NCBI GenBank assembly: GCA_019787685.1
Contig: JAHNUO010000001.1
Span: 806,001-870,000, forward strand
Direction of reading: 5' to 3'
Length of the DNA: 64,000 bases
DNA from: Chiua virens
Lineage: Eukaryota; Basidiomycota; Agaricomycetes; Boletales; Boletaceae
Below are positions 1 through 64,000 of the stretch, piece by piece. The position numbers and the translations under genes are program-made. Position 1 is the first letter of the stretch. Each line of letters starts with the position of its first letter. The notes under the pieces were generated by a model. It was given only the letters and a program-made list of their open reading frames with translations. It was not told where the DNA came from and searched no databases.

Positions 1-72
1 GCCAAGTGTCAGCTAAGACCGACGACAAATTGCTGATGATGCACACTGACCGTCTGATATAGTTGCATAGTC

Positions 73-1230
73 ATGCCAAAAGGAGACAAGATCAGCCCTG
101 ACACACAATGGGCCATTATTCGATTGAGCAGGCTCATCAAGACAGATGAAATTGCTATGTGTCTCTCCCTTTCAACCCGTTCTGTCCATCACATCAAATC
201 ACATTTTGAAACACACAGGACCATCATGGGACATCAAGAGAACATGGTTGATGAGGAACGCAAGAATAAAATGCACCTTCATGATGTTGATGTCAAGGTG
301 AGTCTTACTTTCTTTATTGTATGAGTATGTTGTCATACAGACATCCGACATGGCTGCCTGTACCACTTGGGACTTACCTATAATGTTTAGTTTCTGCTGG
401 GAACCATTCAAAAGACTCTGGACTTGTACCTTGATGAACTTCAAGAAATGCTTGTCACTTCTTGTGGTGCTGATGTCTCGCAATCAACCGTATGGTGCAT
501 GCTCCACAGAGCAGGATTCACAATGAAAAGGTAGGTTTTAGTATTGATCAGTGTCGTGTTCACAAACCTGCTCCTTCAGGTCACATGTGTTGCAGCAGAG
601 TGCTCTGCTCAGAAGCGACTTGAATACATTGCTCATATTGGAAGGTATGAGGCAGACCAGCTTGTTTTTGTTGATGAAAGTTCTGTGGATCGCTGTACTA
701 CATACCATGGTCGAGCATGGTCTATCTGAGGAAGCAAAGCCCAATGCAAGGCATTTTTCATTCATGGACATCGGTATGATTTTTATACAGCATTTGATTT
801 GAGTTATACAAACTGGCTGACTGTAAAACAGCTTTTCTGTTCTTCCAGCACTCACACTACATGATGGAATCATACACTGCAACATTGTTGAGGGGTCCTT
901 CACCATGGACACATTCTCAGATTTCATAGATCTTACTTGATAAGATGTGGCCTTATCCAGAAACAAATTCAGTTATTGTTATGGACAATTGTAGGATTCA
1001 CAAGCACCCAGAAATTCAGAATCGAATTGAGGTGAGGCGAGTTTTCTTATTTCTCTCCGATCCCTAAACTCATTTTACTTCCACTGGCAGGGGTATGCGG
1101 TATGAGTTCCTTCCACCTTACTCCCCTGACCTCAACCTGATCAAGCTGGCATTTTTGGCAATGAAGTACAACCTGCACAGAAATGGGGAATATGCTTGAT
1201 TGGTGATGATGCAGTTGTTGGACGAGGACA
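73..1230 (+). pseudogene. Decayed DDE-superfamily (Tc1/mariner-like) transposase
   Basis: An N-terminal helix-turn-helix-like segment (MPKGDKISPDTQWAIIRLSR) starts at 73. It is followed by short probable introns (for example 298-390) and then by the DDE core. The first acidic residue lies in VFVDESSVDR (about 660-690) and the second in VIVMDNCRIHKH (about 970-1005). The third-site block FLPPYSPDLNLIKLAF (about 1110-1155) reads NLIK where related families have NPIE, so the third catalytic glutamate is lost. Frame breaks occur between exons. Basidiomycete genomes carry many intron-containing transposases of this type. I found no terminal inverted repeats, so the element ends are unknown. Inactive copy; the family call is good and the exon limits are approximate. 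Confidence 0.7.
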
Positions 1231-1473
1231 TTTACATGACTCTGACACGTGCTTTGTACATTATCTCCCCTGAAGACTCTATGGGCTGGTATCATCACTG
1301 TGGTTATATGTAGACAGTGTAGTAGTAGGTGACTCCAAGTCCATTGTATGTGACAGGTTGGGTTTTCTGACCATTTTCATCTTGTACTTCACATATCACA
1401 TTGCGTAAGTAGTACTAGTTTGTCTCCAGTTCCTCATCATCACCGTGTTTCTGCACATTGAACTTCAATATTC

Positions 1474-2921
1474 ATGTCGAGAAAGTGCAAGAAGGCTGAC
1501 ATTGTGGCCCCCACTGCAACCCATGACACTGGGGTCACTGCAGAAACAGTTCCTCAGCAGAGCATCAAAGGTATGCTTTTTTTTCACTCATTTTGCTACG
1601 TTACAAGCAAAACATAAGTCCAGTGGTGAAAACTGGAGCATGTGCAAAGTGTTGTTCATCAAAGGTCAAGTGTAGCTTTGCTTCAGGGGCCAGTGCATGC
1701 CAAAGATGCACAGATCATGGTTTACTCTGTGTCGCTCAAGAAATCCATGCATGTCCTACTCATAGTACCAGTGCTGCACCTGAGCTCCCTTGATCTGCTG
1801 ATCAGCCAGATGTCGCTCAACATCAGTTGTGCTCTAGGAAACAGGCTTGTTAGCCTAAGGCTGCACAAGTCATCGCACAGCCCTTGCCTCCAAGTCCATC
1901 TCTGGATTCTCCCAAGCCAGCTACCAAATGACAGCACTACTATTTACAACCTCCTGATAACAATGTAGATGCTTCCTCAGGTGGCCTGTCGAGTATCCCA
2001 CCAGATGAGTCACCATCCCCATTGCTGTCCTATGATCTAATGTTCAATTCTTTGAACCTCAACTTGAACCCAATCCTTGAGGCTGATGAAGAAATGGGTT
2101 TTACCATTCTTGATGACTCAGACCTTGGCAGATCAGAGGCAGGTAAACTTTTGAGTGCCCTCCAACTCTCGGCAGCAATGGCCGATGATGACTCAGAGGT
2201 GGACCTGAATGCGAGCGACTCAGAAGACTTTGGCTGTCAGATTGATGCAGTTGGTAACAGTGACGCAGATGACATGTTGAGCTCTGAGTCTGAGTCTGCC
2301 CATGATGCACTGGAACTCAAGCTTCAGCGCACACTAGCATGCACAAAACCTGCACCCAAGACCAACTGCAACACCACATAGCCCAAGGAAAAGGGCAAAG
2401 CTACTGCCTCTGTGTCTCTTTTGACAAGCTATGGTCATACCACTACCACTGGCACTTATGATCTGAAAACATGTTGTGCATGCTAGTTTATCAGCACATA
2501 CTCACAACACTGACTTGTTTTAGCCTTTGAAATCTGATGTGCTATCCACCATTCTGATGGATCACCAAACTCTTCTTTTGTCCTCAAGAACAACTCCTCT
2601 CTCGAAGATATTTGCGAAATTGTTGCAGAGAAGCTCAACTGTTTTTCTACACAAATCTGGCTCCAGTATTGGCTCAGCACTGAGAAGTGCCATGAGGGAC
2701 TGACATCCCTTCAATCAGATGAGGAGCTCAAGCTATTCATGGAGTTGATGAGAGATCATTTCGTTCTGAGATGCCTTCAGAATGGGAAGCCGTCGGCATG
2801 CCAACTCAAGAAGATCATGGTGTATTTCAAAGACGCTGCGTCTGAGTCATTGAACAAGCCACCTAAAGTTGGAAATGGCAAAAAGGAAGCAGTACATTAC
2901 ACCCAACACTCATATCCATAC
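1474..2921 (+). pseudogene. 5' half of a split zinc-cluster/SAM-like gene
   Basis: This starts at ATG 1474. A probable short intron begins at 1571, and the next segment has six cysteines spaced C-x2-C-x6-C-x8-C-x2-C-x6-C (CAKCCSSKVKC then CQRCTDHGLLC, about 1632-1727), the Zn2Cys6 binuclear cluster pattern. A strongly acidic Ser/Asp-rich stretch follows (2090-2300), then a segment around SLQSDEELKLFMELMRDHF (2700-2765) that looks like the PB1-like part of a repetitive basidiomycete protein family. There are in-frame stops. The coding similarity stops exactly at the Gypsy-1 LTR at 2922 and resumes at 18332, where the downstream domains of the same family lie. I infer one gene broken by Gypsy-1 copy A. 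Function unknown; possibly a DNA-binding protein. Confidence 0.55.
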
Positions 2922-3352
2922 TGAAACAACCTAGAACAAGACTAGACTGTTTAAGTGTAGTGGTTGAGTGAAGAGGGGGTTCAGTCCAGTGAAGAGGCAA
3001 AAACTCCAAGAGAACTTTGTTAGAGCTCTCTGGCTTTGATTCATGGGGTTTATATACTACATGGATGTTGGAGTTCTAATCTGGGTATGAACTACGTAGA
3101 TAAGCATAATGTATCCTATTGGATGATAAGGTGTGAATCGATATGAGTCATAGATAAGAGCATAGCCTTGCACTGCCGATGATGAGTCAGTGATAAGGGA
3201 AATGAAAAGATAAGGACATGAGGTGATGGATGCTGTGTTATTGTGGCAGCCAATTGGAAGTGATCCTTTGGACAGCCTTGGCATGAGGCGACTATCTTCA
3301 GAATAAATCGAATGTTGGAGTTGTTAAGTGAGGAAAAGTTGGTGTCGTAACA
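2922..3352 (-). repeat. 3' LTR of Gypsy-1 copy A
   Basis: 431 bp, TG...CA in element orientation. It is about as long as the 432-bp LTRs of copy C, and diverged from them. Its left neighbour is the split gene. The internal polypurine tract (minus strand AAGGGGGATAG) follows at about 3353-3363. The pol stop codon lies inside the LTR. The partner LTR is missing, so no target duplication can be checked. Confidence 0.88.
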
Positions 3353-6300
3353 CTATCCCCCTTCTGATGATTAGACTCCAGATAATCTGTTTCATAATTG
3401 AGACGATGGAGAACATCCTCATGTGTATTTTCAGTTTTATCGTCATAGGTTCGGAACATAGAGTTAAATTCAGTTTGTGTGACTTTTAGTTTTCTTGGGG
3501 CGTCTGGGTGTGCTTCATGGAAATCTGATATGAGATCCAGAGCATTTTTTAGATTCTTTAGTGGTTCCCAGGTTCTTTCGTCATCATCATAACCTTTCCA
3601 GTGTATGAGATATTCTAAGCGGCGTCCCTTCATTCAGGAATCGACAATATAGTCTGCTTCGAATTCTTCTTCTCGGTCATCTCCGATTACAACAGGGCGC
3701 GGTTTGTAAACCGGTTGTTCGGGAAGGTGTTCTTTATAGGGTTTGACCTGAGAAATATTTACAACTGGGTGTATTCGCATAGTGCATGGGAGTCGAAGCT
3801 TTGAGGCATTCGGTCCGTGCATGGATATTATGTCATAGGGTCCAATCCACTTGTCTGTGAATTTGGGGTGTTGTTTTATTTTTAAGTTTGCTGTAGAGAG
3901 CCAGACCTTGTCTCCGATAGAATAGGAGGGTAGTTCTGATCTCGATCTATCTGCAACGTTTTTCATATGTTCCGCGGCTGTATCTATATTAGATTTGGTT
4001 TGTTCTAGAACTTTGGAGAAATCCGTAATGTAGTTCTGAGCAGCCAGGTTTGTCATGGATTGTGGCATAATTCCCATCCTTGGGACATAGGAACATGTGA
4101 TTTCGAATGGTGAGAATTTAGTAGCAGTATGTTTCTTGCTGTTATATGAAAATTGTGCGAGAGGGAGCCAGTCAGCCCATGTGTTATCCTTTTCTGCACA
4201 GAACATGCGAAGGTATTGCTGCACTTCTCTATTCATTCATTCTGATTGTCCATCTGTTTGTGGATGATGTGCGGTGCTTAGTTTGGGTGTTATTTTTAAC
4301 CCTGAGCATATATCTTTCATAAGTTGGGAAGCGAATTGCAGTCCTCTATCTAATATGATGGTTTTAGGGAGGCTGTGATGTTTCCATATGTGTGAGAGAT
4401 ATAATTTAGCAAGATCCATAGATGAACACGTTTTGTGGCAAGGAATGAATTCGACTTCTTTAGAGAAGCGATCCATAACCATGAGAATGGAATCATAGGA
4501 GTGTGAAAGTGGGAGATCTGTGATGAAATCTGCTGAGATATCTTCCCATGGTAATGACGGTGTTTCTAAAGGTTGTAGAAGTCCTGTTGTCTTTTGATTG
4601 GAGCCTTTGAAACGAGCGCATCTTTCATAGTGTGAGACATAATTTTTGACTTCTTCATTCATTCGAGGCCATATGTAGGTTTGAGATAGAAGTTCTAAGG
4701 TTTTGTCGTAACCGGGGTGTCCGGCTTCAGGTGTGTCATGAAACATAGTGATGGATTTGGTGTGTAATATATCGGGAATGAAGATCCTACCCCCCTTTCT
4801 AAGGAAGTTGTCCTCGACTGTATATCCGATAGATAGTAGATGTTTCATGGCATTGGGTGATAACTTCATAGTTTCATGCTGTATATCAGACAGAAATTGG
4901 TCGCCATTATAGAGGAGAGTGACAGCTGATCTGATCTTGGATGGATCCATGAGAAGGATTCCTTTGTTATCGTCTTCAATTCTGATCATATGGTCCTCTC
5001 TCCTACTTAAAGTGTCAGCTTTTCCCATGGTGACTCCAGCCTTATGGTGCCAAGTGAGTTGAAGCATGAGAGATACTGTGCCCATCTTGCTTGTCTTTGG
5101 TTAAGATCTTGGTGTGTCATAAACCATGTAAGGTTCTGGTGGTCATTCCATATTTCAAATTCATGTTTTGCACCTTCAAGATAGTGGCACCATAGTTCTA
5201 GAGAGTGGATAACTGAGAGCATTTCTTTATCAGCTATCGGGTAGTTCCGTTCTTCTGGTGTCATAGAGTGGCTATTATAAGCAACAGGGTGCCAAAGTCC
5301 TTCTTTTTCTAAAGATAGAACTGCTCCCGTTGCGAAATCCAATGAATCGCATTCTAAGCGATATTTGGAGTTCTGATCTGGATCAGCAAGTATAGGGGCT
5401 GTCATAAATGCCTTTTTAAGCATAGTGAATGCTTCATCACAAGCGAAGGTCCATTCAAACTTCTGATCCTTTTTAGTGAGGTCATGTAATGGTCGTGCTA
5501 TTTTCCCATAATCTCTAATGAATCTGCAGTAGAAGTTGGCAAGTCCGAGGAAACTTCTGATGTGTTTGACTGATGTGGGAGTTGGCCATTCGGCTACTGC
5601 TTTGGTCTTTTCATTATCCATTTTAATCCCATCAGTTCCCACGATCATTCCGAGGAAGTCCACTTCTTTTACACGAAAGAAGCATTTTTCTGGTTTTACA
5701 TAGAGGTCATTATCTTGGAGGCGTTTAAGCACTTCGAGTACGATTTTGTCATGAGTTTCATAATCATCGGTGTTTGTGAATATCATAAGGTCGTCAATAT
5801 AGACAACAACAATACTGTTCATGTCGGCAAAGATCTCGTTGTAGGAGTCAATGACCCCTTGAGGTGATAAACCCGTGTTCCCGCTTTGTTTACAGGATGC
5901 CCAGATTGCCCATATCGATTGTCCTACCCGTCCGTCGTGGTCCCATGTCCATCCGAGTGGATCCAACCCATATTCGTATGTTTTGTTCTTCGTTCCTACA
6001 CGTTTTCGCGCGAGGTGACCGAATCAGGTTGCTCAATCAGGAACGCACGACGTACACTAATCAACTCTCTTTTGTCCAATTTCTATTTTATTTCGTACCT
6101 TCTTAGATTTTTTTTAGACGGTTCCGTGTTATCGACACGTATCCGATTGGTTATAAGGAATGGATAGTCGGGTCGTACGACATTTTAAAGGTAGTCCATT
6201 GATTCACGGATCAAACCTTATCCCATCTTGACAGAACATTGTTTTCCTTTTCACGGGTCAATCTCCATGAGAGTCGGCTCCGTATACGTATGCTTCCCTT

Positions 6301-8048
6301 ATTTATTCAATACTTTATCCGCTGTAAAAGTCCCAGGGAATACCTGAGACTATAAAATTTGTGTTCGTAAATAAAAATTTTATCTTTGGATCCCAGTTTT
6401 CTCTCGCGTTCTAAGTCACCTCACCTGTTTAACTATCTTTTCTATCCGCCCTTACTCGTACTCGATCACCGTTGTGCTCGAGTCTCTGCCTTGTCGCCAA
6501 ACTATCCGACTGTCCACGTTTCGGCCGGTTTTGTCGACCTTCATACGGTTTCACCCAGGAACGCGTCCGGATTGCTTTCAAAGCTCCTGTCAACGCCTTG
6601 ACACTTCGTCTCCAACCTCAGAACCCCTTGGGATGAGTCATACTCGCACCCATCCCTTTTCTTTCTATCTGACAGTTCTTCTAACCCTGTTCCTGTCACA
6701 CCAGCCCATTCTTTATTTCTTCATCGTTCATCATGGTTTGGAATGTGGCTGGGGAGTTACATAATCTGAAGTACATGATGATGGGTTCGAATGACCCTCG
6801 GTGGCAAACAAAAGCTGCTTTCCATTCATTGCCTTCTTTGATGCGTACATTGTTGTATCCCCATTGGAGATCCATTTTTGTAAATAGTTTAGCGTCTTTT
6901 AGTTTATACACAAGCTGTGATATAAGTGGCAAGGGATAGTTATTTTTGCTTGTATGTTCATTTAGGTATCGGTAATCCTGGACCATTCGTTTCTTTCCAT
7001 CCTTTTTAGGGACGAAGAAGACCAGAGATGTCTGTTTGGACTTAGAGGGTCTGATGTAACCTTTCTTTAATTGGTCATCAATAAATGTGGAGACCTCCTC
7101 TTGTTCTGTGACAGAGAGAGGTATTCAGTGACCCTTTTTAGGAATGAAAGACTCTTTGAGGTCAATGCTGTGGTCCCATGGTTTTCGTAATGGTATCCTT
7201 TCGGATTCCGTTTTTCCAAATACTTTAGCATATTTCATATATTCTCGTGGGACCATCTCTTCAAGAGTGTGTTCCTTAGGAGGAGTAGGTGGAGTTTCCA
7301 TGTTTGCGGTAAAAATATGAGATTCCACGATAGAGTTTGCATATTTAAGTTCTTCTGCAATAATGGAATCTAAGAAGTTGTCTTCGTCTTGCATGTGACA
7401 AGATTCCGGGCATCTCTGCATTACAACTGATCCTGTGGTCCAGTTTATATGGGGATTGTGGTGCTTTAACCAAGTATATCCGAGGATAAGGTCGTTCTTT
7501 CCAAGGTTGGTTATTTCGGCATCCACTATCTCTCTGTGACCTTTGTAATCAATCAGGATTTGTGTGGCGTGAGTAATAGAACCCGCTTGATTCTTGGTTC
7601 CATCGACATTGAAGACTTGAATGACATGGGGGAAAGTGTGTGTAGGAAGTTTATGTTTAGCGATGTAATCTTCGTGTATGAATATTGCATTTGCTCCACT
7701 ATCTAATAACACTTTTGCTCTGACATAACCAATTTGGTTTACTGGGGATACCAAAATTGGTAATACTATCTCTTTTTCTACCAATGCAGATCTAATGAAA
7801 GACCCATCGGGTATTTGTTTTGGGACAGACTTAAGCACGGAACTATTGTGTCCGCCATGCTCTGCAGAGACGCTGTCAACACTTTCATTTTCTGTTGTTT
7901 TTGGTGGTTTAGGTAGTTTATCCTCTTGCCAGGGAGGTGTTTCGGAATATTGAAAATCAAAGTTTAAAGAAATAGAGTTTTCATAGTACTTTGGAAGGGT
8001 AGTGCGAACGTGAGATCCCAGTTTACTCAGTTCGCCTTGCCTTTTCCC
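3298..8048 (-). pseudogene. Gypsy-1 copy A pol (broken)
   Basis: The same protein as the intact pol of copy B, in pieces. It has protease with LLDSGA (about 7700), RT with YIDD (about 5800), RNase H, integrase zinc finger and core (5000-4240), and a C-terminal chromodomain (3640-3540). In-frame TGA stops at 3634-3636 and 4237-4239 stand where copies B and C have CGA arginine codons. One base is missing near 5050 and a further stop lies near 7125. A T3 solo LTR interrupts RT at 5840-6723. The frame opens in the -1 register at the GGGAAAA site (8042-8048). Confidence 0.9.
5840..6723 (+). repeat. T3-family solo LTR in the RT of copy A
   Basis: 884 bp, TGTAGGAGTC...TTCTTCA, flanked by the 4-bp duplication TCGT (5836-5839 and 6724-6727). 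Removing it and one TCGT restores the RT sequence seen in copies B and C. It has a TATA box (ACTATAAAAT, about 6350) in a context shared with T1 and T2 (GAGACTATAAAA-like). The first bases form a hairpin, GGAGTC-AAT-GACCCC, with one mismatch. No internal coding sequence, hence solo. Confidence 0.9.
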
Positions 8049-8481
8049 TTCTTTTCAGTTTCGTATTTGTCATAATAATACACTTGTACTTCTTTGGGGT
8101 TCATTCCTCGGATGGCCGCGAAAGGGTCTTTTTCCGGGACTGAAGAAGTTGATGCTTTAGGGGCTTCTTTTTGTTGGGTGGTGGATCTCGCTTTTCGAGA
8201 TTTCCCACATGAGGCTTTGTGGTTGCCGGCATAGTATTTGCAGTCGGAGCACTGCACTTTGGGTTTGGGACATTCCTTTGGAATGTGCCCTGTATTCCCA
8301 CAATTGTAGCATTTATTATTGGGGTTGACCTTCTTTTGGCCAACTGCCCTGACTTGTTTGCCGGTAAACCAGCCATCTTCGTCAACTTAGCCAATGTCCA
8401 TTGCATTGGGGTCCTTTTTCTTAGTTCGTTCCCCACGGACATATTGGAGTTGCTCCAATGAATTTCCTGCCTGTCTTATCA

Positions 8482-8939
8482 ATGAGAGACGGCTCCGTAT
8501 ATGTACGCTTTCCTTATTTATTTGATACTTTACCCACTGTAAAAGTCCCAGGGAATACCTGAGACTATAAAATTTGTGTTCGTAAATAAAAAATTTCATC
8601 TTTCGATCCCCGTTTTCTCTCGCATTCTAAGTCGCCTCGTCTGTTTAACTATCTTTTCTATCTGCCCTTACTCATACTCGATCACCGTTGTGCTCGAGTC
8701 TCTGCCTTGTCGCCAAACTATCCGACTGTCCGCGTTTCGGCCGGTTTTGTCGACCTTCATACAGTTTCACCTGGGAACGCGTCCGGATTGCTTTCAAAGC
8801 TCTTGTCAACGCCTTGACACTTCGTCTCCAACCTCAGAACCCCTTGGGATGAGTCATACTCGCACCCATCCCTTTTCTTTCTATCTGACAGTTCTACTAA
8901 TCCTGTTCCTGTCATACCAGCCCGTTCTATAATTCTTCA
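8482..8939 (+). repeat. Truncated T3-family LTR
   Basis: Matches the last about 457 bp of the T3 LTR at 5840-6723, including TATA region and 3' end. The first half is missing together with adjacent gag sequence, so one deletion probably removed both. The four bases after its end are GTGC. Confidence 0.85.
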
Positions 8940-8945
8940 GTGCGT

Positions 8946-9558
8946 TGAAGGTAATAAATCCCAGCTGTAGTGCAATACTCAGGGGGATTGAAAGAAATAG
9001 AAAGAGGGTGAAGGAATGCGATTCCGTTCAACCCAGGGACAACACTGAGTTGGTGAACGATGAATAATGGTTTTTGAGTAGTCCGAGATGAATCCGGGGG
9101 GAATCCGGATTAAAACGGATAGAAAAGCGGACGTGGCAGTCCAATCTGGATCGAGAAAACACAAGGAGAGCGAGAGAAAACAAATGTCAACCGAAAACAA
9201 TGTGAGACAGATGCACACGGGCAAAAGCTACTGTATTTTGTCAATACAGTGAATTTATAGTCCTTGGGAATATCCTCAGACTCATCCTAAGTAAGGATAA
9301 TAATAAAAAGAAGGTTTTCGTACGGTATAAAGTTTGAGAGGCACCCGAATGTCCCTGTAAGGGCTGCGTGACGTGGTCTAGCCAATGCTAAGTATGAATA
9401 AGGAGCATCGAAAATAAAATAAAAGAGTCCGAGGCAAAACGGGCACAGATACAGCAATCTGGATGAGTTCGCACAAGCAGACAGATCAGGATTGGGATTG
9501 GGTGACGACGGGGTGCGGAAATGTGCTATGCAAGCACAGGGAATACCTATTCCCTACA
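8946..9558 (-). repeat. T1-family solo LTR
   Basis: 613 bp, reverse orientation (the minus strand begins TGTAGGGAATAGG). Flanked by the 4-bp duplication GCGT (8942-8945 and 9559-9562). Terminal hairpin GGGAAT-AGGT-ATTCCC. TATA box region near 9245. Inserted in copy A gag. Confidence 0.92.
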
Positions 9559-9872
9559 GCGTTTTCCTTTTAGGCGAGATAACACGGCAAGTACGGCAGT
9601 GTATGAGCCGGGTGTGATAGTGTTTTGGTTTACATCTATCCATCCTTTAATTTTAGCCCACTATTCTTTGAATCAGGCCAGTTCTCCATCATAGGTTCCA
9701 GGGTCAGTGAAGATTTCGACCTTTCCCGTGGATTGGGGTTTATTTTGCAGTGCGGCGATAGCACTGCTCATGTGTGTAATGATAAATATGGCTGCTTGCA
9801 GCTGATCTGAATCTTTTTCGTTTTGGTCATTCATTGCCCGAGTCACATCTATGATATCTTGTTGTGACATGT

Positions 9873-10118
9873 TTACCAAGTGTCAGTGGTTGGTTCTGGT
9901 GCTCCCCAAGCGTTAGCAGTGGCTGTTCTGTATTCTTCGTAGGGTGAGAAGAGACCGAAGGTGACTGTGAAAGGGTAGTCTCGATGTTTGATAGAGACGT
10001 AGATTGGGCGTTGAGATTCTTGTACCTTGTTTGTAAGGTAGAATGCAGTGTAGCTGAAAAAGTATATGGTGAGAGTGCAGGAGATGATAAGTGTGATTGC
10101 AACGAGTTCCCAAGACAT
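9873..10118 (-). CDS. Gypsy-1 copy A ORF2, small membrane protein
   Basis: 81 codons with an ATG start. Residues 5-28 (LVAITLIISCTLTIYFFSY...) form one hydrophobic segment, followed by a short basic/polar part, the block FGLFSPYEEY, and an acidic Trp-ended tail. It sits between ORF1 and gag: the ORF1 stop is 8 nt upstream and its own TAA is 2 nt before the gag ATG (TAAACATG). It is nearly identical to ORF2 of copy C and very different from that of copy B. I know of no named family. Role unknown; a membrane-anchored accessory or envelope-like function is speculation. Confidence 0.7.
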   Translation of the reverse strand: MSWELVAITLIISCTLTIYFFSYTAFYLTNKVQESQRPIYVSIKHRDYPFTVTFGLFSPYEEYRTATANAWGAPEPTTDTW

Positions 10119-10126
10119 AAATCTAT

Positions 10127-11300
10127 TTAGAGGTATTTGGAGGGGGTCCTAAGAGTATTTCTAGGACGTAATGAGGGGAATTCAAAGTTATCGTTGAAGG
10201 TAATATATCCCGGCTGTAGTGCAATACTCAGGGGGATTGAAAGAAATAGAAAGAGGGTGAAGGAATGCGATTCCGTTCGACCCAGGGACAACACTGAGTT
10301 GGTGAACGACGAATAATGGTTTTTGAGTAGTCCGAGATGAATCCGGGGCGAATCCGGATTAAAACGGATAGAAAAGCGGACACGGCAGTCCGATCCGGAT
10401 TGAGAAAATATGAGGAGAGCGAGAGAAAACGAATGTCGACCGAAAATGATGTGAGACAGATGCACACGGGCAAAAGATACTGTATTTTTGTCAATACAGT
10501 GAATTTATAGTCCTCGGGAATACCCTCAGACTCATCCTAAGTAAGGATAATAATAAAAAAAGAAGGTTTTCGTACGGTATAAAGTTCGAGAGGCACCCGA
10601 ACGTCCCTGCAAGGGCTGCGTGACATGGTCTAGCCAATGCTAAGTACGAATAAGGAGCATCAAAAATAAAATAAGAGAGTCCGAGGCAAATCAGGCGTGG
10701 ATACAGCAATCCGGATGAGTTCGCACAAGCAAACAGATCAGGATCGGGATCGGGTGACGACAGGGTGCGGAAACGTGCTATGCGAGCACAGGGAATACCT
10801 ATTCCCTACATCGTATTGTGGGTAGGGGCGGATGCGAGAGGGTATTAAATTTGCCCTGTATCATCTTTCTGCTCTTTTTCTCTGCAAAGCCATTCTATTG
10901 GCTATTCTCTCGATTTCTCTGGGTGGGAGCCAATCATTAGGGTCTCCTAAACTTTCCTCAGAGGGTTTCCTTTTAGGGATGGGTAACAGTTCTCTTTCAG
11001 GAAGGGGTGTGGGAAAGTATTCGCGCTTTACCTCAGCTTCCTCTGTTGGATACCTAAGCTCCGGGCTGTCAGACCGGGTTCACTCGTAGTCAGATAGGGA
11101 CGCGTCGTCTCCTATGAAGTGGCCTAGCAAGGCGTGAAAGATCTCTGTATCTGTCCTGTCCTCAGGATCAAGATCCTCTAAGGCAACTACCTCAGCGAGA
11201 TAGGCAGCATCAAGTACGTATGGTGAGTCTTCTAGACCCGGGAATGCTTCTTGAGTGGCGGCGACAATGGAGAGAGGGAGGGAAGTCACTATTTTTTGTG
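10127..11300 (-). pseudogene. Gypsy-1 copy A ORF1, split by a T1 LTR
   Basis: Homologue of ORF1 in copies B and C. The C-terminal end (…LRPRNTLRTPSKYL) is at 10127-10190 and the rest at 10811-11300, separated by the T1 LTR at 10195-10810. The conserved block EDLDPEDRTDTEIFHALLGH is at about 11120-11180. Further frame breaks occur upstream of the acidic part (near 11080). No in-frame ATG precedes it. Function unknown. Confidence 0.7.
10195..10810 (-). repeat. T1-family solo LTR
   Basis: 616 bp, flanked by the 4-bp duplication TCGT (10191-10194 and 10811-10814). Copy B keeps the equivalent unoccupied site (TTGTCGTATTG near 17161), so the insertion point is certain. Same terminal hairpin as other T1 copies. 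Confidence 0.93.
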
Positions 11301-11458
11301 GTCTCAGTAAAGAGGACAATGAGCGACGGGTGCACTATTAGCTGGTGCACTATGTGGACCTTGGGTCTCGAGCGGCTTATTTGAAGCTAATAAAGTCTTT
11401 CTTTTCAAAGTTTGCAACTTACTTGGGGTGCTGCTTGTAATAGAGATAAGACGGCTAC

Positions 11459-11850
11459 TGAAACAACCTAGAACAACCTAGACTGTTAAAGTTGTAGTGG
11501 TGTAGTGAAGAGGGGGTTCAGTCCAGTGAAGAGGTGAAAACTCCAAGAGAACTTTGTTAGAGCTCTCTGGCTGTGATTCATGGGGTTTATATACTACATG
11601 GATATCGGAGTTCTAATCTGAGTATGAACTATGTAGATAAGCATACTGTATCCTATTGGATGATAAGGTGTGAATCGGTATGAGTCATAGATAAGAGAAA
11701 TGAAAAGATAAGGGCATGTGTTGATGGATGCTGTGTTATTGTGGCAGCCAATCGGATATGATCCTTTGGACAGCCTTGACATGAGGCGTATATCTTTAGA
11801 ATAGATCGAAAGTTGGAGTTATGAAGTGAGGAAAAGTTGATATCGTAACA
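11459..11850 (-). repeat. 3' LTR of Gypsy-1 copy B
   Basis: 392 bp, TG...CA. It lacks a 40-bp stretch of the upstream (U3) part that copies A and C have (present at about 47550-47590). Both LTRs of copy B lack it, so the deletion predates this insertion. The polypurine tract (AAGGGGGATAG on the minus strand) abuts its inner end at 11851-11861. Confidence 0.96.
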
Positions 11851-14800
11851 CTATCCCCCTTCTGATGATCAGACTCCGAATGATCTGTTTCATAATTGAG
11901 ACGATGGAGACTATCCTCATCTTCGTGTGAAGTTTTATCGTCATAGGTTCGGAACATAGAGTTAAATTCAGTTTGTGTGACTTTTAGTTTTCTTGGGGCA
12001 TCTGGATGTGCTTCGTGGAAATCAGATATGAGATCCGGTGCATTTTTTAGATTCTTTAGTGGTTCCCAAGTTCTTTCGTCATCATCATAACCTTTCCAGT
12101 GTATGAGATATTCTAAGCGTCGTCCCTTCATTCGGGAATCAACAATGTAGTCCGCTTCGAATTCTTCTTCTCGGTCATCCCCGATTACGACAGGTCGCGG
12201 TTTGTAGACCGGCTGTTCTGGTAGATGTTCCTTATAAGGTTTGACCTGAGAAATGTTTACGACTGGGTGTATTCGCATAGTGCGTGGGAGTCGAAGCTTT
12301 AAAGCATTCGGACCATGCATGGAGATTATGTCATAGGGTCCAATCCACTTTTCCGTGAATTTGGGGTGTTGCTTTATTTTTAGGTTTGTAGTGGAGAGCC
12401 AGACTTTGTCGCCAACCGAGTAGGAAGGGGGTTCTGCTCTCGATTTGTCTGCAACGTTTTTCATATGTTCCGCGGCTTTATCTATATTAGATTTAGTTTG
12501 CTCCAGTACTTCGGAAAAGTCCGTAATGAAATTCTGAGCAGCCGGGTTTTTCATAGTATGTGGCATAATTCCCATTCTAGGGACGTAGGAACGTGTGATT
12601 TCGAATGGTGAGAATTTAGTGGCAGTGTGTTTCTTGCTGTTATAGGAGAATTGTGCGAGAGGGAGCCAGTCGACCCATGTGTTATCTTTCTCAGCACAGA
12701 ACATGCGAAGATATTGTTGCACTTCTCGGTTCATTCGTTCCGATTGTCCGTCTGTTTGTGGATGATGAGCGGTACTCAATTTGGGTGTTATTTTTAATCC
12801 TGAGCATATATCTTTCATAAGTTGGGAAGCGAATTGTGGTCCTCTGTCTGATATGATGGTTTTAGGGAGGCCATGATGTTTCCATATGTGTGAGAGATAT
12901 AATTTAGCGAGATCCATAGATGTGCACGTTTTGTGGCATGGGATGAATTCGACTTCTTTAGAGAAGCGATCCACAACTGTGAGAATGGAATCATAGGAGT
13001 GTGAAAGTGGGAGATCTGTGATGAAATCTGCTGAGATATCTTCCCATGGTAATGACGGTGTTTCTAAGGGTTGCAGGAGTCCTGGTGTTTTCTGATTAGA
13101 ACCCTTGAAGCGAGCGCATCTTTCACAGTGTGAGACATAATTTTTGACTTCTTCGTTCATTCGGGGCCAAATGTAGGTTCGAGATAGAAGTTCTAAAGTT
13201 TTGTCATAACCGGGGTGTCCTGCTTCCGGTGTGTCATGAAACATGGTTATAGATTTGGTGCGTAATGCATCCGGAATGAAGATTCTATCCCCCTTTCTAA
13301 GGAAGGCGTCCTCGACTTTGTATCCAATGGAAAGTAAGTGTTTCATGGCATTAGGTGATAGTTTCATAGTTTCATGTTGTACGTCAGATAAGAATTGGTC
13401 ACCATTGTATAGGAGAGTGACGGCTGATCTGATCTTAGATGGATCCATGAGAAGGATTCCTTTGTTATCATCTTCGATTCCGATCATGTGATCTTCTCGT
13501 CTGCTTAGAGCATCTGCTTTTCCCATAGTGACTCCAGCCTTGTGGTGCCAAGTGAAGTTAAAGCGTGAGAGGTATTGTGCCCATCTCGCTTGTCTTCGGT
13601 TAAGATCTTGGCGTGTCATAAACCACGTAAGGTTTTGGTGGTCATTCCATATTTCGAACTCGTGTTTTGCACCTTCAAGATAATGGCGCCATAATTCTAG
13701 AGAGCGGATAACCGAGAGCATTTCTTTATCGGCTATAGGGTAATTCCGTTCTTCTGGTGTCATAGAGTGGCTATTGTAAGCGACGGGGTGCCAAAGTCCT
13801 TCTTTTTCTAAAGATAGAACTGCTCCTGTAGCGAAATCCGACGAATCGCATTCTAGGCGATATTTGGCGTTCTGATCCGGATAAGCAAGGATAGGGGCTG
13901 TCGTAAAAGCCTTTTTAAGCATAGTGAATGCTTCGTCACAAGCGACGGTCCATTCAAATTTTTGATCCTTTTTTGTAAGGTCATGTAGAGGTCGTGCTAT
14001 TTTTCCATAATCTTTAATGAATCTGCGATAGAAGTTGGCGAGTCCGAGGAAACTTCTGATGTGTTTGACTGATGTGGGAGTGGGCCATTCGGCGACTGCT
14101 TTGGTTTTCTCATTATCCATTTTAATTCCATCAGTTCCCACGATCATTCCGAGGAAATCCACTTCTTTTACGCGGAAGAAGCATTTTTCTGGTTTTACGT
14201 ATAGATCGTTCTCTTCGAGGCGTTTAAGCACTTCGAGCACGATTTTGTCATGGGTTTCATAGTCATCAGTGTCTGTAAAGATCATAAGGTCATCGATGTA
14301 AACGACAACGACGCCATTCATATCGGCAAAGATTTCGTTCATCATGGTTTGAAACGTTGCTGGTGAGTTACATAATCCAAAGTACATGACGATGGGTTCG
14401 AAAGACCCGCGGTGACAGACAAATGCTGCCTTCCATTCATCGCCTTCTTTGATGCGTACGTTATTGTATCCCCATCGGAGATCCATTTTTGTGAAAAGCT
14501 TAGCGTCTTTTAATTTATCCACGAGTTGTGATATGAGTGGTAAGGGATAATTATTTTTGCTCGTATGTTCATTTAGGTATCGGTAGTCTTGGACCATGCG
14601 CTTCTTTCCATCTTTCTTTGGGACGAAGAAGACCGGAGATGTCTGTTCGGACTTAGAGGGTCTGATGTAACCTTTCTTTAATTGGTCATCAATGAATGCA
14701 GAGACCTCCTCTTGTTCTGTGACAGAGAGGGGTATTAGGCGACCCTTCTTTGGAACGAAAGACTCTTTTAGGTCAATGCTGTGATCCCATGGTTTGCGTA

Positions 14801-15656
14801 ATGGTATTCTTTCAGACTCCGTTTTTCCAAATACTTTAGCATATTTCATATATTCTCGTGGGACCATCTCTTCAAGAGTGCGTTCCTTAGGAGGAGAAGG
14901 TGGAGTTTCCATGTTTGCGGTAAAAATGCGGGATTCCACGATAGAGTTTGCATATCTGAGTTCTTCTGCGATAATGGAATCCAAGAAATCGTCTTCTTCT
15001 TGAGAATGACATGATTCTGGACATCTCCGCATCACAACTGATCCTGTGTTCCAGTCTATATGGGGATTGTGGTGCTTTAACCATGTGAATCCGAGGATAA
15101 GGTCGTTCTTTCCAAGGTTGGTAATTTCGGCATCCACTATTTCCCTGTGACCTTTGTAATCAACTAGGATTCGTGTGGCGTGAGTTATAGAGCCAGCTTG
15201 ATTCTTGGTTCCGTCGACATTGAAGACTTGTATAGCATGGGGTAGCGCGTAAGTGGGGAGTTTATGCTTAGCGACGTAGTCCTCGTGTGTGAAGATCGCG
15301 TTAGCTCCACTATCTAAAAGCACTTTTGCTCCAACATAGCCAATTTGGTTTACTGGGGATACCAAAATTGGTAATACTATTTCTTTTTCTACCGATGTAG
15401 ATCTAATGAAAGACCCATCGGGGATTTGTTTTGTGACAGAATTAAGCACGGAACTATCGTGTCCGCCGCGCTCCGCAGAGATGCTGTCAACGCTTTCGTT
15501 TTCTGTTGTTTTTGGTGATTTGGGTAGTTTATCCTCTTGCCAAGGAGGTATTTCGGAATAATTAAAGTTGAATTTCAGAGAAATAGAGTTTTCATATGAT
15601 TTAGGAAGGGTGGCGCGAACGTGAGATCCCAGTTTACTCAGTTCGCCTTGCCTTTT
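11796..15656 (-). CDS. pol: Gypsy-1 copy B Pol: protease-RT-RNase H-integrase-chromodomain
   Basis: Intact reading frame entered in the -1 register from gag, through GGGAAAA at 15653-15659. Counting from 15449: aspartic protease LLDSGA near residue 46; RT with KMDLRWGYNN and catalytic YIDD near 383; RNase H with LECDSSDFATG near 533; integrase zinc finger HxGH...CERC near 738-778; integrase core with acidic residues in ISADFITD (about 806), IISDRGPQ (about 867) and DGQSERMN (about 902), giving D,D35E; chromodomain YLIHWKGYDDDERTWEPL at about 1115-1140. The last codons run past the polypurine tract and 54 bp into the 3' LTR. The chromodomain places it among chromoviruses, whose integrases are targeted to marked chromatin. 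It is the only uninterrupted pol of the three copies. Confidence 0.97.
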   Translation of the reverse strand, partial: KRQGELSKLGSHVRATLPKSYENSISLKFNFNYSEIPPWQEDKLPKSPKTTENESVDSISAERGGHDSSVLNSVTKQIPDGSFIRSTSVEKEIVLPILVSPVNQIGYVGAKVLLDSGANAIFTHEDYVAKHKLPTYALPHAIQVFNVDGTKNQAGSITHATRILVDYKGHREIVDAEITNLGKNDLILGFTWLKHHNPHIDWNTGSVVMRRCPESCHSQEEDDFLDSIIAEELRYANSIVESRIFTANMETPPSPPKERTLEEMVPREYMKYAKVFGKTESERIPLRKPWDHSIDLKESFVPKKGRLIPLSVTEQEEVSAFIDDQLKKGYIRPSKSEQTSPVFFVPKKDGKKRMVQDYRYLNEHTSKNNYPLPLISQLVDKLKDAKLFTKMDLRWGYNNVRIKEGDEWKAAFVCHRGSFEPIVMYFGLCNSPATFQTMMNEIFADMNGVVVVYIDDLMIFTDTDDYETHDKIVLEVLKRLEENDLYVKPEKCFFRVKEVDFLGMIVGTDGIKMDNEKTKAVAEWPTPTSVKHIRSFLGLANFYRRFIKDYGKIARPLHDLTKKDQKFEWTVACDEAFTMLKKAFTTAPILAYPDQNAKYRLECDSSDFATGAVLSLEKEGLWHPVAYNSHSMTPEERNYPIADKEMLSVIRSLELWRHYLEGAKHEFEIWNDHQNLTWFMTRQDLNRRQARWAQYLSRFNFTWHHKAGVTMGKADALSRREDHMIGIEDDNKGILLMDPSKIRSAVTLLYNGDQFLSDVQHETMKLSPNAMKHLLSIGYKVEDAFLRKGDRIFIPDALRTKSITMFHDTPEAGHPGYDKTLELLSRTYIWPRMNEEVKNYVSHCERCARFKGSNQKTPGLLQPLETPSLPWEDISADFITDLPLSHSYDSILTVVDRFSKEVEFIPCHKTCTSMDLAKLYLSHIWKHHGLPKTIISDRGPQFASQLMKDICSGLKITPKLSTAHHPQTDGQSERMNREVQQYLRMFCAEKDNTWVDWLPLAQFSYNSKKHTATKFSPFEITRSYVPRMGIMPHTMKNPAAQNFITDFSEVLEQTKSNIDKAAEHMKNVADKSRAEPPSYSVGDKVWLSTTNLKIKQHPKFTEKWIGPYDIISMHGPNALKLRLPRTMRIHPVVNISQVKPYKEHLPEQPVYKPRPVVIGDDREEEFEADYIVDSRMKGRRLEYLIHWKGYDDDERTWEPLKNLKNAPDLISDFHEAHPDAPRKLKVTQTEFNSMFRTYDDKTSHEDEDSLHRLNYETDHSESDHQKGDSVTISTFPHFITPTFDLF

Positions 15657-16822
15657 CCCTTTCCGTTCTTGTTTTCGTACATGTCGAAGTAGTATGCTTG
15701 AACTTCCTCGGGGGACATCCCTCGGATGGCGGCAAAGGGGTCTTTAGCCGGTACAGATGGGGAAGTGGTGGAAGTAGAAGATATTGTCTTCTTCTCTTCC
15801 TTGTTTGTCGAGCGGACTTTGCGCGAACATTGCGTCTTATGAGATCCGCCGTACCACTTGCATTCACTGCACTGGTTTTTAGGTTTGGTGCATTCGTTGG
15901 TTCTGTGACCTGCACCGCCGCAATTGTAGCATTTGTTATTATTGGACTTCTTCTGCCCAAATGCTCTGACTTCTTTTCCTGTGAACCAGCCATCTTCGTC
16001 TCTTTCGGCGTAAGTGGCTTGGCCGATGTCCATAGCATTGGGATCCTTATACTTTTTATAGCGGTCTGGTCGCACGTAATTTAGTGCTTCCATGGCATTT
16101 CCCACTGTTCGGATCCAGGAAAGGTATGTAATGACCGCGTGATCACGATCTGATTGATACTCTGCGTGTTTGGGGTCCGTGTACATGGCGTGGAAGGGGT
16201 CTACCCTGTGTCCGTCACGGAAAATTTGGTATATGATGGAGTGGGCAGTGTTTGCCTCGAGGAGTCTTATCGCGTGGGTTGGATCAATGTGTGCTTGTAG
16301 CCACAGAGCCTCCCATTGGACGATATAGTCTTCTACTCTCATCGTTCCTTGTCTTAGATTTTCCAATTGGGATCTAGCCCAATCGACCTTGTTGTTTTGT
16401 CAGAACATCCCTTCGATGTCCTGTACTAGTGTTGCCCACGTGAGGGCGGAGCCTTTAGCTAAGCGAGTTTCTGCGAACTGCGCTGCTTTCTTTCCTTTCA
16501 ACCGTGAGAGTACGGCTTGTACGGCCCTGTATGAGCCCTTGGGAATGGCGAGATTGTTTACTTCGAGCCATCCTTTCATTTTGGCCCACCATTCTTCGAA
16601 TTTGGCCATTTCTCCGTCATATGACCCTGGGTCTGCGAAGATTTCGACTTTTGAAGATGAGGAGGCTGTCTGCGGGGGTATGACCGGTAAAGCATTGAGT
16701 TGCCCTTCTAGGGCGCCGATAAGGGTAGCTTGCTCTGCAACGAGGATGAATGCGGCTTGTAGCCGATCTCCATTTGTGCGAGAAGTGTCGTTTAGGACTC
16801 CGAGTGCGGTGTGGTAATCCAT
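15638..16822 (-). pseudogene. gag: Gypsy-1 copy B gag with one stop
   Basis: Starts at ATG 16820-16822 (MDYHTALGVLND), two bases after the ORF2 stop. It contains the capsid-like helical region and a zinc knuckle CYNCGGAGHRTNEC (C-x2-C-x4-H-x4-C) at about 15915-15955, then a lysine/glycine-rich tail ending GKGKGKAN. A single TGA at 16400-16402 replaces the CGA arginine codon of copy C. Otherwise the frame is intact and about 95% like copy C by eye. It would need readthrough or complementation to make full-length Gag. Confidence 0.93.
15653..15659 (-). promoter_or_regulatory. Probable -1 ribosomal frameshift site GGGAAAA (copy B)
   Basis: In the gag frame the heptamer reads G GGA AAA, the X XXY YYZ pattern, five codons before the gag stop. 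The pol frame is open in the -1 register from a TGA just upstream. The heptamer is identical at 8042-8048 (copy A) and 51542-51548 (copy C). I did not fold the downstream RNA. Confidence 0.7.
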
Positions 16823-16824
16823 GT

Positions 16825-17094
16825 TTAGTTGTTGGATTCGTTATCCCAGTCACCTGCGTTTACTGGAGCGTTCCAAGGACCAGCGGTGTTGTTGATAACA
16901 GGAGGTGCTTGGTATTGGTAGTCCTGTTGCTCGTAGGGGGCGTAGAGAGCAAAGATGAAAGTGTATTCGTTGAACTGAAACCTGAAGTTCAAGGACCTTT
17001 GGTAGTCGATAAGATTTTTGGAGATTTGGTAGAAGATAAAGAGAACTGTAAGGAAGATTACAAAGATTGCTGCGAATACGAAGTATGCTAGCAT
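16825..17094 (-). CDS. Gypsy-1 copy B ORF2, small membrane protein (divergent allele)
   Basis: 89 codons, ATG start. A strongly hydrophobic N-terminus (residues 3-22, AYFVFAAIFVIFLTVLFIFY) predicts one membrane segment. Then comes a polar stretch, FALYAPYEQQ, and an acidic Asn/Asp-rich tail. The ORF1 stop and this start are contiguous (TAGATG), and the stop is 2 nt before the gag ATG, suggesting termination-reinitiation. Same size, position and layout as ORF2 of copies A and C, but little sequence identity beyond F-x-L-[FY]-[SA]-P-Y-E, although the flanking gag and pol are nearly the same. Role unknown. Confidence 0.72.
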   Translation of the reverse strand: MLAYFVFAAIFVIFLTVLFIFYQISKNLIDYQRSLNFRFQFNEYTFIFALYAPYEQQDYQYQAPPVINNTAGPWNAPVNAGDWDNESNN

Positions 17095-17661
17095 CTATTG
17101 GATGTATCTCCTAGGGGTTCTAAGCGTGTTTCGAGGCCTAAAGTAAGGGTACTCGAAATTGTCGTATTGTGAGTAGGGGCGAATGCGAGTAGGTACTAGA
17201 TTAGCCTTGTAGCGCCTCAGGATTCTTTTTCTCTCGAGATCCGTCCTGGCGTTCCTTCTCTCAATTTCTCTGGGTGGGAGCCAATCGTTTGGGTCTCCTA
17301 AACTTTCCTCCGATGGTTCTCTCAAAGGAGCTGGTGGGAAAGGTGATGGTTCTCTTTCGGGAATGGGAGCAGGGAAGTATTCGCGCTTGACCTCAAATTC
17401 CTCGGTTGGATACCTAAGTTCCGGGCTGTCGGACCGGGTTGACTCTCGTTCACTAGAGTAGTCTGATAAGGGAGTGGTTTCCCCTATGAAGTGGCCTAAT
17501 AAGGCGTGGAAGATTTCGGTGTCGGTGCGGTCTTCGGGATCAAGGTCCTCGAGAGCGACGACTTCTGCGAGATAAGCTGCGTCGAAGACGTAGGGTTCGT
17601 CGACGAGGTCAGGGTAAGCCTCTGAGGCTGCTGCGATGGCTGAGAGGGGTAGGTTTGACAC
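17095..17661 (-). CDS. Gypsy-1 copy B ORF1, acidic-to-basic protein of unknown function
   Basis: About 188 codons. The N-terminal third is acidic with the block EDLDPEDRTDTEIFHALLGH, identical in copies A, B and C. The middle is Ser/Glu/Pro-rich and probably disordered (SERESTRSDSPELRYPTEE). The C-terminal third is Arg-rich (ERRNARTDLERKRILRRYK). No membrane segment and no recognised domain. The frame has no in-frame ATG: it opens after a stop, and the first conserved candidate is GTG at 17659-17661. Non-AUG initiation or a spliced leader would be needed. Conservation in three copies argues that it is translated. Confidence 0.6.
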   Translation of the reverse strand: MSNLPLSAIAAASEAYPDLVDEPYVFDAAYLAEVVALEDLDPEDRTDTEIFHALLGHFIGETTPLSDYSSERESTRSDSPELRYPTEEFEVKREYFPAPIPEREPSPFPPAPLREPSEESLGDPNDWLPPREIERRNARTDLERKRILRRYKANLVPTRIRPYSQYDNFEYPYFRPRNTLRTPRRYIQ

Positions 17662-17881
17662 TGATTGGGCAGGTCAGTTAAGATCTCCTTTCTGGCCAAG
17701 GGTGCGCTATTTGCTTCTGCGATTGCTAGACCTTGAGTCTTTTGCAATTCGGCTTATTGGTAGCAAATGTTCCAACTACTTTTCAAACTTGGGACTTACT
17801 TGGGCCCGGTTGTGTTATTTTGTAGTAGGGGCTACGACGAGGTTGGGACTTGACAGTAGTCGATCAACGGCGAAGTTAAAC

Positions 17882-17892
17882 AACAAAGTTCT
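17882..17892 (-). other. Self-priming primer binding site of copy B
   Basis: The minus strand reads AGAACTTTGTT starting two bases inside the 5' LTR. It is exactly complementary to AACAAAGTTCT inside the same LTR (17984-17994 on the plus strand). That LTR stretch lies about 35 nt after the TATA box, where the RNA 5' end is expected. No TGG tRNA-type primer site is present. This is the Tf1/sushi self-priming arrangement. Copy C has the same site at 53740-53750. Confidence 0.85.
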
Positions 17893-17894
17893 AA

Positions 17895-18286
17895 TGAAAC
17901 AACCTAGAACAACCTAGACTGTTAAAGTTGTAGTGGTGTAGTGAAGAGGGGGTTCAGTCCAGTGAAGAGGCGAAAACTCCAAGAGAACTTTGTTAGAGCT
18001 CTCTGGCTGTGATTCATGGGGTTTATATACTACATGGATATCGGAGTTCTAATCTGAGTATGAACTACGTAGATAAGCATACTGTATCCTATTGGATGAT
18101 AAGGTGTGAATCGGTATGAGTCATAGATAAGAGAAATGAAAAGATAAGGGCATGTGTTGATGGATGCTGTGTTATTGTGGCAGCCAATTGGATATGATCC
18201 TTTGGACAGCCTTGACATGAGGCGTATATCTTTAGAATAGATCGAAAGTTGGAGTTATGAAGTGAGGAAAAGTTGATATCATAACA
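17895..18286 (-). repeat. 5' LTR of Gypsy-1 copy B
   Basis: 392 bp. Promoter TATA box TATATAAA on the minus strand at 18022-18029. The transcript start is probably near 17994, where the self-priming 11-mer begins. Outer flank is duplication GCTAC. By eye it differs from the 3' LTR at four sites (one each near 11546, 11628, 11755 and 11845 of the 3' LTR). Confidence 0.96.
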
Positions 18287-18331
18287 GCTACGATGAGGTC
18301 AAGGAACTTGACAGTAGTGTTGATGGCGAAG

Positions 18332-19234
18332 AAAGGCATCATTGCTGAACTTGAAGCACAATGGAGGTGCAACTACCACTCTCAAGGGAAGGACAATGCC
18401 TACTGTTACCCTGCGCCTACTGGCAGGCCAGGTCATTGCTACATGATCACATACAGTAATTTGTTGATTTGGGCATATGAGATTGTAAGTCCGATCTTTG
18501 TGTCTCACCTACTGTTGATGTTTTACTGAGTGATGACTCGGATAGATTGGTAAAAGAGCTAAAGTTGATGCAAAACCTGATGTGGTTACCCTTCGAAACA
18601 TGAGGACTCAGACCCGTCATGGTGGGTGATCAATGTCACAGCCTCTTGACTCAGAAATGCCACATCCTCAGGCTGGTGGGCCTCAAGTGGGATATGGTGA
18701 GTATGGCTATACCCTGCACCCTGCATGGTTTATGCCCCCTCAAGCATGGGGTATGCATGGCCATGCTGGTTACCCAAGTGGCCCAGGGTTGGCTGTGAAC
18801 ACACCGAACACTTTATTCCCACCTGGTACTAGTGCCGGCTCAGGAGAGTGTATGCCATCACCATCCCAGCCCTTGCCTGGTCCATCTCCCACTGCTCTAC
18901 CATCTGCTCTTTCCAAAATGAGTTCTCAAGCTTCAGGCTCACCCCTCCTGTCTTTCAATGACATGGATGCCCCTGATATTATTTTGTGGTTCAAGTCACT
19001 TGATTGCCATCTGAAACACAAAAGAAATAACCTTTCATATGTGCCATTTGGTCCTGTCCTCCAGAAGAAGGGCTTTGAGTTCCTATTTCAACTGGATCAA
19101 AAGTACATCCTACTCAAGGACCTTCAAGACTTGCTCATGATCAAAGTAGGTACAGCAATTTTGATCATGCAATATGCATCATGGTACTTGGCTGCACTGC
19201 GTGCTGGAAAATTGATGTTGGCAGGGCAAACTTA
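18332..19234 (+). pseudogene. 3' half of the split zinc-cluster/SAM-like gene
   Basis: Resumes directly after the truncated end of copy A. It has a segment ELEAQWRCNYHSQGKDNAYC followed by CYMITYSNLLIWAYEI, a Cys/His-containing block repeated in many basidiomycete predicted proteins. A 61-nt intron follows (18485-18545). Then comes a Pro/Gly-rich linker (PPQAWGMHGHAGYPSG), and finally a helical region with DIILWFKSLD...GTAILIMQYASWYLAALR that resembles a SAM-like fold. An in-frame TGA at about 18628 separates the two exon parts. I infer that this is the C-terminal continuation of the gene at 1474-2921. Function unknown. Confidence 0.55.
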
Positions 19235-20200
19235 GATATACCATGCTGTTATATCCATTCTGATACACAATATACATGATTCTGTTTGATTTCCTACAAG
19301 CCTGACAGTGTGATGCACTTCAAGCAGTCTATAGATTGATCCCGGACAAATTCTGATCACTGCCAAAATCCCAAAAATAATAATAATTGATTTTTGGCTT
19401 CAGTCATGTTGGGATACAATCTACATGCATATACAACTCAAATGGTATCTTTTTCACCCAATTCTGATGATGTATTAAGGCACTGTGAGGGGGCTGATAA
19501 TGGAGGTGATTTTTTTTGGAGATTTCCCACACTGCCACCTCACATGAAAACAACAGTAACAAATTCAAAATATATATCAGAATATTTTGTTATATAATTT
19601 TAACAATATTTATGATTAAAATGTGATGTAAACATAAGCTCTGATACATATTTTAACCATTTGTGGAGTATATATTCTACAAGCGGAGTGTATCCTTCAG
19701 ATGTACAGAAGTGCTTGGATCAATGTGATTCAGAAGTCATAGTTTATAGTAGTAAATTTTTGTACACTATGTTTGCTATTGAATGATCTTCATTTGAGTC
19801 TGAAAAAAGAGCTAATGTATCTTCTCTCACTTGCACGTGTGAAAGTGCTATGTATAATTGACTGTGAGTGAATGGATCTATGCGAAGGTCGAGCACAGAA
19901 TGGTCAAGAGTAAGACCTTGACATCCATTGACAGTGGTGGTATAAGCAAGGCGAAGAGCAAACTGCTTGTGAGTAATTGTCCAGTTGGAATGGGGTTACA
20001 CACCCACTATCTGATGCCTGGCACATAGATTTTCCATATTAGACAAAGAAAGTCATGTGGGTGTATGCAGCTTGGGCTTATAGTATTAGAAATCTACTGT
20101 TTACTGTTTTATAAAAACATTTCATGGTATTTATTTTTGATGTATAGCAGACTATTTTAAGACAAAATGTTAAAAAACCTAGGTAGAATATGTTCATAGT
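19235..20200. other. AT-rich stretch without recognised genes
   Basis: No credible coding frame, RNA gene or repeat with an identifiable partner. Probably decayed host or transposon sequence to the left of the Gypsy-4 LTR, whose outer boundary I could not place. Confidence 0.4.
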
Positions 20201-20269
20201 TATGTTACAAGGACTTATCTGAAGTGACTACATACACACATTAAGTATTTCCACAGGTTATAAACCCTT

Positions 20270-20590
20270 AGTAGTGCTTAATTCCCCCCCACCCTCCCTC
20301 ATGTGAGGAAACTTATAAGGATGTGTCTCAATATTAATAACTGAAGTGGTAATAATTTCAAGACTGAGAAGATGATACAGGATAGTACACTACTTATATA
20401 CTATTCTACTGACGAGCACAGACCAAGTAAATATAAAAAGGATGAACATATAAAGAAATACTTGGAATAGGGTATAACAACAATAGTTGGGTATGAAGCT
20501 CAGGCTTGCTAAGATATCAGTAAGCTACTATGTCATCAGGTATGGTGATTAAGGAGAAGGTTCAAGGGTAAAGAAATTAAAGTTCTGACA
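20270..20590 (-). repeat. 3' LTR of Gypsy-4 (outer limit uncertain)
   Basis: Ends ...GTTCTGACA at 20590 and is followed by a polypurine tract (minus strand AAGGGGGGTAA, 20591-20602). A minus-strand TATA-like TATATAAG is at about 20393-20400. The left boundary is unknown because no second LTR is present in the window. Confidence 0.5.
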
Positions 20591-21476
20591 TTACCCCCCT
20601 TCTGTGGTGAAGCATTTTGGATCGCAAGGAGGGAATTCAAAGAAGGATGAATCATATCAGTTATAAATCTTCCTGAACTCTAGGAATTCAGGGTCCATGA
20701 ACATTGGCAAGGGAGTAGGAAATGGGACATTGTGGCAGATAGGGCAATCATATGGTTTGTCAGTTTCCATGGATCAGGAAATGTGAATGTAAGGTCCATC
20801 AACTGCTTCCAGGTGTTCATGATGAAACTTCTGCACTGTAGGATCAGCATTTTTAAGATCTGTGATCTTCTTCCATTCATTCTCCTCTCTGGGGAATCCT
20901 TTCCAGGTGATGAGATATTAGATTACTTCTCTTTGTTCTCTGCTGTTGAGGATTTGTTTGATCTTATGTTCTAGGACAGCAGCTACAATGATAGAAGGTG
21001 GTAGAGACAGTTTCTTTGGGGATTTGAAAGTCCCTTTTATGTAAGGGTAGAGTAGACTTCCATGGAAGACCAGGTGGATTCCTTACCACTTCTTATCTAA
21101 TTGCAATTCATAGGCTGCACAACCTATTTTCTTGACAACTTTAAAGGGTCTGTATTGTTGGTCATTGAGCTTCTTCAAAAGTTGCTCAGTTTGGATATTG
21201 GTGGCCTCTAAGAGTACTAGATTGTTTTTTTGATACTCTTTTGAGGGCCTGACTGATCTGTCATAGAACCTTTTCATGTCTTCTTTTGCATGGCTAATGC
21301 AAAGGAGCTACTTCTCTTGATCTTTTTATCTTCTCAATGAATTCAGCAGCTGTCTGGTTTCATACCAGATTGTTCCTTAATGAAAATGGAAGGGGAGTGT
21401 CTGTAGTTCAACAAGAATGGTGAGTAGTGTGTTGCTAAAGTCATTGCATTGTTGTGAGCAAATTCAGCCATAGCGA
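20591..21476 (-). pseudogene. Gypsy-4 pol, integrase C-terminus and chromodomain
   Basis: The minus strand encodes an integrase C-terminal segment (MKRFYDRSVRPSKEYQKNNL, about 21080-21277) and a chromodomain-like block YLITWKGFPREENEWKK (about 20870-20925) followed by KNADPTVQKFHHEHL. The upstream integrase core is on the far side of the nested insertion at 45292-45545. The frame contains stops. This is a different Ty3/gypsy lineage from Gypsy-1, and the outermost element of the 20.6-45.5 kb stack. Confidence 0.75.
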
Positions 21477-22162
21477 TGTAGAAATGTAAAACAGGCTAGC
21501 ATGACAGGACTAGGATTGGTGGAACAGTCAGATAGAAAGAAAAGAGGTGGGTGTGAGTATGACTCATCCCAAGGGGGGTTATACTCAAAGGCAAAGAAGG
21601 ATTTGGGTTTGTCTAGGAGTCCTAGAGGCTGCTGAATGATCTGGAATGAAAAGCGGTTGATGAAAAAGTATCTGGGTGGAGTCAAGGTGATGAGAGGATT
21701 GATTCAAGTAGATGAAATGCAAAGAAATGATAGGATGAGGTAAAAGGAAGGCTATCCAGCCCACTCACACATGGGAAAGTAGACAGGTGATCTCCTGAAT
21801 GCAGAAAGATACTATTTTATATTAGAAAACATGGTTTTATAGTCCTGGGCACAACCCAGGACTGCTAAAGGCAATCTGACTCTAGGTAAGTGTACAGGAT
21901 CAATGTAGGGTGAGTATTTAAGAAAAGAAGTGTCAAACCTTGTAGATAACAAAAGGAAAGGAAGAGTAACAACTTTAATAAGGCCAAATCAAATAGAACA
22001 AGTTAAATCAGATGAAGCAGAATATGTATGATGAAACCAGATTGGATCGCGTTGACTCAGATTGGACTCGGATTGGACTCGGATTGGATTCAGATGATCT
22101 GTAAATGCTGGGAATGAAACTGGACTGACACAAAGTTGATGGTGGATGAGATGAGAGGTGAT
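21477..22162 (-). repeat. T2-family LTR, outer part (split by Gypsy-2)
   Basis: Runs from TGTAGAAATG at 21477 to the Gypsy-2 insertion; the remaining 62 bp after the duplication are at 45230-45291. Flanks are GCGA (21473-21476) and GTGA (45292-45295), a 4-bp duplication with one C/T change. The TATA region (ACTATAAAA on the minus strand) is near 21830. It lies inside Gypsy-4 integrase. Confidence 0.85.
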
Positions 22163-23556
22163 TGTTACAATTTCTTTCTTTTCTCTGCTTGTACTACTTC
22201 ACTATGCTCGATACCTAGGTATCCTTGTACATTCATCTGTACTTCACTCCCTTTCACTTTCTATGTAACAGCATTGGCATTACCCATATGCTTACTCTTT
22301 CCATTTCACATCATCATCCGATGGCATCACATTTAGTCATTTCAACCTTGTCATCATCCAATGCCTCCACATTGTCCATTGTCTCCTTTTGGCCTTTCAC
22401 TCTTCTGCTCTTCTTGGCCTCCCCTTTTATTTACTTGGTCCATGCATGATTCTAGTAGTATAAATACCTTGCAGTGATACTCCTGTACTCTAGTCTTGAT
22501 CTCCGCAATCTAGCTGAGTATCCCTGCTCTACTCAGGAACCCCCCCTGTGACTTCTTGACTCTTGACCCTCGACACCTATGGCCAATGCCTAGGTTCCAC
22601 CTCAATCACAAGAGGAAGACCCTTGGTCCTTTGGGTATAGATTCCCAACAGGACGCTCTCAGCAACGCCTGAGTTCTACCTCATCTCCACTGTTGGCACT
22701 ACGCTAACAGCAGTCCTCCTTGAACTCTTGTAGCGCTGTAGAATACTAAAAATAGGTGATATGAAGAAAGGTGGGGCGATAAGTTCGTCCAAAGGGGGGT
22801 TATATTTGAAGGAATGATGAAATTGGGTTTGTCTAAGAGTCCTAGAGGCTGCTGAACGATCCAGAATGAAAAGTGGTTGATGTAAAAGTATCTGGGTGGA
22901 GTTGAGGCAATGAGAGTATTGATTTGAGTAGATGAGATGCAGAGGAACGATAGGACAAGGTAAAAGAAAAGCTATCCAGCTCACTCACACACGGGAGAGT
23001 AAACAGGAGATCTCCTGAATGCAGAAAGATAATATTTTTGTGTTAGAAACATGGTTTTATAGTCCTGGGCATAACCCAGGACTGTTAAAGGTAATCCGAC
23101 CCTAAGTAAGTGTACAGGATCGACATAGGGTGAGTATGCTAAGAAGGAGTGTCAAACCTTGTAGATGACAAAGAAAGTAGTTAGGATAGTAATGACCTTA
23201 ATAAGGCCAAATTGAATAGAACAAGTCAAATCGGATGAAGCAGAATATGTACAATGAAACCGGATTGGATTGTGTTGACTCGGATTGGACTCAGATTGGA
23301 TTTGGATGGATTTGGATGGATTTGGATGATTGGTAAATGCTAGGAATGAAACCGGGCTGGCACAAAGTTGATGGTGGATGAGATGGGAGGTGATAGGACA
23401 TGATGAAGAGCAAGGAAAAGGTATCCTACAACCGTAGGGAGTACCAACTCCTACAGCGCACCACATATCTAGTGGTGGTTGTTTGAGTTATTGCAGCCAC
23501 TTGAATACTTAGTGCTTTTGCAGCTATGCTAGTTCCTACCTGGAGCTATTGTAACA
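22163..23556 (+). repeat. 5' LTR of Gypsy-2 (with a T2 LTR inside)
   Basis: About 671 bp of its own sequence, TGTTACAATTTC...GTAACA, interrupted by the T2 LTR at 22737-23455. TATA box TATAAATA at 22459-22466. The 11-mer AGTCTTGATCT (22492-22502), 33 nt downstream, pairs with the primer site. Confidence 0.93.
22737..23455 (-). repeat. T2-family solo LTR in the Gypsy-2 5' LTR
   Basis: 719 bp, duplication GCGC (22733-22736 and 23456-23459). The Gypsy-2 3' LTR keeps the empty site (TTGTAGCACACCAC near 40793). The minus strand begins TGTAGG and forms the family's terminal hairpin; the TATA region is near 23055. Confidence 0.94.
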
Positions 23557-23558
23557 TA

Positions 23559-23569
23559 AGATCAAGACT
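23559..23569 (+). other. Self-priming primer binding site of Gypsy-2
   Basis: AGATCAAGACT, two bases inside the 5' LTR, is exactly complementary to AGTCTTGATCT at 22492-22502 in that LTR. Same geometry as Gypsy-1 and Gypsy-3 but with an unrelated sequence. Confidence 0.85.
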
Positions 23570-23970
23570 ACTTCAAACAGCCTGCCTTCACATAGTCAGC
23601 TGCCTGCCATTTCCAGATGACCTCCCACCCATCCACTCTTGAACCCCAGTTGGAGTCTTTGGACGTCTAACACCCTGTTGTCTGATTGATCCAACGACAA
23701 CCCTGAACCCTCAACTCCACCTTCTGAACCCCAAGAGGAAGATCTCAACATCAATGTTGACCACTTTGACCTTGAAGACAAAACTCGGCAATTAGCTGAA
23801 TATCTTACATACCACCTCCCTTGACATCCCCACCCTTGCCACCTTCGCGTCCCCTACGACCCCACGAAGGCCCAACCCTGGACCATCATCAATCTGGAAC
23901 CCAAACCCATCTGTTGTCCTTCCCTCGGTACCACCCCTGAACCCTGAACCCACCACCTCATCTAGCAAAC

Positions 23971-24891
23971 ATGTCTAGCAAGGCAATCAAGCTTTGTCTC
24001 GGAAAACCCTCTACCTTTGACGGGTCCTATGACCACACCATCCCCTGGCTCAATGATGTCTCTACCTATCTTTTCATCAATGATGCCATCTGATATGACA
24101 CCGACAACAAACGAGTGGCCTTTGCCCTCTCGTTCATGACCAAAGGTTCAGCCAAAACCTGGGCCAACACCTTCTGCACTAAGTCTATCCCACTCTGCTC
24201 CTTCAGGACATGGAGCGATTGGCAAACAGAGTTCCACAAGGACTTCAAACACCATGACACCAAGGGTGACGCAATCACCTGGCTCTCCACCACTTGTTCC
24301 ACCAAGAATGAAGGCGTCCCTGCCTATATCTCCTCCTTCCACAACAAGGTTGCCACCGCAGGGCTTATGGGCTCTGATTCTGTCCTCATCAACTTCTTCA
24401 CGGCTGGCCTTCCCCCCTCTCTCATGAGGCACATTCAAGGCATGGATATGGTCCCTACCACAATCAACAAGTGGTACACCCAAGCCATGCATTTCAAAAC
24501 ACAGTGGGAACATGCCAATGAGATCGCCCATCGAAACAAGAAACCTGCCGCCACTGTCGTTTTCCACGAAAACCCCCCTTGCAAGAAGGAGTGAGACCCT
24601 GACACCATGGACGTAGATTCCATCCGCATCCCACCCAAGATGACTGAAGCTGAGCACAAGCGATGCTTCGAGAACAACCTCTGCTTCCGATGCTGCCAAC
24701 CTGGCCATCGCACCTCCTCTTGCCTGGCCTTCATGACCAAAACCTTGCCTACTCCTGCATCAACCTCCAAAAAGGTGTGAAAAGCAGAACCCAAGCAAGA
24801 ACCCATACCTGCTCTTGTTGAAGTAGAAGACAACAACAAAGAGGACACTATGAGTGTCAACAAGGTGACCACTCTGGTCACAGGTTTTTAA
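23971..24891 (+). pseudogene. gag: Gypsy-2 gag
   Basis: From ATG 23971 (MSSKAIKLCLGKPSTFDGSY). Capsid-like region with WLNDVSTYLF and SFMTKGSAKTWANTF, then the zinc knuckle CFRCCQPGHRTSSC (C-x2-C-x4-H-x4-C, about 24670-24720). In-frame stops lie near 24092, 24593 and 24778. The leader upstream (23570-23970) has an open Glu/Asp-rich stretch in another frame that could be an older gag N-terminus. The gag-pol region is then cut by Tc1-a. Confidence 0.85.
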
Positions 24892-25194
24892 GGAGGAAGA
24901 CTGATTCGACGCTGGTATCTTCCCACTCTCGTACCCATGCACTGTACTAGTACAGTGAGGTGCAAAACTATTGCAATGTCTAACCACAAACTGGGGTGTG
25001 AAGCACCCTGCAATCAAATGTAGGAATTTCACTTTTCTTTGGTGAGAACAAATAAAGTACAAACCATTGGCTACAATGTTGTCCCCAGGCTCATGTGATT
25101 TCGTTCACATGCTATTGAGATACATCCATTTCAAAACAGTGATACCATTGCAATAGTTTTCCATCTTTTGATATCTTGGGTATATTAGTACTTG

Positions 25195-26637
25195 GTATAG
25201 CCTCCCTTTGTTACGATACCAACTTTTCCTCAATCCATAACTCCAACGTTTAACCTATTCTAAGAAACACACGCCTCATGTCAAGGCTGTCCAAAGGATC
25301 ATATCCGATTGGCTGCCACAATAACACAGCATCCATCACCTCATGTCCTTATCTATTCATTTCCCTTATCACTGACTCATCAGCGGCAGTGCAAGGCTAT
25401 GCTCTTATCTATGACTCATATCTATTCACACCTTATCATCCAATAGGATACGCTATGCTTATCTACGTAGTTCATACTCAGATTAGAACTCCGATATCCA
25501 TGTAGTATATAAACCCCATGAATGACAGCCAGAGAGCTCTAACAAAGTTCTCTTGGAGTTTTCGCCTCTTCACTGGACTGAACCCCCTCTATACTCAACC
25601 ACTACACTTTAAACAGTCTAGGTTGTTCTAGGTTGTTTCACCCTTTGCCTTAATGACTGCCTGAATCCTTCTAGGCATGCTCTCTATCAACTTCTGACAC
25701 TCCTCAACTGCTATCCCCTCCCAATCAACTTGAACTCTCTCCCACAATTCATGAATTCCCTTAGGAGAGGATTCATGGTCTGCTAGTCTCCTTTTGAGGT
25801 AACCCCAGAGATGCTCAATGGGGCTTAGATCAGGAGACTGTGCAGGCCATACCATAGTTTGAAACTCCTGCTCCTGAAGCCAATCCTTGACCTTCTTGCA
25901 AGTATGGTTGGGGTCATTGTCCTGCTGAAAGATGATGTCAGGAGGATCAAGACCATAAAACTGCAAAGAATTCAGCAGTTTATCCTTCAAAATCTGAAGG
26001 TAAAGGTCCCCATCCATCCTACCATCAATCTTGGCAGCATAGCCAACTCCCTGCCAAGTCATACATCCCCACATCATCAAAGAACCTCCTCCAAACTTGA
26101 CTGTACCTTCTACCAGCCTATCACTGAGCCTTTCCCCTGCCTTTTTCCACACCCACTTGCGCCCATCTGACCCTAGGCGATTGATTTTGGTCTCATCAGA
26201 CCATACTACCTTCTTCTATCCTCCAGAGTCCAATCCTTATGAGCATAAGCAAAGTCAAGATGAGCCTTGTGATACTTGGCTGAAAGAAGAGGGTGTTTTG
26301 ACTTGACCACAGCTTTCATACCTGTCTTCTTCAAGTGTCTGCATACTGTGGAAGCGGAGAGAGGCTGGTTGACTATATTGGTGAGTGCTTTAGTCACCTG
26401 AACAGCAGTCTCTGCCTTTCCAGAGGAGATAAGGTGAATAGCATGGTGGATATTGGCAGAGGAAAGCTTAGATGGACGACCCCCAGTAGCTTTCTGGAGC
26501 TCAGAATGCTCTTTGGAGCGTATTCTGGATATGGTAGACAAATGAAGACCAGTAGCAGATGCAATAGAGTTGGCAGATTGACCAGCATCAAGCATAGAGA
26601 GAATAGTGTGTTTTTGAGTAGGAGAGATAGATCTCAT
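25195..26637 (-). pseudogene. Tc1-a transposase (frameshift, LTR insertion)
   Basis: DD34E transposase: N-terminal paired-like helix-turn-helix (ISPTQKHTILSMLDAGQSAN), first catalytic Asp in the WSDETK block near 26200, second in FQQDNDPNHTCKK, Glu in SPDLSPIEHLWGYLKRR. 34 residues separate the second Asp from the Glu, as in Tc1. A one-base deletion relative to Tc1-b near 26215 shifts the frame. The solo LTR at 25209-25640 separates the last five codons (GYTKY, 25195-25208). Inactive. Confidence 0.92.
25209..25640 (+). repeat. Gypsy-1-family solo LTR inside Tc1-a
   Basis: 432 bp, TGTTACG...GTTTCA, flanked by the 5-bp duplication CCCTT (25204-25208 and 25641-25645). Same length as the copy C LTRs. 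Contains TATATAAA at about 25506-25513 and AACAAAGTTCT downstream. Left by recombination between the two LTRs of a full element. Confidence 0.95.
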
Positions 26638-26981
26638 GATGGTTGTGGTTGGAAACAAAGATGTGTGTGAACTATTTCAAACTCAGACATAATCCAAGTA
26701 TGTGTATCCTTGTTTGTATGGCCAAATATAACCACACAACACTTGATTTCAGTCTGCTCAACAAAAGATGCAAAACTATTGCAATGGTATCACTGTTTTG
26801 AAATGGATGTATCTCAATAGCATGTGAACGAAATCACATGAGCCTGGGGACAACATTGTAGCCAATGGTTTGTACTTTATTTGTTCTCACCAAAGAAAAG
26901 TGAAATTCCTACATTTGATTGCAGGGTGCTTCACACCCCAGTTTGTGGTTAGACATTGCAATAGTTTTGCACCTCACTGTA

Positions 26982-27614
26982 GCTGAGCTATCGTCCCAAT
27001 CTATGCAAATCCCTGTTAGATTGAACGCCACTACTACCTCAAAAGACGTCGACACCTGTGCCCTCATTGACTCTGGGGCTGGGATCAACTGTATCAACTG
27101 GCATTTTGTCCAGAAGAACAAGTTCCTCAAAGAGCATCTTCCGAAACCTATCCCAGTTAGGAACATTGACACTACCATGAACAAGAATGGTGATATCAAA
27201 TTCACCACCACCCTTCAGATTGCTCTTGGCAGAGTACTCCAATGTGTCAAATTCCACATCATCCATTGTGGCTCTGAAAACATAATCCTAGGACTCCCCT
27301 GGCTCAAGGTGACCAACCCGGTCATCAACTGGGTCACCAAGACCATCTCTATCTCTGCTCCTGAACAAGACCTCCCTCCTATCACCACCAACGAACTCCG
27401 CCACTCCACCAAACTTGCCCATCCCCCACCAAATCACCCAGTTTACCACCTTGATGTTGATCCCATCTGGGATGGCAAACTCTATGACTACCTTGACGCA
27501 CAACAAGGCCATCGCTTCACAATCAGCTCAGTGCAACACTTTGTGAACCGCATCATGCGCATGGGGTGTCACTTCATTCAGACCACTCAACCTGAGAAGC
27601 TTACCAATGCCACC
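26982..27614 (+). pseudogene. pol: Gypsy-2 pol, protease segment
   Basis: Retropepsin domain with CALIDSGAGINCINW (catalytic D-S-G, about 27058-27100), the flap region, and LGLPWLKVTNPVINW (about 27290-27335), typical of Ty3/gypsy proteases. The frame is open to 27614, where the hAT element begins, and continues at 29176 as SLAATAPKVKV. Confidence 0.9.
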
Positions 27615-29167
27615 TAGGGATCTGCATGGGTATGGGTTGGACTTTGGATACCCATACCCATACCCATGCTGTGGGTACAGTGGGTCCATAGCAAGGTGAG
27701 GGTAATGATGATGATGGCTTACCATGAGTGAGTGAGGTTTAGCTAAGTTAGGATAAGGTATAAGATAGCAGAATGAGTATAGATATGATGTTTAGAACAA
27801 GGTTTAGTCTATAGTTTAGGCTTGGTACTACTAAACCCATGGGTATGGTTTTTGAAACAAGCTGAATATGATGAGGCGTGTAGTAGGGTGGGATACAACG
27901 TGTAACAGTTGTGAGAGTGCTCTTGAGAGTGTAGACCCTAAGGTCAGCTCTGTTACAATCACGTTTTCACATTATTCTTTCACCTTCCTACTCAACGCTC
28001 TCAATCCACTATACAAGATACTCAATATCTATTATGGCATATATTGCCTCATGCCAAGGCTATACAAAGGATCATATCCTATTGGCCAATCCTTTATGAC
28101 TCACTATGATTCATCATTAGACACGTGTTATCACACGATGTCATAACCCATGCACAACACACGTGTATTATCTTATCTATGATTCCATATGACTCATATC
28201 TATTATTAAAGCAGTGCTTATCTCATAACATGCTTATACCGCATTGTTACAGCATTGTTTCCTCATGTCTTTATCTATGACTCACATACATGCTGACGCC
28301 TCATGATATCTCACTTTATCTACCAATCAGGACACTCATACTTATCTATGTATTCATACTCCGATTGTAACTCCGATTGTACTTTTAGTATATAAAGACT
28401 TGAATGCAGCACCAGGGAACTCTAACAAAGTTCACCTCTGGTTTTCCCCCATTGTCTCTCATAGACGGATCTCCTCTGTAGTTCTCGCCTCACTCGTTAG
28501 ACTCACTTGCACTTCAACCTTACACTGACCACTACAACCACTCGCAAGTAACTCATAGTCTACGTTTGTTCTAGGTTGTTACAAGCTCGAGTACAGGGTT
28601 ATATGTCATTAGACACCTGTGCGTTTAATCCAATGGTGATAGTAATTCACGAGTGTAGTGACTTGGGCAGAGGAGTAAAGGTAAAACAAGTTAATTATCA
28701 AACTGGGGAATCATCCCTTAGTCTGTCAGAGTATATATACTAGTACATGTGGCTGTACACTACTGTATAAGGAAAGTGCAGTAGGTAAGCATAATTACAA
28801 ATAGTCTGAGGTATCGGCTACAATGAGATGATGCATGCGATGGAGTCGTGGCATTGACCAATAGGATAAGATCCATATGAGTCAGGTTAGGAGTCATGAT
28901 GACTCATGATGACTCAAGGAGTGCATGAGGCATCAACGGAAGGATCTATCGTGTGAGTACACGTTGTTAAGGTGTGTAATGAAATGGAAGCACACAGAGA
29001 TTGACATCGTGGTAAACACGTGTCATTTAAAGGCATGGAAATTGTGTTTGTAATAGTTTTTGATACCCACAGGAAAACCCATACCCATGCTGTGGGTATG
29101 GGTTTTTGGTGGGTATAGGTATGGGTATGAGGTCTGATACCCATGGGTGTACCCACGCAGAACCCTA
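27615..29167. mobile_element. Non-autonomous hAT element
   Basis: 1,553 bp with 8-bp duplication ATGCCACC (27607-27614 and 29168-29175). Terminal inverted repeats TAGGGATCTGCATGGGTA / TAGGGTTCTGCGTGGGTA. Both ends carry clusters of GGGTAT and ATACCC hexamers as subterminal repeats (27628-27680 and 29062-29160). No transposase inside. A solo LTR occupies 27951-28583. The 8-bp duplication and TAGGG ends indicate the hAT superfamily. A related transposase may be the pseudogene at 46.5 kb. Confidence 0.9.
27951..28583 (+). repeat. Diverged Gypsy-1-like solo LTR in the hAT element
   Basis: 633 bp, TGTTACAATC...GGTTGTTACA, duplication AGCTC (27946-27950 and 28584-28588). It shares with Gypsy-1 LTRs the stretch CATGCCAAGGCTATACAAAGG-like, TATATAAAG at about 28390 and CTAACAAAGTTC about 35 nt later. 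It is an older or separate subfamily: 200 bp longer than the Gypsy-1 LTR. Confidence 0.9.
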
Positions 29168-29175
29168 ATGCCACC

Positions 29176-31840
29176 TCCCTTGCTGCCACGGCTCCCAAAG
29201 TCAAGGTAACCCTCCCTTCAGAATATGTGGAATTCGAATCCATATTCGTGAAGGAACCCTTCAACCAGATGCCCCCATCCCAGTCCTGCGACCACGAGAT
29301 CCACCTCAAGGACTCATTCCAACCCAAGGTTGAGAAAGTCTACTCATTGTCCCCTGATGAACAGAAAGCCACTGACGAATTCATCGATGAACACCTTGCA
29401 AACAGTAAGATCTGTCCCTCCAACTCCCCACAAGCCTTCCCCTTCTTCTTTGTCAAGAAAAAGGATGGCAAGCTCTGCCCATGCCAAGATTACCACTATG
29501 TGAACAAACATACCGTTCGCAATGCCTATCCCCTTCCCTTGATCTCCAACCTCATTGACAAACTCAAAGACACTAAGCTTTTCACCAAGTTTGATGTCTG
29601 ATGGGGCTACAACAATGTCCAAGTCAAAGATGGACACCAATGGAAAGCCATGTTCATCACACATCGTGGCCTCTTTGAACCCATGGTCATGTTCTTCAGA
29701 TTGACCAACTCTCCCACCACATTCCAGAGGTTCATGAATGACTCCTTCCGTGATATGATTGCTGAAGGGTGGCTTGTCATCTACATGGATGACCTCCTAA
29801 TTTTCTCTGAGAACAAGGCTGAACACACAGAATGAACTAAACATGTTCTCGCCTGCATGAAGGAACTTGACCTTCACCTCAAACTTGAGAAATGTCACTT
29901 CGCCACCACAGAAGTGGAATACCTTGAAATGATTGCTCGCCATGAACCCCATCAAGGTTGCTGGCATCGCCGATTGGCCCACTCTCACCAAGCCCAAGGA
30001 TATCTGTTTGTTCATGGGCTTTGCCAACTTCTACCATCAGTTTATTCCCGACTACTCAACCATCACTCACCCCCTCGTTGACCTCACAAAAAAAGATGCT
30101 CCTTGGACTTGGGGATCCCCTCAGGTCACCACCTTTGAACACCTGAAAAAGGCTTTCACTATGGATCCAGTTCTCCGGTTTCCCAACACTTCCCAACCCT
30201 TCACCATTGCTATGGATGCTTCAAAATTTGCACCTGGCAGTGTCCTCCTCCAGACCGACGTCAACAGCAACTGGAAACCCTGCTCCTACCTTTCTCAGTC
30301 TTTCAACACTGCGGAAAGGAACTATGATATCTATGATCACGATCTCCTTGTGGTCATTAGATCCCTCAAAGCCTGGTGCCACCACCTTCATGGCAGCGCA
30401 CACCCCGTCACGGTCTTCTCGGACCACAAAAACCTGATGTACTTCCGTCAGCCCAAAAACTTGAATAGCCAACAAGCTTGTTGGCTCCTTGACCTCGCTG
30501 ACTTCAACTTGATGTTCTCTCATGTCCCCAGCAAGCTCCTTGATGGTCCTGACACACTCTCCTGCTGCCCAGACCACATCACCTCCGACTCGGACAATGA
30601 AAATGTCACTCTCCTCCCTGATAATGTTTTCATCAATCTCATCACCCTCGACCTCCAAGCTCTCATCACCAAATCTTTGGCCAATGACCCCCTTGTCCTT
30701 CTGCGCCCACCTCTCAGACTGGAAGTACAACACTGGCATCCTGACCTATCAGGGCCACATCTACATTCCCCCTGACCTCAACCTCTGGCAACAAATTGTT
30801 GCTCGCCACCATGATTCCCACTGTGCCAGCCACCCCGGTTTCTTGAAAACCCACCAGCTGGTCGCCACCGAATTTTGGTGGCTTGGCCTCACCTCCTTTG
30901 TCCACTCCTATGTCTCCGGTTGTGCCTCCTGCCAACAGCAGAAGGTCAACATGCACCCAACCACACCGCCCCTTTCTCCGATCCCCTCTGTGTGTTCTCG
31001 CCCATTCCAGAACATCTCTGTGGATCTTGTCATGGATTTGCCCACCTCCATGGAGGGCTACAATTCTCTTATGGTTATGGTTGACCACAGCCTTACAAAG
31101 GGGGTAATTCTTTGCCCTACCGTGAAAACCGCTGACTCCGTGGGCATAGCCTGTCTTTTTTTCCACAAGGTATACACGCGATTTGGCCTCTATGACAAAA
31201 TCATCTCCGATTGTGGACCGCAATTTGCTTCCGCCTTCACCAAAGAACTCACGTGACTCATCAGCTACTGCCTCTCCCTCTCCACCGCCTATCACCCCCA
31301 ATCTGACAGTGAGACGGAACGCATCAACCAAGAAGTCAAAACCTACCTTTGCATGTATTGCCAAAACAACCCCACTTCTTGGGCTGACCTCCTTCCTATA
31401 GCTGAATTTGCACACAACCACCGCTCTCACTCTGTCACAGGGAAATCACCATTCTTCCTCATGATGGGCTATGAACCTCGTCCCTTGCCCACTATCATAG
31501 CAGAAACCAAACTCCCTGCTGTCGAAGACCGACTCAAAGTCCTCTCTGCAGCCTGTGATAAAGCCCTTGCTGCTCATGAACTCGCCCGCCAAGCTATGAA
31601 AGCCTGCTCCTTCAAGAAGTTTAAACCTTTCACCAAAGGAGATCAGGTTTGGTTGGAAGCCCACAATTTGAAATGGGAACTCATCTCCCCAAAACTTGCA
31701 TCTCACCAAGAAGGACCCTTTACCATCACGGAAGTCCTTTCCCCACTCACCTACCATCTCCACCTTCCCAAGACATGGAAGATCCACCTAGTCTTCCATG
31801 CTTCCTTGTTATTGCCCTATCGGGAAACAGAAACCTATGG
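29176..31840 (+). pseudogene. pol: Gypsy-2 pol: RT, RNase H and integrase
   Basis: RT with FFVKKKDGKL, LFTKFDV and YMDDLLIFS (about 29785-29815). RNase H with IAMDASKFAPGSVLL (about 30205). Integrase zinc finger HHDSHCASHPG...CASCQQQK (30806-30945). Integrase core with SVDLVMDLP, IISDCGPQFAS and HPQSDSETER. In-frame TGA stops near 29599, 29833 and 31254, and frameshifts near 29935 and 30715, inactivate it. The frame runs to 31840, where a T2 LTR splits it from the chromodomain. Confidence 0.92.
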
Positions 31841-32553
31841 TGTACAAAACTAATAATAGGTGTAATGAAGAAAGGTAGGGTGATAAGTTCGTCCCAAGGG
31901 GGGTTATACTCAAAGGAATAAAGGATTTGGGTTTGTCTAGGAGTCCTAGAGGCTGCTGAATGATCCAGAATGAAAGCGGTCAATGAAAAAGTATCCGGGT
32001 GGAGTCGAGGCGATGAGAGGATTGATTTGAGTAGATGAGATGCAGAGGAACGATAGGACGAGGTAAACGGAAAGCTATCCAGCTCACTCACACACAGGAG
32101 AGTAAACAGGAGATCTCCTGAACGCAGAAAGATGATATTTTATGTTAGAAACATGGTTTTATAGTCCTGGGCATAACCCAGGACTGTTAAAGGTAATCTG
32201 ACCCTAGGTAAGTGTACAGGATCGATGTAGGGTGAGTATGCTAAGAAGGAGTGTCAAACCTTGTAGATGACAAAGAAAGAAAAGGTGTTAGGATAGTAAC
32301 GACCTTAATAAGGCCAAATTGAATAGAACAAGTCAAATCAGATGAAGCGGAATACATACGATGCAACCAGATTGGATCGCATTGACTCAGATTGGACTCA
32401 GATTGGATTTGGATGGATTTGGATGATCTGTAAACACTAGGAATGAAACCGGGCTGGCACAAAGTTGATGGTGGATGAGATGGGAGGTGATAGGACATGA
32501 TGAAGAGTGAGGAAAAGGTATCCTACAACCATAAGGAGTATCTAACTCCTACA
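31841..32553 (-). repeat. T2-family solo LTR in Gypsy-2 pol
   Basis: 713 bp, duplication ATGG (31837-31840 and 32554-32557). Removing it joins integrase to chromodomain in frame. Minus strand begins TGTAGGAGTTAGATACTCC, hairpin GGAGT-TAGAT-ACTCC. TATA region near 32155. Confidence 0.94.
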
Positions 32554-32557
32554 ATGG

Positions 32558-33605
32558 CCCAAATTTCCCAAAACCACCACCTGACCTTATCACTGGTGAA
32601 GAAGAATACAAGATCGAGTGGATCTTGAACCACTGCAAGAACCCATGGAACTGCAAGTTCCTAATCTGATGGAAAGGGTATTTCGCCTCCAATGACTCAT
32701 GGGAACCCGAATCCAACTTAGGAAATGCCAAGGACACAGTCGACACATATAAGCAAGGCCATCCCAAGGATTTCCCCTCTATCCAATCCATCTCTCTCCC
32801 ACCACCACAACCACCTCGCTCCCCACTCCAACCACTACTACCAGTCTCCGTCAAAGCAGTAATGTCCTACCGCTCCTGCTCAACCCCTGACTTCAAGAAT
32901 GAGATCATCCACTCTGTCCCTGTCTTCACCCCTACCGCATCCATCCCCCACTGCCCACTTCCACCACCAGTCACACCGGTCACCCATGCATCCTCCCTCT
33001 CCTCCGAATCCTCCCTCACAGAGTCCACCCAACCCCCTTCTTCAGCAGTTGCAAGTGCAGGATGGGGAGCACCTTCTCAATGGCCTGCTCCTACTCCTAT
33101 CCTTGACAGTGTTCATCCTCCTATCATGTCGGTAGACCTCCCCTACCACTCCCATACCATATGTGCCTCTGCTTCAACCCCAGAATACTTTCGCCACATG
33201 CGCAAACTAATCCTTGACCCCACGATGGCTTTCCCCATCGAACACCATCTAGACCTGAACTCCCCCCTGAATGCCCTATATCTCACATACCTCCAATGCG
33301 AGCGCCTCACCTTTGTCCAGTCGGACCTCATTCGGTCCCAATCACAACAACTGCCTCCTTTCAGCAGTCATGGGACAGATCCATGACCGCATCCGCGCAT
33401 ACCTCGAACATGCCCTGCACCAGATGCAGATGGGTGAGTTCCTCAAGGACCTCCACTGCTACCAAGCGGAGCTATCATTGCATGTTGACGCCTTCCGCAC
33501 TCCCTGATCCACTCTGTCCACTCCCTCTGCCTCTTCGGCCCCATTCACCGAAGAAGAGATGATTGCTTTGAACCACACTGAGGCCAAACACTTTTTTCGG
33601 ACCGG
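32558..33605 (+). pseudogene. pol: Gypsy-2 pol: chromodomain and C-terminal extension
   Basis: Chromodomain-like EEEYKIEWILNHC...WKGYFASNDSWEPESNL (about 32595-32720) with one stop. Then a Pro/Ser-rich linker (32760-33120) and a helical segment (33180-33500, LDLNSPLNALYLTYLQCERL and ALHQMQMGEFLKDLHCY), with a frameshift near 33370. The frame reaches HFFRTG at 33605, where the T1 element starts, and resumes at 39749. Confidence 0.75.
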
Positions 33606-34219
33606 TGTAGGGAATAGGTATTCCCTGTGCTTGCATAGCACGTTTCTGCACCCTGTCGTCACCCGATCCCAATCCTGATCTGTCTGCATGTGCAAACTCA
33701 TCCGGATTGCTGTATCCGTGCCCATTTTGCCTCGGACTCTTTTATTTTATTTTTGATGCTCCTTATTCATACTTAGCATTGGCTAGACCATGTCACGCAG
33801 CCCTTGCAGGGACGTTTGGGTGCCTCTCGAACTTTATACCATATGAAAACCTTCTTTTTATTATTATCCTTACTTAGGATGAGTCTGAGGGTATTCCTGA
33901 GGACTATAAATTCACTGTATTGACAAAAATACAGTAGCTTTGCCCGTGTGCATCTGTCTCACATTGTTTTCGGTCGACATTCATTTTTCTCTCGCTCTCC
34001 TCATATTTTCTCAATCCAGATTGGACTGCTGTGTCTGATTTTCTATCTGTTTTAATCCGGATTCGCCCCGGATTCATCTCGGACTACTCAAAAACCATTC
34101 CTCATCGTTCACCAACTCAGTGTTGTCCCTGGGTCAAACGGAATCGCATTCCTTCACCCTCTTTCTATTTCTTTCAATCCCCCTGAGTATTGCACTACAG
34201 CCGGGAATTATTACCTTCA
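33606..34219 (+). repeat. 5' LTR of the T1 element
   Basis: 614 bp, TGTAGGGAATAGG...TTACCTTCA. Terminal hairpin GGGAAT-AGGT-ATTCCC at 33610-33625. TATA box ACTATAAATT at about 33903. Confidence 0.95.
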
Positions 34220-34455
34220 ACTGGAGCCCACTGCGAGGGACTTCCAGAAGTTGGTACAGACAACAACAACCCATCCACTCATTATTCACCTCACTCACGA
34301 CACACCTTTGCTTCACTTCTCAGAAAATTTTTGCCTCGGTTAACACCTCCTTGCATAGCATCATTGCCCCTATTGAATCCTGCACCACTACCCTTACGCC
34401 ACCGCAGAACTCTAAGTGACGTCAGACAAGTCAGACAACACACCTGTCACAGTGC

Positions 34456-35142
34456 ATGGCAACCTGTGCCACCATCCACGTCATTACTATGCCATCACCC
34501 GGATATCTCCTACAGCTGCCCTTCTGGACTGCCTCTAGTGCCCCATGTTTCAATGCGACCATTCCATCACAGTTACCTGCCTTTTTGAAATATGTTGATC
34601 AGTTAGCTACAAGCATTGGACTCACAGACGCACAGAAGATTAATACAGCCATCTGGTATGCCTACCCAGAAGACGCCGAGCTATGGCGGACATCGCAGCA
34701 AGTACTCGCAGCGCAGCCGGATTGGTCAATGTTCGTAGTGGATGTCCAGCACTGGTACTCATCATACAACAACGACTACCCACTTTACGTTCCAGAACCA
34801 TCCATCAACATCACCACCAACCCCATCCTTGCCTCAGTGCCCACCTTGTTGAATCTAGCAGATCACACGCTGCGAAGTGATTTTGTTCAGGTCTATTCAA
34901 AAATAGTAGAATGCAATCCTGAGCAATTCGGTAATGTCTCAATTGAACCTGTCTGTGCTAATCCTTTGCCTCTCACAGCTGTCGAATTTGTGGTACTGCA
35001 TGCCGAAACACAGGAGCAAGATGAACCGGATTGCCCCAACACATCTCACTCACTATGCTCACCCTCCTCAGGCACAATCTCTCTGCCACCGGATGTACTC
35101 ATGCATACATCAATCCGGACACTCTCAGGTCCATCACCATGA
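34456..35142 (+). CDS. Gag-like protein of the T1 element
   Basis: About 228 codons from ATG 34456. The segment LPAFLKYVDQLATSIGLTDA followed by KINTAIWYAYPEDAELWRTS and DWSMFVVDVQHWY has the helix pattern and spacing of basidiomycete retrotransposon capsid proteins (a short tract, then W-x2-F/Y near a tryptophan-rich helix). No zinc knuckle is visible. The C-terminus is Ser/Pro-rich. Codon positions look eroded but the frame is unbroken. The call as capsid rests on pattern only. Confidence 0.5.
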   Translation: MATCATIHVITMPSPGYLLQLPFWTASSAPCFNATIPSQLPAFLKYVDQLATSIGLTDAQKINTAIWYAYPEDAELWRTSQQVLAAQPDWSMFVVDVQHWYSSYNNDYPLYVPEPSINITTNPILASVPTLLNLADHTLRSDFVQVYSKIVECNPEQFGNVSIEPVCANPLPLTAVEFVVLHAETQEQDEPDCPNTSHSLCSPSSGTISLPPDVLMHTSIRTLSGPSP

Positions 35143-35622
35143 CCAATCCAACCGCCTTCACCCTCTTCAGATACGTCACTACCCGACTCATCCACCCCAT
35201 CACTCTCACCATCGACCACACCAGCCTTGCCACCTCTGTTACCTCGGATGACTATGAAGTCGCCATTGACAAACCTCATGCCACCACTCACCCATCCGTC
35301 GCATAGTACCGGATTGCAGCTCAGCAGATCGGCGTTTTTGGCTATGACAAAACGGCCAACCAGGCGCATACTCTCATCCCACTCACTTCCCTCTCACCCA
35401 CCTGGCTTAGCATGACCACCTCACTTGCCTCCAGAGGACATGACTGTTTTATCACCACTGGATCCGCCATCATCACCATCTGTTCGTGATAGCAGCACAC
35501 TGGCCATGTCACCGAAAACATCTATCCAGATAGCTCGGATCATGTTGGATCCATCACCACCTGCATTGCCCAGTTGGTCTCTCATCTCTAAAGCTGTCCC
35601 ATCGCCTATCATGTCTGAACCA

Positions 35623-36130
35623 CCGTCTCTGCATTTACAGCCATATCCGAGAATTTGTAGTACCTCACTGGTCCAATTGGTTTCTGGCCAGGTATCAAAG
35701 CTACATGCACTCTTCTGCGCAGTTCCTATGCCCCATGAAGTGCACATATTGCAGCCACTCTCATTGCCCTCATACTTCTTCAACAAACCGCCATCTCTGC
35801 ATTTACGACCGTATCCGAGGATTAGCACCTCACCGGTTCAATTGGTTTCTGGCCATGTATGGAAGCTAAACACACTCTTCGGCACAGTTCCTATGCACCA
35901 TGAAGTGTGCACATTGCAGCCACACCCATCACCCTCGTCCTTTTTCAACAAACCGCCCTCGCTGCTATTGACCTCACCCCTCATTTCCGCAACCATGCCA
36001 CCACCCATGTCATCCGAGCCGCCACCTCTACGTTTACGGCCGTATCCGAGGACCCATACCTCACCGGTTCAATTGGTTCTGAGCCGGTTATCGAAACTAT
36101 GCATGCCCTTTGCCGCTCTCCAAGTCCCAA
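35623..36130 (+). repeat. Three imperfect tandem repeats in the T1 element
   Basis: Units start at 35623 (CCGTCTCTGCATTTAC), 35791 and 36022. The steps are 168 and 231 bp, both multiples of three, so the reading frame is preserved. Each unit contains TATCCGAG, CTCACYGGT, CAATTGGTT and a CCATGAAGTG-type stretch. An open frame crosses all three (35425-36276), but the alternative frame also shows repeat-like peptides, so the coding register is unclear. Confidence 0.75.
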
Positions 36131-36276
36131 TCCATTTCCCTCTCTCTCAATTTTACACTAACGCATACATCATTTCATTTCAGTTTATGCTTCAGCTGTC
36201 TCTGCCCACATCGGGTTTATTTGATGACCCGGCCGACACAGTTCGGTCGCATTTTCCCTTCGACCCGGGAATCTGA

Positions 36277-37124
36277 CTATTTCTTTTTTTTCACTATCAT
36301 CGAGATGCCCTCACCCTTTCTCCACAGCATTATCTGGATGACCGGGAGGTCATCAGATATGGCCTACCCAGGGGGGAGGGGTCTACAAGACCACCTTGGT
36401 TTCCACACGCAACTTTTCGCATTTTCACAATTTCAGTCATTGAAATCATTCTTTTGATATCCATTTCATCTCTGTTTCGTCCCCGGTATTCGTCCGGCAG
36501 ATCTCTATCTCACCCCGGGTTTAGTCTAGTGATCGATCATTACTCATCGAACAAGAAACCATCGCAGAAAAGAAAAGAATACCATATAGAAAAACCAACA
36601 CACGATCATATAGTCCATTCATTTCTTCTACCACTCAATTCACTACTTCGTTATTGCAATCATCTAGAGTTCGTGCCCTCATCCGCTACATACCACTTCT
36701 GCTCTTCGAATGCGCATACACACAATGCACTTTATCCGGTCGTATCTGGATCGTTTCCAGATGTTTTTAGGTATCACGAAAGGGCATCCATTGCAGGTAT
36801 AGACGTGAAAGACACACAATGAAGACCAGCCGAGTTGGACACTTGCCAATTGGTTTCATTTCGTTTTTTCTCTTTCTTATCATTTCTTTCACGTTCAACC
36901 ATACAGTTCTTTTTCTTCAAATTTGGATCACACAGCGAGCAGCGAGCAGTGGATAGCAAACTCGGCCGACCGGATCACATTGGATCACACCGGACACATG
37001 TGGACAAGCAGAATTCACGCAGGACAATTGATGCATACCAGAGATGCTATCACTGCGATGAACATGAAACCATCACACACACTTCGCATCGCAGATTACA
37101 GCCATCCTTCATACATCATGCCTT
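36277..37124 (+). other. T1 internal region without recognised genes
   Basis: Between the tandem repeats and Tc1-b. It has short open frames only, none with a motif I recognise. Confidence 0.4.
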
Positions 37125-37126
37125 TA

Positions 37127-38739
37127 CAGTAACCTCAAAAACCCTTTCCATACTAACTGCAACTGCAGTGCGCGAAGCACACTGCCAGACACTGTGGGAA
37201 TCTTGCTTAGGTTTAGTGAAGTTATAAATAGCATGTACTCTCAGCTACAAATCAGCCCCCAAGATCATGTGATTTGGTTCACACACCATTAAGATATGAT
37301 CATTTTGAAACAGCCATGTCATGGAAAGGGTTTTTGAGCTTTTGAAATCACAAGGGTATTTGGGTATTATTAGTACTTGGTATAGCCTCCTTTGGCTTTA
37401 AGCACTGCCTGAACCCTCCTAGGCATGCTCTCAATCAATTTCTGACACTCCTCAACTGGTATCCTCTCCCACTCCATCTGAACTCTTTCCCACAACTCAT
37501 GAATCCCATTAGGAGGGTTTTCATGCTCTGCAAGCCTCCTTTTAAGCCATCCCCAGAGATGTTCTATAGGGTGTAGGTCAGGAGACTGTGCAGGCCAACC
37601 TATGGTATCAAATTCCTGCTCCTCTAGCCATTCCTTGATCTTCTTGCAGGTGTGCTTGGGATTATTGTCTTGCTGAAAGATGGTATCAGGAGGATTGAAA
37701 CCATAATACTCCAATGTTTGCTTCAGCTCATCCTTCAAAATCTGAAGTTAGAGGTCCCCATCCATCCTACCATCAATCTTGGAAGCAAATCCAACACCCT
37801 CCCAAGTCATACAGCCCCACATTATCAGAGAACCTCCCCCAAACTTGAGGGTCCCATTTACCAGCCTATCACTAAGCCCCTCACCTAACCTTTTCCAAGC
37901 CCATTTATGCCCATCTGACCCTAGGCAATTGATTTTGGTCTCATCAGACCATATTACCTTCTTCCAGTCCTCTACAGTCCAATCCTTGTGGGCATAAGCA
38001 AAATCCAAACGAGCCTTGCAATGCCTAGCAGAAAGAATAGGGCGTTTGAACTTGACCACAGCTTTTATACCAGATTTCTTCAAATGCAGATAAACTGTAC
38101 TGACAGAGAGAGGTTCATTGATGATATTGGAGAGAGCTTTGGTCACTTGGACAGCATTTTCAGCTCTGCCAGAGGTGATAAGGTGCTGGGCATGACGAAT
38201 GTTGGCAGGAGAAAGCTTGGAAGGATGACCTCCAATAGCTTTGGGAAGGGTAGAATGCTTCTTGGAGCAAAGTTTAGATATAGCAGAAGGGCTGAGACCA
38301 GTTTGCTTGGCAATGGCTTCACCATAGTGGCCAGCATCAAGCAAAGAAAGAATAGTGTTTTGCTAAGTGAGAGAGAGGGATTTAACCATGATAGTAGCTC
38401 AGAATTAAGAAGTGTGTGAACTTTTTTAAACTCAGACATGCTATTTACATGTATATCCTTGTTTGCATTAACAAATAATGACAAATATTGAATGATTTGA
38501 TTGAGATCCTAATTATCATTTCAAAAGCTCAAAAACCCTTTCCATGACATGGCTGTTTCAAAATGATCATATCTTAACAGCGTGTGAACCAAATCACATG
38601 ATCTTGGGGGCTGATTTGTAGCTGAGAGTAAGTGCTATTTATAACTCCACCAAAGCTAAGCAAGATTCCCACAGTGTCTGGCAGTGCGCAAAGTGCACTG
38701 CAGTTGCAGTTAGTATGGAAAGGGTTTTTGAGGTCACTG
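37127..38739 (-). mobile_element. Tc1-b, Tc1/mariner element in the T1 element
   Basis: 1,613 bp, TA duplications at 37125-37126 and 38740-38741, ends CAGT...ACTG. About 220-bp inverted repeats, each carrying CTCAAAAACCCTTTCCAT at the outer end and, inverted, at the inner end (37131-37151, 37320-37338, 38528-38545, 38715-38734). Related to Tc1-a in transposase but with different repeat sequences. Confidence 0.95.
37370..38389 (-). pseudogene. Tc1-b transposase (two stops)
   Basis: Start ATG 38387-38389. Helix-turn-helix (NTILSLLDAGHYGEAIAKQT), DDE core with WSDETKINCLGSDG, FQQDNNPKHTCKKIKEWL and SPDLHPIEHLWGWLKRRL, i.e. DD34E. Ends KGGYTKY. A TAG after SLT at about 38364 and a TAA for TAC tyrosine near 37746 interrupt it. 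The Tc1-a copy is intact at both of these positions, so the two copies have independent lesions. Confidence 0.92.
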
Positions 38740-38834
38740 TATGTGCGAGACGATAGACGACAGACACACAGAAAAGCCATGCGTCACACCGTCGTGATCA
38801 CTATCCAATCCTGTCATTCGCGGATCATCGTCAC

Positions 38835-39010
38835 TGCACCGCTATCACCAGTCATCATTGTTGTTCCTGTCGTTTTCAGGTCATCATCACTGTGCAGTCA
38901 CCATCACTCTCATTGTCATCATCATCTCTGTTGTCATCTCCATTGTCGTCTCTGTCATTACTATCATCACTCTCATCGCTGTCATTGTCTCTGTCAACGT
39001 ATCTGTCACC
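38835..39010 (+). repeat. Low-complexity TCA/CAT-rich tract
   Basis: Pyrimidine-rich strand with irregular TCATCA, CATTGTC and CTCTGTC repeats, just inside the T1 3' LTR. The apparent open frames across it are compositional. Confidence 0.7.
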
Positions 39011-39125
39011 CTTCTGTATCCGAACCCATCCACTGCCATCTGCAACTGTCACGTTGAACTACCGATCGCATCCCCATACACATCGGGCTGACTGGGGACA
39101 GTCAGCATCTAAAGTCCCCGTCGGG

Positions 39126-39744
39126 TGTAGGGAATAGGTATTCCCTGTGCTCGCATAGCACGTTTCCGCACCCTGTCATCACCCGATCCCAATCCTGATC
39201 TGTCTGCATGTGCAAACTCATCCGGATTGCTGTATCCATGCCCATTTTGCCTTGGACTCTTTTATTTTATTTTTGATGCTCCTTATTCATACTTAGCATT
39301 GGCTAGACCATGTCACACAGCCCTTGCAGGGACGTTTGGGTGCCTCTCGAACTTTATACCATATGAAAACCTTCTTTTTATTATTATCCTTACTTATGTA
39401 GGATGAGTCTGAGGGTATTCCCGAGGACTATAAATTCACTGTATTGACAAAAATACAGTAGCTTTTGCCCATGTGCATCTGTCTCACATCGTTTTCGCTC
39501 AACATTTGTTTTCTCTCGCTCTCCTCGTGTTTTATCAATCCGGATTCGGACTGCCGTGTCTGCCTTTCTATCTGTTTTAATCCGGATTCCCCCCGGATTC
39601 ATCTCAGACTACTCAAAAACCATTCCTCATCGTTCACCAACTCAGTGTTGTCCCTGGGTCAAACGGAATCACATTCCTTCACCCTCTTTTCTATTCTTTC
39701 AATCCCCCTGAGTATTGCACTACAGCCGGGATTTATTACCTTCA
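39126..39744 (+). repeat. 3' LTR of the T1 element
   Basis: 619 bp, close match to 33606-34219 with small indels (for example TTATGTAGG versus TTAGG near 39395). Followed by duplication CCGG. No clear polypurine tract is visible upstream. Confidence 0.95.
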
Positions 39745-39748
39745 CCGG

Positions 39749-40100
39749 TCAGGTATCCCTCCCCGACGACCACCCTTGTTATCACAAGGCTTGCTTTGAG
39801 TGCCGAAAACTCGGACACATTCGCATTGAATGCAACATGTATCAGTGCCCCATCTGCCTCACCTGGTCCCCCAGCCATATCCAGTCCCGGTGCCCTGGAT
39901 GACCTCCTTGGGTATGTGCTCACATCCCCCTGGACAACCGACTTACTCCAGTCGCCACCAGATCCACTTGGAGTAGACGCTCCCCTCGCCCCACCATCCC
40001 TTCCACTTTGTCTTCATCATCCCACTGTAACCACTGCACCGTACTCCCTGTACCCCCACCTCAACGAGCCCACTGCTCTGTGCCCCGATGTTCCATGTCT
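39749..40100 (+). pseudogene. pol: Gypsy-2 pol C-terminal zinc-knuckle extension
   Basis: Continues the frame broken at 33605: QVSLPDDHPCYHKA then CFECRKLGHIRIEC, a C-x2-C-x4-H-x4-C zinc knuckle, then NMYQCPIC. It stops at about 39903. It lies about 300 residues after the chromodomain. The rest up to the polypurine stretch CCAGGGGTAA (40242-40251) looks like decayed coding sequence. A knuckle at the pol C-terminus, in addition to the one in gag, is not part of the usual Ty3/gypsy layout. Confidence 0.7.
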
Positions 40101-40251
40101 CCTGATTGATGCTCAGCATCCCCATGTGATGACCCTATCAATGATGAGGGTTACACCAATATCACCAGCAGTCCTATCAGGGATTCATTTGATTTCTAGA
40201 GATGATCTTCGCATGGTGCTTTGATTGTACTCCAGGGGTAATGTTACAATT

Positions 40252-40879
40252 TCTTTCTTTTCTCTGCTTGTACTACTTCACTATGCTCGATACCTAGGTA
40301 TCCTTGTATGTTCATCTGTACGTCACTTCCTTTCACTTTTTACATAACAGCATCAGCATTACCTGTATGCTTACTCTTTCCATTTCACATCATCATCTAA
40401 TGGCATTATCTTTAGTCATTTCAACCTCGTCATCATCCATTGTCTCCTTTTGGCCTTTCACTCTTCCGCTTTCTTGGCCTCCCCTTTTAGTTACTTGGTC
40501 CATGCATGATTCTAGTAGTATAAATACCTCACAGCAATACTCCTGTACTCTAGTCTTGATCTCCACAATCTAGCTGAGTATCCCTGCTCCACTCAGGAAC
40601 TCCCCCTGTGACTTCTTGACTCTTGACCCTTGACACCTACAGCCAATGCCTAGGTTCCACCTCAATCACAAGAGGAAGACCCTTGGTCCTTCAGGTATAG
40701 ATTCCCAACAGGATGCTCTTAGCAACGCCTGAGTTCTACCTCATCTCCACTGTTGGCACTACGCTAACAGCAGTCCTCCTTGAACTCTTGTAGCACACCA
40801 CATATCTAGTGGTGGTTGTTCGAGTTATCGCAGCCACTTGAATACTTAGTGCTTTTGCGGCTACGCTAGTTCCTACCCA
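40252..40879 (+). repeat. 3' LTR of Gypsy-2, main part
   Basis: Matches 22163-23556 without the T2 insertion. Its last 19 bp (GAGCTATCGTAACA end) are at 45206-45224, beyond Gypsy-3. Confidence 0.93.
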
Positions 40880-41436
40880 TGTTAGAGACCATGCGACTTG
40901 GAGGTAGCCAACTCTGGATCTCTGGAGTTGTAGCGTCGGACAGGACTTGGCTTCACCATGTGTGGTGCACCCTTGTCACAGTCTGTCCCTATATTTCGGA
41001 CATGCGGAGAACAGAGGTAGATATATGACTCAACACATAAAGTGGAGTCAAGCGGAGTGAAGGCCGTCAAGGGCTTCTCGGAGTGTTCAGAGTGAGTCAT
41101 ACAAATAAACTAATATTCAGACTAAGGGTACACAGTCAGGGTACTACAGTTTATATACTCGGAGTGGAATGGAGATTAGTAACAGAGTTGGTAAGAACTG
41201 AGTAAGATGGAAGATCAGGAAACTACATAGCTGGAGGTAAGTCGGGTACTGAGAAAGCTGGAGCTGTGCTCATAAGCAAGACACAGGTTATGTACTAAAA
41301 TAAAAGAGGAAACATATATACATAACGGAGGTCCAGGGTCATGGAGTTGCATCCTGAGGGAGATTGACCTGGAGTTATGGGCAAAGAGATCCAGAGTTAT
41401 ATCTGGAGGAAACGGAGAACAGAGCGGTATATGACA
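40880..41436 (-). repeat. 3' LTR of Gypsy-3
   Basis: 557 bp, TGTTAGAGACC...TATATGACA. Equal in length to the 5' LTR and differing from it by a small number of transitions, mostly CpG/TpG. Confidence 0.95.
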
Positions 41437-41625
41437 GTATCCCCCTTGAAGGCCTGAACCCTTGAAGGCCTTTAGCAAGGAACAATAGTCAAGCAGAGTC
41501 AAAGCGCAAACAAAGCGCGAGTGAAGGTGACAGATGTGTGGAGTTTGAATTCGGAGTGTGGGTGACGTGCTGTGTATATAAGTCCGGCAGATGGCTATTT
41601 CATTTCTTAACCATTAATGTCAACC

Positions 41626-42565
41626 ATGTCCAATATCAGCAACATCAAGGAGTGGGACAACGCACATCTCAAGGAATGCGACGATGACAGTGACAAGCTG
41701 TTCGACGCGAAGGCGACGGAGTGGCGATGACGGATGAAGGTTCAGAGGGAAGCAGAGGAGTGGAGGAAGGCAGAGGAAACTGAGGAGGCACACAAGCTGA
41801 AGAGGCGAGGCGCAAGGCAGAGGAGGCAGAGAAAGCGAGGAGGGCTGCGGAGGAGCTGAGGAAAGCAGAGGCGCACGAGGCGCAAGAGGTCAAGGAGGCC
41901 AAGAAGAGGGTAAGTGGCTTGTAATGTCTGGCTTCTGGAGCTGATGGAGTTAATAGGCTGAGGAGGTCTGTGTGGAGCAGAGTGCTCCCAAGGAGAAGGG
42001 CAAGGAGAAGGCGCAAGGGTTGGAGTGGGAGGTATGCACTAGGTGCGAGGACCAAGGCCTGGAGTGCGTGCTGGGCATGGGAAGGAAGTCGACGGCTTGC
42101 GAGCCTTGTCGAGACACCAAGGTGAAGTGTGAGAGGTTTGGAGAGGAGGTGATGAAGAAGAAGGTGCGCTGGAGGAAATGGGTGGAGGATTCGGAGGAGG
42201 TGCCGAAGTCAAAGAAGAAGGCGAGGACCGAGTCATCGTCCACTGGTCTGAGTGGGGCTCAGGGCTTGTCTCTCCCGGAGACATTCGTGCAGGTGGTGGA
42301 GTCATGGGTGGGAGTTGCAAAGCAGATGACAGAGGCCGTAAGGGATCTTCAAGCGGCGATGAGATCGCAAAACAGGCGTCTGGATTACCAGAACACTCTG
42401 CTATTGAGGCTCATGGAGCTGAAGGTGGAGGAGGTGTACGGAGCAAAGTTGGAGGAGTCAGATGTCAAGGATGTCAATGTGGAGGTGGGCGAAAAGGAGC
42501 TCGCAGAGATGGGCATGGAGGTGGTGATGGGTGATTCGGCAGATGCAGAGGGAGAAGTAGTGTAG
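41626..42565 (+). pseudogene. Zinc-cluster/coiled-coil gene antisense within Gypsy-3
   Basis: From ATG 41626 (MSNISNIKEWDNAHLKECDD). A Glu/Ala/Arg-rich coiled coil (AEEARRKAEEAEKARRAAEE, about 41790-41850) follows after a stop and a one-base shift, then a 47-nt intron (41910-41956). Exon 2 is open to 42565 and has six cysteines in C-x2-C-x6-C-x10-C-x2-C-x6-C (CTRCEDQGLEC then CEPCRDTKVKC), a basic stretch, and a second helical region (VVESWVGVAKQMTEAVRDLQ). Similar proteins recur in basidiomycete repeats. Probably a DNA-binding or nucleic-acid-associated protein; function not known. Exon 1 is damaged. Confidence 0.65.
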
Positions 42566-43364
42566 TGTAGAATGTACTTATGAAGTTGCAAAAAGCAACA
42601 AGATACGATTCTCGGAGGAAAACGGAGTGAGTGGAGATAGAAGTGTGGGGAACAGGAGGTCCATATCCCCCTCTTAGGCTAGATGTCCCAGTGTCTAGCA
42701 GCGGAGGTGGAGGGAGGGAGTTCGGGGTACGAAGGAGGAGGGATGTGAGTGCCTTTCAAAGTAATCCAGGAAAGAATGGTATACATCGCTGAGGTTCCAT
42801 GGAGTTTTCAATGTCGAGCAAGGAGGGATGACAGGAGTAACCTAGAGGATCGGAGTAGTAGCCGGAGTTGCCAGAGGGAACACCCAAAGGCGCAGAGTCG
42901 AGCTCATATGTGTTGGCATCCATGCTCAGGTGAACAGAAAAAGTTACTGTCCATAACTCGTCACTCAACAGAGTGTTAGCGAGCAGATCAGTGGTATCCA
43001 AGAATCAAGAGAACAGGGGGACCCAACAGAGGTGCACGGAGTGCGGTCAGAGTGATCATAGGGTAAGGTCGGAGGAGTTATGAGGAGGTCGGGGTAACGG
43101 AGATGAGAGTTGGGGTAAACAGAGTTGAGAGTTGGGGTAAACGGAGTTCTGAGGAGTAGAGGGGTAGGGAGTATCAAGGTGAAGAATCATGTCCTCAAAC
43201 TCTCTCGGGGTGAAAAGAAGAAGGGAGATGATGACATGAACTTCAGTGAAGTTCATGAGGTCCAGAGTGTCAAAAAGACTGGATGCGTTGGTTCTGGGTA
43301 TACTCCTTGTTGTGCAGTAGAAGGTAACGCTCCTTCATAATACACGGAGTCAGGGGTCAGAGGC
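42566..43364. other. Gypsy-3 internal spacer
   Basis: Purine-rich plus strand with repeated GGAGTT/GGGGTAA units (43085-43150). A minus-sense CCCCCTC tract near 42668 resembles a second polypurine tract. No gene recognised. Confidence 0.4.
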
Positions 43365-44250
43365 TTAGTCAGTGTCCTCAGAGGAGGATGCCGGAGTTGC
43401 TCGCATAGCATGGGGCTTCACAGAGCGAGAAGTGGAATTGGGGCAGTCCTTAGCCTTATGTTCTGGGAGGCCACAGAACATACATAAGAAGAGGTTGAAA
43501 TGTCTCTGACGTTCAATGGAGGTGAGTTTACCGTCTTCACCGAGTGGTGTTTCAGGTTCTTGGGGTGTGGAGGTAGACTCGTCGGAGTTGTTGGAGTCAT
43601 ATTCTTGGTCAGATTTGGAGATAGGAGGTGGTGTGGGTGCGGAGTTGCTGGAGGATTGCACGGAGGCGCGATTAATCTTGGAGTTGCACTCCCAATGGCG
43701 AGCATCGATAGCTTGCGCCATGTAACACATTTCAGAGAGCCTTGGGGGTTTGCCTATGCGAGAGATTTCGTCTTTGATGCGGTTTGGCAGACCATTGTAG
43801 AAATGGGTACGGAGAGCACCTTCTCCATAACCATGGACTTGAGCAGCTAAGCAGTTAAACTCAACTACATATTTGTTGATTCTTTGTCCATCACTCATGG
43901 ACAGATCTCAGAGTTTGTACTCTGCATCTCTGACTGGATCGTGCGGACCAAAGTTCATCTGGAGTTCTAGAACGAAGTCGGTGTAGTGATCTTTCCAGAG
44001 GGGACAGGAGATGGAGGGGTCAGATTCAAGGAGGTCGGGTTCAAACCACTCAAGGGCAATTCCTTTCAGATAAGACAATGCAAATGTGACTTTGGCACGG
44101 TCTAAGTGGAAAGCCTTGGGACAGTCCTGGAAGTTCAACTCACATTGAACGAGAAAAACTCAGAGTTTGCGGGGGCTTGTCCCATCAAACCGATCAGGTT
44201 CTCTGACTTTAGTGCAAGGGGAGGAGCTAGAGGAGGGGTGACGAGAGGCA
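43365..44250 (-). pseudogene. gag: Gypsy-3 gag
   Basis: Reads VREPDRFDGTSPRKL then VFLVQCELNFQDCPKAFHLD, ALSYLKGIALEWFEPDLL, SMSDGQRINKYVVEFNCLA, YNGLPNRIKDEISRIGKPP, and a C-terminal zinc knuckle CMFCGLPEHKAKDC (C-x2-C-x4-H-x4-C, about 43445-43485). This is the standard basidiomycete Ty3/gypsy Gag. Stops lie near 44157 and 43908. The last 135 codons are open. Confidence 0.85.
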
Positions 44251-44635
44251 CAAGTGAGACTTTGAATTGTGTTTGTCAATCGCCCATAGGTATTGTCAGG
44301 GGCAAGTTCGGTTTCAGGGTCAGAGAAGTCATCTCCGGAGTTGGGTTCATCAGAGGGATGTCCCCTGGAGGAGCCCAGAATACTCAGAGATTGATTATGG
44401 GAAGACGGAGTTCGCGCACCCAGGAATATGGGTGCTCAAGAGGTGGAGGATGCAATGAGTTGAGTGGAGAAACCTCGGAAATCTTCAATGACTTCAGGAG
44501 TTCGTCAATGACTGAGGTTCCTGAGGGATTGGATGTGGGTAGTGTCAGATAGGTTCAAGGTGGAGATACCAGTAGTACTGGTCTGAGGGTGGGTGTGAGA
44601 GGACATAGGTCATGAGGTGACTGATGACAAGAAGT

Positions 44636-44646
44636 AGTCTGAATAT
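44636..44646 (-). other. Self-priming primer binding site of Gypsy-3
   Basis: Minus strand ATATTCAGACT, two bases inside the 5' LTR, exactly complementary to AGTCTGAATAT in that LTR (44882-44892 on the plus strand), about 34 nt after TATATAAA. Third family with the same geometry. Confidence 0.85.
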
Positions 44647-44648
44647 AC

Positions 44649-45205
44649 TGTTAGAGACCATGCGACTTGGAGGTAGCCAACTCCGGATCTCTGGAGTTGT
44701 AGCGTCGGACGGGACTTGGCTTCACCGTGTGTGGTGCGCCCTTGTCACAGTCTGTCCCTATATTTCGGACATGCGGAGAACAGAGGTAGATATATGACTC
44801 AACACATAAAGTGGAGTCAAGCGGAGTGAAGGCCATCAAGGGCTTCTCGGAGTGTTTGGAGTGAGTCATACAAATAAACTAATATTCAGACTAAGGGTAC
44901 ACAGTCGGGGTACTACAGTTTATATACTCGGAGTGGAATGGAGATTAGTAACAGAGTTGGTAAGAACTGAGTAAGATGGAAGATTGGGAAACTACATAGC
45001 CGGAGGTAAGTCGGGTACTGAGAAAGCCAGAGCTGTGCTCATAAGCGAGACACAGGTTATGTACTAAAATAAAAGAGGAAACATATATACGTAACGGAGG
45101 TCTGGGGTCGTGGAGTTGCATCCTGAGGGAGATCGACCCGGAGTTATGGGCAAAGAGATCCAGAGTTATATCCAGAGGAAACGGAGAATGGAGCGGTATA
45201 TGACA
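44649..45205 (-). repeat. 5' LTR of Gypsy-3
   Basis: 557 bp; TATATAAA on the minus strand at about 44920. Inserted in the last 19 bp of the Gypsy-2 3' LTR. Confidence 0.95.
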
Positions 45206-45224
45206 ACCCGGAGCTATCGTAACA

Positions 45225-45291
45225 GTGATAGGACATGATGGTGAGTGAGGAAAAGGTATCCTGCAACTGTAAGGAGTATCTAACTCCTACA
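45225..45291 (-). repeat. T2 LTR, distal fragment
   Basis: GTGATAGGACATGATGG...CTCCTACA: the remaining end of the T2 LTR begun at 21477. The first five bases are the Gypsy-2 target duplication. Confidence 0.88.
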
Positions 45292-45545
45292 GTGAGCCAC
45301 TCTGTCCAGTCTGTCTGTCTGTGGTTCACATACAATCTAAGGTATTGTTCTATTTTGGTGTTTACTCACTTAGTTTGTCCATCCATCTAATGGGTTTCCT
45401 TCTATGGAAAGGCTTTTGTAGAACTCTTTCATGAATGATGAAATGAAGTTTGATCCTTAATCTGAGATAACCTTTTTGGGAGCACTGTGGAGCTTGAAAA
45501 TGTGTTCTACAAAGATTTTTGCTACTTCTATAGTGGTGATATCTG
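45292..45545 (-). pseudogene. Gypsy-4 pol, integrase core fragment
   Basis: Minus strand reads TTIEVAKIFVEHIFKLHSAP then KKVISD*GSNFISSFMKEFY: integrase core around the second catalytic Asp, with one stop (TAA in place of probable CAA). Directly continues the integrase C-terminal part at 20591-21476 once the nested elements are removed. Confidence 0.75.
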
Positions 45546-45567
45546 TGTTGATTGGGAATAGTCTTAT

Positions 45568-46186
45568 TGGGTTTGTCTATGAGTCCTAGAGGTTGCTGAA
45601 CAATCTGGAATGAAAAGCACTTGATGAAAAGTATCCAGGTGGCATTAAGGCAATGAGAAGATTGATTTAAGGAGGTGAGACATGAAGGAACAATAGGACG
45701 AGGCAAAAGGAAGGATATCCAGCCCACTCACACACAGGAGAGTAGGTAGGTGATCTCCTGAACACAGAAAGATGCTATTAAATATTATAAAACATGGTTT
45801 CATAGTCCTGGGCACAACCCAGGACTGTTAAAGGCAATCTGACCCTAGGTAAGTATACAGGATCAATGTAGGGTGAGTATTTAAGAAAAGGAGTGTCAAA
45901 CCTTGTAGATAACAAAAGGAAAAGAAGATGTTATGATAGGAACAACCTTAATAAGGCCAAATTGAATAGGACAAGTTAAATCCGATGAAGCAGAATATGT
46001 ACAATAAAACCAGATTGGATTTCATTGACTCAGATTGGACTCAGATTGGGTTCAGATGATCTGTAAACACTAGAAATAAAATCAGATTGGCATGAAGTTG
46101 ATATAAGATGGGATGGGAGGTGATAGGATATGATGGAGAGTGGGGAAAAGGTATCCTGCAACCATAAGTAGTATCCAACTCCTACA
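45568..46186 (-). repeat. Truncated T2-family LTR
   Basis: Matches T2 LTRs from the TTGGGTTTGTCTA stretch to the CTCCTACA end. The outer about 80 bp is missing, so no duplication can be read. Confidence 0.85.
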
Positions 46187-46499
46187 CCATGTCAATGAGT
46201 TGTGCATATCATTTCATTTCACTCCATGCTCACATTTTTATCCATTTTTCCTTTGTTTCATTTGAGCAGGTTGTTTTCTTGGACTAGCACTTAATTGACT
46301 TTTTGTATCTAACTGGCTAATCTTGCTAATGCCATGTTTTTTTCATTCTTTCATAAAGTCACATGAGATCATTAAGATGGTGGGCAAAATAAGCAATCTG
46401 GAGTCGCATGTCTTATTGAATTGGTGACTTTCCATCCTTTGGGTGAATTAAGCCAAATTTAGCCAAATAAAGAACAGTGTGAATTTACTGATGAGATTT
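46187..46499. other. Unassigned AT-rich stretch
   Basis: Pyrimidine-rich, no open frame of note. Could be upstream sequence of the hAT transposase pseudogene. Confidence 0.35.
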
Positions 46500-46892
46500 G
46501 ACCATTCTTATGCTGCCATTGAAGTGGCAAACCTGGATATCAAGCTTATCCAAGTCAAGGAACCACCTGTGAGTCTCTATCTACTGTATAATGTCTGTAC
46601 ACTAACACAGCGCAGAAATTAGGCAACATGTTCGACAATATGCCACCCCTGGCATCCCCGAAAGCCAAGGATAGTTGAAACAAACTAGACAGGTACTTGA
46701 AGGCTGACATAGAGCACATAGCTGATGCACTAGCATGGTGGAATGAGCAACAGGCCACATATCTGTGTCTATCATGAATGATGTCAGATTATCTTAGTAT
46801 TCCAGGTAAGTCTGTTCATGTGCTTCTTCTACCTGCTCATCCTTTCCCTAGCAACTTCAATTGATGTTGAATAGCTTTTTAGCTGTGGACAT
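46500..46892 (+). pseudogene. hAT transposase C-terminal region, first part
   Basis: Reads MPPLASPKAKDS*NKLDRYL, ADIEHIADALAWWNEQQATY, MMSDYLSIPG, then a 49-nt intron (about 46805-46853) and ATSIDVE*LFSCG. This is the hAT dimerisation region (W-W, Y-P-x-L-S-x2-A-x-D-Y-L-x-I, then A-T-S-x-x-x-E-R-x-F-S). Two stops. It continues at 54387. Confidence 0.75.
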
Positions 46893-47307
46893 TGTAGGAA
46901 ATAGGTATTTCCTGTGCTCACATAGCACTTTCTGCACCTCATCGTCACCCAATCCTAATCCTGATCTGTCTGCTTGTGCAAACTCATCCAGATTGCTGTA
47001 TCCATGCTCATTTTGCCTTGGACTCTTTTATTTTATTTTTATTGCTCCTTCTTCATACTTAGCATTGGCTAGACCACATCACACAGCCCTTGCAGGGATG
47101 TTCAGGTGCCCCTCAAACTTTATACCATACAAAACCTTCTTTTTATTATTATCCTTACTTAGGACAAGTCTGAGGGTATTCCCAAGGACTATAAAACTCA
47201 CTGTATTGACAAAATACAGTAGCTTTGCCCATGCACATCTGTCTCACATTGTTTTCGGTCAACGTTTGTTTTCTCTCGCTCTCCTCATATTTTCTTGATC
47301 CAGATTC
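46893..47307 (+). repeat. T1-family LTR, first part (split by Gypsy-1 copy C)
   Basis: TGTAGGAAATAGG...CCAGATTC; the rest is at 54190-54386. Flanks ACAT (46889-46892) and ATGT (54387-54390) fit an original ACGT with one deamination on each side. Solo LTR, no internal region. Confidence 0.88.
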
Positions 47308-47739
47308 TGAAACAACCTAGAACAACCTAGACTGTTAAAGTTGTAGTGGTGTAGTGAAGAGGGGGTTCAGTCCAGTGAAGAGGCGAAAACTCCAAGAGAA
47401 CTTTGTTAGAGCTCTCTGGTTGTCATTCATGGGGTTTATATACTACATGGATATCGGAGTTCTAATCTGAGTATGAACTACGTAGATAAGCATAATGTAT
47501 CCTATTGGATGATAAGGTGTGAATTGATATGAGTCATAGATAAGAGCATAGCCTTGCACTGCCGATGATGAGTCAGTGATAAGGGAAATGAAAAGATAAG
47601 AGGCATGTGTTGATGGATGCTGTGTTATTGTGGCAGCCAATCGGATATGATCCTTTGGACAGCCTTGACATGAGGCATTTATATTTAGAATCGATTGAAT
47701 GTTGGAGTTGAGAAGTGAGGAAAAGTTGGTATCGTAACA
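47308..47739 (-). repeat. 3' LTR of Gypsy-1 copy C
   Basis: 432 bp, TG...CA; polypurine tract at 47740-47750 (minus strand AAGGGGGATAG). The pol stop lies inside it at 47685. Confidence 0.97.
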
Positions 47740-50700
47740 CTATCCCCCTTCTGTTGATCAGACACCGAATGATCTATTTCATAATTGAGACGATGGAGAC
47801 TATCCTCATCTTCGTTCATAGTTTTATCGTTATAAGTTCGGAACATAGAGTTGAATTCGGTTTGTGTGACTTTTAGTTTTCTTGGGGCGTCTGGATGTGC
47901 TTCATGGAAGTCAGAGATAAGATCCGGTGCATTTTTTAGATTTTTTAGGGGTTCCCAAGTTCTTTCGTCATCATCATAACCTTTCCAGTGTATGAGATAT
48001 TCTAAGCGGCGTCCCTTCATTCTGGAGTCAACGATGTATTCCGCTTCGAATTCTTCTTCTCGGTCATCTCCGATTACTATAGGCCGTGGTTTATAAACCG
48101 GCTGATCGGGCAGGTGTTCCTTATAAGGTTTGACCTGAGAGATATTTACGACTAGGTGTATTCTCATGGTTCGTGGGAGTCGAAGCTTTACAGCATTCGG
48201 TCCATGCATGGAGATTATGTCATAGGGTCCAATTCATTTATCCGTAAATTTTGGATGTTGTTTTATTTTTAGGTTTGTCGTAGAGAGCCAGACCTTATCA
48301 CCAACCGAATAGGAGGGAGGTTCTGATCTCGATCTGTCTGCGGTGTTTTTCATATTTTCCGCGGCTTTATCTATATTAGATTTGGTTTGTTCTAGAACTT
48401 CGGAGAAATCCATAATGAAGTTCTGAGCAGCTGGGTTTTTCATGGAATGTGGTATAATTCCCATCCTAGGGACGTAGGAACGTGTGATTTCGAATGGTGA
48501 GAATTTAGTGGCAGTGTGTTTCTTGCTGTTATAGGAGAATTGTGCGAGAGGAAGCCAATCGGCCCATGTGTTATCTTTCTCAGCACAGAACATGCGAAGA
48601 TACTGTTGCACTTCTCGGTTCATTCGTTCCGATTGTCCATCTGTTTGTGGATGATGTGCAGTACTTAGTTTGGGTGTTATCTTTAACCCTGAGCATATAT
48701 CTTTCATGAGTTGGGAAGCGAATTGTGGTCCTCTATCTGATATGATGGTTTTAGGGAGGCCATGATGTTTCCATATGTGTGAGAGATATAATTTAGCGAG
48801 ATCCATAGATGAGCACGCTTTGTGGCATGGAATGAATTCGACTTCTTTCGAGAAGCGATCCACAACCGTGAGAATGGAATCATAGGAGTGTGAAAGTGGG
48901 AGATCTGTGATGAAATCTGCTGAGATATCTTCCCATGGTGATGACGGTGTTTCTAAGGGTTGCAGGAGTCCTGCTGTTTTCTGATTAGAACCCTTGAAGC
49001 GAGCGCATCTTTCACAGTGTGAGACATAATTTTTGACTTCTTCGTTCATATGAGGCCAAATGTAGGTGCGTGATAGAAGTTCTAAAGTTTTGTCATAACC
49101 GGGATGTCCTGCTTCCGGTGTATCATGAAACATAGTAATAGATTTAGTGCGTAAAGCATCGGGAATGAAGATCCTATCCCCCTTTCTAAGGAAGGCGTCC
49201 TCGACTTTATATCCGATAGATAGTAGGTGTTTCATGGCATTAGGTGATAATTTCATAGTTTCATGTTGTACGTCAGATAAGAATTTATCACCATTGTAGA
49301 GGAGAGTGACGGCTGATCTGATTTTAGATGGATCCATCAGAAGGATTCCTTTGTTATCATCTTCGATTCCGGTCATGTGATCTTCTCTTCTACTTAAGGC
49401 ATCTGCTTTTCCCATAGTGACTCCAGCCTTGTGGTGCCAAGTGAAGTTAAAGCGTGAGAGATATTGGGCCCATCTTGCTTGTCTTCGGTTAAGATCTTGG
49501 CGTGTCATAAACCATGTAAGGTTCTGGTGATCATTCCATATTTCAAATTCATGTTTTGCACCCTCAAGATAGTGGCGCCATAGTTCTAGAGATCGGATAA
49601 CCGAGAGCATTTCTTTATCGGCTATTGGGTAGTTCCGTTCTTCTGGTGTCATAGAGTGGCTATTGTAAGCGACAGGGTGCCAAAGTCCTTCTTTTTCTAG
49701 AGATAGAACTGCTCCCGTAGCGAAATCCGATGAATCGCATTCTAAGCGATATTTGGCATTCTGATCCGGATAAGCTAGAATAGGGGCTGTCGTAAAAGCC
49801 TTTTTAAGCATAGTGAACGCTTTGTCACAAGCGAAAGTCCATTCGAATTTTTGATCCTTTTTAGTAAGGTCGTGTAAAGGTTGTGCTATTTTTCCATAAT
49901 CTTTAATGAATCTGCGATAGAAGTTGGCAAGTCCAAGGAAACTTCTGATGTGTTTGACTGATGTGGGAGTTGGCCATTCGGCTACTGCTTTGGTCTTTTC
50001 GTTATCCATTTTAATCCCATCAGTTCCCACGATCATTCCGAGGAAATCGACTTCTTTTATGCAGAAGAAGCATTTTTCTGGTTTTACGTAGAGGTCGTTC
50101 TCTTCGAGGCGTTTAAGCACTTTGAGTACGATCTTGTCATGAGTTTCATAATCGTCAGTGTCGGTAAAGATCATAAGGTCATCGATATAGACGACAACAA
50201 CTCCGTTCATATCGGCAAAGATTTCGTTCATCATAGTTTGGAACGTTGCTGGTGAGTTACATAATCCAAAGTACATGACGATGGGTTCGAAAGAACCTTG
50301 GTGGCAGACGAAAGCTGCTTTCCATTCATCGCCTTCTTTGATGCGTACGTTATTGTATCCCCATCGGAGATCCATTTTCGTAAAAAGCTTAGCGTCTTTT
50401 AATTTATCCACAAGTTGCGAAATAAGGGGCAAGGGGTAGTTATTCTTGCATGTGTGTTCGTTTAGGTATTGGTAATCCTGAACCATACGCTTCTTTCCAT
50501 CTTTCTTTGGTACGAAGAAGACTGGAGATGTCTGTTCGGACTTAGAGGGTCTGATGTAACCTTTCTTTAATTGGTCATCAATAAAAGCCGAGACCTCCTC
50601 TTGTTCTGTGACAGAGAGGGGTATTAAGCGACCCTTTTTGGGAATGAAAGACTCTTTTAGGTCAATGCTGTGATCCCATGGTTTGCGTAATGGTATCCTT

Positions 50701-51545
50701 TTGGATTCCGTTTTTCCAAATACTTTAGCATATTTTAAATATTCTCGTGGGACCATCTCTTCAAGAGTGCGTTCCTTAGGAGGAGAAGGTGGAGTTTCCA
50801 TGTTTGCGGTAAAAATACGAGATTCCACGATAGAGTTTGCATATCTAAGTTCTTCTGCGATAATGGAATCCAAGAAATCGTCTTCTTCTTGAGAATGACA
50901 TGATTCGGGACATCTCCGCATTACAACCGATCCTGTGGACCAATCTATATGGGGATTGTGGTGCTTTAACCATGTATATCTGAGGATAAGGTCGTTCTTT
51001 CCAAGGTTGGTAATTTCAGCATCCACTATTTCCCTGTGTCCTTTGTAGTCAATCAGGATTTGTGTGGCGTGAGTAATAGAACCCGCTTGATTCTTGGTTC
51101 CATCGACATTAAAGACTTGTATGGCGTGAGGTAGCGCGTGTGTGGGAAGTTTATGCTTAGCAACGTAATCCTCGTGTATGAAGATCGCATTAGCTCCACT
51201 GTCAAGAAGCGCTTTTGCTCCAACATAACCAATTTGGTTTACTGGGGATACCAAAATTGGTAAAATAATTTCTTTTTCTACCGATGTAGATCTAATGAAA
51301 GACCCATCAGGTATTTGTTTTGGGACAGAATTAAGCACGGAACTATTGTGTCCGCCGCGCTCCGCAGAGACGCTGTCAACGCTTTCGTTTTCTGTTGTTT
51401 TTGGTGATTTAGGTAGTTTATCCTCTTGCCGGGGAGGTTTTTCGGAGTATTTGAAATCGAAGTTTAGTGAAATAGAGTTTTCATATGATTTTGGAAGGGT
51501 GGTGCGAATGTGAGATCCCAGTTTACTCAGTTCGCCTTGCCTTTT
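47685..51545 (-). pseudogene. pol: Gypsy-1 copy C Pol with a single stop
   Basis: Same domain order as copy B: protease LLDSGA, RT with YIDD (about 50185), RNase H, integrase zinc finger and D,D35E core, chromodomain (about 47950-48030). One TGA at 48234-48236 replaces the TGG tryptophan in KWIGPYD. It separates the integrase core from its C-terminal part and the chromodomain. A truncated Pol would keep all catalytic domains but lack the targeting chromodomain. Enters from gag in the -1 register at 51542-51548. Confidence 0.95.
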
Positions 51546-52714
51546 CCCTTTCCGTTCTTGTTTTCATACATGTCGAAGTAGTATGCTTGTACTTCCTTGG
51601 GGGACATCCCTCGGATGGCGGCAAAGGGGTCTTTAGCCGGTACAGATGGGGAAGTGGTGGTAGTAGAAGATATTGTTTTCTTCTCTTCCTTGTTTGTCGT
51701 GCGGACTTTGCGCGAACATTGCATTTTATGAGATCCGCCGTACCACTTGCATTCGCTGCACTGGTTTTTTGGTTTGGTGCACTCATTGGTTCTGTGACCT
51801 GCACCGCTGCAGTTATAGCATTTGTTTGAGTTATTGGTCTTCTTTTGACCAAATGCTCTGACTTCTTTTCCTGTGAACCAGCCATCTTCGTCTCTTTCGG
51901 CGTAAGTGACTTGGCCAATGTCCATAGCGTTGGGATCTTTATACTTTTTATAGCAGTCTGGTCGCACGTAGTTAAGTGCTTCCATGGCATTTCCCGCTGT
52001 TCGGATCCAGGAAAGGTAGGTGATGACCGCGTGATCGCGGTCAGGTTCATATTCTGCGTGTTTGGGGTCCATGTACATGGGATGGAAGGGGTCTACCCTG
52101 TGCCTGTCACGGAAGATCTGATAGATGATGGAGTGGGCAGTGTTTGCCTCCAGGAGTCTTATCGCATGGGTAGGGTCAATGTGTGCTTGTAGCCACAGAG
52201 CTTCCCATTGGACGATATAGTCCTCTACTCTCATTGTTCCTTGTTTTAGATTTTCTAATTGGGATCTAGCCCAATCAACCTTGTTGTTTTGTCGGAACAT
52301 CCCTTCGATGTCCTGTACTAGTGTTGCCCATGTGAGGGCGGAGCCTTTAGCTAAGCGCGTTTCTGCGAATTGTGCCGCTTTCTTTCCTTTTAACTGTGAG
52401 AGTACGGCTTGCACGGCCCTGTATGAGCCCTTGGGAATGGCGAGATTGTTTACTTCGAGCCATCCTTTCATTTTGGCCCACCATTCTTCGAATTTGGCCA
52501 TTTCTCCATCATATGACCCTGGGTCTGCGAAGATTTCGACTTTAGAGGATGAGGCTGCCGCTTGGGGGGGTATGACCGGTAAGGCATTGAGTTGCCCCTC
52601 TAGGGCAGCGATGAGGGTTGCTTGCTCTGCAACGAGGATGAATGCGGCTTGTAGCCGGTCTCCATTTGTGCGAGAAGCGTCGTTTAGAACTCCGAGCGCA
52701 GTGTGGTAATCCAT
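51527..52714 (-). CDS. gag: Gypsy-1 copy C Gag, intact
   Basis: 395 codons from ATG 52712-52714 (MDYHTALGVLND). The N-terminal helical part, then a capsid-like region (EEWWAKMKGWLEVNNLAIPK, QLENLKQGTMRVEDYIVQWE), zinc knuckle CYNCSGAGHRTNEC at about 51800, a Cys-rich CSECKWYGGSHKMQC and a Lys/Gly-rich tail. Structural protein that packages RNA in cytoplasmic particles, by family knowledge. It is the only intact Gag in the window and could supply copy B in trans. Confidence 0.95.
   Translation of the reverse strand: MDYHTALGVLNDASRTNGDRLQAAFILVAEQATLIAALEGQLNALPVIPPQAAASSSKVEIFADPGSYDGEMAKFEEWWAKMKGWLEVNNLAIPKGSYRAVQAVLSQLKGKKAAQFAETRLAKGSALTWATLVQDIEGMFRQNNKVDWARSQLENLKQGTMRVEDYIVQWEALWLQAHIDPTHAIRLLEANTAHSIIYQIFRDRHRVDPFHPMYMDPKHAEYEPDRDHAVITYLSWIRTAGNAMEALNYVRPDCYKKYKDPNAMDIGQVTYAERDEDGWFTGKEVRAFGQKKTNNSNKCYNCSGAGHRTNECTKPKNQCSECKWYGGSHKMQCSRKVRTTNKEEKKTISSTTTTSPSVPAKDPFAAIRGMSPKEVQAYYFDMYENKNGKGKGKAN
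51542..51548 (-). promoter_or_regulatory. Probable -1 frameshift site GGGAAAA (copy C)
   Basis: Same heptamer and position relative to the gag stop as in copies A and B. Confidence 0.7.
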
Positions 52715-52731
52715 ATTTATTTTTTGGTTAT

Positions 52732-52977
52732 TTACCAGGCGTCAGTTGCTGGTTCTGGTGCTCCCCAAGCGTTAGCGGTTGCTGTACCGTATTCTTCGTA
52801 GGGTGAGAATAATCCGAAGGTTACTGCAAAGGGGTAGTCTCGTCGTTTGATAGAGACGTAAATTGGTCTTTGCGATTCTTGTACCTTGTTTGTAAGGTAG
52901 AATGCGATGTAGCCAAAGAAGTAGGTGGTGAGAGTACAGGAGATGATGAGTGCAATTGCAACGAGTTCCCAAGACAT
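52732..52977 (-). CDS. Gypsy-1 copy C ORF2, small membrane protein
   Basis: 81 codons, ATG at 52975-52977. One hydrophobic segment (residues 5-28, LVAIALIISCTLTTYFFGYI), then QRPIYVSIKRRDYP, FGLFSPYEEY and an acidic tail ending DAW. 14 nt after the ORF1 stop and 17 nt before gag. Nearly identical to copy A ORF2, strongly different from copy B ORF2. No known domain. Topology would put the N-terminus on one side and the acidic tail on the other side of a membrane. Confidence 0.72.
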   Translation of the reverse strand: MSWELVAIALIISCTLTTYFFGYIAFYLTNKVQESQRPIYVSIKRRDYPFAVTFGLFSPYEEYGTATANAWGAPEPATDAW

Positions 52978-52991
52978 ATACAGATTTCTAT

Positions 52992-53519
52992 TTAGAGGTA
53001 TCTGGAGGGGATCCTAAGAGTATTTCTAGGTCGTAAGGAAGGGAATTCGAAGATATCATATTGGGAATAGGGGCGGATGCGAGAAGGGACCTGGTTAGCT
53101 TTGTAGCACCTAAGTATTCTTTTTCTTTCTAAATCCGTCCTAGCGTTTCTCCTTTCTATCTCATGAGGTGGGAGCCAATCGTTTGGGTCTCCTAAACTTT
53201 CCTCTGATGGTTCTCTTTCGGGAATGGGAGCGGGAAAATATTCGCGCTTGACCTCAGTTTCCTCGGTTGGATACCTAAGTTCCGGGCTGTCGGACCGGGT
53301 TGACTCTCGTTCACTAGAGTAGTCTGGGAGCGAAGAATCGTCTCCTAAAAAGTGCCCTAATAGAGCATGGAAGATTTCCGTATCTGTACGGTCTTCTGGG
53401 TCGAGATCCTCGAGAGCAACTACTTCTGCGAGGTAGGCGGCATCAAGAACGTAAGGCTCTTCCTTGATGTCGGGGAAGGCTTCTTGAGCGGCGGCGATGA
53501 TGGATAAGGGTAGAGACAC
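52992..53519 (-). CDS. Gypsy-1 copy C ORF1, unknown function
   Basis: About 175 codons from a conserved GTG (53517-53519). No in-frame ATG: the frame opens five codons upstream after a TGA, and I found no ATG at all in the leader between the expected RNA start (about 53850) and this frame. Contains EDLDPEDRTDTEIFHALLGH, an acidic Ser-rich middle and an Arg-rich end. Start mechanism unresolved; product therefore provisional. Confidence 0.6.
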   Translation of the reverse strand: MSLPLSIIAAAQEAFPDIKEEPYVLDAAYLAEVVALEDLDPEDRTDTEIFHALLGHFLGDDSSLPDYSSERESTRSDSPELRYPTEETEVKREYFPAPIPEREPSEESLGDPNDWLPPHEIERRNARTDLERKRILRCYKANQVPSRIRPYSQYDIFEFPSLRPRNTLRIPSRYL

Positions 53520-53739
53520 TGATTGGGCAGGTCAGTTAAGGCCTCCTTTCTGGTCAAGGGTGCGCTATCTGCTTCTGCGTATGCTAGACCTTGAGTCTTT
53601 TGCAAATCGTCTTATTGGGAGCAGATGTTCCAACTACTTTTCAAACTTGGGACTTACTTGGGCCCGGTTGTGTTATTTTGTAGTAGGGGCTACGACGAGG
53701 TTGGGACTTGACAGTAGTCGATCAACGGCGAAGATAAAC

Positions 53740-53750
53740 AACAAAGTTCT
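53740..53750 (-). other. Self-priming primer binding site of copy C
   Basis: Minus strand AGAACTTTGTT two bases inside the 5' LTR, complementary to AACAAAGTTCT in the LTR (about 53842-53852). Confidence 0.85.
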
Positions 53751-53752
53751 AA

Positions 53753-54184
53753 TGAAACAACCTAGAACAACCTAGACTGTTAAAGTTGTAGTGGTGTAGT
53801 GAAGAGGGGGTTCAGTCCAGTGAAGAGGCGAAAACTCCAAGAGAACTTTGTTAGAGCTCTCTGGTTGTCATTCATGGGGTTTATATACTACATGGATATC
53901 GGAGTTCTAATCTGAGTATGAACTACGTAGATAAGCATAATGTATCCTATTGGATGATAAGGTGTGAATTGATATGAGTCATAGATAAGAGCATAGCCTT
54001 GCACTGCCGATGATGAGTCAGTGATAAGGGAAATGAAAAGATAAGAGGCATGTGTTGATGGATGCTGTGTTATTGTGGCAGCCAATCGGATATGATCCTT
54101 TGGACAGCCTTGACATGAGGCATTTATATTTAGAATCGATTGAATGTTGGAGTTGAGAAGTGAGGAAAAGTTGGTATCGTAACA
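53753..54184 (-). repeat. 5' LTR of Gypsy-1 copy C
   Basis: 432 bp, TATA box at about 53880 (minus strand TATATAAA). No difference seen from the 3' LTR. Confidence 0.97.
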
Positions 54185-54189
54185 GATTC

Positions 54190-54386
54190 AGACTGCCATG
54201 TCCACTTTTCTATCCATTTTAATCTGGATTCACCCTGGATTCATCTCAGACTACTCAAAAACCATTTCTCATCATTCACCAACTCAGCGTTGTCCCTAGG
54301 TCAAACAGAATCGCATTCCTTCACCCTCTTTTCTTTTCTTTCAATCCCCCTGAGTATTGCACTACAGCTGGGATTTATTACCTTCA
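54190..54386 (+). repeat. T1-family LTR, second part
   Basis: Continues 46893-47307 to the TTACCTTCA end. The 5-bp GATTC before it is the copy C duplication. Confidence 0.9.
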
Positions 54387-54545
54387 ATGTCTCATGCTCT
54401 TGCATGTCCATTCTGGACTGTCGGCACAATCAAGCTGTGCATTGTTGTGCCTTGGCACATGGTCAACCTGGAGGGTGTAGCCAAACTCCCTGATTTGAAA
54501 GAGGAGGAGAATTTATGGAGTGGCTGGGATGCTATTAGTGTACTA
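54387..54545 (+). pseudogene. hAT transposase C-terminus, second part
   Basis: Reads LMLLHVHSGLSAQSSCALLC then LGTWS, matching the hAT C-terminal pattern ...R-L-S-A-x-S-x-R-A-L-x-C-L-G-x-W. Continues 46500-46892. Stops follow. Confidence 0.75.
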
Positions 54546-54589
54546 TGACTCTATTAGCCTTACAATGTACCTCTCATAGCTCCATCCTA

Positions 54590-55135
54590 ATCCAAGACCC
54601 ATGGGTGTACCCATTGTGGGTATGGGTAAGGGTAAGGCCTGGAATACCCCAGGTAGTATACCCATGCTATGGCCTAGTGGTGGGCTAGATGCAGCATGAT
54701 CTTGCAAGGCACTGACAGTGCAGATGCAGACAGGGTAGTGGTGGGTTGCGACACAGTGTGAAACCATGTGATCTTGCAAAAGCAGCACAGGTGCAGTCAA
54801 GGATAGGGTTCAAGTTAGCAGCAGGATTGAAGTAAGAATGCATGGCATACAGTATGGCCCAGGTCTTGCAAAATTGGATTGGATCCCAGAAGAGGTTGCA
54901 AGGTGAGGGGTGTGCATATTAATGCAAGGGTATTGCAACTTGAAGCAAGCATGCATGATCTTGCATGGTGTCATCCTGCACAGCATTGCCAGGCAACACC
55001 AGTGGATGCAAAGTCATATGGTATTGTCATGGTAGTATTGCAAAGATATAGATCACCATGGACTACTGAATAATCTGCAACATGATGAACACTGTAGCTG
55101 CCATGCTGTCATGCAAGTTTCTACCAGGACTGCCT
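54590..55135. repeat. Subterminal repeat region of a hAT-like element
   Basis: Begins with ACCCATGGGTGTACCCA (54598 on), a 17-bp match to the right end of the hAT element at 29140-29160, with nearby GGGTAT/GGGTAAGGGTAA repeats. It then has many TTGCA/TGCAA/CTTGCA motifs on both strands (54700-55125). Such clusters near ends are typical hAT transposase binding arrays. I could not place the terminal inverted repeat. Confidence 0.5.
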
Positions 55136-55196
55136 AATTGATCAAGGCCAAGTCATGGTAAGGTCATATTATGTAATATTTAAGTTTATTTACATG

Positions 55197-55245
55197 GGGT
55201 TGGTGCGGTGCGGTGTGGTGCGACGCACGGTGCGAACCCCACTCA
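55197..55245. repeat. GGTGC-rich tract with inverted flanks
   Basis: Irregular GGTGC/GGTGT pentamers and CGACGCAC, bounded by GGGGTTGGTGC and the inverted GGTGCGAACCCC. Could be the end of the hAT-like element; marks the border to gene space. Confidence 0.4.
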
Positions 55246-55393
55246 ACTTTGAGCGTCCCTATTCAAGACAGATTCAGTGCCCTTTCAAGGGAACAATAGC
55301 CTGAGCTGGATCTACATCCGAGTCGGAATCCGACATCTCTTTGTCACGACAAACTGGCACTAGCGAGGAACAATAGTCACATCAAACGATCCG

Positions 55394-58300
55394 GTGGACA
55401 GTGACAGCTTGCTGTGGTTGTTATCCATCGATTGTGGGTATGCTTCTAGCAATATAAAGGCGGCGCTTCAGGCGACTTCAATTGCCAGCATCAACTCCAT
55501 CATGCCCCTCGAAAGACTTCCAGATACATTCGACAACGCTACACACGATGCACTCGACAGGGCGGTGAATGAGGCCACTGCTGAATCGTGGACGCACTCC
55601 ACTACTGTTCTTCTCACTTACATCGTATATCATTCCGAAGGAGACCTGGATCCGAAGTTTGCGCTCAACCCGGAGGCCTCAAAGTTGCTCAACAAGTATG
55701 AAGAATTGGGGGCGCTCCTTGCTTCCGCATGGGAGCGTAAATCATACCGCGAGATTCGAAACCTCGGTGTGTGTTTACCGTTCGTATCTATAGCACTGGG
55801 ATGTACTAACAACGATGGTCATTGTGCCAGCCATTCTCAAAGCAGCAGAGAAACGACCAGCACCGAGGAAAAGACTCGGACTTGACTTTCCTCCCGAGGG
55901 TCAGTGGTGACTACATCACTAATACCACGAGACCCCTCATGAGACATATTCACATCCCTTCTCAGATTTTCACAAAAATCTGTCACGATCCTTTGGAGCA
56001 GAGTACCACGGCGCAGCCGTCGACGGTTTCTACGAGTATCTGACCTACAATGAAAAGTTATTCAGGGAAACGAAAAATCCACCGTGGTATTATGCAAAGT
56101 TCTGCTCTATCGTCCAGAGTTCAGGAACCGGGAAATCAAGGATGCTGACTGAGGTATGTACCAAGAACTCAATCCCCCACCTGCATCCGTCATGACTGAT
56201 TTGATCCTCAGCTGAGCAAGAAGGAGACTGTAGTATTGTACATGAACCTACGGGCAGATGATGACAAAATGAGTTTCCCTGCTCGCGATCCGATCGTAGC
56301 AGATATCTTGACCAACTTTTCTGGCGCTAAAGAAGGCTACCGAACCATCTGCTATGCATTCTTCATTTCCCTCTTCGAAACGGTCGAGGAACATCTTTCT
56401 ACAGCACACCCCACCCGCACTGCCAAAGCAAAAATCCTCGAATGGAGCTCGAAGATGTGCGATATGAATCACTCTCCGACCCACACCACCCGGAGTGATT
56501 TTTTTGCCAAGGTTCATCAGAAATACAATGAGGTACAGATTTCGCGCTTGTGCCTGCGTTTATTGATGACGTGCCACAGGTCTACGCTGATCTTGTTCGT
56601 GACGTCAAGGACTTGAAACCGGCACCCACTGGCACTGGCAGTGAAGAAACTTCTACTGCGGCGGGGATCGGTGGCGTGCAAAGTGCCAACACAAGCACGG
56701 ACGTCGATAATACTACAGATAAGATGAAGAAACTCTCGCTATCAGGTGAGTATGATTGCGGTACCAGGTTGCGTTGACTAAGTGGCATGTTAGATTCGGA
56801 TCGAAGGGATCAGAGTCATAAATCGCGTCTCTTTAGAGCCCATCGGAAGATGGCTTCCCGCCTAGAAAATATTTTCCCCGGTGATTTCACCAAGCCCAAG
56901 TTGATTATCGCGATCGATGAAGCACACCCCCTCACCAGCACTCCGTGGAAGAAAGACGAAGAATATCGCCCAGCAGACGTTTTCTGCAGAGTCGTGAACG
57001 AATATTCCCATAGTGAAGATCGAAAAGCCGCAGTTTGGGTCGTATTCGCGTCAACGACTTCCAAGGTTGCCGATTTCTCGCCCCCTGACAAGCAACGTCA
57101 GTCTGATAAGTTTCAGTATCTGATCCCTGACTTATTCCTCTCTCAGATAACTCCAAACGTATTGCCACTCGGGGCCTCAAGCTCTTCCCGCCTTACACTC
57201 TGCTAGGATGGGATCAGAACGCATCTCAACTTCGTGGCGGTAAGATCGAGGATGTATCCAAACTCGATCACATTGCAGGGTTCGGAAGACCACTGTATGT
57301 GCTCATTTCACATTCCAGTACAGATTGAGATAGGTTTGATCCACAGATGGAAATCTCTCAAGACCGCGCGCTGGGAGCCCCAAGAAGTGATGGAAACAGC
57401 CTCAGCGAAACTATGCGGGGATGGTGAATTTGATGCAAGGGAGAAGTACCACGTGCTCGCGGTACTTGGCCAACGATTCGCACTGGAAGTCGCGCTCGGA
57501 CACCCGGATTCGGTCGAATTCTTAGAGAAGGGGGTGGCCAGTTATATGCGCATATGTCTCGCAACCACACTTGATCGCAGTTGGATGTTCACGAGCTATC
57601 CATCAGAGCCACTCCTTTCGTGCGCCGCCGCACATGCCTTGCATTCAGATCATGAAATTTTAGGGGAGGCACTGAAAACGATGTTGCGACAAGTGAACTC
57701 TGGCATGATCGACCAAGGACAACGTGGTGAACTGGCCAGTCGGTTGCTGTGGCTTCTGGCCAAGGATTTGTTCATTCGCACCAAGGTCAAGAATATTGTC
57801 ACCAAGACGCCTTCGACATGGGACGGGCGTCTCGCTGACTGCGAAATGATACCTGTTGTCGACTGGCTCGAGTTCGTCTTCGGACCGCAGGTATGGCCCG
57901 ATGAGAAAGGGGAGAAGGAAGACCCGCAGCGACCGCAGCCACGCAAAGCATTCGAACACGCCTACGTTAATTTCTCGCACTGGGTGTTCATGGATGCGGA
58001 GATTGGAGTGAAGGGAGGGGACGGATTAAGGTCAGTGTTCAACATTCCTGTTTGATTAGGTCGCGTCGAATTTAACAATAACCCGTACAGCTTGGGCGAT
58101 TGGACGCTACGGCACTGGATGAGAACGAGTGCGGTGCAGTGCTGCCATCAACAGCGTATCATCGACAAGGCCATCCCGATCTACTTCAAGGACCCAAAGG
58201 GTAATACAGGGTCGGCGGAATCACGAATGTCGCAGGTGTTCATTTCAGACAAGGCACGGAAATCGACGGATTCCAAAAATGTTTTGAAGGACATCACGCA

Positions 58301-58664
58301 AAGACATGAAGGTATCGGTGGCCCGATACTTTCGTCACGTTCCGACTCGGAGTCGGTTCCTTACATTGCGATCTTGGCGGACCTTGGTCAACCTCCGTCG
58401 TTTTATGTTACCTATCCGGCGCGAAATAAGAGCGACCGCTGCATGCGGATTTATGCAGCTGGTGTCGACGCCACCACATATCCTTTTTTAGCAGATCATC
58501 CATCACTCCTGGAGGCTCTCAAGCAGCTGATTCACATAGAGCAAATTCCGGAAACCGAAAAACCGTATGCAAAATATCTGGATGCACAAGTGAAGTTTGG
58601 GAGGACGGCGACTACTGAGCACATGGCATGGGAACATGGGAAGGATGTCCCGAAGATAACTTAG
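55394..58664 (+). CDS. Crinkler-like P-loop NTPase protein
   Basis: Nine-exon model with GT-AG introns at 55767-55830, 55900-55965, 56154-56211, 56533-56579, 56746-56793, 57097-57146, 57295-57346 and 58031-58090. The exon sum is a multiple of three (about 941 residues). Walker A is SSGTGKSR (about 56118-56141). Walker B is KLIIAIDEAH (about 56898-56927), with an STT sensor-like motif in VWVVFASTTSKVADF. The N-terminal part and the long C-terminal helical/RNase-like region are not recognisable to me. Basidiomycete genomes hold many paralogues of this layout, often labelled crinkler (CRN)-like; they are thought to couple an NTPase to an effector domain. Start unclear: no ATG precedes the GTG at 55394 in frame; the first in-frame ATG is 55502. 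It abuts transposon debris. Confidence 0.7.
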
Positions 58665-59602
58665 TGAGGATTGTACCTGTAGTGTTCTTACCGTATTGAA
58701 TACTTGTAGATTATGACCGTGACCAAGCGTGCCATGAAGAAACTTGTCAGTCTCTTCCGACATGCCCCCGGCCTGAGGGAAGTAGATCTCAGGTTCACTT
58801 AAATTGCTTTCGTTCTTTGGTAGCATCAGATCGTTGTAGTACTTTGTTTTATATGAATAGTACCAGTTTTCCGATTTTCACTGCACTTGTAACATGACCT
58901 GGGTGGAGCATGATTGATGATTGATGAAAGTACTTAACGACAGATCGGAAGGTTCACGCCGACTATGAATGCGGTTCCATCTACCATGTGACGACCACCA
59001 CGGCGTTAACGATCCCAGTATCCATCTGATTCGAGGCAGCTGTTATCAACCTACATCTTGAAACTGGTTTCCTACGCATGTCATGTCGCTTCCGGGATCA
59101 ACAGGTCGTCAAATGGGTGACGTAGAAACACTTGACATAGGTTCCATTCTTGCGCTCCGGTATTCAACACAGGTCGATGGCAAGTGACCTGGTATTTTCG
59201 GGTATATCATACAGCCTGGGTCTATCTTCATTATGTAAAGCGGGACTGCCTGGAACTATCGCATTGCGAAAAAAAGCCGTGAAGCATTTGAATTAGCGCA
59301 AACCGAAAACCTGCCAGAGCCGTCAGAATCTCTTTCGACACGTGAATAGACAATAGGTGTCAAGCGAAATAAGACTAGGGACCATCAGGCAACGTGGACA
59401 GACGGAGGCGTATCAACAAGGTGCAGGGCATGTCGAGGACCGTGGAGCCATGACCAGTCACCGGACCGTATGAGGCATGTAGTACAAGGAGATAATGTAT
59501 CGGCCATCGTTGGCGATGCCTGGCTTCAAATTTGATGCTGGATATGTGACGGCGGAAGTGGAAGAGCAAAATGGGCCTGTGGTCGGGGGTTGGACTTCGA
59601 CC
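58665..59602. other. Intergenic region
   Basis: Between the NTPase stop and BMT2. No coding frame or repeat recognised. Presumably the NTPase terminator and the BMT2 promoter. Confidence 0.5.
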
Positions 59603-60575
59603 ATGCCCAAGGCTCGCAAAAAGAAAACGCCCATCACCTCGACGGAAAGACGCCACGCATCAACAAATGGTAGCAGCAATCCCCAAACAACGAGGACGCT
59701 GATCAGGCGCTTCCATGTTTTACTCAAGAAGCAAAGGCAACTTCAGAAAAATGTGTCCAGCGTGACCAACGAAGAAGAGTTGGGCAAGGTGGAGGAGGAG
59801 ATTGAACAATTGGGTGGGTTGGCAGCGTACCAACGTATGTCGAGCATTGGGCAGGGAACCGACCGGGGAGGTGGAAGTGAACAGGTGCTAATCAAATGGC
59901 TTGTCGACATGGGCTTTTCCAAGAGGGATGACAAGGAACCTCTCAGGTATGCAAAACGTCTATCTACGGTCAACCATCTCACAGCGGTCTAGCTTGTTGG
60001 AAGTTGGTGCACTGAAGCCAGACAACTATGTGTCGTGTTCGTTGTGGATGACGACGACGCCGATCGACCTTAGAAGCAGATATCCATCGATCCTCGAGCA
60101 GGACTTTCTGACTATGAATGTGCACGAGCACGCTGAGAAATGGGACCTCATCAGTCTCAGTCTGGTGGTGAACTTTGTGCCGGATGCAAAGGACAGAGGT
60201 AATGATTGATTTTCAACGCCTGTGTTGCGACTGAGTGTCGGTAGGACGGATGCTCGTCTTGGCACATACATTCCTGCGCGCATCGGGGATGTTGTTTCTC
60301 GTCGTCAGTGTTTCCGATGCATGTTTCGGCTGTAGCTCAATTGTCCACAGCTGCCCTTGCCGTGCGTCGAGAACTCGCGGTACATGACGTTCGAGCGTCT
60401 GGATGGACTCATGGGGGCGGTCGGGTTTGTGGAGGTGGCGAGAAGGTGGCGAGAAGGTGGCAAGATATGCTACTGGTTGTACAAAAAGGTCCACGGGCGT
60501 GGTGGGTCGGAAGAATTCCGGAGGAAACGGGTTTGTCGAGAAGGAAGGAGAAACAATTTTTGTATAGTTTTGTAA
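59603..60575 (+). CDS. BMT2: 25S rRNA adenine-N1 methyltransferase (BMT2 family)
   Basis: Four exons (59603-59946, 59993-60198, 60245-60303, 60351-60575) give exactly 278 codons including the stop. Basic N-terminus MPKARKKKTPITS. Then helical LIRRFHVLLKKQRQL; SAM-binding motif LLEVGALKPDN; DLRSRYPSILEQDFL; motif LISLSLVVNFVPDAKDRGRM; catalytic-region motif FLVLPLPCVENSRY; C-terminal WLYKK. These are hallmark blocks of Bmt2, the nucleolar enzyme that makes m1A in 25S rRNA helix 65 in yeast. The start at 59603 is chosen over an upstream ATG (59495) because family members begin MPKxRKxK. 120 bp separate it from striatin, in tandem. Confidence 0.93.
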
Positions 60576-60695
60576 TGAATTGAGAACGTGTTGATCCTTT
60601 CTTTTCTCTTCGTCGTCGTGCTCGACGTGGTGATCAGCGTCTCTTGTTTGTAGACAGCAAACACTTGACAAGTCCTCCGCTCGTCGCCCAAGACG

Positions 60696-63600
60696 ATGCT
60701 CACCACTCCTCGCCTCCTCCTCAACCTCAAGTCTCCGGCGCAGCCTCAACAGCACCATCAGCAACGCCAACAGCACCCTCAAAATACCCTCACCCTATCT
60801 CAGCAACGCGACGTTCTCCACCAACTCAACGGCCCTTACCACGCGCAAAATAATACCTCTCTTCCAAACCAACAAGGACCGCCCAACATTCACCATCCAC
60901 AGACAATCCAGATCCCTATGCTCGGCACGCTTCAGGTGCCTCCACCTCAGTCAAACCCGCAGGCGAACCAGGGCCCACCGCCTCAGCAGCAACACCCGCT
61001 TGGCCAACCCGGACAGGGCCAGGGTATCCCTCCGCCGCCACCTCAAAACGGTCAGGACTTCACCCTCTCGAGCGTCTTGCACTTTTTGCAGACGGAATGG
61101 CGTCGGTACGAGCGCGACAGAAACGAGTGGGAGATCGAAAGGGCCGAAATGAGGGTCAGTGTCGTGTCCACTTTCCTATTCATATTCGCTCTTTTCTTGC
61201 TTTCGTCTATGTAACGAGCTCAGTACAGCGTTGTTACCTCTGCCATTCATGTTTTTTTTTCCCAATAGAGTTATTCCATGCTGTCGCGTGCACCGTGCTT
61301 ACTACTCATTTGTAGGCACGAATTGCCCTTCTCGAGGGAGAGCGTCGCTCGTTCGAGAATGTCAAGTTGGACCTCATGCGGCGTATCAAGATGCTCGAAT
61401 ATGCCCTTCGCATGGAACGGTGCGCTCTACCCCTTCCCATCATGCCACGTAGCCTCACCTTTGTGACGCCCAGTTCGAAACAACTCACGGCACCCCCCTC
61501 CAAGCTGTCCGCTGCTCAGCAGGGTGCAAAAGATGACGCTCAAAGTCACAAAGATGGCAACAGCGGAAGTTCGCCCCGGAGCGATGGTACGTGGCCTTTC
61601 GTTCATTCTCTTTGAACTAATGATTTTCCTCCAGATTCCCCCCTCCCATCGGAGAAAGCACCAAACGGCATCCGTGCATCCTCTGGTGCTCCACCTACTG
61701 GAGCCTCTGCACCGTCCGCCAGTGCTGCTTTGGGTAAAGCTTCAACGGGCCGTGACCCCAAGTCGCGTGCAAGGAGTCGGGAATACCTCAAACAATGTCT
61801 GCAAGAAATATCGTACTTGACTTCCCCTCAAGCGATGAACCCACTTCCAAACCGCCCCCTTATTTCCAATCCGAACCCGAGTGCGGGTGCCGGTGGCACC
61901 GTCATGAACCCCAGTACTACCGGCACAGTCGGTCTTGGTCCTGGCATGGCGGGGGGTATGGGCGGTGTAGGGCATCCGCAGGGCATGCCGCAAGGCCCAG
62001 GACCCTCACCCTTCGATGCTATATATAACGGACGACCTAGAAAGCAGCTCCCTGAATCGGCTGGTCCGGGGATTAGTGCCGCCACAACTGGAGGACCAGG
62101 AAAGGAGTTCCCGATGCTGGGAGCCACTCCTGGTTCTGGTTCCATGGGTGTCATGTCTGGCCCCGGAAACGCCCCTCCATCGTCGGGTCCGCTTGATCGA
62201 TCGAATTTGCTTACCATTGGTGGGCCAGGCATGTACCAACAACATCAACAAGCTCCGGTCTCAGCGCAACCTCAACAGTCGCAAGAAAGCCAACTGCAAC
62301 GTAACCTTGCGCCTTCCCAGTCCCCTTCGCAGCCGCAAACGCAGCCTCCGCAACAACAACGGCAGCAAGATGGCATTGAGCAGACCCCCTCAATTCGCCA
62401 AGACAGTGATATTCCCAAACAAGCGACGATGATATTCCGTCCTGACGATGCAGGCGAATGGAAAGAAAGGCTACGCTCATCCTACGAGCAGCATGTCCAA
62501 CAATGGAGAGAAAGCGACGAGGAACCAGAAGAAGTCGCCGAGGACGACGACGAAGCCGAGTCACTTGGTGTGGTCGATGAGGCGGATGGTGAAAGCACGA
62601 AACTCTGGAAAGCCAAACGGACATTGAGGAAGTGCGTTTCAATCTATTTCTGGTAAATTGTTAGCTGATTGTTGGTTCCAAGTCACCTTGATGCGGTCCG
62701 TGCGCTCGCATTCCACCCCACCGAAATGTGCCTGGCCACTGGCGGTGATGATTGTACAGTCAAAATATGGCGAATGGACGCCGCTAGTCTGGCTTCCTCA
62801 ACGTGCGTCACGAGTTCTCATTCCCTCACTCCCACTCATGCTTTCGTAGTACTCGTGTCACGACAGAGAGTGAGCCTCAACTGACACTTCGCGGTCATTC
62901 TGCTGCCATCACCCGTCTCGTGCACTCTCCGACGCGCCAGCTGTTGTTCAGTGCATCCCTTGACTCCAGCATCCGAGTATGGGCGCTTCCATCACCTTCT
63001 CACACGACCTATGCACCGTATGACGAGTCTTCTTCGCGAGGCGAGCTTATCGGTCATACAGACGCTGTATGGGATCTAGCGCTCGTCAGGGATGAAAGCA
63101 CGCTCGTCAGCTGTGGCGCCGAGGGCACTGTCAAAGTATGGGACGTGAGTGGGCCAGGCGCCGGCTCTCTCCGATTATCATGGGGCTACTCTGGTTTGGA
63201 ACGCGAGGGTACGGATGGTGAGGATGAAAAAGAGGGCCCGGGCGCCACGGCCGTCGAGGCGATCAAGACCGATTTGAAAAAAGTGGCAGTGGCATACCAA
63301 AATGCGGTCGTAAAGATATTTGACATCGAGACGGGCAAAGAAGTGTCGCGGCTGGCCACAGACGCGACGTATGGTGAGTCTATCACGCACTCTCGCAGGG
63401 ATTGGACCGATAAGTTCAACCTATCATGCTCAGACGAAACGCCTGCGACCCAGGTGAACCGGCTCGTCTCACATCCCACGATGTCGTTCATCGTGACCGC
63501 TCACGAGGACAAGTTTATTCGTATCTTTGACATCAGTACAGGTACGCAGTCTCCGTCCCGTGTTGACTCCTTCTCACGTGCTGTGAAATAGGACAATGTA

Positions 63601-63857
63601 CACACGCGATCCCCGCCCACCTGGATGGTGTCACCTCACTCTCGATCGACGCTGCTGGCTTCTCGCTCGTCTCGGGTTCACACGACTGCTCGACACGGTT
63701 CTGGGATCTGCTCGGTTCGCGGACGTGCGCGCAGGAGATGACGACGCACCGCGAAAAAGCGCGTGAGGGCGTGTTGGACGTGGAATTCCACCCCTCGTTG
63801 CCGTTCATGGCGAGCGCGGGCGCGGACGGCGTCGTCAAGCTTTACGCGTCTTCATGA
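60696..63857 (+). CDS. pro11: Striatin homologue (STRIPAK scaffold)
   Basis: Eight exons (60696-61154, 61316-61419, 61474-61586, 61635-62631, 62683-62802, 62850-63373, 63434-63541, 63592-63857) sum to 2,691 nt, 896 residues. Gln/Pro-rich N-terminus, then the striatin core FTLSSVLHFLQTEWRRYERD with coiled coil (RIALLEGERRSFENVKLDLM, about residues 125-185), a Gly/Pro/Gln-rich disordered middle (about 225-500), and seven C-terminal WD40 repeats (about 560-895), e.g. LDAVRALAFHPTEMCLATGG and LIGHTDAVWDLAL. Striatin is the PP2A regulatory/scaffold subunit of STRIPAK, needed in fungi for hyphal fusion and fruiting. The first intron is unusually long (161 bp). The model is complete and unbroken. 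Confidence 0.95.
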
Positions 63858-64000
63858 CCTATTCCCCACCCCTTTTTATGATGCCCATGCCCATTCTTTT
63901 CTAAATCTCTTTACCTCGTCACCTAGGCTAGGTATGCTCCACCTTGACTGCGGCTTACGTTTGACACGCGTTTTCTGTCTTGTTTCTCGTCTTTTTCAGC
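63858..64000. other. Striatin 3' flank
   Basis: T-rich stretch with CCTCGTCACCTAGG; presumably the 3' untranslated region. No gene seen before the window ends. Confidence 0.4.

Follow-up and report, generated by a model that had tools for sequence, protein, structure and literature searches.

Insertion of three LTR retrotransposon families of Chiua virens almost only at sites with an intact or probably decayed central CG

Do three families of LTR retrotransposons, T1, T2 and T3, share an integrase that recognises the CpG dinucleotide? The question is raised by a 64-kb stretch of Chiua virens DNA (the window: the whole stretch that was analysed), in which a sequence-only reading had claimed eight 4-bp target-site duplications (TSDs) for these families, all with a central CG or its deaminated form. 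All eight are present exactly as claimed (Table 1), and their tally is borne out: the CG is intact in five, five being followed by one CG/TG pair, one pair with decay of both copies and one TG/TG pair. Of the six 5-bp duplications claimed for Gypsy elements, two (GCTAC and GATTC) were re-read and confirmed.

Table 1. Insertions of T1, T2 and T3 and their target-site copies. Positions are those of the window, in which all target-site copies were re-read.
Feature	Positions	Strand	Remarks
T3 left target-site copy TCGT	5836..5839	.	
T3 solo LTR, 884 bp	5840..6723	+	TGTAGGAG...CTTCA
T3 right target-site copy TCGT	6724..6727	.	
T1a left target-site copy GCGT	8942..8945	.	
T1a solo LTR, 613 bp	8946..9558	-	oriented by comparison with full elements (PBS, gag ORF)
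T1a right target-site copy GCGT	9559..9562	.	
T1b left target-site copy TCGT	10191..10194	.	
T1b solo LTR, 616 bp	10195..10810	-	
T1b right target-site copy TCGT	10811..10814	.	
T2b left target-site copy GCGA	21473..21476	.	
T2b solo LTR, left piece	21477..22162	-	
T2b solo LTR, right piece	45225..45291	-	23-kb nest between the two pieces
T2b right target-site copy GTGA	45292..45295	.	
T2a left target-site copy GCGC	22733..22736	.	
T2a solo LTR, 719 bp	22737..23455	-	
T2a right target-site copy GCGC	23456..23459	.	
T2c left target-site copy ATGG	31837..31840	.	
T2c solo LTR, 713 bp	31841..32553	-	
T2c right target-site copy ATGG	32554..32557	.	
T1c left target-site copy CCGG	33602..33605	.	
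T1c full-length T1 element	33606..39744	+	5′ LTR 33606-34219, then PBS ACTGGAGCCC, gag-like ORF, 3′ LTR 39126-39744; nested transposon-like insert inside
T1c right target-site copy CCGG	39745..39748	.	
T1d left target-site copy ACAT	46889..46892	.	
T1d solo LTR	46893..54386	+	interrupted by a Gypsy element nested at about 47304-54185
T1d right target-site copy ATGT	54387..54390	.	

The host assembly measures 48.3 Mb; its size, the types of elements and a DUF4100 match suggest a fungus. Among the matches listed from it (100 of 156 T1 matches, 100 of 130 T2, 47 of 47 T3), 247 outer 5′ junctions of the three families were read. A copy was listed only if its 5′ LTR word was exact and position −7 held a purine. 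The central dinucleotide of these 247 junctions is CG in 158, CA in 50, TG in 37, TA in none and another one in two; CG, CA or TG is found in 245 (T1, 99/100; T2, 99/100; T3, 47/47). When identical 7-mers are merged per family, 221 of 223 fit among the matches listed. Background frequencies were taken from the TE-rich window rather than from a random genome sample: CG, CA and TG together account for 18.2% of its dinucleotides and CG alone for 3.3% (CpG observed/expected, 0.63). Against this background, the binomial log10 P for the matches listed is about −177 (245 CG/CA/TG) and −166 (158 CGs). Neighbouring dinucleotides are almost devoid of CG (2, 11, 0 and 0 of the 247 listed at −6, −5, −4 and −2). 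Among the 158 CG-centred sites listed, T is first in 14 (34% in the CG context of the window), A is last in 18 (31% in that context) and TCGA does not occur; the commonest are CCGG (24) and ACGT (23), and the outer bases vary. The enrichment of CG (or TG/CA) at the two central positions, which the sequence-only reading had proposed to look for across the assembly, was thus found. T1, T2 and T3 insert almost only where CG can occupy the centre of the landing site, and this pattern, which is genome-wide, speaks for an integrase with an inbuilt sequence rule.

The outer bases of the 4-bp site differ from insertion to insertion, yet in 68 of 76 pairs they match between the two copies of one insertion. 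Of 68 clean pairs, 34 are CG/CG, and in 19 one copy has CG and the other CA or TG. The empty site was found to hold one CG-centred copy for T3 (for the copy at 5840, one TCGT in three paralogous Gypsy copies) and for several further insertions, among them L004, L008 and L011. The CpG density of T1 LTRs is 56.7, 47.3 and 32.0 per kb for insertions with 0, 1 and 2 decayed TSD copies (n = 22, 8 and 5; P = 0.0006); in T2 (P = 0.34) and T3 (P = 0.08) the trend does not reach significance. To judge from the paired junctions and the decay of the LTRs, most CA and TG sites are CGs that mutated after insertion. Some TG targets may be genuine, since a young copy, L033, has a TG/TG duplication though its LTRs are CpG-rich, and since the T2 LTR at 31841 has ATGG on both sides and a paralogous empty site (L034) that likewise reads ATGG. 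That decayed pairs are more often of the same type than mixed (9 vs 4; P = 0.27) was counted against the reading of a CG-requiring integrase with later decay.

L033 and the ATGG site could also be true TG targets of an integrase that needs only a flexible pyrimidine-purine (YR) centre, as in foamy viruses, with CG, CA and TG all genuine targets. A YR centre is found in all but two of the 247 junctions listed; prototype foamy virus (PFV) and other retroviruses with 4-bp duplications likewise prefer YR at the centre and tend to avoid T as the first base and A as the last (PMC4422553). This alternative is nevertheless unlikely. TA occurs in 0 of the 247 junctions listed, where its proportion among YR steps predicts about 54; CG makes up 158 of 245 junctions listed, vs 18% of CG+CA+TG in the window; and the one-sided CG/CA and CG/TG pairs point to decay. 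What is described for the retroviruses is a preference only (PMC4422553), whereas CG is near-absolute in T1, T2 and T3.

Two other families of the same genome lack the rule. A sister lineage, whose integrase is 52% identical to that of T3 and which makes 4-bp duplications as well, has a CG centre in 1 of 10 junctions; the CG rule is therefore lineage-specific. A Gypsy family with 5-bp duplications has CG in 0 of 22 outer flanks. The sister family also weighs against tethering to methylated or CpG-rich chromatin, which, rather than the integrase, would put insertions near CpGs. Several T1-T3 insertions do sit within other transposable elements, and the decay of CpGs suggests that repeats are methylated, but tethering alone gives no base-pair register, whereas in 158 of the 247 junctions listed the CG keeps to the same register, with almost none next to it; such tethering is very improbable as the explanation. 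That the CG is part of the element end or an artefact of alignment or assembly is scarcely credible: the 3′ LTRs of T1 and T3 also read ...CGGG on their inner side, which could mislead a careless alignment, but the purine at −7 rules out that side, and chance, assembly artefact and an element-encoded CG were all rejected through pair agreement and single-copy empty sites. Among the differences between the integrases of T3 and of the sister lineage is the last residue of a motif that reads D-N-G-P in T3 and D-N-G-T in the sister. In a sequence alignment this residue corresponds to Ala188 of PFV, reported to contact target bases (PMC4422553), and it is one candidate determinant of target choice.

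T3 LTR pairs lie about 9.2-10 kb apart. The LTRs are direct, with TG...CA ends (TGTAGG...CTTCA, then AC-TGGAGCCC), and a tRNA-type primer-binding site (PBS) is present. In T3 pol, RT_RNaseH and Integrase_H2C2 score above the Pfam cut-offs, RVT_1 and rve slightly under them; the domain order (RT, RNase H, integrase) is that of Ty3/Gypsy. The best PDB match of pol is Ty3 Gag-Pol, and the best PDB sequence match of the integrase is PFV integrase. Judged from these matches, T3 is an autonomous Ty3/Gypsy element. It was rejected as a chromovirus: at the integrase C-terminus, a search up to E = 1 gave no chromodomain match and nothing beyond a weak match to SH3_Tf2-1. A structure prediction for the T3 integrase, made from two sequences (mean pLDDT 37.7), was unusable and was dropped.

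The T1 interiors fetched have a gag match (in T1c, to T3 gag at 34564-34758) and no match to T3 pol; T1 was oriented by its gag ORF and PBS. T2 gene content was read from one interior, in which gag is matched at 44% over 179 aa while T3 pol has no match. In the copies read, T1 and T2 are, by their sequence, gag-carrying LTR elements without pol, which would need a helper. Because their gag ORFs are related and not accompanied by pol, and because the PBS is identical in all three families, T1 and T2 probably borrow a T3-type integrase. Relatives were also looked for in viral contigs: none of 8 pattern matches was confirmed.

The CpG-recognising integrase that had been proposed as common to the three families is supported by the genome-wide pattern, by the one-sided decayed pairs (19/68) and by the two families that lack the rule. 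Very probably, a CG-requiring integrase of T3 type inserts T1, T2 and T3, and the CpG of the duplications decays afterwards. This enzyme, supplied by the pol of T3, would perform a 4-bp staggered strand transfer with CG needed as central dinucleotide, T disfavoured at the first position of the site and A at the last. T1 and T2 have LTR ends that resemble those of T3 and share its tRNA primer site; this enzyme, or one very much like it, would integrate them too. Later, the CpG in each duplication copy would change to TpG or CpA, alongside the LTR CpGs, which would yield the mixture of CG, TG and CA. We infer that the CG is read by the integrase itself and that T3 mobilises T1 and T2. The two junctions of the 247 listed with neither CG, CA nor TG were counted against this reading.

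Targeting of this kind is already known. The Phygy clade of Ty3/Gypsy elements in Physcomitrella patens has an insertion preference for NCGN (Neumann et al. 2019, PMC6317226), which is also found in T1, T2 and T3. Phygy and T3 are alike by description (Ty3/Gypsy without chromodomain, NCGN preference); Phygy differs in its host, a moss, and is described as species-specific (PMC6317226). Ginger1 DNA transposons insert at CCGG (75%) and CCGT/ACGG (24%) (Bao et al. 2010, PMC2836005). They share with T3 a Gypsy-type integrase (the Ginger1 transposase), 4-bp duplications with central CG and TGTNR ends (PMC2836005) but are DNA transposons with a narrower site, whereas the outer bases of T1-T3 sites vary widely. 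T3 was rejected as a Ginger1 element: Ginger1 has terminal inverted repeats and no RT, and T3 has direct LTRs and an RT. The errantivirus ZAM of Drosophila targets CGCGCg, and binding to this site was demonstrated in vitro (PMC2527525, PMC5408687). ZAM likewise belongs to the Ty3/Gypsy group and has a sequence-specific integrase with a CG-containing palindromic target; it is an insect element, and T1, T2 and T3 were rejected as ZAM-type errantiviruses, their outer bases being variable where ZAM has CGCGCg. No report of NCGN targeting in fungi was found in searches of open-licence PMC papers. T1, T2 and T3 thus clearly add a new case to a known kind, and the sister lineage gives a useful internal control.

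Few LTR-retrotransposon integrases show strong sequence specificity, which a 2017 review describes as exclusive to errantiviruses (PMC5408687). CpG methylation in the host is plausible because of the LTR CpG decay and of three partial DNA-methyltransferase matches, and the CpG targeting coincides with this probable methylation. It is possible, although doubtful, that the T3 integrase recognises 5-methyl-CpG where strand transfer takes place and thereby directs T3 and two hitchhiking families into repeats that are already methylated, a specificity that would have arisen after the split from the sister lineage; if so, T3 would be a methylation-seeking retroelement. The decay of both target copies provides a built-in clock. 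With a near-absolute CG rule and a rule-less sister that makes the same 4-bp cut in one genome, the residue basis of targeting is testable.

All eight 4-bp target site duplications (TSDs) that the sequence-only reading had claimed for copies of the LTR retrotransposon families T1, T2 and T3 were found letter for letter at the positions given, and repeat comparison indicates that T1-T3 are genuine repeat families. Two of the six 5-bp duplications claimed for Gypsy elements (GCTAC and GATTC) were borne out on re-reading. The genome-wide logo test that the same reading had named as decisive was applied to the assembly containing the window (48.3 Mb, 136 contigs) and gave the predicted enrichment, the background being the window and not random genomic sequence (CG, 3.3%; CG+CA+TG, 18.2%). 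Junctions were searched as a purine, six free bases and a word of the 5' LTR; the purine keeps out the inner side of 3' LTRs. The two middle bases of the target site (the centre) are CG 70, CA 18, TG 11 and CT 1 in the 100 T1 junctions listed of 156 matches, CG 57, CA 22, TG 20 and AG 1 in the 100 T2 junctions listed of 130, and CG 31, CA 10 and TG 6 in all 47 T3 matches. CG, CA or TG is thus found in 245 of the 247 listed junctions (221/223 once identical 7-mers are merged per family), and TA in none of the 247.

The outer bases are also biased. T occupies the first position in 14 of 158 CG-centred sites (34% before window CGs), A the last position in 18 of 158 (31% after window CGs), and TCGA is absent from the 158. 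Such a symmetric pattern would be expected from a two-fold intasome. The same T and A are disfavoured by retroviruses with 4-bp duplications, according to the accessible part of one report (PMC4422553).

For 76 insertions, the outer junction was read on each side. This sample comprises copies among the best matches (20 of 40 in each of two lists), 20 of the first 26 junction-search places, the copies in the window and five T1 elements of full length; it leaves out LTRs for which one side is an inner one, and T3 full-length pairs stayed unpaired. The outer TSD bases match between both sides in 68 insertions; the other eight look like recombinants or old copies. Centres of the 68 agreeing pairs are CG/CG (34), CG/CA (10), CG/TG (9), CA/CA (7), CA/TG (4), TG/TG (2), CG/TA (1) and CT/TG (1). 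CG would be present at the target first and decay to CA or TG afterwards. CpG density of solo T1 LTRs is 56.7, 47.3 and 32.0 per kb with 0, 1 and 2 decayed TSD copies (n = 22, 8 and 5; P = 0.0006); T2 (P = 0.34) and T3 (P = 0.08) show the same direction without significance. Per cytosine, the C/T differences that separate LTR copies amount to 0.162 at CpG versus 0.009-0.043 elsewhere (T1), 0.261 versus 0.030-0.079 (T2) and 0.055 versus 0.009-0.021 (T3). This CpG decay is methylation-like; three partial DNA-methyltransferase matches above cut-off were found in the genome.

Some TG or CA centres may be original. Empty sites were sought with the joined flanks of insertions, and paralogous ones were located, the target being present in one copy. 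For the T3 site, 3/3 empty paralogues are CG-centred; for T1b, T2a and copies L004, L008, L009, L011, L012 and L022 (L, individual copies in the assembly), one or more are. Empty paralogues of T1c, L021 and T2c have only TG or CA centres, and those of L023 are CA/AG- or TG-like. For T2c, ATGG stands on both sides and again in the empty paralogue, compatible with a genuine TG target or with decay at an earlier date. Occasional TG targets are also favoured by L033, where both centres are TG and the LTRs are rich in CpG. Same-type decayed pairs number 9 versus 4 mixed ones (P = 0.27), so real TG/CA targets may represent a few per cent of insertions.

Features of the window. T1a-d, T2a-c: individual copies.
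Feature	Coordinates	Description
T3	5840-6723	
T1a	8946-9558	
T1b	10195-10810	
T2b	21477-45291	Solo LTR interrupted by a 23-kb nest
T2a	22737-23455	
DNA-transposon-like unit	24951-26981	~220-bp inverted repeats
T2c	31841-32553	
T1c	33606-39744	
DNA-transposon-like unit	37125-38741	~220-bp inverted repeats
T1d	46893-54386	Solo LTR interrupted by a Gypsy element

The inverted-repeat arms of the DNA-transposon-like unit are 93.8% and 99.5% identical in the two copies (37125-38741, nested in T1c, and 24951-26981) and enclose a related coding stretch; from its D-D-E-like ORF, the unit looks Tc1/mariner-like. In the stretch 8479-8945, a 5'-truncated T3 LTR reaches position 8939, and two bases further the GCGT duplication of T1a starts (GTGCGT); T1a is therefore inserted on or beside a T3 target site. 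T1 copy L011 (contig C35) interrupts a T3 pol gene, and T1 copy L012 (C15) sits within a different T1 LTR; these families thus insert into one another. L002 (C28) and L003 (C88) represent a single T1 copy whose near flanks are identical on both contigs, through either segmental duplication or a haplotype left unmerged.

A genome search with the T3 integrase retrieved T3-family copies, a sister Gypsy family (~50% identity) and ordinary Gypsy elements (~25%). The sister family also makes 4-bp duplications (ATTC, AATG and ACGC in three readable pairs); its centres in 10 listed flanks, two sharing one 7-mer, are GT (3), TT (2) and TA, AT, AA, CA and CG (1 each). For a 5-bp Gypsy family, 41 of 63 junction matches are the inner side, and none of the remaining 22 flanks has CG at any of seven positions. 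The CG rule is therefore explained neither by the genome nor by the 4-bp cut. The sister family (C10:1298110, C27:368098, C25:404604 and others) looks young, because its open frames across the integrase reach 2003 aa and its 3' ends are 95-99.7% identical among three copies compared.

CG-centred targeting is already known as a phenomenon, given the targets described in the accessible parts of the reports on moss Phygy elements (NCGN preferred, as in T1-T3; PMC6317226), Ginger1 (CCGG or CCGT/ACGG; PMC2836005) and ZAM (CGCGCg; PMC2527525). Plant 4-bp duplications, taken together, have a GC-rich centre (PMC6911290, same scope). The literature search found no report of a fungal case, of pol-less hitchhikers or of the sister contrast.

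T3 is about 10 kb long. In copy L049, the gag frame (814 aa) contains DUF4100, aspartyl protease and a zinc knuckle below threshold. In the pol frame (1174 aa), RNase H and H2C2 exceed the Pfam cut-offs, and RVT_1 and rve fall slightly under them; the domain search found no chromodomain in T3 pol. T3 and sister integrases share 52% identity, and the residue aligned with Ala188 of prototype foamy virus is P in T3 versus T in the sister, a candidate difference offered from the alignment as a lead only. T1 interiors (3.2-4.5 kb, seven measured) encode a gag-like ORF aligning with T3 gag across 65 aa, and the search with T3 pol found no match within them. In the single T2 interior read (L110, into which a T1 LTR is nested), a gag-like ORF shares 44% identity with T3 gag across 179 aa, and pol gave no match. 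The PBS start AC-TGGAGCCC is common to the three families. From this gag kinship, the pol-less interiors and the common PBS, T3 likely supplies the integrase to T1 and T2.
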